Part shown: positions 1-30,999 of the stretch, piece after piece | Numbering within the stretch: position 1 is the stretch's first letter | How the letters are laid out: every line of letters begins with the position of its first letter | From: a virus | Virus record (IMG/VR): IMGVR_UViG_3300021247_000331 | Location: 1-30,999 of that record | Strand: one strand, 5' to 3' | DNA: 30,999 nt | The notes under the pieces: model-generated | The model's input: the letters and a program-made list of their open reading frames with translations, nothing else | What the model was told of the DNA's origin: nothing | Databases searched by the model: none | Position numbers and translations under genes: made by a program

Positions 1-9
1 AGTTTTCAT
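1..9 (-). CDS. Start of the edge-spanning small gene (5' end)
   Basis: The ATG at 9-7 opens a frame that leaves the window after three codons (M-K-T). Joined to position 30999 the frame continues without a stop to 30796, giving a protein of about 70 residues. An in-frame ATG also lies at 39, but it falls almost on the start point expected from the -7 box at 48-55, so the ATG at 9 is preferred. An A-rich leader with a CACTAAA element precedes it. Function unknown. Confidence 0.65.
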
Positions 10-47
10 AATATTTGTTTTTAGTGATTTGTTTTTCATTTCTTTGA

Positions 48-55
48 CAAATCTA
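48..55 (-). promoter_or_regulatory. Putative early promoter, -7 box
   Basis: On the minus strand this reads TAGATTTG, a match to the Bacteroidetes -7 consensus TAnnTTTG. It lies just downstream of the terminator at 109-147 and upstream of the first early gene (ATG at 9), the right place for the early promoter on the circular map. No good -33 TTG is visible at the usual spacing, so it may need an activator or be weak. Confidence 0.5.
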
Positions 56-72
56 TAAACAAAATGTTTATA
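54..72. promoter_or_regulatory. Operator-like perfect dyad
   Basis: TATAAAC-aaaat-GTTTATA is a perfect 7-bp inverted repeat with a 5-base centre. It begins at the edge of the -7 box (48-55) and covers the promoter spacer, where a repressor or activator dimer would act. No candidate regulator gene was recognised, so the binding protein could be of phage or host origin. Confidence 0.45.
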
Positions 73-108
73 AAAAAAACTTTTTACCATTTATTTTTCA
101 ATTTAACC

Positions 109-147
109 AAAAAAAAATTCCCAAGTCTATTAAAACAAGGGAATTTT
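109..147 (-). terminator. Strong intrinsic terminator after the NinG operon
   Basis: On the minus strand a 9-bp stem, AAAATTCCC paired with GGGAATTTT, has a 16-base loop and is followed by a run of T residues. It lies about 50 bases past the NinG stop and separates that operon from the early promoter at 48-55. Confidence 0.85.
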
Positions 148-193
148 CGTGGTCACTAAACCAAACATAAATGTAAAACCTTGACAAATATAG

Positions 194-736
194 CTATAAT
201 TCTTTGATTTTAATCTCATATTGCAACTTTTTTGCAATTAATTCTTCCTTTGTGTATTTGTAGTTCCTTTTTTCAATACTATCATTTTCTAAAGACTCTA
301 CATATTCTTTACCATATCTTGCAACTAATCCAATTCTGTATTCTGCTTGAGCCCCATCACGATATTTATTGCAATAAGCATTACATTGCTTGTGGCAATT
401 TCTTTCATCGAATATTAATCCGCTATAGACTTCGGCTTTGAAATAATGACCTCCAGCATACTCGGTTTTTTTTGTAGTTCCACAACTTATGCAAGGTAGT
501 TTCTCATCACGCATTCTGATGTACTTTTGAAAGACCTTCTTTGCTTCTGCTTCATATTGTGATAGCGTTTTAAGTTTGTTCTTTAAAATGGCTTTATTTG
601 CTTTCCATTCTCTTGCTTCCTTTTGCTCTTTTAATTTCTTGGAATGGATCATTGCACATTTATAATTGCAGACTGCTTGTGCAAACTGGACCGGTGTGAA
701 TACTTCTTGGCAGACTTTACATTTTTTTGGTTTCAT
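194..736 (-). CDS. ninG: NinG/Rap-like recombination endonuclease
   Basis: This 180-residue protein resembles lambda NinG (Rap), a structure-specific nuclease acting on recombination intermediates such as D-loops and Holliday junctions. An N-terminal zinc-finger-like part has C6, C9, C23 and C27. A basic coiled stretch follows (about 33-70). The C-terminal half has CISCG (82-86), GGHY (95-98), then DERN (110-113) with H115, C118 and C122, the usual NinG arrangement. The ATG overlaps the stop of the upstream 80-residue gene by 4 bp. It is the last gene of its operon, far from ERF and SSB on the linear map but next to the early region on the circle. Confidence 0.88.
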   Translation of the reverse strand: MKPKKCKVCQEVFTPVQFAQAVCNYKCAMIHSKKLKEQKEAREWKANKAILKNKLKTLSQYEAEAKKVFQKYIRMRDEKLPCISCGTTKKTEYAGGHYFKAEVYSGLIFDERNCHKQCNAYCNKYRDGAQAEYRIGLVARYGKEYVESLENDSIEKRNYKYTKEELIAKKLQYEIKIKEL

Positions 737-975
737 ACATCAAATTTTAAATCAAAAAGTAGTTTCATTTCAGCAGTCTTGTCAATTATTAAAATTTCTT
801 TTTGCTGAATGATGCTCTCCAGTATCTTAATGCAATGGTTCTCTATTTTCTTTCTTTTGTCTGTCTCTTTTTTCAAGACTTCCAATTCTTCTAAATAGAT
901 AACAAGGTTTTTGTAGTCATCCTCTATCTGCAAGGTTGCAAGATATGTCTCTTTGCTTTCGTATTTTGATTTCAT
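733..975 (-). CDS. Small charged coiled-coil protein, unknown function
   Basis: This 80-residue protein is rich in Glu, Lys, Ile and Leu and looks helical and coiled-coil throughout, with no Cys/His cluster and no membrane segment. Both ends overlap neighbours by 4 bp (ATGA), so it is translated as part of the short operon that ends with NinG. I do not recognise a family. Confidence 0.7.
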   Translation of the reverse strand: MKSKYESKETYLATLQIEDDYKNLVIYLEELEVLKKETDKRKKIENHCIKILESIIQQKEILIIDKTAEMKLLFDLKFDV

Positions 976-1136
976 TCTGTTAGGTTTTTTAAATAATTAA
1001 TGATTTGTTCTTCTGAATAATCTTCTTCAGTAATTATATAATTTACTTGATGTCTTTCTTTATATTTCCAAATAACTTCAATTAATATTTTACCACTAAA
1101 TTGCGTTTTATTTATTGATCTGATTTCTATTTCCAT
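972..1136 (-). CDS. Small hypothetical protein (54 aa)
   Basis: The frame starts MEIEIRSINK and ends NYLKNLTE with TGA. It fills the space between two genes exactly, overlapping the downstream start by 4 bp and the upstream stop by 10 bp. The residues suggest a short strand-rich part followed by an acidic helix. No function can be assigned; the support is the tight packing and coding-like composition. Confidence 0.6.
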   Translation of the reverse strand: MEIEIRSINKTQFSGKILIEVIWKYKERHQVNYIITEEDYSEEQIINYLKNLTE

Positions 1137-1354
1137 TGTGTTGTTGTTTTTAAAATCATTTTCATTTTATTTAATACACTATTATAATCTTCTTTTATCC
1201 ATTGATGAACATTTACATCTGAAAAGAAAAAGATTTTACAATACCCTTTTGAATGCTCCGAGTTTCCTTCTTGTACACATCTTATGTCATCGAAATCAAT
1301 TAACATTCTTTCGTTATTATTATTCAAAAATTCAATAAATATTCTATCTTTCAT
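1127..1354 (-). CDS. Small hypothetical protein (75 aa)
   Basis: I chose the ATG at 1354 (MKDRIFIEFL). The longer frame from 1456 would overlap the upstream gene by 40 bp and begins with unconvincing sequence. The protein is mixed alpha/beta. Its N-terminal half, with 'IEFLNNNNERMLIDFDDI', vaguely recalls FlbD-like small proteins, but this is too weak to name it. It sits in the operon ending with NinG. Confidence 0.6.
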   Translation of the reverse strand: MKDRIFIEFLNNNNERMLIDFDDIRCVQEGNSEHSKGYCKIFFFSDVNVHQWIKEDYNSVLNKMKMILKTTTQWK

Positions 1355-1416
1355 CTTAATTGCAGTATTGTTTTTTACTTTTCCGCTACTGAAATATAGT
1401 AGTGAACCGTTATATG

Positions 1417-1623
1417 CTATGGTTGGATAGTGCAATCCCGAACGTAAGCACCACAACTAGGACAATTATTTACTCTGTATTTTATCATTTTTTCACCATC
1501 AATAAAAGGCATTAATTTAACACCATCTTCTGTAACCATCCATCCTAAATCCATTTTTTCTAACCTACCACAGCATATAACAGCCGTTTTGCTCAATGTC
1601 GGTATTTTTTTGTCTTTGTCCAT
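1417..1623 (-). CDS. Small Cys-containing, zinc-ribbon-like protein (68 aa)
   Basis: Two Cys pairs, ICC near residue 17 and NCPSC near residue 54, flank a central strand-rich stretch, suggesting a small metal-binding fold. It is the first gene after the 535-bp non-coding region. The leader is AT-rich and no consensus promoter is clear; a TAACTTTG match at 1846-1853 is too isolated to trust. Function unknown. Confidence 0.6.
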   Translation of the reverse strand: MDKDKKIPTLSKTAVICCGRLEKMDLGWMVTEDGVKLMPFIDGEKMIKYRVNNCPSCGAYVRDCTIQP

Positions 1624-1664
1624 AATATTCTTAAATTTAGTTATTATTTAATTTTTTGTAAAGC

Positions 1665-1871
1665 AATGCTTTTATGCTACATTAGGACAAGTCAACTAAT
1701 TTAACATTTATTAATTCCCTATTTAATTAATCAAGCAATATCTACACTTCCTTGCTACGCCAATTTCTTATTTACTTCTCCTTTCGGAATGGCTCTTTAG
1801 TTCAGTTATATTTTTACCTTTCGGAATGTAGCACCCGTTAACAAGCAAAGTTAGAGCGGGATTTTTTATCT
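1665..1871 (+). ncRNA. Candidate structured RNA ending in a plus-strand terminator
   Basis: The block has several inverted repeats in a nested order. A long-range helix pairs 1675-1683 with 1825-1833. Inside lie hairpins 1710-1716/1725-1731, 1734-1738/1752-1756 and 1759-1762/1790-1793, plus two copies of CCTTTCGGAATG (1780-1791 and 1817-1828). Directly after the closing helix comes an intrinsic terminator on the plus strand. No ORF of useful length is present. No consensus promoter is visible, and the minus strand would form GAAA tetraloops at the repeated motif, so the strand is uncertain. It could instead be an origin or packaging element. Confidence 0.4.
1834..1867 (+). terminator. Plus-strand intrinsic terminator
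   Basis: CCCG (1834-1837) pairs with CGGG (1857-1860) and TAAC (1839-1842) with GTTA (1850-1853). A run of six T residues follows on the plus strand. On the minus strand no T-run follows the stem. It is the only clear plus-strand signal in a genome whose genes are all on the minus strand. Confidence 0.55.
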
Positions 1872-1982
1872 ATAACCGTTAGATATTACTTTTTGCATTA
1901 CTACTTCGCCTACTATCGAATCACTTCAATATACGATGGTTATTTTTCAGTCAACCGGTAAAACTTTTTTGGATAAGTCTAT
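1872..1982. other. Non-coding spacer between two candidate RNAs
   Basis: No ORF beyond about ten codons. ATAACC (1872-1877) and GGTTAT (1938-1943) could form a 6-bp helix enclosing smaller pairings such as ATCG/CGAT. The stretch lies between the ends of two convergent candidate transcripts and may simply be a buffer. Confidence 0.4.
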
Positions 1983-2029
1983 AAAAGAAAAATCCCTCAA
2001 TTAAGCTGCTTGGAAGACTTAATCAAGGG
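1983..2029 (-). terminator. Intrinsic terminator of the late/lysis transcript and candidate sRNA
   Basis: A 12-bp stem with two G-T pairs joins 2018-2029 to 1994-2005, with a 12-base loop. It is followed on the minus strand by ATTTTTCTTTT. It is the first terminator downstream of the endolysin gene. Confidence 0.75.
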
Positions 2030-2090
2030 TTATCTTTTTCTACAATCTTTGTGAATCAGATAATCAAATCCGATTCCAAGCAGATTGATT
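1983..2090 (-). ncRNA. Candidate small RNA of about 105 nt
   Basis: A -7 box (2095-2102) lies just upstream and an intrinsic terminator ends the block. The 5' part folds into a long hairpin: 2043-2048 with 2082-2087, 2049-2051 with 2077-2079, and 2053-2061 with 2068-2076, only small bulges between. Ten bases of its 5' arm (2074-2083) are perfectly complementary to the loop of the terminator hairpin (2006-2015). This allows a pseudoknot, a fold switch, or pairing between molecules. It could instead be the 3' end of the lysis transcript with a chance -7 match. Confidence 0.45.
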
Positions 2091-2094
2091 GGCA

Positions 2095-2102
2095 CAAATA
2101 TA
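2095..2102 (-). promoter_or_regulatory. Putative -7 promoter box for the small RNA
   Basis: TATATTTG on the minus strand fits TAnnTTTG. It lies about 5-8 bases before the start of the structured RNA and 57 bases past the endolysin stop. The -33 region is only T-rich, so the call is tentative. Confidence 0.4.
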
Positions 2103-2158
2103 AAAAATTATTTTAATAAAAAAGCATTTCTATTAAAATTTCTTTTTAATATACGTAA

Positions 2159-2632
2159 TTATATTAAATCTTTATCACTTTTGTATGGAATATAAACTGT
2201 CTTTCCATTTACTTTTTTGGCTACTAATATTTGTTGTCTATTCTTATCAGAATAAGAAACGTGTACCCAAGATAATTCTTTGTTTTTTGGATGTTCTGCT
2301 ATTAACTGGTCAAACTTTAAATTATCTTTTATAAAATGAAAAACTTGAGCATTTGTCAACTTGTCTCCTTTCATATCAATGTCGATAGCTTCTCCGGAGC
2401 AATGTTGGCTTGTAATACTGCCTTTAATGGCTTGATTTAAGTTCATTATTCTGTAACCGGAAGATATGTGTATCGGTGTATCGAAATGCTCTCTAACCGG
2501 CTCAAATACTTTCTCTGCCAATCTTACCAAGTTTGCTAACTGTAGTTGATTAGGTTGATTTACTATGCCTAATTTAATGGCAGTTTCGCTATGTGTTAAT
2601 TCCTCTAACGTTAAATGTTTACTAACTTTCAT
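2159..2632 (-). CDS. M15-family peptidase, phage endolysin
   Basis: This 157-residue protein matches the M15 (D-Ala-D-Ala carboxypeptidase-like) fold used by many phage endolysins to cut peptidoglycan cross-bridge peptides. Seen: SGYR (58-61), H77 with D84 in the HxxGxAxD motif, and WVH with H124 as third zinc ligand. There is no signal peptide, so it should depend on the holin for release. The ATG overlaps the spanin-like gene by 11 bp. It is the last late gene before the non-coding region. Confidence 0.9.
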   Translation of the reverse strand: MKVSKHLTLEELTHSETAIKLGIVNQPNQLQLANLVRLAEKVFEPVREHFDTPIHISSGYRIMNLNQAIKGSITSQHCSGEAIDIDMKGDKLTNAQVFHFIKDNLKFDQLIAEHPKNKELSWVHVSYSDKNRQQILVAKKVNGKTVYIPYKSDKDLI

Positions 2633-3110
2633 TGTTTCTTTTTTTTCTATAAATAAATAATATTAATACTAAACCTAAAAATGATAAAAGCAAAAATAAA
2701 AAGTGCCAAAAAGGTAATGGCTTCTTGTCTATTTTTTTAGTATCTACTTTTGTTGTTTGTTCTAATTCTTCCTTAACCTTTATATTTACCGCTTTATCTT
2801 CGATTTGCGACACTTTTTTATCTTTTACTATACTTATATTAGACTTTCTTTTTTTCTGCTTTAAAATAGTGTTAAAATAAGTCTTTCCATTTACGGTCAT
2901 TGGTTTGGAATTATCCACCGGAATGAATTCTATTTCTTCGCAGTTGCTTGTGTCTACTATTTTAGTGTTTTCAACTGTGTTTGTAGTTGTCTTTGAAGTA
3001 TCTACTATACTGGTTGTAGTTTCTTGTTTGGTTTCTTGGTCAATAACTGACTTGTTTACCTTTCTTGATCCACAACTAACCAAGAATAAAAGCAATATTA
3101 AATATCTCAT
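2622..3110 (-). CDS. Lipoprotein with C-terminal TM, candidate unimolecular spanin
   Basis: The N-terminus is a lipoprotein signal peptide (MRYLILLLFLVSCGS; lipobox LVSC, Cys13). A hydrophilic Thr/Lys-rich region follows (about 20-130), then one membrane helix (about 134-154) and a basic tail, RKKRNN. An N-terminal lipid anchor plus a C-terminal inner-membrane helix is the defining topology of u-spanins such as T1 gp11, which fuse outer and inner membranes at lysis. Its place among holin, XhlA-like and endolysin genes supports this. The family itself is not recognised by sequence. Confidence 0.7.
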   Translation of the reverse strand: MRYLILLLFLVSCGSRKVNKSVIDQETKQETTTSIVDTSKTTTNTVENTKIVDTSNCEEIEFIPVDNSKPMTVNGKTYFNTILKQKKRKSNISIVKDKKVSQIEDKAVNIKVKEELEQTTKVDTKKIDKKPLPFWHFLFLLLSFLGLVLILFIYRKKRNNES

Positions 3111-3409
3111 AAGCTAAATAGTTTTTTAAAAGCAATTCCAATAGTTATAAATACAACTCCGGCTATTCCTTTACCCCAAAATTTTACATTATCCATATCA
3201 TTTTCCATCAACTGTAGTTGCATTTCAAGTCTGTCGACTTTATCCTCTACCAATTCCATCACTTTAACAAAACCTTTTCTGCCATTCAATTCAGTTCCAC
3301 CTAATAAAATTCGCACTTCCTTCAATTCATCCTTCACATCTTTCATATCGGTCTTATAGACTTTGAAATGATTTTCAAGTCTGTCTAATCTTTCGCTTTC
3401 TTCACTCAT
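3107..3409 (-). CDS. XhlA-like coiled-coil membrane protein
   Basis: The ATG at 3409 gives 100 residues and an 8-bp overlap (ATGAGTGA) with the holin stop; the upstream ATG at 3466 would read through the holin gene. A long charged coiled coil (about 1-75), with repeated DRLE segments, is followed by one C-terminal membrane helix (about 80-97). This is the architecture of XhlA-type proteins that act with holins in PBSX-like phages. A role in lysis is inferred from shape and place. Confidence 0.65.
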   Translation of the reverse strand: MSEESERLDRLENHFKVYKTDMKDVKDELKEVRILLGGTELNGRKGFVKVMELVEDKVDRLEMQLQLMENDMDNVKFWGKGIAGVVFITIGIAFKKLFSL

Positions 3410-3623
3410 TGCCTTTGGTATTTTCGTTTTGTTTCTGTGTTCTAAAAAGACTAAATCCACCAGCACCTAAAAAACCCAAAAAGACAAACTCTTTCACATC
3501 GAATGACTCTTTTACCAAAGGACAAAATACATAGATTACTGCGACAAAAAAAGTGCTAAAGGTAAGCAATCTCTTTTGAGACCACTTTCCATTGTTTTGC
3601 AAAGTATCTTTAATTATTTTCAT
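3402..3623 (-). CDS. Putative holin (two TM segments)
   Basis: A 73-residue protein with two hydrophobic helices, about 19-38 and 46-61, a basic N-terminal part and a polar C-terminal tail. Size and topology fit a class II-type holin that opens the inner membrane for the endolysin. It sits directly before the XhlA-like, spanin-like and M15 genes, with 4-8 bp overlaps. Sequence identity to a named holin family was not recognised. Confidence 0.65.
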   Translation of the reverse strand: MKIIKDTLQNNGKWSQKRLLTFSTFFVAVIYVFCPLVKESFDVKEFVFLGFLGAGGFSLFRTQKQNENTKGNE

Positions 3624-4030
3624 ATAGATATGTTATTTGCTTGAATAAAAATATCATCAGTCTGTTGATCTGTCAATCCTAAAATAGACTGCAATAATAA
3701 AACGGTTTGGCTATATCTTTCAACGGTAGTGCCATAGTTCCAAATGTACAATGCACCGGTCTTTTGTGGCTCTTGCAAATTATTCAAAGCAGTTTCAACT
3801 ACTTGCTCTAAAGATGACAATTTTAAGATAGTTCTAATTCGCCAAAGTTGTACTTCTGATGGACATTCAATAATTTGATTTTCTATAACTACCCATTCAA
3901 CACCATTCCATTCACAAGAATCACTTATAGGTACAAGTTCTGTACTATTAACTAAAGTCTTTTCAATCGAAAAATATTGACCGATATATTTTTTTGATAT
4001 TTCATCAAATACAAAAAATTGTTTTTCCAT
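3620..4030 (-). CDS. Fibre-associated protein, possibly fibre assembly factor
   Basis: The 136-residue protein has a strand-rich N-terminal part ending near 'EWNGVEWVV' and a helical C-terminal half with 'QLWRIRTILKL', 'WNYGTTVER' and 'LGLTDQQTDDIF'. Small proteins of this shape often follow the fibre gene in flavobacterial phages; I recall the family but know no tested function. By position it may help fold or attach the fibre encoded just upstream (4033-5484). Confidence 0.55.
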   Translation of the reverse strand: MEKQFFVFDEISKKYIGQYFSIEKTLVNSTELVPISDSCEWNGVEWVVIENQIIECPSEVQLWRIRTILKLSSLEQVVETALNNLQEPQKTGALYIWNYGTTVERYSQTVLLLQSILGLTDQQTDDIFIQANNISI

Positions 4031-4032
4031 TT

Positions 4033-5484
4033 TTACGTTGTTAAATATGTTACCGTTACCGTTACTACTTGATAATTTGCAGCCGCTCTTTGTACAAAGA
4101 TATCAAAACCAGTATTTGTACTATTTGTTTTTAAAAGCACATAAGTTGTTGTTGTGCTTGGTGAAAAATTTGTTTGCATAATTCCACCACCTACTGCAAT
4201 TACTCTATTAGTTGAAGGAGCTCCACCACTTGCAACATATGGGGATGGACAATCAGTAGGCAATGGTATCGTTACAGCTGTAAGAGACCCTCCCCCGTTC
4301 GCATAAGATAGATTTATTCTCAATGTAACTACATTACCTATTTGATTCCAACTATAAGAATGTGTTGTTGCTCCACTTGGAGCAGTTGTTCCGGTCCAAA
4401 TTGGAGTGCCAGTATAAACTTGATTTGCTATAGATTTGAAAGTTTGAGAGTCTCCGTTGGCAGTAGCATTTGTATTATTTGCAATAACTGTATATGCTGA
4501 TAATGATTTATCTTGCTTTAAATCTAAAGCATCAAATACTGCATTTTGGCTTGGTGCTTTATCTGTAACACCATCGACAATAGTATCTTCAATTATTGTT
4601 TTGTTTTTCCAAACTTGTGTAGAAGTTTCATAAACTAATGGTTGATTGTTTAGTGGTGTGTTTATTAATACGTTATGCAGTTCATCTAATTCATAACCGT
4701 TATTAACTTTAACAAATATAGTTCCTTGTGTGATATGTGCGTGAATTACATATCCAATAATCACCAAGTGATTTGGTGCAATCGGCTTAACCTTTGTTAA
4801 ATTTCCGGCAACGGTTGGACTTAAGTATAGTACATCACCATCTACCCAAGTTTCTCCTTGAAGACTACCGGTTGTATTTATATTTCGAACCAATCCACTT
4901 GTTGTAATAAATCCTTCTTGGTTGTTTACAATAGTTTCAGTCACTAATCCAATAGTTTCAGCACTCAACAAATCGTTTGTGGCTTGTGCTAAATCAACTT
5001 TTAATCTTTGACCTTGTGAACCGGTAACCCTAACCGCTTGATAGTTGGCTTCTAATAAATCAATATTTGTTGCAGTCTTGTTTACTACTCTGACAACTTG
5101 TTCTTGTCCTATTTGTAGTTTAACGTTGCCACCTTTCAAGATTAAATCCAAAGTCCCATCGGTATCATTGTAATATACTGAACCGGCATTTGTAGGTATA
5201 TTAGTTGGTGTATTGTCAAACTCTATATTTCCGGTAAGCAATCCAAATTCTCCCAAGTTGACATCACTCGTTGCACCAACATAAGGCACTAATCCGGTTG
5301 CAGAAACAATAGGATTATTTGCATCTGTATTATTTACAGATATATTAGCACCCGCAACAATCGATTGTATACCACCACCACCACCGGTCTGTGTATTAAC
5401 GTTTATAGTGGTTAGGTTTGGCTCAATAGTTAAAGTGATTATCTCAACTACCGGTGTAATATTAATGTCTATTATATCGCTCAT
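4033..5484 (-). CDS. Tail fibre / receptor-binding protein
   Basis: The 483-residue protein is rich in Thr, Asn, Val and Gly with beta-structure repeats. The N-terminus has a GGGGG stretch and 'LVPYVGATSDVNLGE', a phrase common in Bacteroidetes phage structural proteins. The middle (about 130-260) suggests a trimeric stalk, and the C-terminal 120 residues form a separate strand-rich tip. It overlaps the upstream BppU-like gene by 1 bp. As the most exposed structural protein it is the best candidate for host recognition. Confidence 0.6.
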   Translation of the reverse strand: MSDIIDINITPVVEIITLTIEPNLTTINVNTQTGGGGGIQSIVAGANISVNNTDANNPIVSATGLVPYVGATSDVNLGEFGLLTGNIEFDNTPTNIPTNAGSVYYNDTDGTLDLILKGGNVKLQIGQEQVVRVVNKTATNIDLLEANYQAVRVTGSQGQRLKVDLAQATNDLLSAETIGLVTETIVNNQEGFITTSGLVRNINTTGSLQGETWVDGDVLYLSPTVAGNLTKVKPIAPNHLVIIGYVIHAHITQGTIFVKVNNGYELDELHNVLINTPLNNQPLVYETSTQVWKNKTIIEDTIVDGVTDKAPSQNAVFDALDLKQDKSLSAYTVIANNTNATANGDSQTFKSIANQVYTGTPIWTGTTAPSGATTHSYSWNQIGNVVTLRINLSYANGGGSLTAVTIPLPTDCPSPYVASGGAPSTNRVIAVGGGIMQTNFSPSTTTTYVLLKTNSTNTGFDIFVQRAAANYQVVTVTVTYLTT

Positions 5485-5819
5485 TATCTTGTTATATCAC
5501 ATTCAACTAAAAAATCACCACTTAACCAAGTCTTTACACTACCATCAGCAAAAGTGATTTGGATATCGTATTCGTACAATCCGGAAGCAATGTCAATTAT
5601 CTGCTTGTTGATTTTGAATAAACCACCGGAAGCATTTGTAATTGTAATTCCGGCACTCGCTACACTTGTCAAGTTCAAAGCAATCAATCCACCGCATTCA
5701 CTTCTCAACTGCATTTTTATGACTGCACCGGTCAAACTTAAAGGCACACTGTTTTTAACAATCGCAAAATTAACTTCTTCGAAAGTATCTCCTTTTATAT
5801 GTGTGAAATTATAACTCAT
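5484..5819 (-). CDS. BppU N-domain-like baseplate protein
   Basis: The 111-residue sequence follows the pattern of the N-terminal domain of phage upper baseplate proteins: 'IKGDTFEEVNF' at the start, 'LTGAVIKMQLR' in the middle, and 'GLYEYDIQITFADG' then a final 'GDF' near the end. It probably links the tail tip to the fibre encoded immediately downstream. Confidence 0.6.
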   Translation of the reverse strand: MSYNFTHIKGDTFEEVNFAIVKNSVPLSLTGAVIKMQLRSECGGLIALNLTSVASAGITITNASGGLFKINKQIIDIASGLYEYDIQITFADGSVKTWLSGDFLVECDITR

Positions 5820-5925
5820 CTTTTTTCATTTGCTTTGATAAATACTCTTTGACCTTCTCTATATTCTCTTGCTTGATTTTATAAGCAATGAATTTGTTTT
5901 GCGTTTTGTTCTCTTCTTTTTTCAT
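5809..5925 (-). CDS. Small lysine-rich protein (38 aa)
   Basis: MKKEENKTQNKF... to ...KKDEL, a charged, probably helical peptide. The ATG overlaps the upstream stop by 4 bp and the stop overlaps the next start by 11 bp, so it fills a gap in an otherwise tightly packed operon. Function unknown. Confidence 0.6.
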   Translation of the reverse strand: MKKEENKTQNKFIAYKIKQENIEKVKEYLSKQMKKDEL

Positions 5926-6425
5926 AATACCCAAGGACAAGGATTTGCTTTTTGATCCGGATACATATCGCTATCTCTGTTTGTCCAGTATTCCGGAAAC
6001 ATAGCACTTGCATTAATTCCCATATAATCGATAAATCTCTTTGCGTAAAAGTCTGCAAAAGTTCTATGCTTCTGCACAAGCAAGTCAAGTTCTTCTTTTG
6101 TAGTGCTTTCGCTATTATCGCTTCTGTGTTTGAATACACCACCATTTCTGATTTGATAGTTTGCAAATGGAAGATAGTCAACCATCGCAAAATGTATCAA
6201 CATCGGTTGTACATAGTCTTTGACCAAGTTTAAATAATCACCGGTTAAAGTAGAAGTGTTTATTTTTGTAGTAATCGTGTTATAAAGTTGAGTACCCAAA
6301 TAATTCTGCAAGTGCATTTGTTGGGCAATCTTAATAAATTGCATAAATAGATCAGCATCAACATTACCATTTAATATAGTATTTGCTTTTAAGTCTGTTT
6401 GCGTTATGAATAGTGTTGTTGCCAT
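5922..6425 (-). CDS. Head-tail connector/adaptor-like protein (DUF6712-like)
   Basis: The 167-residue helical protein begins with 'FITQTDLKANTILNGNVDADLF', then 'IKIAQQMHLQNYLG' and a long helical region around 'DYVQPMLIHFAMVDYLPF'. This is the layout of gp6-like adaptor proteins that bind beneath the portal and of a Bacteroidetes phage family I recall as DUF6712. The ATG lies 3 bp past the portal stop, which supports a connector role. Confidence 0.6.
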   Translation of the reverse strand: MATTLFITQTDLKANTILNGNVDADLFMQFIKIAQQMHLQNYLGTQLYNTITTKINTSTLTGDYLNLVKDYVQPMLIHFAMVDYLPFANYQIRNGGVFKHRSDNSESTTKEELDLLVQKHRTFADFYAKRFIDYMGINASAMFPEYWTNRDSDMYPDQKANPCPWVL

Positions 6426-6428
6426 TTC

Positions 6429-8318
6429 TTATCCTTTATAATTTGGGTGATGTCCTCTGTTTGGCATATCGATTGGTGCTATTTTTGAGTCAGCACTTCC
6501 GGCTGGTTGTGGATTGTATCCTTCAATGCTTTCTACTTCTTCACTTGATGACAATGATTTGTCTGCATAAGGTGTTCCATCTGTCTTGGTTTTTAATCGA
6601 TAAAGATTTTCATTCCAAACGTGACCACAGTTGACTCCGCCTTTGAAACGGAATAGTGAGTAATTCTCACCTTTGTGCCCGAATTCATTATTGACTCCTT
6701 GAAATGATGCTTGGTCGATATCTTCTTTGCGATATACTACACCGGAATTAGTTCGTGCCATCATCTTCACACAGAAGTCTCTTGAGTTTGTACTTGAGTA
6801 CTTCTCTGCATATTCATATCTTACCTTGTAGAGACTTTCATCCAAACTACTTTTAGCATTAGGATTTGATTTTATAAAGTCTTTTAAGATTGTGCTTTTA
6901 GCTTTGATTTTGCTCTTTGCCCATTCCTTGATGTCTGAATTGTCTTCGCAGTATTCTCTTTTGTCTACAAGTTCCCACTCATCTGTGATGGTTTCTCCTT
7001 CAAAAGAATTAATGTCATAGCTTCCCTCTTCACTACTTAAAGTCTCAACCGATGGTTGTTGTTGTATTGCTGCTTTCAATCCAACTAAAGACCTAATTTC
7101 ATCAGCAGTCATACTTTCCAAAACCTTATTAGCTACTAATGGTGATAATGAATTAATACCATCGATAATGCTTGTTGATTTTTCGCTTACTGTCAACTCA
7201 TTTTGTGCATCTAATGGTTGTAAGGTCTTGAAGTAAAGGTTTAGATTGATATTATTATAAGCCAATACCTTGTCAAATTCTTTAATTAACAAGTTTTGAA
7301 ATGGTTTGATAACTGTATTTTGCATCAAAACTGTCGCAGTCTGTAATTCGTCTGCATTATTACCAAATCCGGTGTTGTCTTTGATACCTAAAAGCAATGG
7401 CGAAATTACTCGGTGAGAAACCATAATCTTTCGCATTGACTCATCACTCAAAAATTGATATTGACTGTGTGCATCACTCAATGGCACTGGTGTAATGTCT
7501 GCCGAGTTATCGTTTGTATCATTAAATGACAAAATAAACCTTCCGGCATTAGATGTCCCACTAAACTTTTGAGTTATACTTCTTTCGATTGCTCTTTGCT
7601 CATCTTCTGTCGGTGTACCATTGTTGAAATTGATTAGCATACTTGGTGCTAAACCATTCATTATGTTGTTTAAATGGTAGTTGCTTATCTCCTCTTCAAG
7701 TTCACAATATTGTAAACCACCAGCCCAATCCGGTGGACTATAATAATAAAATCCGGTCTTGTATGGTTTGATGTATAGGATTTCTTCTTCACCATTTCCA
7801 AAGCCAAATGCCGGTATTGGTGTTGGTTTTTTTGATCTGCTTATTTTTTTCCAATCTTCTGCATAAAAATAAACCTCAACTTCTCCATCTTCGTTGCATT
7901 TCCCACTTCTTAAAGTCTCAACCGGAAAATGGTTACATTCAACTATTCTTGATTTATCGATTGAATAGACTACTTGCAAAGCACATTGCCCCATTGCTTT
8001 CAAATCATAAGACAATCTCTCAACAGTATCGTCATCGAATAACAACATTGCTTGTGAGTAGTCATCTGGTTTGATTGCTTTGTCGGATGCATCTAAACCT
8101 TGTCCGAATATCATTTGACTAATTCCGTTTACAATAGCGTTATTAGTAGGACTTCCGTTTATTCTGTCTTGAATGTACCCAAAATAGTTGTTGTCTTCAC
8201 CATATCCTACATATTCTTGAGTACGGTCTTCTACTATCTTTGGACTTGTATAATTGGCTAAATTAACTACACCTATCCCGACATTCTTTTTTTCTTTTAT
8301 TTCTGCTTTTTTTCTCAT
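6429..8318 (-). CDS. Portal protein with C-terminal extension
   Basis: The 629-residue protein has a portal-type core in about the first 400 residues: 'GDEDNNYFGYIQDRI'-like N-terminal region, stem/clip region, and 'MVSHRVISPLLLGI...GFGNNADELQTA' typical of PBSX/HK97-like portals. The C-terminal 200 residues form a separate domain with 'RDFCVKMMA', 'YRKEDI' and 'CGHVWNENLYRL', seen in other Bacteroidetes phage head proteins; its task is unknown. The gene lies downstream of capsid and tail-tube genes, not between terminase and protease as in lambda or HK97. Confidence 0.8.
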   Translation of the reverse strand: MRKKAEIKEKKNVGIGVVNLANYTSPKIVEDRTQEYVGYGEDNNYFGYIQDRINGSPTNNAIVNGISQMIFGQGLDASDKAIKPDDYSQAMLLFDDDTVERLSYDLKAMGQCALQVVYSIDKSRIVECNHFPVETLRSGKCNEDGEVEVYFYAEDWKKISRSKKPTPIPAFGFGNGEEEILYIKPYKTGFYYYSPPDWAGGLQYCELEEEISNYHLNNIMNGLAPSMLINFNNGTPTEDEQRAIERSITQKFSGTSNAGRFILSFNDTNDNSADITPVPLSDAHSQYQFLSDESMRKIMVSHRVISPLLLGIKDNTGFGNNADELQTATVLMQNTVIKPFQNLLIKEFDKVLAYNNINLNLYFKTLQPLDAQNELTVSEKSTSIIDGINSLSPLVANKVLESMTADEIRSLVGLKAAIQQQPSVETLSSEEGSYDINSFEGETITDEWELVDKREYCEDNSDIKEWAKSKIKAKSTILKDFIKSNPNAKSSLDESLYKVRYEYAEKYSSTNSRDFCVKMMARTNSGVVYRKEDIDQASFQGVNNEFGHKGENYSLFRFKGGVNCGHVWNENLYRLKTKTDGTPYADKSLSSSEEVESIEGYNPQPAGSADSKIAPIDMPNRGHHPNYKG

Positions 8319-8672
8319 CTACTGAAGTACTATGAAGTCATTGTTGTTAGTGTTCAGACTTGTATATTTGTCTTTGTTTATCGAGTAAGTTGCAACGCTC
8401 TGATTGGTCGAAAAAAGTTGGTCTTTATATAAGACATCACTATTAGAATTGAGTGCCTTAAACTCAAAGAAACCACCTTCATATAAGCAATCAATCTCGG
8501 CTTGTATGTAAACTAAATCATAAACGTTTGGATAGACTTGCAAATCAGTATAAGTGAATACCTCTTTTGTTTGTTCGTCTTTTATTTTTAAAGTAATTGC
8601 TTCCCCTTCCACATATCCTTTCGGAATGGTTATGAAGGTCTGCAATGCATTGTCTTGATTTACTACTGTCAT
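8319..8672 (-). CDS. Small structural-region protein, unknown function
   Basis: I place the start at the ATG at 8672 (MTVVNQDNAL, 117 residues); the longer frame from 8705 needs a TTG and would start in the terminator's T-tract. The protein is strand-rich with 'FITIPKGYVEGEAITLKIKDEQ' and 'GGFFEFKAL', like small Ig-like or connector modules. It is the first gene after the tail-tube terminator and is preceded by a CGTTATA element exactly 5 bases before the ATG. Confidence 0.65.
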   Translation of the reverse strand: MTVVNQDNALQTFITIPKGYVEGEAITLKIKDEQTKEVFTYTDLQVYPNVYDLVYIQAEIDCLYEGGFFEFKALNSNSDVLYKDQLFSTNQSVATYSINKDKYTSLNTNNNDFIVLQ

Positions 8673-8677
8673 AATAG

Positions 8678-8704
8678 TATAACGAATTAATTTAGATTTT
8701 TGCA
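8678..8704 (-). promoter_or_regulatory. Putative late promoter (TGCAA-N15-CGTTATA)
   Basis: On the minus strand TGCAA (8704-8700) and CGTTATA (8684-8678) are 15 bases apart. They lie between a strong terminator and the next gene, where a new promoter is required. The same bipartite motif occurs at 10881-10907 and 12013-12040. Inferred to be read by the phage sigma factor. Confidence 0.5.
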
Positions 8705-8707
8705 AAT

Positions 8708-8738
8708 AAAAAAAGGTACACTATTAAATGTACCTTTT
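8708..8738 (-). terminator. Strong intrinsic terminator after the tail-tube gene
   Basis: AAAAGGTACA pairs with TGTACCTTTT around an 8-base loop and is followed on the minus strand by a T-run. It lies about 20 bases past the tail-tube stop. The symmetry makes it active in both directions in principle. Confidence 0.85.
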
Positions 8739-8760
8739 TTAAAACAATTAAACTTTAAAA

Positions 8761-9285
8761 TTATGGTGTAATCTGTGTTGCAGATGCTCTTGTTGTTACA
8801 ACAGTTGATGTCACAAATGGTGCAAGGATTGGCTCTTCGGCAGTAATTGTCAAAGTGTATCCATTCATATCACCAAGTGCAGTTCCGGTTGTAGCAGTAC
8901 CATTCACATTGCATCCTCTTGTCAATCCAACTGCGAAATAGTTTCCGTTGTTATCTTCAATGAATACGTGTGGTCTTTGTGAAACTATCTTTTGAATTTC
9001 AACTTGAGTAGCTGCATCCATTTTGGTTAATACAGTTGTCAAAGTTTGTCCATAGAAAGTAGTTCCATTCTCATCTGATGAAGTGATTGTCTGCTCCAAG
9101 TTGTTACCACCTTTTACATCGTATTTGTAAAAGTTAGTACCAGTTCCAGTCATTGCAGTCAATACTCCGGCAGTTATAGTCAATGTACCAAGTGTACCAT
9201 AGTCAGCAAAATATACTGTTCTAATTCCACCTACTACATCCTTGCAAGGAAGTTTTCTTCCGGTTGCCATTAAGCAAGTACTCAT
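8761..9285 (-). CDS. Major tail tube protein
   Basis: The 174-residue protein begins 'TGRKLPCKDVVGG', is rich in Thr, Gly and Val, and has the 'ALGDMNGYTLTITAEEP' stretch near the C-terminus (about 140-155) common in siphovirus tail tube subunits. It lies between two hairpins, one after the capsid gene and one after its own stop, an arrangement that suits a highly expressed, separately tuned structural gene. With a tape measure and no sheath gene it points to a siphovirus. Confidence 0.7.
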   Translation of the reverse strand: MSTCLMATGRKLPCKDVVGGIRTVYFADYGTLGTLTITAGVLTAMTGTGTNFYKYDVKGGNNLEQTITSSDENGTTFYGQTLTTVLTKMDAATQVEIQKIVSQRPHVFIEDNNGNYFAVGLTRGCNVNGTATTGTALGDMNGYTLTITAEEPILAPFVTSTVVTTRASATQITP

Positions 9286-9313
9286 ATCTTTTTTTTTATT
9301 AAATTAATAAATT

Positions 9314-9337
9314 AACCGGCTAATTTCTTAACCGGTT
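9314..9337 (-). terminator. Hairpin after the capsid gene, partial terminator or RNA stabiliser
   Basis: AACCGGTTAA pairs with TTAGCCGGTT over 10 bp (one G-T pair) around a GAAA loop on the minus strand. The following AATTTATTAATTT is a weak U-tract. It probably trims or protects the capsid mRNA while letting some transcription into the tail-tube gene. Confidence 0.6.
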
Positions 9338-9345
9338 ATATAAAT

Positions 9346-10257
9346 TTATGCAATTCCGTATGTAACTGCATCAGCACCGATACCTACTTGTAAACCTCTT
9401 GTAAAACGTGCAATGAAACGTACATTTTTACTTCCATCGATATCAGCCATATCAATCGTTTTAACCAAGTTTTGGTCATCAAGTAAACCAAATCCAACGA
9501 ATAAGTTTGAGATTTGAGCAGCTACCATTGTATTTGCCGGTAATCCGTTTGCAACAAAGATAGTAACGCCATCAAATGTAAGTTCACCACCATTGTACCA
9601 AGTTGTACCTTGAGCATTGATACCAGCGTTTGAAGTAGCAGCAACAGAGAAACCACCTAATGCTCTCACGTATGCTTTAGCTACGTTTTGAGATACAAAT
9701 ATTCTCAAGTCTTCTGTTCCATACAATGCTGCTGGAATAGCATCTACAACTCTACCCATTTCAGCAATAACATTTGAAGATGTGATAGTCAAAGGTGTAG
9801 AGATAGCAGTTGCTCCATCTGTTTTAAGTAATTTACCTAAACCGGTAGTAGCATTCCACAAGAAGTTTTCAGTATCCAAAGCAATGTCTTTCAACATTTT
9901 TGCAATAAAGAAATCAGAGAAAGTTGCCGGTAAAGAGTCAAACGCTGAATAACCCATTGATGCTGCTTCCCAATCTTGTTCGAATGGTGTTTTACAAAGT
10001 TGTAAGTTCACTTGTTTTTCAGCAACAGTCAATACTTTATCAGACAAAGTAACTACTCCAGTATCTGTAAAATCACAAGTTGCATCAGTCACAAGACCGG
10101 AAATAACTGCTTTTTTCAAAGTAGTTTTAAATTTAACATTTGGAATTACTGTAACTCCATTGTTTGCGATTGTGTTCGCACTTAATACCGCAGCAGAGAT
10201 ATATTTCCCAGCGAATTCTCCGGCATAATTTGATGTAATTGTTGGTTGATTTGCCAT
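9346..10257 (-). CDS. Major capsid protein
   Basis: The 303-residue protein follows protease and scaffold genes, as expected for the shell subunit of an HK97-fold capsid. It is rich in Ala, Thr, Val and Asn; 'LCKTPFEQDWEAASMGYSAF' (about 87-106), 'AEMGRVVDAIP', 'LRIFVSQNVAKAYVRALGG' and 'IARFTRGLQVGIG' near the end are typical of Bacteroidetes phage capsids. A long A-rich leader precedes the ATG and a hairpin follows the stop. No fold search was possible, so the call rests on position, size and remembered family features. Confidence 0.8.
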   Translation of the reverse strand: MANQPTITSNYAGEFAGKYISAAVLSANTIANNGVTVIPNVKFKTTLKKAVISGLVTDATCDFTDTGVVTLSDKVLTVAEKQVNLQLCKTPFEQDWEAASMGYSAFDSLPATFSDFFIAKMLKDIALDTENFLWNATTGLGKLLKTDGATAISTPLTITSSNVIAEMGRVVDAIPAALYGTEDLRIFVSQNVAKAYVRALGGFSVAATSNAGINAQGTTWYNGGELTFDGVTIFVANGLPANTMVAAQISNLFVGFGLLDDQNLVKTIDMADIDGSKNVRFIARFTRGLQVGIGADAVTYGIA

Positions 10258-10272
10258 TTTTTTTTAAATTTT

Positions 10273-10857
10273 TTAGTTTGATAATCTTGCAAATATCATC
10301 GCCTCTGTATTGGATGTATTTACCGGATTTGATAATTTAGATAATAGTTGTTTGTTCTCTGTTGGTTTGTGTTTCAAAGGTTTTTGTGCCGGTACACTTG
10401 ACAATGTAGCTTTTAATTCTTCGGCTTCTTTTTGATAACCTTTCATTTCTTCGATTTTAGCTTTTAACTCATCGATTTGAGTTTGTACTTCTGCCATAAC
10501 TTCTTTGACTTGTGCCATAGTTACCGGCTCTTCAGCAAGTACAACTTCCTCTGTAGTCTCTGCTACTTCTTCCGATGGTGTTTCTGCTGCCATCTCTACT
10601 TCTTCCTCAACTTCTTTAGTTGAAAGTTCTCCAATTTTACCGATTTCGTATACTTCAAGAACAGTAACGCCATCAGCCATTACATAACTTCCTACTTCCA
10701 ATGGCTCTTTGTTATCTCCATCAACTGCGTAAACTGCTTCGCCTACTGCAAAAGTATCCGCTTCGATAACTGTACCATTTTCCAAAGTCTGTTGCTCTAA
10801 TTTCACATTTCGTGAAAGCAAAGCATTGATTTTGCTTAAAATGTCTGTGTTTTTCAT
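10273..10857 (-). CDS. Scaffold-like capsid assembly protein
   Basis: This 194-residue protein lies directly upstream of the capsid gene. The N-terminal 70 residues are strand-rich, a Glu-rich stretch follows (about 80-115), then a coiled coil around 'VQTQIDELKAKIEEMKGYQK' and a basic, Pro-containing C-terminal tail. An acidic, coiled-coil protein between protease and capsid genes is the usual form of a scaffold that is cut by the protease. Confidence 0.65.
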   Translation of the reverse strand: MKNTDILSKINALLSRNVKLEQQTLENGTVIEADTFAVGEAVYAVDGDNKEPLEVGSYVMADGVTVLEVYEIGKIGELSTKEVEEEVEMAAETPSEEVAETTEEVVLAEEPVTMAQVKEVMAEVQTQIDELKAKIEEMKGYQKEAEELKATLSSVPAQKPLKHKPTENKQLLSKLSNPVNTSNTEAMIFARLSN

Positions 10858-10880
10858 ATTTTATTTATTAATAATATTAG

Positions 10881-10907
10881 TATAACGTATGCTAATTTTA
10901 TTTTGCA
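10881..10907 (-). promoter_or_regulatory. Putative late promoter (TGCAA-N15-CGTTATA) before the scaffold gene
   Basis: TGCAA (10907-10903) and CGTTATA (10887-10881) are spaced by 15 bases on the minus strand, the same as at 8678-8704. The ATG of the scaffold gene is 23 bases further on. It would boost scaffold and capsid expression. Confidence 0.5.
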
Positions 10908-10914
10908 TTTTCAC

Positions 10915-11076
10915 TTATGCATTTTCTCCTTTGCGATAGATGTTACCTATTCCTTGTGCTTGTAATGATCCATCACAACATTTCCGATTGTATGTGTTAT
11001 CAGCACATAAACAACCTCTGTCGCTCGTCTTTGGACTGGTCCGGCTTGGTGTTTTAAATCCGTTATCTTTTTTCAT
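10915..11076 (-). CDS. Small Cys-rich phage protein (53 aa)
   Basis: The ATG at 11076 (MKKDNGFKTP) is preferred, giving a 14-bp overlap with the protease stop. 'SDRGCLCADNTYNRKCCDGS' followed by 'QAQGIG' is a pattern I recall from many Bacteroidetes phages, always small and near head genes. The CxC and CC pairs suggest a metal or disulfide knot. Function unknown. Confidence 0.65.
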   Translation of the reverse strand: MKKDNGFKTPSRTSPKTSDRGCLCADNTYNRKCCDGSLQAQGIGNIYRKGENA

Positions 11077-12007
11077 TTCTGATTTGTTTAAGTTTGTTAC
11101 TTGCCCATTCAATACCGGCATCGCCACCCCAAGCTAACCACATAAGTCTGCCACAACCATCCCCTAAATCTTTTTGGCTATTCTTTTTGTGCCTTGCAAA
11201 TGAAGCCATCCTTGCAATAGTTTCTTCACTTATCTTTTCACCATTAGCTAATTGATTGGCTCTTGCTTTTCCTACTGCAGTCCCACAACTACCCCATCCA
11301 TTTTCTTCTGCATATCTCAAAGCTACTTTAGCATTCTCTGATGCTTCTTTTGGATAATCATTGAAGTTCTCTAAAATTACTTTTTTCTCAAAATCTTCGA
11401 TATAATATTTGATTGCTAATAATTCCAATCCGGCTTCAATCTCTGCATCTGTGTCATCAACTTGGACAACTTTTGACAAAGGTGTTTTCGCTCTGTCAGC
11501 AAAGTAACCTTCGATTGAAAATCCTTTGACTTTTTTGGTTTTTATAAACTCATCCCAAATCACTTCATTTTCAACTTTGATAGTTCCCATCCAAGTACCT
11601 ACCGGCACGTTTAAATTGTAAAGATTAGACTTGTCTTTTTCTTTATCTTCAACTATCCAAGACTCAACCATTGTCAATCCTTTGATCTCTTCTTTGTGTT
11701 CAAATGTTGCATTGCTTTGGTTACCATTTTGGAAAAACATCTCCATACATTTTCGGATAGTATCTTGGCTGAAATAAATATAGTATTCACCTTCTTTTTC
11801 ATCCCTTCTGTAGATAGGTTTATCCGGTACAAGCATTGCACCCATAATGATTTTCTTCTCCTTGTCTACTTCTGCAAAGTGATATTCTTTTTGTTCGCCT
11901 TTTAAAGCAATCCAATTCTCTTCAATGGCTGGATTTTCAACAATACTGATTGCATCTATTCCGGACAACTCCATTGTTTCGTCAATTATTAATTCTATAA
12001 GTCTCAT
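11063..12007 (-). CDS. XkdF-like prohead protease with C-terminal phage domain
   Basis: The 314-residue protein resembles the XkdF/S78_2-type prohead proteases that mature the capsid. The core (about 50-170) has 'IIMGAMLVPDKPIYRR', H104 in 'FEHKE' and S164 in 'KGFSIEGYF', the likely catalytic His and Ser. Residues 215-312 form a second domain, 'YPKEASENAKVAL', 'CGTAVG', 'ISEETIARMASF' and 'GDGCGRLMWLAWGGD', widespread in phage head proteins and of unknown role. The CGTTATA element lies 5 bases before its ATG. Confidence 0.8.
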   Translation of the reverse strand: MRLIELIIDETMELSGIDAISIVENPAIEENWIALKGEQKEYHFAEVDKEKKIIMGAMLVPDKPIYRRDEKEGEYYIYFSQDTIRKCMEMFFQNGNQSNATFEHKEEIKGLTMVESWIVEDKEKDKSNLYNLNVPVGTWMGTIKVENEVIWDEFIKTKKVKGFSIEGYFADRAKTPLSKVVQVDDTDAEIEAGLELLAIKYYIEDFEKKVILENFNDYPKEASENAKVALRYAEENGWGSCGTAVGKARANQLANGEKISEETIARMASFARHKKNSQKDLGDGCGRLMWLAWGGDAGIEWASNKLKQIRNEKR

Positions 12008-12012
12008 ATCTT

Positions 12013-12040
12013 TATAACGTTTTTTTATCCTAATGTTGCA
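12013..12040 (-). promoter_or_regulatory. Putative late promoter (TGCAA-N16-CGTTATA) before the protease gene
   Basis: TGCAA (12040-12036, inside the last codons of the tape measure gene) and CGTTATA (12019-12013) are 16 bases apart on the minus strand. CGTTATA is exactly 5 bases from the ATG, as at 8672 and 19498. Confidence 0.5.
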
Positions 12041-13926
12041 TTTTGTACTATACCTCTATTCAATCCTTGTTGTGTCGTAACATCTTGACCAACTACGAAT
12101 GCTTGTAGCGGTTGTTGCATTTGACCACCTATGGTTTGTGCTATTTGATTAGCACCACCTTGACCAACAATATTGAATGAAGGTGCAGAAGTACCACCAC
12201 CACCAACACCACCCATAGAAGGTTTACTAACACCGCCACCGCCACCACTTCCGGAAAGTAATGCTTTGGCTCTTGCGATATTTGATAATATTGTGGCTGA
12301 TCCACTTGCGTAAAATGCTATTTTAGTTGCTAAATATGTAGCCGGTGCTGCCGGTGGTGGTACTCCACTTGCTGCTCCACTTGCAGCGATTTCTGTTCCT
12401 TGCATCATTTTAGAGAATGCCGATGCACTATCTGCTGCTATCTGTGCCAATGTAATTGCTTTCATTACTGCTTGACCGGCTTTGCCTTTTGCTATTCCAT
12501 TTTCTTGCAATGCAGATAAAACATCACTTCCACTTTGAGCAATAGCTGATATTGCATCTGTTGTAGCTTGGAAATTTTCTAATTTTCTTTGTCTTGCCTC
12601 TTCTTCTCTTGCTTCTCTTTCGGTTTCACTATCATATAATATTTGAGCATAAGCTAATTCATTTTGTATTAACTTATCTTTTAGTGCTTGGTCTGCATCT
12701 AATTTAGCTTGATTAGTTGCAGAGAATTGTTCTATCGATGCAGTATCTATAGCTATTTGTTCTTCGCTTAATTCTTGGTTGTATTGCTTATTTAATTCTT
12801 TTAACTTTTTAAGTTTATCCTCTTCCGATAATTCCGCTTTTTTATCAATAGCATTTTTTCCTAATTGATAACCGGCTCTATCATTTAAAAGTTTATTAAT
12901 TGCATCTTGTGACGCTTTTACTGCTGCATCACCATCTTTTTTTACCTTTTCGGGATCAAATGCTAATTTGGCTAAATAGTCTACTGCTTGGTCTCCAAAC
13001 TTCTCATCAACTTTATATTTTATTTCAACGCCCGGCACTTTGTTGATTAAATCAATAATACCATTGATTGCTTTAGCACCATTTTCATATAAAAATCTGA
13101 TAGGCATTGAAACGAATTCTAAATATGATTTTAACATATCAAGGTTTCTTTCTGCACCTATTCTCGCTGCTTCATTATTTTCCTTTTGTGTCGCAAGGTT
13201 TATTTTGTTAGCTGCTATTGCTTCATCAGTCTGTTTGATTTTTATATCCAAAATCTCTTTCTCTGACTTACCTTGTAACTTTAGAATATTATCTTGCTCA
13301 TTGATTGATTTTAATTTCTCATTTTGTTGGTCAACATTCTTTTGGCTAATTGCGTTGAGTTTCTTTTGCTCTTCACTTACTCCACTTACTGCTGCCTTGA
13401 TATCATCCCAATAAGCATAGACTGCTCCTAACGCTACAACTAATAAACCAATCCCAGTACTACCTATTGCAGTTTTAATTCCATTGAATGCATCAATAGC
13501 AACCGCTTTCAACTGCTTGAAACTATCTCTTGCTTCTCCTAAACCTTGCAATCCGGCAGCAACCGCCATAGCAGATTGTACTTTCAAAAGTTGCTTTTCT
13601 AAATCTTTACTCTCTACACCGGCTAAACCTAATGCACCTTGATAGGCAGCAAATCCATTAGCAACACCGGAAAGAGATGCACTCAATGCTTTGAATTTTG
13701 CATCCGGATTGAATGCTTCGGTCAATGCTTTGGCATCACCAATTCTGTCCTTTAATTCTCCGGCTCTTTTTGCTGCTTCAACCGCTTCCTTTGAAGTTGC
13801 ACCAAACTTGTCAGATAGAGCAGCAACCTCTTGTTGTGCTTGTCTTAATTGGCTTTTTAAACTACCGAATGACTTGTCTGCTTGTTCGGTATTTACGTTT
13901 AAATTAATGTCTATTTCTTGTGCCAT
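12025..13926 (-). CDS. Tail tape measure protein
   Basis: The 633-residue protein has an N-terminal coiled coil ('LKSQLRQAQQEVAALSDKFG', about 23-45), a membrane-like hydrophobic segment (about 155-175, 'GIGLLVVALGAVYAYW'), and long charged helical regions (180-450). The C-terminus is Gly-, Ala- and Ser-rich. This is the usual make-up of a tape measure, which sets tail length and takes part in DNA ejection. At 633 residues the tail should be fairly short. The start overlaps the 50-residue upstream gene by 16 bp. Confidence 0.85.
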   Translation of the reverse strand: MAQEIDINLNVNTEQADKSFGSLKSQLRQAQQEVAALSDKFGATSKEAVEAAKRAGELKDRIGDAKALTEAFNPDAKFKALSASLSGVANGFAAYQGALGLAGVESKDLEKQLLKVQSAMAVAAGLQGLGEARDSFKQLKAVAIDAFNGIKTAIGSTGIGLLVVALGAVYAYWDDIKAAVSGVSEEQKKLNAISQKNVDQQNEKLKSINEQDNILKLQGKSEKEILDIKIKQTDEAIAANKINLATQKENNEAARIGAERNLDMLKSYLEFVSMPIRFLYENGAKAINGIIDLINKVPGVEIKYKVDEKFGDQAVDYLAKLAFDPEKVKKDGDAAVKASQDAINKLLNDRAGYQLGKNAIDKKAELSEEDKLKKLKELNKQYNQELSEEQIAIDTASIEQFSATNQAKLDADQALKDKLIQNELAYAQILYDSETEREAREEEARQRKLENFQATTDAISAIAQSGSDVLSALQENGIAKGKAGQAVMKAITLAQIAADSASAFSKMMQGTEIAASGAASGVPPPAAPATYLATKIAFYASGSATILSNIARAKALLSGSGGGGGVSKPSMGGVGGGGTSAPSFNIVGQGGANQIAQTIGGQMQQPLQAFVVGQDVTTQQGLNRGIVQNATLG

Positions 13927-14063
13927 TTCAATTTTCTTTTGTGTTGTTTAAATGCTTCCATCCAAGTTTCCGGTATCTTGTTTTTTCCCTTTGCAATTTC
14001 TATCAATTCACTCTCGTTGTAGTGTTCTGCTGACTTCAATAAGTCTAATATTTCTTTTATCAT
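13911..14063 (-). CDS. Small basic protein (50 aa) upstream of the tape measure
   Basis: MIKEILDLLK to ...KLKWHKK. The start overlaps the hub gene stop by 1 bp (TAATG) and the stop lies 16 bp inside the tape measure gene. An acidic-to-basic helical peptide with 'IPETWMEAFKQHKRK'. In this spot a tail chaperone-type role is possible, but nothing in the sequence proves it. Confidence 0.65.
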   Translation of the reverse strand: MIKEILDLLKSAEHYNESELIEIAKGKNKIPETWMEAFKQHKRKLKWHKK

Positions 14064-16675
14064 TATGCCTCTTGTTTTATGCTTAAATATTCTATCTTTG
14101 CCAATGTTCCATTTTTAAAATACTCGATTGTCATTGCATCATAGCGTAGTAATCCACTCGTATTGTTTGCAATAGTTATCTCAATAGGTAAATCTGCCTT
14201 GTTATTTGTGCTTGTTGCATAAGTCAAAAAAGAAGCACCGCCCACTATATTGAAACTGTCATAGTCATTTAAAAATACAACTTGGTCAACTTTGGTCGAT
14301 AGGTTATCTACTTCGATATTTTGAATGTTTGCAAATCTATATCCGGCAGTACTACTTGCATCAAATCCTCTGTAGTCTGTTATGAGTTCGAATGATGCTT
14401 CTCCGCTTGTCAAATCAGTTGTAAATGAGTTAATGATGTATCTTTTATTTCTGATTATTAATCTGTCATTTAAAGCAATACCTATTTTCTCACCATAACT
14501 GTTTATGATACTGCTACCGGTTAAACTTACCGGAAGTAATGCTTTTACTTTTAAAATTCTTGTTTTTAAATTATACAGATTTTCGATATAGTTTCTGTAA
14601 TTATTTTGATACAATCCATTTGGTGCAAGTTCATTTGTCCAAGAAGATTGCTCATTGCTGAAGTTCAAAGTAACTAAATTACTGAATGAAAAATCCGGTG
14701 CAAATATGTTCAGTTCGTTTGAAAATCTAATGTACTGTTGAATAGTTTGAGTACCACCGGCTGAATTCGTCAAATATATCCTATTGCCACCACCTACTAC
14801 ATAAGCCAAATCATTAAAATAAATTAGCATAGGTTTTGGAATATATGGATTTAAATCTTTATCGATTAGACTCGCAGTTTGGAAATTAGTTCCAAGTGTT
14901 GGTACTTCAAACAAGACATTTTCGAATGGCACTTTAATATCATATGTGTTATTCTCGGTAGTATTTTCGTTTCTGTAAATCAAATCACCATAAGACTGTC
15001 CATATAAACCCTTGTACGCTTCATTTAAGACATTCTTACTCTCTTCATAAGTAAAGTTTATGCTCTTAAAAAGTTTTGGCTTCTCAACCGTTAATTCTTC
15101 GCTATAGGTATATTTAGTAATGTCAAGTATTTTACCTTGATTATAGTATAATTCCAAAGGTAGCAACTCAAATGTATTATTTGGCTTTGGTATAATCATT
15201 AAATTGAACATCTTTACCAATCCGGTAATAAAATCCGATATCTTAATGTCCGGAATATAATTGCCTATTTCAATATTTCCTACTGTTGATTGTGATGGAT
15301 TGTTCGCTATTGCAGTTGTGATTGTTTGTGCTCCTAAAGGTGGTAAACCATAGCATCTCCTTAAGCTAACTCTTGGACTAAATATCATTGTAGTATCGCT
15401 GCTAAACTTAAATTCGTATCTTATCGGATTTGAGTTATCGCTTCTTCTTACTGTATCGGCAGTCACTTCTTTTGTTCCTTTTAGATTTGTGAAAGTCTTA
15501 AATAACTCACCATCCTTGTAAACAAAAATGCTATAAATCCTTGTTGTGTATCCGGTATCCGGTGTTATCCTTACTCGCACTTGATTGTAGATGTCTCCCA
15601 TTGCATTAGCCGGTACATAATCCCAAGTTGTAGTAAGTACATCGGTTGCCAAATTAAGTTCGTTAAACGATCCAGAAGTAACTGTAGTAAAGTTTAAAGG
15701 AATTCTCTGTGTCTGCTCTGACATCGACAAAGATGGCTTACAATATAAATGCAATTTTGTAAACTGTGGTAACCCCAAAAATGTACCGGTAAAAGAAACT
15801 CCATATTTCGCCTCAATTAATTGAAATACTCTTGTAACCGGTAACGCTGGAAATAGTTCATTCCACTTGATAGCACCGGTTGGCAATGTGATGTCATTGG
15901 TTATACTTCCAGTCTGATATTCGTATTTCTTTTGGCTTCCAATTAATGGATATCTTACATCGTAATAATTACCTAATGCATCATTGACTCTATCTATTCT
16001 TGCTATAACTGCATCACTATTGTAAGGATGATTAAAATTGGAATAGTTTAGACTGTTCAATTTATCATCTCGGATAATGTCTTTTAATTGTGTTAGATTT
16101 CCATAAAAAGTAAGTTGATAGCTATCTACATTTCCTAACTTCTTTTTGGCATTCTCAAGTTGGAATGTTCCTTCCTTAAATCGGTGAGTATCTATTTCAA
16201 TATATCCTTCATATCTCACCCTATGGTCATATCCATCGTCTATGCTACTTTCATACCAATGAGAAAAAATAGCGTTATTCTTTTTCGATGCCGGTACATT
16301 GAAAGACTGTGAATAGTCTGTATATAGTTTTGCTAAATCATTTGCATTCTGTAATTGTGAAGTAACGCTAATTTTTTCATCTTTGAATAAATCTAACCTT
16401 TCATATTCTGACTTATAAATACTGTATCTATCATCTTCCAATACAGATATGCCATTTTGCAAAGTAAGAGTATCGATTGTGTTTGCAGTTATGTAACTTC
16501 TTGCTCCTTTGTTTACTCCGGAAGTAATATAAACATAATAGCCAATATATCGATTGACAGTAAAGCCACCGGCTAAATCAACTAAACTTGTGAAAGGTGT
16601 TGTGTTGGTAGTCTTAACTGATCCTTGATAAACAAGTGTATTCTTTTTAATATAAATTTCTACATTTTTATTCAT
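14063..16675 (-). CDS. Tail hub / tail-associated protein
   Basis: The 870-residue protein is the largest in the genome, strand-rich and without membrane segments or clear catalytic motifs. Its position next to a distal-tail-like gene and the tape measure, and its size, fit a baseplate hub or Tal-like protein that closes the tail tip. 'FNVPASKKNNAIFSHWYES' near residue 130 and 'YSEELTVEKPKLFKSINFTYEES' near residue 530 resemble Bacteroidetes phage tip proteins as I remember them. It overlaps the upstream gene by 1 bp (TAATG). Confidence 0.6.
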   Translation of the reverse strand: MNKNVEIYIKKNTLVYQGSVKTTNTTPFTSLVDLAGGFTVNRYIGYYVYITSGVNKGARSYITANTIDTLTLQNGISVLEDDRYSIYKSEYERLDLFKDEKISVTSQLQNANDLAKLYTDYSQSFNVPASKKNNAIFSHWYESSIDDGYDHRVRYEGYIEIDTHRFKEGTFQLENAKKKLGNVDSYQLTFYGNLTQLKDIIRDDKLNSLNYSNFNHPYNSDAVIARIDRVNDALGNYYDVRYPLIGSQKKYEYQTGSITNDITLPTGAIKWNELFPALPVTRVFQLIEAKYGVSFTGTFLGLPQFTKLHLYCKPSLSMSEQTQRIPLNFTTVTSGSFNELNLATDVLTTTWDYVPANAMGDIYNQVRVRITPDTGYTTRIYSIFVYKDGELFKTFTNLKGTKEVTADTVRRSDNSNPIRYEFKFSSDTTMIFSPRVSLRRCYGLPPLGAQTITTAIANNPSQSTVGNIEIGNYIPDIKISDFITGLVKMFNLMIIPKPNNTFELLPLELYYNQGKILDITKYTYSEELTVEKPKLFKSINFTYEESKNVLNEAYKGLYGQSYGDLIYRNENTTENNTYDIKVPFENVLFEVPTLGTNFQTASLIDKDLNPYIPKPMLIYFNDLAYVVGGGNRIYLTNSAGGTQTIQQYIRFSNELNIFAPDFSFSNLVTLNFSNEQSSWTNELAPNGLYQNNYRNYIENLYNLKTRILKVKALLPVSLTGSSIINSYGEKIGIALNDRLIIRNKRYIINSFTTDLTSGEASFELITDYRGFDASSTAGYRFANIQNIEVDNLSTKVDQVVFLNDYDSFNIVGGASFLTYATSTNNKADLPIEITIANNTSGLLRYDAMTIEYFKNGTLAKIEYLSIKQEA

Positions 16676-17736
16676 TACACGATGTTATTAAGCAAGTTAT
16701 TTGAGAATTCAAAGTCTATTGTATAATTTATATTTTTGTCTCTTAAATGCGTCTTTAATGTGGTTGATTTGCTCTTAACTGTTGCCGGATAAAAGTTGAC
16801 CAATACAGTATCGCTCAACAATAAATCTGTGATTAACTCATCGTAATTCTCATCAACCCATCCGGTGTTGCATTTGATGGTTTCTGTACCATTTATGTTC
16901 ATTGTTCTTGATTGCCCTAACTGATAATTGTAGTTCCAACTTTCCGGCATTAGATTGTAATCTGTGCCTTTTGTTTCTATACTATTTTGACTTGCTTTGA
17001 AAAACATTAATGGTTGCCATCCACCATATCTATTTACGAAACTAACCACAACCGGCTCATATTTGCACTCCTCTATCAATTCAGTATCAAACTTTGCAAC
17101 CAATGTTGTTCCAAGTCTGATTTCTGCTCTGTCACTATCTGCAACAGAGATAGGAATTTTAAAGTTGTAAGTCTCTAATGCACCGGTTGTCAAGAATGTT
17201 TCAGATGCTACTTGTATGTTATTTCTAAAGTATCTAACTTGATATGCAGATGTAGTTGTTCTTACGCATAAAAAGTTGTAGTAATATCTTGGACTTCCAT
17301 ACTGGACCTTTATATTTTGATTTGCCAATAATAAGAAAGCCACATCATTACCATAAAGGTAATTCACTCCTTGCTCTGCCAAAGTATATCCATTCACACA
17401 TACATAATCTGTTGAGTCGATTAAAGTAAAGTCTAAACCATTGGTTGAATAATATCTGTTTATAGTAGCAAAACACCAGTTTGAATTTTGCTCTTCGGCT
17501 ACAGAGTCAGAAGTATAATTGTTTTCTATTTGAGTAATGAATTTTAAAACCAAAGGAGCAATATTGTAGTTTGTTTCTCTTTGTGTGATACTTGCTATTT
17601 TTTCGCTCATCTCATAAGTTGGAACAGATGGTTGTGATGTTCCTTTATTCCAAATAAATACTTGTACTTTGGTTGCTACTTGGTCGGCTTCGTCAATTAC
17701 TACTTGAAATGGACTTCTTGCTGCTATAATTTTCAT
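16675..17736 (-). CDS. Distal tail / tail tip protein
   Basis: A 353-residue strand-rich protein starting 'IIAARSPFQVVIDEADQVATKVQVFIW', a start I associate with tail tip proteins of Bacteroidetes phages. It lies directly before the hub gene, in the place of a Dit-like protein connecting tail tube and hub. No enzymatic motif seen. It could also be a second hub component. Confidence 0.55.
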   Translation of the reverse strand: MKIIAARSPFQVVIDEADQVATKVQVFIWNKGTSQPSVPTYEMSEKIASITQRETNYNIAPLVLKFITQIENNYTSDSVAEEQNSNWCFATINRYYSTNGLDFTLIDSTDYVCVNGYTLAEQGVNYLYGNDVAFLLLANQNIKVQYGSPRYYYNFLCVRTTTSAYQVRYFRNNIQVASETFLTTGALETYNFKIPISVADSDRAEIRLGTTLVAKFDTELIEECKYEPVVVSFVNRYGGWQPLMFFKASQNSIETKGTDYNLMPESWNYNYQLGQSRTMNINGTETIKCNTGWVDENYDELITDLLLSDTVLVNFYPATVKSKSTTLKTHLRDKNINYTIDFEFSNNLLNNIV

Positions 17737-18281
17737 TAGAAATTCTCTTTTATAATTTGTGATAATGTACTATTGACATCCAATGCAAATGCATCTGCTA
17801 TCTCCTTTGGTACTGCTTTAATATTGTCATTTATGGCATCTCTTAAGAAGTTACTTGGTTTGATACCTTGATGGTAAACCACTTCCCTTACTGCATACGG
17901 ACTGATACCTCTTTTGTTTGACCATTCAACAAAGTGTTTTACGCTTGGTTTTATTCCTTTTTTGAAACTGAATGGACTGTCCCCACCATTTTGCTTCCAC
18001 AACTTACCTTTGTTGTTTGTTCTTTTAAATTTGCTTGTTGTCATTCTTACTCCACCTACACCTCGCACACCTTTGTCAACAAATGCACCATAGTCAGACA
18101 TCCCGATGTTTAATGTCATTGACCGTTTCATAAATCTTACTCCATTATTCTTGACACTATTTTCTAATTCTCCAGTATCAATCTTTCCTCTATCTTTCAA
18201 GTTCTGCTTTGCATCTTCGACAACCTTATCGCCAAAAGAATTCATAGCATCTTCTAAATGTTTGAATTTTATTTTTAGCAT
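17736..18281 (-). CDS. HK97 gp10-like neck/tail-completion protein
   Basis: The 181-residue protein has the gp10-like pattern: N-terminal helix with 'VVEDAKQNLKDRGKIDTGELENSV', then 'MSDYGAFVDKGVRGVGG' (about 82-98) and a C-terminal helix after 'SNFLRDAINDN'. In related phages this protein belongs to the head-tail joint. It overlaps the upstream gene by 7 bp. Confidence 0.7.
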   Translation of the reverse strand: MLKIKFKHLEDAMNSFGDKVVEDAKQNLKDRGKIDTGELENSVKNNGVRFMKRSMTLNIGMSDYGAFVDKGVRGVGGVRMTTSKFKRTNNKGKLWKQNGGDSPFSFKKGIKPSVKHFVEWSNKRGISPYAVREVVYHQGIKPSNFLRDAINDNIKAVPKEIADAFALDVNSTLSQIIKENF

Positions 18282-18745
18282 TTGTTGATGTCATTAGGTA
18301 CATATACCGTGAAATTAGTCTCATAACCGGCTAACATATTTTCCATTTCCTTATTCACAACTTCACTTGTTGGATTGCCTTCCAATTCCCATCCATCTTT
18401 GTGGATTGTTGACTGTCTTAATCTGCTTAATAAACGATTAATAACATACAGTTGGTTGGTAAGTATGTAGAACAAATTATCATTGCCATAGATGCCTATT
18501 TCATCCTCTTTTGATATGTTGACGATATCTAAATTGTAAATGGTTAGATCAAAACCTAAAGTATTTTCGTTGTGTTGAACAGAATTCAAAGTGATATGGC
18601 TTAAAGGAAATATGGTTTGCTTTGCTAAATCAATTTCGGTTAGATTTCCTAAAGTTACTTTGTTTACAAATGGATTGCTTATCAACTCATCATTCATTGT
18701 GTCTATGATTTCGTATAACGCTTCAACTCCTTTTTTATTTTCCAT
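18275..18745 (-). CDS. Putative tail terminator / neck protein
   Basis: A 156-residue alpha/beta protein with 'VEALYEIIDTMNDELISNPFVNKVTLG' at the start and 'LGFDLTIYNLDIVNIS' in the middle. Its neighbour is gp10-like, and a tail terminator is the usual partner there. The fold cannot be confirmed from sequence alone, so this is an inference from place and size. Confidence 0.5.
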   Translation of the reverse strand: MENKKGVEALYEIIDTMNDELISNPFVNKVTLGNLTEIDLAKQTIFPLSHITLNSVQHNENTLGFDLTIYNLDIVNISKEDEIGIYGNDNLFYILTNQLYVINRLLSRLRQSTIHKDGWELEGNPTSEVVNKEMENMLAGYETNFTVYVPNDINKC

Positions 18746-19004
18746 ACTTCTTGTTTATTTTATCCAACTGCTTTTGTCTCAATTCATCTCTGCTTATCTT
18801 GTAACACAACATCTTAAAGCACAAATGCATATTTATTTTCGTTACTTTTTCAATCTTGGTGACATCGTTTTTTGCTAATTCAGCAAGTGAGCTAAACCAT
18901 CCCCATTCTTTTGTAAATTGACTCTCTGTGCTAAACTCATCTTGTTCAACTGATGCTCCAAATAATTGTGGGTAGATGTCACTAAATCCATTCCTAAATT
19001 CCAA
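18735..19004 (-). CDS. Second tail-chaperone reading frame, made by -1 frameshift
   Basis: About 89 residues in the -1 frame relative to the upstream gene, overlapping it by 130 bp. There is no ATG at its head; the frame enters directly from the run of nine T residues at 19011-19003. 'EWGWFSSLAELAKNDVTKIEKV' recalls a Bacteroidetes phage tail protein family, often the partner of a G-like chaperone. It is best read as the T part of a G-T fusion of about 254 residues (165 + 89), as in lambda. Confidence 0.65.
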   Translation of the reverse strand: MEFRNGFSDIYPQLFGASVEQDEFSTESQFTKEWGWFSSLAELAKNDVTKIEKVTKINMHLCFKMLCYKISRDELRQKQLDKINKKYGK

Positions 19005-19498
19005 AAAAAAACCGTTGCACCAAATACCGCACTCATTGGCATATCTTTCAATACTTCGTGATACTTATCTCCTTGATACTTCTCAACCGAATACTTACCA
19101 TCTTTTGTGTATTCTGTTATCGGTCTGTACAATACTCCCATAGCTACAACTATATTCTCAAAGTTATCGATGTTGTTATTTAAATCTAAAAATTCACCAA
19201 ATGGTAAATCGTCTAATTTTGGTAACCATCCGAATGTAATTCCATTCAACTGAAATGCTTGTACAAGTTTTGGCTCTTGGCTTAATAACTCTAAAATAAT
19301 GTTGACTACCTTATTGGCATCATCGTGTCTTATTTGCTTCGCTTTCTCTTCTGATAACTCGCAAAAGATTTCAATAATCTTCAACGCAAGATAGGTATCT
19401 TGGTTTGGTTGTGTCTTGCTTTTTTCAAAATCCTTCAAGTATCTTTGATACTTTGAAAGGCTTATTTCATCTAAACTACTTGGTACTAATAACTTCAT
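18875..19498 (-). CDS. Tail assembly chaperone, G-like
   Basis: A 207-residue protein, helical, with 'LSKYQRYLKDFEKS' and 'GITFGWLPKLDDLPFGEFLDL' (about 86-106), features of G-type tail chaperones that hold the tape measure during assembly. At codons 163-165, 'GTT TTT TTT', the frame crosses nine T residues where a -1 slip enters the downstream frame. It directly follows the terminase gene and lies far from the tape measure, an unusual place. A CGTTATA element lies 5 bases before its ATG. Confidence 0.65.
   Translation of the reverse strand: MKLLVPSSLDEISLSKYQRYLKDFEKSKTQPNQDTYLALKIIEIFCELSEEKAKQIRHDDANKVVNIILELLSQEPKLVQAFQLNGITFGWLPKLDDLPFGEFLDLNNNIDNFENIVVAMGVLYRPITEYTKDGKYSVEKYQGDKYHEVLKDMPMSAVFGATVFFWNLGMDLVTSTHNYLEHQLNKMSLAQRVNLQKNGDGLAHLLN
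19003..19011 (-). other. Slippery T9 site for -1 ribosomal frameshifting
   Basis: Nine consecutive T residues on the minus strand, read GTT TTT TTT TGG in frame 0. A one-base slip gives TTT TTG GAA and joins the G-like frame to the second frame. No ATG opens the second frame. A sequencing miscount in the run would look the same, but the frame-0 end is itself plausible. Confidence 0.6.
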
Positions 19499-19503
19499 AT
19501 TTA

Positions 19504-19529
19504 TATAACGTTTTTATTTTTTATTTGTG
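19504..19529 (-). promoter_or_regulatory. Possible late promoter (CACAA-N14-CGTTATA)
   Basis: CGTTATA (19510-19504) lies exactly 5 bases before the chaperone ATG. The upstream element is CACAA, 14 bases away, a weaker match to the TGCAA seen at three other sites. It sits between the terminase stop and the chaperone gene. Confidence 0.4.
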
Positions 19530-19530
19530 A

Positions 19531-20727
19531 TTACCTTATGTGATATGTTCCTCTATTTTTCAAATCTTTGTGCGACTGAATAGCTAAAGCCAAACTAATC
19601 ACACTATCATCGTGAATTCCTACTGGTGCAGAATATTGAACATTACGTGTATTTTGGTTATAGATATAAGTAAATGCATCTAATTCATCTATCATCCAAG
19701 ATGTGTTTAAAATTGATATTTCCTTCTGCTCAAATAAGACTGCTAAATCTTCTATCATTATAGGTTTTGTCTTTGTCGATGTGATGAATGGATATACTTT
19801 TGAGCCACACAACTTTTTCAACATCTCATAAAACACATCACCTTGATTGTTCACTTCAACATAAACCTTTGCATTGTATTCATTTATCTTGACTGATACT
19901 TTCTCAATTATCTTTGTCCATTCATCTTTTCTCCATCGGTCTGTAAATACTACTTGCTTATGCTCATTTACAATAGTCAAGACTGTGTAGTCATCTGCTC
20001 TTCCGATATCCAATCCGCCAAAGTAAATGCTTGAATGTGATGGCTCTTTTATGCACTCTCTTACATTCATAAACAATCCACTTGAATTGTCTAAAAACTC
20101 CGCAAGGTATTCTTGTCTAAAGATATGGTTTGGCAAACTTCTCTTTCTCTCTTCTAAATCTAACTCATTGATGAATGGTGTATCATAAGAAGTAAAATGA
20201 AAATACTTGTATCTGTCATCATAGTTAGGTTGCAATGATAATTTATAAAAATGATTTTTGCCTTTAGGTGTTGAAATAAAGATGACCTTTTTTCCTTTAA
20301 CCAAGACTGTTGCAGATAGCACTTCACTCCACAACTCCTCACGTGTAAATGCAACTTCATCTATTATCAAATAGTCAAATGTATTACCTCTAATGTTGTC
20401 CGGTCTCTCACCACTAAAAAAAGAGATAGTGCTTCCAAATCCTTTGACTGTCAATTCACTTTGGTTAAACGCAAAAAAACCACTCGACTTTGTGGCTTTC
20501 TCTAATTCTTCAAATACTTTCTTCCCTTGCTTGTACACCGGTGTTACCCAAGCAATATTGCAACCTCTATTATTGATTGCCCAGTACAACATCTGATTTA
20601 TTGCTAACATCGTCTTACCAAACTGCCTTCCAATATTCAACACATAGTATTTGTATTGCTCATTATTGATTGAGTTATGGATCAACCTTTGGTTTGGATG
20701 TGGCTTGTATCCTTTTATGCTACTCAT
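19531..20727 (-). CDS. terL: Terminase large subunit
   Basis: The packaging motor ATPase and nuclease. Counted from the ATG at 20736: Walker A GRQFGKT (36-42), Walker B DYLIIDE (121-127), coupling motif STPKG (155-159), and nuclease acidic residues in 'GLDIGRADDYT' (241-251) and 'IHDDSVISLALA' near the end. I prefer the ATG at 20727 (MSSIKGY), which gives an 8-bp overlap with the small-subunit stop; 20736 is also possible. Circular permutation of the genome would fit a headful-type terminase. Confidence 0.9.
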   Translation of the reverse strand: MSSIKGYKPHPNQRLIHNSINNEQYKYYVLNIGRQFGKTMLAINQMLYWAINNRGCNIAWVTPVYKQGKKVFEELEKATKSSGFFAFNQSELTVKGFGSTISFFSGERPDNIRGNTFDYLIIDEVAFTREELWSEVLSATVLVKGKKVIFISTPKGKNHFYKLSLQPNYDDRYKYFHFTSYDTPFINELDLEERKRSLPNHIFRQEYLAEFLDNSSGLFMNVRECIKEPSHSSIYFGGLDIGRADDYTVLTIVNEHKQVVFTDRWRKDEWTKIIEKVSVKINEYNAKVYVEVNNQGDVFYEMLKKLCGSKVYPFITSTKTKPIMIEDLAVLFEQKEISILNTSWMIDELDAFTYIYNQNTRNVQYSAPVGIHDDSVISLALAIQSHKDLKNRGTYHIR

Positions 20728-21124
20728 CGAATTCAAACTTGGTGATGTTCACATCTGTTTGTGTCTTCTCAACTAAACCGTTTAATCTTTGCGTTATACT
20801 TGGATTGTACATCCCAGCCATACCACCTTCGATTTGGTCTTGCCTTACTGCTTTTTTTACACGTGAACAGATAGTTAAATAGTCTGTGTATTTATTATTA
20901 GTATTTGCAAAATAATGGCTTAAATCGCCTATAATGTTGTTGTCAAATAACCAACATTCAAAACCTTCTATTGTCAATGGTCTTTCTTTCTCTCTATACA
21001 CATCGGTTGCATATTTACCTACCCAATCTTTTACTAAAAATGGTTTGCTCTTTGTCTCTTTTTTATAGAGTTCAAAATACTCCCATAGTTTTTCCGGTGT
21101 CTCTATGTATTTTTTCTTTCCCAT
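20720..21124 (-). CDS. terS: Terminase small subunit
   Basis: A 134-residue helical protein directly before and overlapping the large subunit. 'TPEKLWEYFELYKKETKSKP' at the start and 'AVRQDQIEGGMAGMYNPSITQRLNGLVEK' near the end match the pattern of P22 Gp3-like small terminases common in Bacteroidetes phages. It would bind the pac site and start headful packaging. Confidence 0.75.
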   Translation of the reverse strand: MGKKKYIETPEKLWEYFELYKKETKSKPFLVKDWVGKYATDVYREKERPLTIEGFECWLFDNNIIGDLSHYFANTNNKYTDYLTICSRVKKAVRQDQIEGGMAGMYNPSITQRLNGLVEKTQTDVNITKFEFDE

Positions 21125-21126
21125 CT

Positions 21127-22145
21127 CTATACTATTTTGTGGTTTATAATTCTAATATTTTTCAATTCGTAGTTTCCATCTTTGCTTATTTTTACGTGAG
21201 CAAATCCGTGGTTATAATTGTTATAAGGTGCGTATTCCGGCTCTAAACCGCAAAGGCATCCGGTTGACCAAGTTGTGGTTACATCTCCGCTTAAAGTCTT
21301 TTCTGTATGCTCTGATGTTCGATGGTGATGTCCTACTATGCAACTCTCTTTTGCTTTTAAGAATAGACCTCTTGCTGGATTGACCGGTGGTGCAAAACCA
21401 CCATACCATTCGTGACCGTGAAGTATTGGAAGTTTACCAGCCATTGCCATTTGTTTGTCCTTTATCAAAGTCACTCCAAATTCTCTAAACCTCAATAACT
21501 GTTCAAGTTTGAAATCGTCTATACCTAACAACTCCGGTGCTTTTATCATCAAGAAATGTTCCCATTTACTTCGTGATTTCCTATCTTGAAATAGATTGGG
21601 CATTTGAATGTGTCTTGTAATAGTTTCAAGAATTCTCTGCCCATTTCTAACTCACCGGCTAAATCCCTCAATTTAGGATTTTTTAAAAACCTTGAAGCCA
21701 TATAAAAGTCTAAAGTATCACCATTCAGATATACTGCATTGACTTTGTGTTCTATTCCATAATTGATTGCTAATTCAAGTGCTTTGTTATCTTGGTAAGG
21801 CAAATGTATATCAGATAAAATCAGTATGTTATTTTGACCTTTTGGAATGATGAATGGCTCACATTTCTCGTAGTCTGACTCCGGAAGTTTTTTTCTGATG
21901 AAGTTCTTTTTTTCCTCTTCTGTTCTTGTTTGAATGACTGTCTTTTGTGTTTGGTTTTTTTTCATCTCTCCTCTGTATCCTCTGACCATTGCTCTTGCTT
22001 GTTCAAAGTTATCAAAGTATAGTTTGTTCTCTTCGTGAATTAGTCTCGCTAAAGCCATTGTGGATCCTTTAGGTAACCTATTAATATAATCAATTACAAT
22101 GTCTGATTTGAATGTCTTTGCATACTTGTTACCTAAATTACCCAT
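21127..22145 (-). pseudogene. Calcineurin-like metallophosphoesterase, split by a frameshift
   Basis: Two frames together make one metallophosphoesterase. The first (from 22145) has SDIH (D112, H114), NGD (141-143) and GNHE (189-192), then runs into a stop six codons later. The second, open from before the junction to 21127, begins with 'SKWEHFLMIKAPELLG' and carries 'HGHE', 'GHHH' and the end of the domain. A -1 shift after the GAA codon at 21572-21570 restores family spacing, as one missing base would do. It may be a recent mutation, a sequence error, or programmed slippage, but no good slippery site is present. Confidence 0.75.
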
Positions 22146-22155
22146 AGTTTTATTT

Positions 22156-22530
22156 TTAGTTAGCTTCGATACAGTTTTTTATCTGTTGTAACTTCTCTTT
22201 ATTTCTTACATTCTTAATCATTTGAATAATCTCAAATTGCAATGGCTCTTGGTCTAATATTATACCTCTAATTTCTTCAAGTTTTGGCTCTTCCTTTTTC
22301 GTTATCTCATATAACTTGATATTGTGGATCAAAGTAGCGTGAGTAAAATCCTTACCGTTTTGTTTGAAGATTTCCAATATCTTATATAACGTGAAATTCC
22401 AATCTTTGCGTAGAATGTATATGAACAATGTTCGTGCAGTCACAACTGGTCTCTTTCGTGAGTCTTCGTAGATGTTTATGTTTAGTTCTTTTTTGATTTC
22501 TTTCTCAATCAATCTGTAGTCTTTAATCAT
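22156..22530 (-). CDS. DnaA domain IV-like DNA-binding protein, possible replication initiator
   Basis: In the 124-residue protein, 'RPVVTARTLFIYILRKDWNFTLYKILEIFKQ' followed by 'DFTHATLIHNIKLYE' (about 27-75) matches the layout of the DnaA C-terminal duplex-binding domain, including a DHxT-like signature. No ATPase domain is present. Phages of this group often carry such short proteins near replication genes; role as origin binder is inferred. A possible late promoter lies inside the gene. Confidence 0.6.
   Translation of the reverse strand: MIKDYRLIEKEIKKELNINIYEDSRKRPVVTARTLFIYILRKDWNFTLYKILEIFKQNGKDFTHATLIHNIKLYEITKKEEPKLEEIRGIILDQEPLQFEIIQMIKNVRNKEKLQQIKNCIEAN
22385..22410 (-). promoter_or_regulatory. 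Possible internal late promoter
   Basis: CGCAA-N14-CGTTATA on the minus strand, similar to the motif before the protease and scaffold genes and followed by TAAGATATTGG, close to the sequence after the motif at 19504. It would serve the phosphoesterase and terminase genes. Inside a coding region, so chance is not excluded. Confidence 0.3.
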
Positions 22531-22531
22531 T

Positions 22532-22654
22532 CTATTTGGTTTTTAATTTAATTTCTAAACACCATATTAAAAGGTGTAAACTAATTTCTTTGTCTTTGTA
22601 ATCATATCCTAATCCAAATCCAACTATACTTGTTTCAATTATTTTTGCTTTCAT
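22532..22654 (-). CDS. Small hypothetical protein (40 aa)
   Basis: MKAKIIETSI to ...EIKLKTK, fitting exactly between the exonuclease stop and the next ATG. Its end (KLKTK) and the DNA around it repeat the end of the exonuclease gene (LKLKTK) and its trailing leader. Function unknown. Confidence 0.6.
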   Translation of the reverse strand: MKAKIIETSIVGFGLGYDYKDKEISLHLLIWCLEIKLKTK

Positions 22655-22655
22655 C

Positions 22656-23366
22656 TTATTTGGTTTTTAATTTTAAAAGTAAATAGCACTCTATAAATCG
22701 CTCTCGTGCCTTCTGTTTGTGTAATTCTTTGTATAGACTAAATACTACTCTTTTAAACTGAAAGTCTGTTAAACAGTCTTTAAATGCTTTTTTACAATAT
22801 GCTTTACCGTATCCTTTGCAGAAGTTCACATTGTCTGATGTATCACCCATTATCATTTGCTCATAGAAATTGTATCTTGCTTCTGCTTCGGATATATCAT
22901 AATAACATTGATGTTTGATATGGTAGTTGTAAATGATGCAAGGTAACTGCTTATAATCTTTGTCGATTGATACTATCAAGACTTCATTTCTTCCAAATGT
23001 ATCTGATAATTTTTTCCAATATGTTGCAACTAAATCATCAGTCTCTACTCCGGCACCTCTTTTTGCTTCGTACTGCTCAACTACATAAACTTGCAATTCA
23101 TTTAAGATTGGTGGAATTTCTCGGTCAATTCTATTGGCTTTGTAATTCTTTGATATCTCTTTCCGGAAGTTTCCTATTGCACAAGCAAATGTCATAACCT
23201 TATCTATTTCGTATGTTTCTTCAATCCGGTTAATGATATTCATAAAGACTTCATCAAACTTCAATTTAGCATCTTCAATGGTATGGTAACCGGTATCCGT
23301 TTCTTGCTCTTTTGCTTTGTAACAACTTGACCAAATCAAACTGTCTGCATCTACTAATACTATCAT
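22656..23366 (-). CDS. 5'-3' exonuclease / flap endonuclease
   Basis: I chose the ATG at 23366 (MIVLVDADSLIW), which gives a 4-bp ATGA overlap with the methyltransferase stop. The protein then has 236 residues with the FEN/PIN-type motifs: VDAD near the start, 'FRKEISKNYKANR', 'ETDDLVATYW', 'VSIDKDYKQLPC', and the helix-hairpin region 'MGDTSDNVNFCKGYGKAYCKKAF'. It likely removes primers or processes ends in replication and recombination, with ERF as partner. Confidence 0.85.
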   Translation of the reverse strand: MIVLVDADSLIWSSCYKAKEQETDTGYHTIEDAKLKFDEVFMNIINRIEETYEIDKVMTFACAIGNFRKEISKNYKANRIDREIPPILNELQVYVVEQYEAKRGAGVETDDLVATYWKKLSDTFGRNEVLIVSIDKDYKQLPCIIYNYHIKHQCYYDISEAEARYNFYEQMIMGDTSDNVNFCKGYGKAYCKKAFKDCLTDFQFKRVVFSLYKELHKQKARERFIECYLLLKLKTK

Positions 23367-24499
23367 CTTTCTTGATTTATGAATGAAAAAATATGTTCTA
23401 TAATTGGCAATGTCCAACCATCGCCAAGCAAACTACCAGCTTTGGCAGTTGAAAGTATATCACAGTAATCATCCGGAAACCCTTGAAGTCTGCACATCTC
23501 AATCTTGTTGACTGTTTTAACCTTTCCATCTTTGTAACTATAGAGAAGGTTAGATGACTGCATCAAACAAGGTGACTTCCCTTTTGTCACTCTTCCTCGT
23601 CTTGTTGTTGATGTTGGATAACTTAAATCCAAACAATCATTTTCAGTAACAACTTCATATCCTTTTTCGGTGTTTGCTTTTACTCTTAATTCGCCATTAA
23701 ATTCATAGATCAAAGTAATCATTCCGGTGGTTTCATTTCTATTTTTTAAATACTCTTGTTTACTATTTTGCATAGCTCCACTCAACGTATTCAAACAAGT
23801 ATGTTTATCAGTATCAACGTAAATTTGTGGTACACCAAATTTTTCTCTACTTTTTATTCCATCTTGAGTATGTTGAACTCTACTAATACTTTCCATCAAA
23901 CAACAAGATTTAATTCTTTCAACTGTTCCACTTGTGATGATGTCCTTGAACATTATTCCTCTGTCTTTTGGTTTTGGAATATCAGTTATAATATCACCAA
24001 ACATTCCATCTTCTTTAGTTCTTATATTTGACCAATAATAACGGTCACGTAATTGTGCAGTAACTAAACTGCTATTAATTCTTACCGGATAAACACCTAA
24101 TGCTCTGCTCATAATACCAACATCCAACTTGGATGCACTTCCTACATTTTCTTGAAGAAATAAGATTTTAGGATTTAATGATTTTATGTGTTCTAATATT
24201 TCTACAAATACAAAGAATAGACTTGATTTCTTTCCATTTATACCGGCTCTTTTACCGGCAGCAGATAAATCTTGGCAAGGTGATCCACTCAATACTAAAT
24301 CAATACTTTTCCAATCTATATTCCATTCTCGCCATTTAGTAACATCACCAAGTTGAATTGTGTCCGGAAAATGATACTGTGTCAATTCTATAGCGTAAGG
24401 TTTAATTTCGCTTGAATAGTATTTCTCTACTTTGATACCGACATTTTCAAGTGCTTGTCTTCCGGTATTCATTCCATTAAATAAAGATAAGACTATCAC
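23363..24499 (-). CDS. C5-cytosine DNA methyltransferase
   Basis: The GTG at 24499 gives a 4-bp GTGA overlap with the upstream gene and starts VIVLSLFNGMNTG, the usual motif I position; the ATG at 24541 would overlap by 46 bp. Counted from GTG, motif IV PCQ is at 74-76 (Cys75 nucleophile), motif VI ENV at 117-119, motif VIII QLRDR at 149-153, and motifs IX-X 'RLQGFPDDY' and 'GSLLGDGWTLPI' near the end. 378 residues is typical. No restriction enzyme gene is next to it, so it most likely protects phage DNA. The target is unknown; CCGG is suggested by its abundance in the genome. Confidence 0.9.
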   Translation of the reverse strand: MIVLSLFNGMNTGRQALENVGIKVEKYYSSEIKPYAIELTQYHFPDTIQLGDVTKWREWNIDWKSIDLVLSGSPCQDLSAAGKRAGINGKKSSLFFVFVEILEHIKSLNPKILFLQENVGSASKLDVGIMSRALGVYPVRINSSLVTAQLRDRYYWSNIRTKEDGMFGDIITDIPKPKDRGIMFKDIITSGTVERIKSCCLMESISRVQHTQDGIKSREKFGVPQIYVDTDKHTCLNTLSGAMQNSKQEYLKNRNETTGMITLIYEFNGELRVKANTEKGYEVVTENDCLDLSYPTSTTRRGRVTKGKSPCLMQSSNLLYSYKDGKVKTVNKIEMCRLQGFPDDYCDILSTAKAGSLLGDGWTLPIIEHIFSFINQER

Positions 24500-24669
24500 G
24501 ATACAAGTCTGTTTATTTGTTCTTGCTTTTCTTCCAACCATTTGTCAAAAGTTATTGCGACATAACTACTGCTAAAGGTTTTGTGCATTTCGTACTGGGC
24601 ATCTCTCCAACATTCTTTCATTTGTTCAAGTGTGAATGTTTGCTCTTGTTCTTCTGTTTTGTTTTCCAT
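24496..24669 (-). CDS. Small acidic protein (57 aa) before the methyltransferase
   Basis: MENKTEEQEQTF to ...QINRLVS, mostly helical, with 'DAQYEMHKTFSSSYVAITFDKWLEE', a pattern seen in small phage proteins with a 'FDxWL' end. It is the first gene behind the strong promoter at 24699-24728 and overlaps the methyltransferase by GTGA. Function unknown. Confidence 0.65.
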   Translation of the reverse strand: MENKTEEQEQTFTLEQMKECWRDAQYEMHKTFSSSYVAITFDKWLEEKQEQINRLVS

Positions 24670-24698
24670 TTTTTAAATTGTTTAGTGTTTTATTTTTT

Positions 24699-24728
24699 CA
24701 AAGATAACTATTTCTAACTTATTAACAA
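24699..24728 (-). promoter_or_regulatory. Bacteroidetes-type promoter of the middle operon
   Basis: On the minus strand TTG (24728-24726), 19 bases, then TATCTTTG (24706-24699), a full match to TTG-N19-TAnnTTTG. The ATG at 24669 lies about 30 bases downstream, and a CACTAAA leader element (24681-24687) lies between. Read by the host primary sigma factor. Confidence 0.8.
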
Positions 24729-24745
24729 AATTATAATATCTTTTT

Positions 24746-25159
24746 TTAGTATTTATTCAAAATCGCTGCTTGGCTCTCCGAAAGCATATAGCATTTTTTA
24801 TCAATCAAATCAGTTCTTTCATACTTATGTGTAACTGGTGTATTAATGCTGACTAATTCCGGCAATATCAGCGTATCTAAATGATAAAGATAGTTTCCGC
24901 CACCATCAAAGACATAATAAAACTTCATACAGTTTGGCTCTGACATTAACTTATCGTACTTGTATTGTTCTAATACCTTTGTCGGATAGTATTTATGCCT
25001 TAACTTAAATTCAATTACGCAATCAAATCCTTTTGGTGTTTTACCCTTTGCATCGTAGTGTTCAAATTCTTCTCCGGTCCAAGTTAAATCCCATCCATCC
25101 AAGTTCATCAAATGAATGATACCTTGTTCCCATTTGTGGTGTGATGTCTGTTCACTCAT
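24746..25159 (-). CDS. Possible PD-(D/E)XK nuclease
   Basis: A 137-residue protein with D36, then 13 residues, then E50-F-K52, followed by 'LEQYKYDKLM', which resembles the active-site layout of PD-(D/E)XK nucleases. The N-terminal 'SEQTSHHKWEQGIIHLM' could form the first helix. The match is by motif spacing only. It ends the small-gene operon upstream of the middle promoter and overlaps the previous gene by 4 bp. Confidence 0.45.
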   Translation of the reverse strand: MSEQTSHHKWEQGIIHLMNLDGWDLTWTGEEFEHYDAKGKTPKGFDCVIEFKLRHKYYPTKVLEQYKYDKLMSEPNCMKFYYVFDGGGNYLYHLDTLILPELVSINTPVTHKYERTDLIDKKCYMLSESQAAILNKY

Positions 25160-25377
25160 AATAGCTCTATTTCTTTTTTAACTTCAAACCAATAATTTAT
25201 CAATGGATTAATATCTTTTGCCAATACATTTATTATCTCGACAACTGCTATTAATGCACATTGTTTGGCGTTTTCTAAATGTTCTTCTATTTGGTCGTGG
25301 TCTTCTTGTCTATCTACCCCATCTGCATAAGGCATAAATTCATCTACTAACTCTATTGCTTTTTCTTGTGGTGTCAT
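25156..25377 (-). CDS. Small acidic conserved phage protein (73 aa)
   Basis: Helical throughout: 'PQEKAIELVDEFMPYADG', then a polar loop with 'HDQIEEHLENAKQCALIAVVEIINVL'. The phrase 'AKQCALIAVVEII' occurs in small Bacteroidetes phage proteins as I recall them. It overlaps both neighbours by 4 bp. Function unknown. Confidence 0.7.
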   Translation of the reverse strand: MTPQEKAIELVDEFMPYADGVDRQEDHDQIEEHLENAKQCALIAVVEIINVLAKDINPLINYWFEVKKEIELL

Positions 25378-25754
25378 AAGTTTACAATTAGTTCTTCGTT
25401 GGTCAAAGCAAAGTATAGGTTTTGAAGTTGATGTAGGTATTTAATTAAAACATACTCATTATTTAAACAAAAAGAAATAGCACCACCATCAAATATTCTA
25501 AAAAATAAATCATAGTACTTGTGTTTGTAAATATTAAATGAATTGTTTTTTTTGTCTTTCTCAAATCCACACTTCAATAGTATTTCTTCGGTTAGTGGGA
25601 TTGGTTTAAACATATCCCATAAATCCGACCAATTATCATCACTTACTCTAAAATCATTTAAAGAAATTTGCCTTTTTGTTTTACTTATACCGTAAGAATA
25701 GATAGTTTCATCTTCAATTATCCAATTCCCAATTCTCAATTCGTTTGCTTTCAT
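25374..25754 (-). CDS. Conserved Bacteroidetes phage protein (ELRIGNW family)
   Basis: The 126 residues begin 'KANELRIGNWI', then 'FKPIPLTEEILLKCGFEKD' and end with 'IKYLHQLQNLYFALTNEELIV'. This layout is very common among phage and prophage genes of Bacteroidetes, but I know no function. It overlaps its neighbours by 4 bp. This stretch lacks the CCGG sites so common elsewhere in the genome. Confidence 0.75.
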   Translation of the reverse strand: MKANELRIGNWIIEDETIYSYGISKTKRQISLNDFRVSDDNWSDLWDMFKPIPLTEEILLKCGFEKDKKNNSFNIYKHKYYDLFFRIFDGGAISFCLNNEYVLIKYLHQLQNLYFALTNEELIVNL

Positions 25755-25948
25755 TCTTTTAGGTATAATTCGTTTAGATCATCAATATAACTCTGTATTA
25801 CTTTTGGATCACATTTGCAAGGATAATTGACTGCGTGATTGAAATAGTGTGCGTGAAGTTCACTTATTCTTAAATATTCGTCATTGCTTACTACATTCCT
25901 TAAATTGTCTCTAAAATTCTGCCACCATCTTTTGTCTGTCTTGTTCAT
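25751..25948 (-). CDS. Small hypothetical protein (65 aa)
   Basis: 'RWWQNFRDNLRNVVSNDEYLRISELHAHYFNHAVNYPCKCDPKVIQ' split by turns suggests a small helical protein with a CKC pair that could bind metal together with its histidines. Four-base overlap with the next gene. No family recognised. Confidence 0.65.
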   Translation of the reverse strand: MNKTDKRWWQNFRDNLRNVVSNDEYLRISELHAHYFNHAVNYPCKCDPKVIQSYIDDLNELYLKE

Positions 25949-25949
25949 C

Positions 25950-26255
25950 TTATTTCTTTTTAAATTGTTCTAACCATTTTTCTATTACATCTTTTCTGAT
26001 TGAATTTTCATAAAAGTTATCACAAAATTCATTTAAAATATTCAATACTTCTTCCTCACTATACAATTTTTCTATGGCATCTTTAAATCCTTTATCATAA
26101 GCATTATCCATTTCCTTCTCACTATACAAGTTCTTGTTTTGTTTTTCTAAAATGTACTTTGAGTAGTTTTCAGCAATTTCAAAATGGCTCATCATCTTGC
26201 CACCTTGTCTTCTTAATTGGTCATAATAACATTCTTCTGCACTTAATATTTTCAT
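25950..26255 (-). CDS. Hypothetical protein with internal LYSEEE repeats (101 aa)
   Basis: Two similar segments, 'LYSEKEMDNAYDKGF' (about 43-57) and 'LYSEEEVLNILNEF' (about 64-77), followed by a basic end, 'WLEQFKKK'. The repeats are typical of small early proteins in flavobacterial phages. Start follows the upstream stop at once (TAAGATG). Function unknown. Confidence 0.65.
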   Translation of the reverse strand: MKILSAEECYYDQLRRQGGKMMSHFEIAENYSKYILEKQNKNLYSEKEMDNAYDKGFKDAIEKLYSEEEVLNILNEFCDNFYENSIRKDVIEKWLEQFKKK

Positions 26256-26256
26256 C

Positions 26257-26388
26257 TTATTTAGTTTTAGTGATTAATGTTATTACAAAAAATGCAAAAA
26301 ATAATCTTTTGTATTTTTTTTGATTTACTGTAGTGGTTGTGGATTTTGAAAATCCTAACCATTCTTTGCTAATGTCTATTTTTATCAT
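26257..26388 (-). CDS. Small protein with possible membrane segment (43 aa)
   Basis: MIKIDISKEWLGF to ...LITKTK. A hydrophobic run, 'LFFAFFVITLI' (about 29-39), is flanked by basic residues. Its stop is one base before the next ATG. It carries a CACTAAA element in its last codons that also lies 10 bases before the next start. Moderately likely to be expressed. Confidence 0.45.
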   Translation of the reverse strand: MIKIDISKEWLGFSKSTTTTVNQKKYKRLFFAFFVITLITKTK

Positions 26389-26488
26389 CTTATTCTTTTT
26401 TATAAAGTTCAATTATTTCTTCTCTAATCATTTTCTTTTGTTAATTTAGTATGACAAAATCATACCTATCGGGTAGTTATAAAACATT
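26389..26488. other. Short non-coding gap
   Basis: Contains a 6-bp hairpin (GTATGA/TCATAC, 26450-26466) without a following T-run on either strand, and a 13-codon frame from 26431 that is too short to support. It may be the other edge of the inserted segment that holds the orphan gene 26489-26689. Confidence 0.35.
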
Positions 26489-26689
26489 TTACTCAACAAT
26501 CGTATAATGTTCGTAACCTTTTGTTAATTCTTCTATTTTTTTATTTTTCTGCTCATCAGAATTATATGGAAACCAATTATTTGGATTACCATAAAAATCT
26601 AAAGTTCCATCATCTATAATTCTTGGGTTTACCATTACTAAACCGCTACCCCAATCATCCCATACTAAAATTGAAAATCCTTTTCCCAT
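26489..26689 (-). CDS. Orphan small protein beside an attC-like repeat (66 aa)
   Basis: The protein has 'GFSILVWDDWGSGLVMVNPRI' split over a loop, 'GNPNNWFPYN', and a polar end. It is Trp-, Gly- and Asn-rich and unlike its neighbours. It stands alone, with about 100 bases of gap downstream and a 140-bp inverted repeat ending 7 bases before its ATG. That arrangement resembles a single-gene cassette. Function unknown. Confidence 0.6.
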   Translation of the reverse strand: MGKGFSILVWDDWGSGLVMVNPRIIDDGTLDFYGNPNNWFPYNSDEQKNKKIEELTKGYEHYTIVE

Positions 26690-26695
26690 AATAAA

Positions 26696-26837
26696 AACGT
26701 TTTATAACAGCAATTACACGCTATTGCTACATTGTGATTAATTTAGTGATTTGTGTGTATCTTTTAGCTTCGTGTTAAACCGAAAGATAGTTTTGTATTT
26801 TTACGCAACAGACGTGTAGTTGCAAAACGTTATATGC
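26696..26837. repeat. attC-like imperfect inverted repeat
   Basis: The left arm AACGTTTT-ATAACA-GCAATTACACG (26696-26720) matches the reverse complement of the right arm (26813-26831), apart from the 6-base insert and one mismatch. Pairing continues inwards (CTATTGC against CTGTTGC). The right edge ends GTTATATGC, close to the integron core GTTRRRY. Length, about 140 bp, is within the attC range. It abuts the stop of the gene at 26837-27013. No integrase is present in the genome. Confidence 0.5.
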
Positions 26838-27013
26838 TATTTTCTTTTTATTTCTCCGTTTAAAAAATCCCTTCTTTCATCGCATTTGCAATTTGGATAT
26901 ATTTTCTTAACAATCCATTTTATACCAGTATATCTGAATATTAATTCCAATCTATCTCCTAACCTTGTTTCCTTCAGATAGTCTCTTAAATCGTCTTTAA
27001 ATGCTTTTTTCAT
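26837..27013 (-). CDS. Small Cys-containing conserved protein (58 aa)
   Basis: MKKAFKDDLRDYL... with 'RLELIFRYTGIKWIVKKIYPNCKCDERRDFLNG' at the C-terminal half. The pattern 'TGIK..V......C.CD.R...LN' is common in small Bacteroidetes phage proteins, where the Cys pair may bind metal. The start lies within the end of the upstream 58-residue gene. Function unknown. Confidence 0.65.
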   Translation of the reverse strand: MKKAFKDDLRDYLKETRLGDRLELIFRYTGIKWIVKKIYPNCKCDERRDFLNGEIKRK

Positions 27014-27173
27014 TGTACTTTGCTTTTAAGATTAGTGCTATTTCATTCCAATGGTTCAACATCTCTATGTTATCATTCTTTCGGTACATAGTAATCATTC
27101 CGTTGACTACTTCTCTATTGTAGTTCTTGCTATATTTATTTAGAAGTATTTCTGCTCTTTGTTGTGCTTCCAT
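26997..27173 (-). CDS. Small hypothetical protein (58 aa) overlapping the sigma gene
   Basis: MEAQQRAEILLNKY to ...AKYNEKSI, helical and charged. It overlaps the sigma factor's last 38 bases, more than other overlaps here, so a later start is possible. 'VVNGMITMYRKNDNIEMLNHW' suggests two helices. A role linked to the sigma factor (anti-sigma or co-factor) is only a thought from position. Confidence 0.55.
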   Translation of the reverse strand: MEAQQRAEILLNKYSKNYNREVVNGMITMYRKNDNIEMLNHWNEIALILKAKYNEKSI

Positions 27174-27696
27174 CTTTTATTTGTTGTTTAATTCTTAATA
27201 CTGTATTTCTAATCGACCAATAACTCAAGTTTGTTTCATTTGCTAACTGCTGCACCGACACATCCTCTAAAAATATTTTTTGATAGATAAACCGGATGTA
27301 ACAAAGCGATGCTTGATATTGGCTATATTCTTGCTCTCTGTTGATTTCTTTGTCTAATTCCTTTACCCAGTTTTTTAATGCTTTAGATTGCTCAATGTAA
27401 TTGTCAATCGTTTCTACTTCCTCAACTGTATGATTGTCTTCTAACTCTGTAAATGTGATTTTCTTTTTGGCTCTGATATCATCATAATACATATTTTTCA
27501 AAGTAACATAAACAAAGAAGAAATTAACCTCATTTTGGTTGAACATCAAATCATTTCCTTTCTGACTGTAATTGTATATTTTGATGTACATTTCTTGGAC
27601 ATAGTCTTCTGCTATATCTGCCGGACAACCAAAAGAAATGACATACTTTATCCAAGTATTGTGCTTCAAGCAAAGTATGTCAAGAATATTAATCAT
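27136..27696 (-). CDS. Phage-encoded sigma-70-family (ECF-like) sigma factor
   Basis: A 186-residue protein with the two-domain form of ECF sigma factors. Region 2: 'PADIAEDYVQEMYIKIYNY' (about 25-43) and 'FFFVYVTLKNMYYDDIRAKKK' (59-79). A linker with acidic residues follows. Region 4 helix-turn-helix: 'DVSVQQLANETNLSYWSIRNTV' (about 145-166). It would direct host RNA polymerase to phage promoters, most likely the late genes. The ATG overlaps the helicase stop by 4 bp, so it is made with early genes, in time for late transcription. Confidence 0.8.
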   Translation of the reverse strand: MINILDILCLKHNTWIKYVISFGCPADIAEDYVQEMYIKIYNYSQKGNDLMFNQNEVNFFFVYVTLKNMYYDDIRAKKKITFTELEDNHTVEEVETIDNYIEQSKALKNWVKELDKEINREQEYSQYQASLCYIRFIYQKIFLEDVSVQQLANETNLSYWSIRNTVLRIKQQIKDGSTTKSRNTSK

Positions 27697-28604
27697 AAAT
27701 AATTGAGTTGACTTTCTTTGATAGTTCTTAAGATTGACTTGCCATTCAAACTAAATCCAACATTGTTTTGTAAAGCTACTATTTCAATCGGATTGTCTAT
27801 ACTTGTAGGTCTGCCACCGGTTTCAATCTCTTTAACTTTTCGAATATGCAACATCGTAGTTGTATAGAGTTGTGGGTGCAGAGTCAACCGGTGTACAACT
27901 ATAAAATCATCGGCTCTATTGACAAACTTTCCGCCACCTTCAACATCACTTGCCATCGGTGGTAAAGGATGTCCAGCATACTGATGGTCTGTTCTGTAAA
28001 CCATTCGGAGTGCGTTTGTGTTTGCGTGAGTATTCAACCACATTGAAACCTTATTTTCCTTGCAGAACATTCTCATCTCTGTACAAGCTTGGTAATCGTA
28101 TTCGTGTCCGCCTAACGACTTCATTTGTTCATTGTCTTTGATAAGTGCATTGTATGGATCAAGCAAGATGCCATTGTAATTGAATTGCTTTTTTACCTCT
28201 TTGAACATATCCAATGCAGTATGGTAGTCATACATTTTGGCATTATCCACAAACTTGAAATGTCTGTCAACAAATTCCGAATGCGTCTTGAAGTTACTTT
28301 CGCTCATTAGATTGATTGGTGTTTCGTCTAAAAACTCAACTAACTTTCTTATGAGTGAATAGCTATCATTTTCAGTCGAACAAACTAACCATTTTAAATC
28401 GTGCTTTAAAGAATAACAAAGCATTAAGTAAAGGATAGATGTAGTCTTTCCTACGTTTGCGTGACCAAGTACAATATTGAAATTGGATGTCTTAAAACGT
28501 ATGTATTCGTCTAATTCCGGTATGTCAAGTTTCAATCCTTCTTTTAGTTTTCCATTTCTAATATTCCGGATGATTTCTAACTGGTCTTTGTAGTTTATAA
28601 GCAT
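27693..28604 (-). CDS. DnaB-like replicative helicase (RecA core)
   Basis: The 303-residue protein has a RecA-type ATPase core: Walker A GHANVGKTT (47-55), STEND (76-80), Walker B 'GILLDPYNAL' (145-154), then 'NTHAN' (191-195) and 'DVEGGGKFVNRADDFIVVHR' (220-239). The N-terminal primase-interacting domain of DnaB is absent, and no primase gene was found, so priming may rely on the host. It follows SSB-like and ERF genes. Confidence 0.85.
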   Translation of the reverse strand: MLINYKDQLEIIRNIRNGKLKEGLKLDIPELDEYIRFKTSNFNIVLGHANVGKTTSILYLMLCYSLKHDLKWLVCSTENDSYSLIRKLVEFLDETPINLMSESNFKTHSEFVDRHFKFVDNAKMYDYHTALDMFKEVKKQFNYNGILLDPYNALIKDNEQMKSLGGHEYDYQACTEMRMFCKENKVSMWLNTHANTNALRMVYRTDHQYAGHPLPPMASDVEGGGKFVNRADDFIVVHRLTLHPQLYTTTMLHIRKVKEIETGGRPTSIDNPIEIVALQNNVGFSLNGKSILRTIKESQLNYL

Positions 28605-28633
28605 TTTTGTTTATAGTTTAGTGATTAAAATTA

Positions 28634-28655
28634 GGATGGGGTTTTACGCCCATCC
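28634..28655 (-). terminator. Hairpin between SSB-like and helicase genes
   Basis: GGATGGG (minus strand) pairs with CCCATCC around an 8-base loop; the following TAATTTTAAT is a weak U-tract. It may reduce transcription into helicase and sigma genes. A CACTAAA element follows, 12 bases before the helicase ATG. Confidence 0.5.
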
Positions 28656-28663
28656 CTTTAATT

Positions 28664-29023
28664 TTAGAATGGCAATCCATCGTCGTGTTGCTCTTCTGCA
28701 TATTCCATCAAATTATCAATGCTCTGTCTGTCCGGCATAAATGATGTAGCACTTTTTTCTCGCTCGGTCTTGTTGATGTTCCAACCTTGAATGTTTGCAT
28801 AATACTTACCTTTCCATTCTGAACCTCTTAAATTGATGCCAATCTTCACAATCTCACCTACTTCATATAAATCAAGCAATCCGGTCTTGTCTTGTGTAAA
28901 TTCAACCGGAATAGTCTGTGGATATTGCTCATCTGTTTTAACGACGATTAAACGCTTTTTAAAACCTTTCGCACCGATTGTCTCTGTTTGTCCTATTAGG
29001 ATAATTTCTCCTTGTAATTCCAT
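28664..29023 (-). CDS. DUF3127-like OB-fold protein with SSB-type tail
   Basis: The 119 residues follow the DUF3127 pattern of Bacteroidetes: 'MELQGEIILIG', 'GAKGFKKRLIVVKTDEQYPQ', 'GEIVKIGINLRGSEW' and 'YYANIQGWNI'. The end, DDGLPF, closely resembles the acidic tip (DDDLPF/DDIPF) by which bacterial SSB recruits partners. It probably coats phage ssDNA and helps ERF, its neighbour 1 bp upstream. Confidence 0.8.
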   Translation of the reverse strand: MELQGEIILIGQTETIGAKGFKKRLIVVKTDEQYPQTIPVEFTQDKTGLLDLYEVGEIVKIGINLRGSEWKGKYYANIQGWNINKTEREKSATSFMPDRQSIDNLMEYAEEQHDDGLPF

Positions 29024-29024
29024 C

Positions 29025-29606
29025 TTATTTGTTGTTTAAAAGTGCTTCTTTCACTTCTTTGGTTAATGTATATTTTTTCTCAATTAAAGAAATATCTCCG
29101 CCAGTAGCTATGTAAGTTAATGCTTTTGCAAACTCCACAGTGTCAAATTCTAATGATATATTCTTATTTTCTTTTACCGGCTCTTTATCGTGCTTGTTGG
29201 TAGCATCTGCATCAGCAGTATCGTCAATCAAAAGTAAGTTTCCTAAAGCATATTTCTTTCCATAACTTGAAGATGATCCATATCTCTGTGGCATTGCCAT
29301 TCCTTTTTGCTCTAAATCAATTCCTACTACTGCTTGACAGTCTATGCTCTCTAAAGTCTCGCAATCCCATATAGTAGCAACAGATGACATAATTGGCGGA
29401 TTAGCGTTGATTAACTGCTCATTGATGGTGAAGTATACATTGTACTTCTCATTGAATGGCTTTAGTGCTTCCAGTATGCTTTCTGCACTTCGAAAGTAAT
29501 AATTTCCGAATTTGTTAAACGATGTTTTTTTTGCTTTAAATTCCAACTGAATTTTGCTTAACTTCTCTTTCAATCCCATTGGGATAATGTCTACATTTTT
29601 TGGCAT
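29025..29606 (-). CDS. erf: ERF-family single-strand annealing protein
   Basis: The 193 residues contain the ERF pattern: 'TSFNKFGNYYFRSAESILEALKP' (about 28-50, split by turns) and 'GSSSSYGKKYALGNLLLIDD' (about 109-128), then an acidic linker and a helical C-terminal part. ERF proteins anneal complementary ssDNA in phage recombination and may help circularise a terminally redundant genome. This fits the circular permutation inferred here. Confidence 0.9.
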   Translation of the reverse strand: MPKNVDIIPMGLKEKLSKIQLEFKAKKTSFNKFGNYYFRSAESILEALKPFNEKYNVYFTINEQLINANPPIMSSVATIWDCETLESIDCQAVVGIDLEQKGMAMPQRYGSSSSYGKKYALGNLLLIDDTADADATNKHDKEPVKENKNISLEFDTVEFAKALTYIATGGDISLIEKKYTLTKEVKEALLNNK

Positions 29607-29607
29607 T

Positions 29608-29781
29608 TTAGTTTGTTTTTAATGAATAATAATAATTTGCTTCATTGTACTCTTGGCTCATTATAATTGCATCGTGAACCTCGATGTTGTTGGTTAGTCT
29701 TTCGACTTGATCCATTAACCTTGCATTTTCTAATCTCAATGCTTCGTTAGCTTGGTTTAAATAATTAATTAAGTCTTCCAT
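29608..29781 (-). CDS. Small coiled-coil protein (57 aa)
   Basis: MEDLINYLNQANEALRLENA... with heptad-like Leu and Asn spacing through about residue 35, then a Tyr-rich end, 'EANYYYSLKTN'. The stop is one base before the ERF ATG. Function unknown. Confidence 0.6.
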   Translation of the reverse strand: MEDLINYLNQANEALRLENARLMDQVERLTNNIEVHDAIIMSQEYNEANYYYSLKTN

Positions 29782-29796
29782 TTTTTTTGTTTTAAA

Positions 29797-29970
29797 TTAG
29801 TGATATTCTCCGTATTCGTAATATTCGTCGTAAAAGATTGTATAGTCTAAATGTGGATACATTTCAGAATATTTTCTTTGCTCTTGCTTTGCTTGTCTCT
29901 CGTTTAACAAGAGAATGAAAGGTCTTCCTTCCTCAAGCAGTACATATCTATTGTCCGGTATTTCCATCAT
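29797..29970 (-). CDS. Small Tyr/Glu-rich protein (57 aa)
   Basis: MMEIPDNRYVLLEEGRPFILLL... ending 'YDEYYEYGEYH'. It overlaps the upstream gene's end by 23 bp in another frame, with two ATGs at 29970 and 29967. The acidic, aromatic tail is unusual and could mimic DNA, as many small phage inhibitors do; this is only a thought. Confidence 0.55.
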   Translation of the reverse strand: MMEIPDNRYVLLEEGRPFILLLNERQAKQEQRKYSEMYPHLDYTIFYDEYYEYGEYH

Positions 29971-30118
29971 TATAGGTCTTTATGTTTATAATAGCAGTCT
30001 TTTTTTCTTTCTCTACTGGCTTAATATTGAATACTACTTCAATATGCGTTAGTTCTTTGTCTCTTCGATATACTTCCATCATTTCGTAGTATATCTCTTG
30101 GAATTGCTCACAAGTCAT
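29948..30118 (-). CDS. Small hypothetical protein (56 aa)
   Basis: MTCEQFQEIYYEMMEVYRR... with a charged helix at the start and strand-rich 'HIEVVFNIKPVEK' and 'TAIINIKTY'. The start overlaps the upstream stop by 1 bp (TAATG). Function unknown. Confidence 0.6.
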   Translation of the reverse strand: MTCEQFQEIYYEMMEVYRRDKELTHIEVVFNIKPVEKEKKTAIINIKTYNDGNTGQ

Positions 30119-30237
30119 TAGTTTTCGTATTCATATGCTTTACGACATTCTGCATTGCAATATGTCTTTTCGCAAGGTTCACCACAATAATAACATTCAT
30201 TCTCTAACTGATCCGGCTTTTCGGTATAGGTATCCAT
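30118..30237 (-). CDS. Zinc-finger-like micropeptide (39 aa)
   Basis: MDTYTEKPDQLENECYYCGE... with CxxC (15-18), C22, then CNAEC (27-31). Four to five closely spaced cysteines in 39 residues suggest one zinc-binding site, similar to the N-terminal finger of NinG. It overlaps both neighbours by 1 base. Function unknown. Confidence 0.65.
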   Translation of the reverse strand: MDTYTEKPDQLENECYYCGEPCEKTYCNAECRKAYEYEN

Positions 30238-30470
30238 TATTTTTGCTCTGATAAAACTATTTGAATACATCCATTTTGGTACTCGTGTTGAGTCTCATCA
30301 TCTGCGTATAAATAATCAATTTTGAAGAATCCTTTGTCAAGTAGATACTTCTCTAAATCCGGTGTATACCATCCTATAAATCTACCTTTACCGGATTGAA
30401 CATTGAAACAGAAAAAGTAATCTGTTATTAACTCTAAATTTTGTAACTGTTGTAAAACTAATGAAATCAT
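30237..30470 (-). CDS. Hypothetical protein (77 aa)
   Basis: Mixed alpha/beta: 'ISLVLQQLQNLELITDYFF', 'GKGRFIGWYTPDLEKYLLDKGFF', then an acidic loop and 'CIQIVLSEQ'. Preceded by a leader with CACTAAA 11 bases before the ATG. No family recognised. Confidence 0.65.
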   Translation of the reverse strand: MISLVLQQLQNLELITDYFFCFNVQSGKGRFIGWYTPDLEKYLLDKGFFKIDYLYADDETQHEYQNGCIQIVLSEQK

Positions 30471-30494
30471 AATGTTTGGTTTTTAGTGATTATT

Positions 30495-30695
30495 TTAAAA
30501 ATCTATTTCGTTATTTATTAAACTTTGTTCTATAAGAATTATTTTTTGTTCAGTTAAAAAACATTCTATTTCAAATCTACCTTTTATATTTTCAAGTCTA
30601 TTTTCTAATAGACATTCTTTTACGATTTCTAAATCTATTCTTGCTTGTTGTAGTTTTTCCAACAATGCTTCTCTGTGTTTTTTTTCTAATTCCAT
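30495..30695 (-). CDS. Small coiled-coil protein (66 aa)
   Basis: MELEKKHREALLEKLQQARI... is a continuous amphipathic, charged helix for most of its length, with one Cys near residue 28 and one near 45. The leader has CACTAAA close to the ATG. Function unknown. Confidence 0.65.
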   Translation of the reverse strand: MELEKKHREALLEKLQQARIDLEIVKECLLENRLENIKGRFEIECFLTEQKIILIEQSLINNEIDF

Positions 30696-30707
30696 TTTGT
30701 TTAGTGT

Positions 30708-30794
30708 TTAAAATAATATTCGTGTTATAAAATAAACTGCTATAAAAGCAAGTAAATAAATTTGATACTTTTGTTTTGATAAAAATGTTTTCAT
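30708..30794 (-). CDS. Single-pass membrane micropeptide (28 aa)
   Basis: MKTFLSKQKYQIYLLAFIAV... with a hydrophobic helix from about residue 11 to 24 and basic residues before it (K2, K7, K9) and after it (R25). It starts one base after the upstream stop. Very short, so expression is likely but unproved. It might act at the inner membrane early in infection. Confidence 0.45.
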   Translation of the reverse strand: MKTFLSKQKYQIYLLAFIAVYFITRILF

Positions 30795-30795
30795 A

Positions 30796-30999
30796 CTATT
30801 TTGAAAAAAAATTAACAACTTGTTTTTTAGTTTTGAATTTCAAGTTTAAATTTTCGCCTTGTGTAATGTGAAAAATTGAACCGTAAACTGTACTTTTTTC
30901 AGTATATCCTTTTGTTCTATAGACGATGAACATTTTATTGTCTATTTTCACTAATTCGTGAGTGAACATTTTGTGATTTCCATTTTTGTAATTTTCTAA
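30796..30999 (-). CDS. Edge-spanning early protein, main part
   Basis: Open from the right edge to the TAG at 30796, with no stop: 'LENYKNGNHKMFTHELVK', 'MFIVYRTKGYTEK', 'TVYGSIFHITQGENLNLKF' and a basic end. Joined to the ATG at 9 it gives about 70 residues beginning MKTLENYKNG. If the window were not circular, the internal ATG at 30969 (MFTHEL, 57 residues) could serve. First gene of the early operon. Function unknown. Confidence 0.65.
   Translation of the reverse strand, partial: LENYKNGNHKMFTHELVKIDNKMFIVYRTKGYTEKSTVYGSIFHITQGENLNLKFKTKKQVVNFFSK

Follow-up and report, generated by a model that had tools for sequence, protein, structure and literature searches.

Does a phage RNA whose first hairpin is complementary to the loop of its own terminator work by pairing with itself, or is the match an accident of an ordinary terminator? 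The question is raised by a minus-strand element in a 30,999-base virus record (the window, that is, the whole stretch analyzed), whose longer open reading frames (ORFs) lie on the same strand. Read 5' to 3', a Bacteroidetes-type -7 promoter box, TATATTTG (2102-2095), is followed by a bulged 45-nt hairpin (2087-2043) and an intrinsic terminator (2029-1983), in agreement with every coordinate that a first-pass annotation had assigned to these three parts. Its further observation of a ten-base complementarity is exact: kissing segment 1, CTGCTTGGAA (2074-2083), is the perfect reverse complement of kissing segment 2, TTCCAAGCAG (2006-2015), which accounts for 10 of the 12 bases of the terminator loop (2017-2006), and the 10-mer has no other copy within the window. 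The terminator combines a stable stem, with 5' arm CCCTTGATTAAG (2018-2029) and 3' arm CTTAATTGAGGG (1994-2005), with a U-rich tract directly after it, TTTTTCTTTT (1983-1992); a simple scan for terminators that admits only loops of 3-8 nt does not list this 12-nt-loop hairpin. The promoter consists of the -7 box alone, with no TTG at the -33 position, and transcription would start about 4-6 nt past the box, at the foot of the first hairpin, for a predicted product of about 105 nt. The minimum free energy (MFE) fold of -34.9 kcal/mol (z = -3.9) was equaled by none of 200 shuffles.

On the minus strand the element (2102-1983) lies about 60 nt past the end of a gene for an M15 peptidase endolysin (2632-2159) and is followed by about 360 nt without a clear ORF, by small ORFs and by NinG (736-194). 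From this position it would also stop late transcripts, which would fit an ordinary terminator of the late operon whose loop matches by chance; a match of at least 10, however, arises in 1.15e-4 of composition-preserving loop shuffles (about 1 in 9,000) in the window alone, and we regard this reading as ruled out by the covariation among relatives described below.

Loci with related endolysins or NinG, viewed near a similar promoter, show the same order of promoter, hairpin and terminator, with segments that differ from those of the window yet are complementary to each other (GGCTAGAC/GTCTAGCC, GGATGCAA/TTGCATCC, GGACTCA/TGAGTCC and GTCGTCG/CGACGAC). A family descriptor, TANNTTTG, which places one segment in the 5' hairpin loop and its complement in the terminator loop ahead of a T-rich tail, matched 115 times in 2.7 Mb of sequence vs. 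7 times in the reversed sequence. Manual removal of clear noise left 62 distinct elements, which between them use 36 different segments, from viral contigs and named Flavobacterium phages; they fall into four subfamilies: A (n = 24, including the window), B1 (n = 11), B2 (n = 13) and C (n = 14). Many of the contigs are fragments, near-identical copies were merged by exact sequence only, and the descriptor thresholds were chosen after the first examples had been seen, with a flank-only test and a loop-swap control as safeguards. In subfamily A the 5' arm of the first helix, P1, starts 1-6 nt past the -7 box in 24/24 elements, and the tail after the terminator stem holds on average 7.0 T in 9 nt vs. 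2.7 expected from composition, the descriptor itself having required T-rich tails.

Because the descriptor also demands complementarity, the flank-only scans fixed the hairpin flanks, left the loop free and scored complementarity afterwards. Among matches with an upstream promoter, a kiss of at least 7 perfect pairs was present in 19/20 cases for subfamily A, where the exception (L251) forms 7 pairs including one G-U, in 8/9 for B1, where the ninth match (L230) has no terminator-like layout and was judged a non-member, and in 12/12 for C. At least 7 perfect pairs are therefore found in 39 of 40 true members and the last is accommodated by a single G-U, while flank matches devoid of a promoter gave 0/36. 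When loops were exchanged between elements with different segments, 4 of 873 combinations reached 7 pairs or more. The kissing helix of subfamily C is 100% paired across 10 distinct sequences, with double compensatory changes at 4 of 7 pairs, and that of B1 is 98.9% paired, with double compensatory changes at 5 of 8; the whole-structure covariation scores of both were reached by 0/500 shuffles and exceeded those of all slid versions. Isolates from a single sea area make the covariation directly visible, in that tooticki6-1 carries GTGAGACG/CGTCTCAC, snusmum9-1 GTGGAACG/CGTTCCAC and morran9-1 GTGAGAAG/CTTCTCAC. Since the P1 stem that flanks them hardly changes (ATCAAT/ATTGAT is conserved across the subfamily A alignment), the loops are what changes quickly in a 5' hairpin that is otherwise conserved. 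Together, these comparisons indicate that loop-to-loop pairing in the family is real and under selection, with compensatory changes in both paired segments that exceed the controls. The first-pass annotation had named loss of complementarity in relatives as the outcome that would count against its proposal and covariance analysis as the means to see it; complementarity is kept, with different sequences and with compensatory changes in the kissing helix, which strongly supports the central idea that the two segments pair functionally, in a pseudoknot or by kissing.

Flavobacterium columnare phages such as FCV-1 carry elements (two in FCV-1), as do the Baltic Flavobacterium phages tooticki6-1, sniff9-2, mumin6-1 and snusmum9-1, with at least two each, and lillamy9-7 and morran9-1, with at least one each. 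Across nine longer records that were scanned, accepted elements score at least 31 and all else at most 29; no element was found in phages 6H and B124-14 or in the first 50 kb of phiSM and crAss002. BLAST against named phages recovered subfamily B and gave no match for subfamilies A and C. A B1 covariance model built without the kiss matches 6/6 phage records tested, and in phage records it detects B2 elements (E of about 3e-4 to 4e-3) and, weakly, one A element (E 0.006), so that the subfamilies may be related. Among host and prophage sequences, neither the B1 model, run on a class-level sample of 395 genomes, nor the C model, run on 64 genomes, found a convincing member, an absence that, given the shallow search, proves little. 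Related proteins and elements alike point to phages of Flavobacterium and relatives as the setting of the window. Rfam 15 returned no match at gathering score in the window and in eight related records, and chance-level matches only at a permissive threshold (E up to 10); our literature search, with limited reach into subscription journals, turned up no description of such an RNA, and the paper on the Baltic phages makes no mention of hairpins, terminators or non-coding RNA (PMC7077304).

What the pairing may do is suggested by where the elements lie. In subfamilies B1, B2 and C the first start codon is found 7-69 nt past the terminator stem in 38/38 elements, most commonly at 14-19 nt, and the genes behind these leaders vary, encoding Lin1244-type proteins, DUF6291/DUF7833 proteins, NUMOD4/HNH endonucleases and small unknown proteins. 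At the level of sequence, layout, selected pairing and, for subfamilies B and C, leader position are evident; transcription, cis action and an effect on termination we infer. The explanation that we tentatively favor, with a probability of roughly 45%, is a portable self-kissing leader or attenuator RNA family that acts in cis in phages of Flavobacterium and relatives. An RNA of about 105 nt would pair its 5'-terminal hairpin loop with its terminator loop through 7-10 Watson-Crick pairs; the kiss would form while the terminator is being transcribed and set the frequency with which the polymerase stops, and would further lock both ends of the terminated RNA and so tune the stability of the released molecule. 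The pairing alone would matter, such that the loop letters could drift freely as long as they stay complementary. Two points weigh against an attenuator: the kiss could serve folding or stability only and, because it sits in the terminator loop, need not disturb the terminator stem; and members of the window's own subfamily seldom directly precede a gene: of the 21 subfamily A cases that could be measured, 20 have 240-433 nt before the next ORF, and L006 has 43 nt. Most relatives carry the architecture ahead of early genes (DNA-replication-like proteins, HNH endonucleases) and away from lysis genes, which, together with the 360 nt to the next ORF in the window, leaves unsupported the earlier idea that the element decides late read-through into NinG.

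Several features of the surrounding sequence deserve mention in their own right. Some 240-390 nt devoid of a clear ORF lie downstream of the subfamily A element (1978-1630 of the window, minus strand). This stretch is conserved among several relatives (L004, L011, L012, L017, L018, L020, L021, L026 and L121), for example in TTTAAAGCACTAAAATGGGCTTCTAATGGTGCAACTGTGAACGAAACT, and its window copy contains two CATTCCGAAAGG repeats; it has no Rfam match, folds no better than shuffles in the window, and may represent a very short ORF, a regulatory region or a site on the DNA. A motif in the linker that joins the two hairpins, AAAA[C/T]ATT, in many cases directly ahead of the terminator stem, occurs in 14/14 C, 6/11 B1, 6/13 B2 and 0/24 A elements, where shuffling predicts about 0.4-0.8 per subfamily, and is possibly a protein site or a tertiary contact. 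Genes for free-standing NUMOD4/HNH endonucleases start right after a B2 leader in Flavobacterium phages (L182:11590-12168, L185:40354-41149), as if leader and gene formed a cassette. Depending on the phage, genes for similar proteins of about 70 aa (MANVK..FYGTEKSET / MANVKLIFQGTERSKTE) stand behind either a B1 or a C leader (L152 and L160 vs. L008 and L182), so leaders may be exchanged between phages.

Folding energies set subfamily A apart, with the reservation that the ViennaRNA nearest-neighbor energies omit kissing geometry and describe kissing complexes poorly. In B and C the kiss is predicted to be cheap, since both segments already sit in hairpin loops of the MFE fold and freeing them costs on average 0.2-1.4 kcal/mol vs. 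a duplex of -8 to -11. In subfamily A, the window included, the favored fold is instead a larger hairpin that hides segment 1, and freeing both segments costs 8.3 kcal/mol on average vs. a duplex of -11.7 (11.9 vs. -14.8 kcal/mol in the window). The window's alternative hairpin (2043-2087), its MFE state, hides part of segment 1 and competes with a second conserved pairing, that of the P1 5' arm AATCAA (2090-2085) with the P1 3' arm TTGATT (2067-2062), which presents segment 1 in the P1 loop and excludes the big hairpin, whose apical loop is that same TTGATT. In subfamily A at large, the two states would be mutually exclusive because the larger hairpin has ATTGAT as its apical loop, to which the conserved ATCAAT that directly precedes the segment is complementary. 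On these calculations the window copy may be bistable and subfamily A a two-state switch, in which the RNA can refold to the large hairpin that conceals segment 1, and the first-pass notion of a switch between terminated and read-through forms becomes plausible for the window's subfamily, with a cost of about 12 kcal/mol set against a duplex of about -15 and a competing P1 pairing. The subfamily A RNA, which ends 240-430 nt short of the next ORF, may function on its own as a stably capped small RNA or from a distance as a leader.

A pure stability element would account for part of these observations and is, in our estimate, an improbable though serious competitor. The kiss would then tie the 5' hairpin to the 3' terminator hairpin in a compact, nuclease-resistant RNA with no control of termination, the product being a stable small RNA or a protected 5' end of an mRNA. 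In most members the P1 5' arm starts 1-6 nt past the -7 box, so that a hairpin would form the very 5' end of the RNA, and any complementary letters would suffice for such a lock, which matches what is observed. A simple lock, however, has no need of the conserved alternative pairing of subfamily A, and the U-tract and the placement 14-19 nt before start codons suggest gene control.

The favored cis-acting leader has to be weighed, too, against pairing between molecules. On a 9,455-base contig (L228) five leaders lie on one strand, and their loops cross-fit by at most 5 nt, although non-fitting loops within one phage could reflect merely different subfamilies. That loops are complementary only to themselves, that the leaders of one phage do not cross-fit and that B and C leave both loops exposed would suit a homotypic regulation in trans, in which the terminated RNA kisses nascent copies of itself for leader-specific feedback, much as in pT181 attenuators or the P4 CI RNA; loop-loop attenuators and orthogonal sets of them do function in engineered form (PMC3753616). 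Each leader would in that case hold a private loop pair as an address tag by which the released RNA recognizes copies of its own leader, for gene-by-gene, protein-free feedback, and loop letters would diversify to stop cross-reaction between leaders of the same or of co-infecting phages. Proximity nonetheless favors intramolecular pairing, and a further conserved target of the P4 kind was found neither in four named phage genomes nor in the window. Immunity, moreover, is not expected in virulent phages, which we take several of the carriers to be. We therefore hold this joint reading, address tags included, to be rather unlikely.

Still further down in probability, and in our view doubtful, stands a trans-acting antisense small RNA directed at another phage mRNA or at a host mRNA, with the terminator loop only masking its seed. 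It could draw on a stretch of the window RNA (about 2026-2011) that pairs over 16 consecutive bases, one of them G-U, with 29765-29780, at the start codon of ORF 29781-29608. No other tested member, however, has a start-codon target clearly above shuffles (the best, in G452, scores 13.0 vs. a null maximum of 12.5), the shuffled RNA of one member reached 16.0, and the loop letters are too changeable for a fixed target; nor did four named phage genomes and the window contain a consistent second site complementary to the loops. The ORF at 29781-29608 encodes 57 aa, and the part of the RNA that pairs with it comprises the 5' side and loop of the terminator hairpin, a match that may be due to chance.

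Among known systems, the pT181-type attenuators come close to the favored leader reading, as in them, too, a hairpin loop of the leader engages in kissing and an intrinsic terminator precedes the start codon; subfamilies B and C show both the loop-loop pairing and the intrinsic terminator in a 5' leader. Specificity in the pT181 type derives largely from loop and upper-stem letters, making orthogonal sets possible, as in engineered versions (PMC3753616). There, however, the kiss involves a separate antisense RNA from the opposite strand, whereas the family has both partner loops in one RNA, and a simple promoter scan of the region identified no antisense promoter. The P4 CI RNA, which causes early termination of phage transcripts (PMC4825925), and the P1/P7 c4 antisense immunity RNAs (RF01695) are likewise short phage RNAs complementary to other parts of their own leader, but the family has no second target outside the element and no Rfam match, and is unrelated in sequence and layout. 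The IsrK locus of prophage Gifsy-1 yields both a terminated small RNA and a read-through mRNA from one promoter (PMC4825925). The family would resemble it in this use of one promoter, and differs in its unrelated sequence and different host group. To our knowledge, IsrK has no self-complementary loop pair kept by covariation. The phi29-type pRNA, finally, is a phage RNA of about 100-120 nt with two mutually complementary loops whose letters differ between phages; these short loops (about 4 nt) link separate pRNA molecules into a ring at the packaging motor, whereas the family has several copies per genome, mostly before early genes and each ending in a terminator. Because the nearest systems either lack a self-contained covarying loop pair or need a second RNA or target, we place the elements as a new RNA family, a variant of kissing-loop and attenuator RNAs.

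In the literature searched, there is little on RNA regulation in phages of Bacteroidota. The exchangeable loop-loop match is the most striking conserved feature of these leaders, and it offers a clean handle, as each side can be mutated and compensated by the other. If the kiss does set termination, the family would be the natural equivalent of the orthogonal loop-loop attenuators built by engineering, and genetics in Flavobacterium and Bacteroides could draw parts from it.

Follow-up and report, generated by a model that had tools for sequence, protein, structure and literature searches.

The question raised by this locus is how a phage turns on its virion genes late in infection, and whether it encodes the factor that reads their promoters. 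The window, i.e., the whole stretch of DNA analysed here, is a 30,999-base IMG/VR virus record in which nearly all long ORFs lie on the minus strand. Leftward of a block of early/middle genes follow, in order, the terminase genes, the tail genes, a protease-like gene, the scaffold and capsid genes, and the portal gene. The ERF, methyltransferase, protease, and scaffold labels rest only on inspection by eye and on position. The genes are as follows.

29025, 28664, 27693, 27136, and 23363, minus strand: early/middle block, read from the right: ERF-like gene, DUF3127 gene, helicase gene, sigma factor gene, and, after small ORFs, methyltransferase gene
27136..27696, minus strand: ECF-type sigma factor gene, 186 amino acids (region 2 at about residues 1-84, region 4 at about 98-182)
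22156..22530, minus strand: ORF that bears promoter 5, with weak similarity to the DnaA C-terminal HTH (PF08299, 3.9e-5, below the cut-off)
19531..21124, minus strand: terminase genes downstream of promoter 5 (small, 20720-21124; large, 19531-20736)
18875..19498, minus strand: first gene of the tail-gene unit, which spans 19498 down to the tape-measure ORF 12025-13926
11063..12007, minus strand: late gene downstream of promoter 2, resembling a prohead protease by eye only
10273..10857, minus strand: scaffold-like gene, named by position and eye only, leading the unit with the capsid protein gene
9346..10257, minus strand: major capsid protein-like gene (phrog_11320, 1e-33; phrog_1623), homologous to the major capsid protein of Bacteroides phage p00
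8319..8672, minus strand: first gene of the portal unit, whose true start is the ATG at 8672 and not the TTG at 8705
6429..8318, minus strand: portal protein (phrog_33693, 6.8e-96)

The sigma gene is flanked by the helicase gene (27693-28604) and small unknown ORFs. The GenBank relatives of the window are the Nonlabens phages P12024S/L (capsid protein, 33%) and, remotely, p00-type Bacteroides phages; DNA-level matches to isolated phages amount to only 130-160 bases, in Flavobacterium phages. Because of these relatives and matches, the host is likely a member of the Bacteroidota, probably flavobacterial, which is not shown.

A bipartite motif precedes the late genes. TGCAA-N14..17-CGTTATA has three matches in the window, all on the minus strand (8678-8704, 10881-10907, and 12013-12040), compared with 0.02 on average and at most 1 in shuffled sequence; all three sites at which the first-pass annotation had placed TGCAA-N15/16-CGTTATA were thus recovered. 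CGTTATA by itself has 9 copies versus 3.3 expected. Therefore, the half-motif alone is weak evidence, and it is the bipartite motif together with the comparison of relatives that carries the case. The -35 element is better given as (T)(G/C)CAAAA, usually with 15 bases between the end of CAA and CGTTATA (14-16 bases at the majority of the 102 distinct sites). Under this consensus the copies at 19504-19529 (CACAA) and 22385-22410 (CGCAA), formerly called weaker, are both normal sites. The predicted promoters, and a terminator adjoining one of them, are as follows.

22385..22410, minus strand: late promoter 5 (CGCAAA ... CGTTATA), within ORF 22156-22530 and ahead of the terminase genes
19504..19529, minus strand: late promoter 1 (CACAAA ... 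CGTTATA), predicted start site 19498, the A of the ATG (leaderless)
12013..12040, minus strand: late promoter 2 (TGCAA ... CGTTATA), predicted start site 12007, the A of the ATG (leaderless)
10881..10907, minus strand: late promoter 3 (TGCAA ... CGTTATA), predicted start site about 10875, leader about 18 nt
8709..8740, minus strand: intrinsic terminator just upstream of promoter 4 (-15 kcal/mol, z -5.6)
8678..8704, minus strand: late promoter 4 (TGCAAAA ... CGTTATA), predicted start site 8672, the A of the ATG (leaderless)

CGTTATA does lie exactly 5 bases upstream of the ATGs at 8672, 12007, and 19498, as had been noted from the sequence. The accompanying statement that the TGCAA-type sites are always between operons needs an exception for 12013-12040, where the -35 half of promoter 2 falls inside the last codons of the tape-measure ORF 12025-13926. 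A further motif copy at 18714 was rejected as a chance occurrence (present in 1/29 orthologs), and three plus-strand copies of CGTTATA are unexplained or due to chance.

Lack of conservation in relatives had been set as a test that would refute the proposed switch. The test, which did not refute it, was run on 31 related IMG/VR contigs with capsid proteins about 60-94% identical, put in a common orientation. The regions upstream of the orthologs of 41 window genes were scanned, and CGTTATA-like elements were counted up to 110 bases upstream; this ortholog-based comparison replaced a naive 8-mer enrichment scan, which was swamped by A-runs. Across 32 genomes the late strand carries 47 copies of the full motif and the other strand 0. 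Nearly every relative keeps a CGTTATA-like element ahead of the four units found in the window. This element precedes 28/30 orthologs of ORF 18875-19498 (promoter 1), 28/31 orthologs at promoter 2, 25/32 at promoter 3 (18-30 bases from the ATG), and 24/28 at promoter 4, where the spacing to the ATG is exactly 5 in all. In five genomes with an extra gene (130-150 aa) ahead of the scaffold gene, the promoter precedes the extra gene instead. Upstream of the remaining tested genes, the early genes included, the motif is absent or sporadic. The motif is a real, conserved feature, and the earlier observation stands, stronger than first stated.

The claim that one motif site directly follows a strong terminator also holds. 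The terminator ahead of promoter 4 is kept in nearly all relatives (mean -14.5 versus -4.5 for shuffles), with a U run in 24 of 25. A terminator scan missed 8709-8740, probably because the stem runs into an A/U tract; folding recovered it.

The distance between CGTTATA and the start codon is informative about the start of transcription. With ortholog starts forced to ATG, the distance is exactly 5 bases at 62 of the 102 distinct sites and 13-48 bases at the other 40; none has a distance of 0-4 or 6-12. Such all-or-none spacing is expected if the start base is fixed and ribosomes accept either no leader or a leader of at least about 8 bases. Index 12, the place that the A of the ATG would take, is occupied at the 40 leadered sites by A (90%) or G (10%), and the base after it is A in 90%. 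The -35 distance is equal in the leaderless and leadered classes. The exact spacing of 5 and the fixed purine thus argue that the start site is the A of the ATG and that the mRNAs are leaderless. From this geometry, late messages seem mostly to begin at the first letter of the gene; both the start site and leaderless translation are inferred. The very short or leaderless late mRNAs suggested earlier gain support in the same way, by geometry only and without mapped 5' ends. The units differ in their habits: the spacing is 5 in every case at the portal unit, the scaffold/capsid unit is always leadered when the promoter directly precedes the scaffold gene, and the fronts at 19498 and 12007 alternate among relatives between 5 and 13 or more. 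In F. johnsoniae, 4-5 bases separate the start site from the -7 element (PMC6847099), comparable to the 5 bases from CGTTATA here. Leaderless mRNAs are rare in the host group, amounting to 5.5% in F. psychrophilum (PMC9723704).

Its place within an ORF would speak for dismissing promoter 5, but a codon test reversed that judgement. Codon choice in 16 non-redundant orthologs of ORF 22156-22530 was compared with the usage of these genomes, and two codons of 60 stand out, by eight orders of magnitude, as the most constrained. They are ACG for threonine (7% usage, kept in 13/16 orthologs) and CGC for arginine (3% usage, kept in 9/13), and into them fall the C-G of CGTTA and the beginning of the -35 GCAAA. 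Independence is assumed in the p-values but violated by related sequences; how these two codons compare with the remaining 58 in the alignment is unaffected. The same bipartite sequence lies upstream of terL in most relatives, and P12024S has the site CGTTAATTAATATG upstream of gp35, itself upstream of terL. It is therefore reasoned from the rare-codon constraint and the sites upstream of terL that the terminase genes have a late promoter inside coding DNA. On this sequence evidence, 22385-22410 is counted as a real promoter, conserved at the codon level.

ORF 27136-27696 had been called an ECF-like sigma factor, a reading borne out by its two-domain ECF fold and by its presence in every relative long enough (25/31 records; the remaining six are 18.1-21.3 kb fragments). 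The protein meets the ECF domain pattern in having only region 2 and region 4, no 1.1 or 3, and 186 amino acids (about 160-210). Its AF2 model (pLDDT 83, pTM 0.42) predicts the domains well and not their mutual arrangement, and the best Foldseek matches of the model are all ECF sigmas. In superposition (VIA), region 2 (1-84) fits RpoE/SigW with an rmsd of 2.5-3.5, and region 4 (98-182) fits E. coli sigmaE region 4 with -35 DNA with an rmsd of 2.4. The promoters also conform to the ECF type, with a -35 CAAAA, a CGT-type -10 CGTTATA, and a 14-16-base gap (expected spacer about 16). The match to NCBIfam TIGR02937 (sigma70-ECF) is E 2.9e-7 with 30.3 bits, short of the curated cut-off of 42.9; the protein is therefore filed as ECF-like by fold and not as a curated family member. 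TIGR02937 matches 36 of 37 sigma homologs, at best with 5e-10, and the window sigma has no Pfam sigma match of its own.

A profile search of IMG/VR returned 80 sigma loci. When the window sigma was the sole query, a direct IMG/VR search returned no relatives; whole-record and profile searches did find them. Neither this sigma nor two other sigma types had a tblastn match among GenBank phages, a search of solved structures by sequence gave no match, and a pattern search of 84,980 genomes gave no cellular relative.

The sigma and the promoters change together among the relatives. Contig G041 encodes its own very divergent sigma, 25% identical to that of the window, and carries TGTTTTTAAATA at all four orthologous fronts (4 forward, 0 reverse), with no CGTTATA. 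Across the 30 loci with a sigma of this type, TGTTTTTAAATA occurs 31 times forward versus 1 reverse, and CGTTATA gives no signal (46 versus 55 by strand). In this type the promoter and the start codon are about 7 bases further apart; leaderless starts are thus not universal. A third sigma clade is accompanied by CAGTTATCAT, with AGTTA likewise 7 bases from the ATG, and P12024S-type sigmas by CGTTAATATA, with CGTTA again 7 bases from the ATG. The sigma homolog of Nonlabens phage P12024S is gp33 (25% identity, HMM E 1e-23), and CGTTA-N7-ATG stands at six annotated gene starts of that phage. In Bacteroides phage p00, whose capsid protein is related, both a sigma homolog and CGTTA-N7-ATG are absent.

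It is the simultaneous change at all late promoters of one genome that calls for one shared trans-acting reader. As far as comparison of genomes can tell, this points to the phage sigma as the only candidate found changing with the promoters; no second factor was sought. The co-variation is a correlation along a tree with few independent changes and not proof of contact, and long branches make it uncertain where the divergent sigmas belong in the tree.

We propose the following mechanism. The early and middle genes would be read by the host polymerase with host sigma-A, and the ECF-type sigma (27136-27696) would be produced from the early/middle block. It would join the host core RNA polymerase and direct it to at least five late promoters, four ahead of the virion-gene units at 19498, 12007, 10857, and 8672, and the fifth in ORF 22156-22530, upstream of the terminase genes. 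Transcription would begin 12 bases from the C of CGTTATA. The start base would be the A of the start codon at three promoters, whose mRNA would lack a leader; the scaffold/capsid unit would keep a leader of about 18 bases. Conservation, position, and geometry of the motif, the sigma fold, and the co-variation of promoter and sigma clade are direct observations. The timing, recruitment, and binding of the sigma are inferred by analogy with phage 7-11 gp47 and phiEco32 gp36 (PMC8948821), without biochemistry or RNA data. We hold with considerable confidence that the window encodes a late sigma of the ECF type whose late promoters co-evolve with it and are mostly leaderless, where binding, late timing, the exact start, and leaderless translation are inferred. 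The self-encoded late transcription switch proposed in the first-pass annotation thereby finds support in motif conservation, the ECF fold, and the clade-promoter correlation; binding and timing are not shown.

For the early part of this programme, one candidate host promoter was found.

24699..24729, minus strand: host sigma-A-type promoter-like site TTTG-N19-TATCTTTG, ahead of ORF 23363-24541 (consensus from PMC9723704)

This site agrees with the earlier claim of a host-type box before the middle operon. TAnnTTTG alone shows no excess on the minus strand, with 28 copies there and 33 on the plus strand. No host-type promoter was found directly upstream of the helicase-sigma genes of the window, nor was the sigma gene's own promoter. 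A sigma-70 TTGACA/TATAAT scan gave fewer matches than shuffles and is uninformative here.

Other readings of the same sites have to be weighed. CGTTATA-N5-ATG could be a Kozak-like signal for translation start and no promoter at all, as the spacing to the ATG is fixed at most sites and Flavobacterium relies on upstream-sequence signals, not on Shine-Dalgarno (PMC6847099). We give this hardly any credence: a second element (CAAA) keeps a constant distance in both site classes, 40 sites lie 13-48 bases from the ATG, one lies within an ORF distant from any start, another immediately follows a terminator, and early genes lack the motif. If the sites are promoters, their reader could be a host ECF sigma of the CGT-box type, with the phage sigma-like protein serving another role. 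A flavobacterial host ECF motif likewise has a CGT box (PMC9723704), so this is not excluded, only very unlikely. The -10 element shifts whenever the phage sigma clade does, the motif is missing from a related phage that has no such sigma, and host regulons, being condition-dependent, would by inference be unreliable for a lytic phage.

Slimmer still is the chance that specificity comes from another phage factor, an activator or a sigma-A appropriator that aids or replaces the phage sigma. There is precedent in gp79, which assists the phiEco32 sigma (PMC8948821), and a well-kept -35 next to a variable -10 makes two readers conceivable; against this, the phage sigma has both DNA-reading domains and fits an ECF-type bipartite promoter. 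Finally, sigma and promoter could each follow the phage phylogeny without touching one another, an explanation opposed by the fact that all sites of one genome changing together need a common reader. Direct reading of the late promoters by the phage sigma remains the preferred interpretation.

A phage late sigma with cognate promoters is a known kind of system; what is new here is the host phylum, the promoter classes, the start sites at start codons, and the intragenic promoter. The phage-encoded late sigma factors phiEco32 gp36 and phage 7-11 gp47 are described (PMC8948821), and in phage SU10 a phiEco32-type sigma is annotated as ECF (PMC4281155). The window system has two traits of the phiEco32 kind, in that its sigma is phage-encoded and kept across the phage group, and a shared promoter motif lies ahead of virion genes and not of early genes. 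Like phiEco32 and 7-11, it pairs phage sigma homologs with cognate promoters ahead of virion genes. The sigmas of that pair are 15% identical and use different promoters at similar genome positions, as do the sigma clades here, and the 7-11 promoters are likewise bipartite, with a 16-base spacer. The two phages differ in their Enterobacteriaceae hosts and promoters (GTAAtg-16-aCTA; tAATGTAtA). Region 4 is missing from phiEco32 gp36 and a -35 from its promoters, whereas the window system has both; the latter further differs in that most of its predicted start sites fall on the start codon and one of its promoters lies within a coding sequence.

Bacterial ECF sigmas (E. coli sigmaE, B. subtilis SigW, Mtb SigH/SigL) resemble the window sigma in being short, with region 2 and region 4, and their promoters are also bipartite with a CGT-type -10. 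In contrast to them, the window sigma is phage-borne, has no close cellular homolog that we found and no recognised anti-sigma partner, and scores below the curated cut-off. The Nonlabens phages P12024S/L share distant homologs of the sigma (gp33, annotated 'Sigma-70 region 2') and of the late genes, and CGTTA-N7-ATG ahead of late genes; the difference is the -10, which is CGTTAATATA. The papers searched hold no description of the P12024S/L late promoters, and the open literature searched holds no paper on such a switch (subscription papers were outside the search).

Probably, then, the late programme of a whole lineage of Bacteroidota phages depends on fast-diverging ECF-type sigmas, with at least three specificity classes, concerted promoter sets, mostly leaderless virion mRNAs, a leader only at scaffold/capsid, and one rare-codon intragenic promoter. 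Judged by the open papers searched, this would be the first late-gene switch described for the abundant, poorly studied aquatic Bacteroidota phages. The sigma-promoter pairs form a natural series over a shared set of late genes, a basis for working out how ECF region 2 reads the -10, and the pairs could become orthogonal expression parts for Bacteroidota. The system also makes testable the translation of virion genes from leaderless messages in a host with few leaderless mRNAs.

Contig G041 deserves a remark of its own. It had appeared to contradict the pairing of sigma and promoter, as its sigma seemed near-identical to that of contig G039 and its motif was another; the contradiction was removed by the contig's own sigma at 12432. 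The last 6.2 kb of G041 are 99.3% identical to G039 and partly repeat the contig's own start at 89-96% identity, so that it looks like a chimeric contig.

CGTTATA, the -10-like half of the proposed late promoter, also occurs in the orientation opposite to that of the genes, in a number (n=3) close to that expected by chance. These copies and two other features of the window are as follows:

26828-26834, plus strand, CGTTATA
20792-20798, plus strand, CGTTATA
1408-1414, plus strand, CGTTATA
24699-24729, host-type promoter-like site TTTG-N19-TATCTTTG, ahead of a methyltransferase-like ORF
22156-22530, small protein ORF, weakly similar to the DnaA C-terminal HTH (PF08299, 3.9e-5, below the cut-off)

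The host-type element TAnnTTTG, taken alone, shows no excess on the strand that carries the window's genes. In this phage group the small ORF precedes the terminase genes, and its product could possibly be an origin-binding or packaging-site protein.

Among the sigma homologs, a large clade (L227, L230, L236, L241-L247) shares the C-terminal tail EDYxDFxNGDYxLI; its members come from IMG/VR contigs of unknown host, the majority too short for late promoters to be visible. Two different sigma genes (loci L256/L257) lie on one contig, IMGVR_UViG_3300042311_000159 (37,191 bases). Read in late-gene orientation, its final 6.2 kb matches contig G039 at 99.3% identity; this stretch also partially repeats the first 2.7 kb of the 37,191-base contig, with 89-96% identity. 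Judged from its sequence, this contig looks chimeric. A very weak second sigma-like match (L109, G008:C1:46064-46393, E 9.5e-5) was seen on a 62.6 kb contig that also carries a normal sigma gene.
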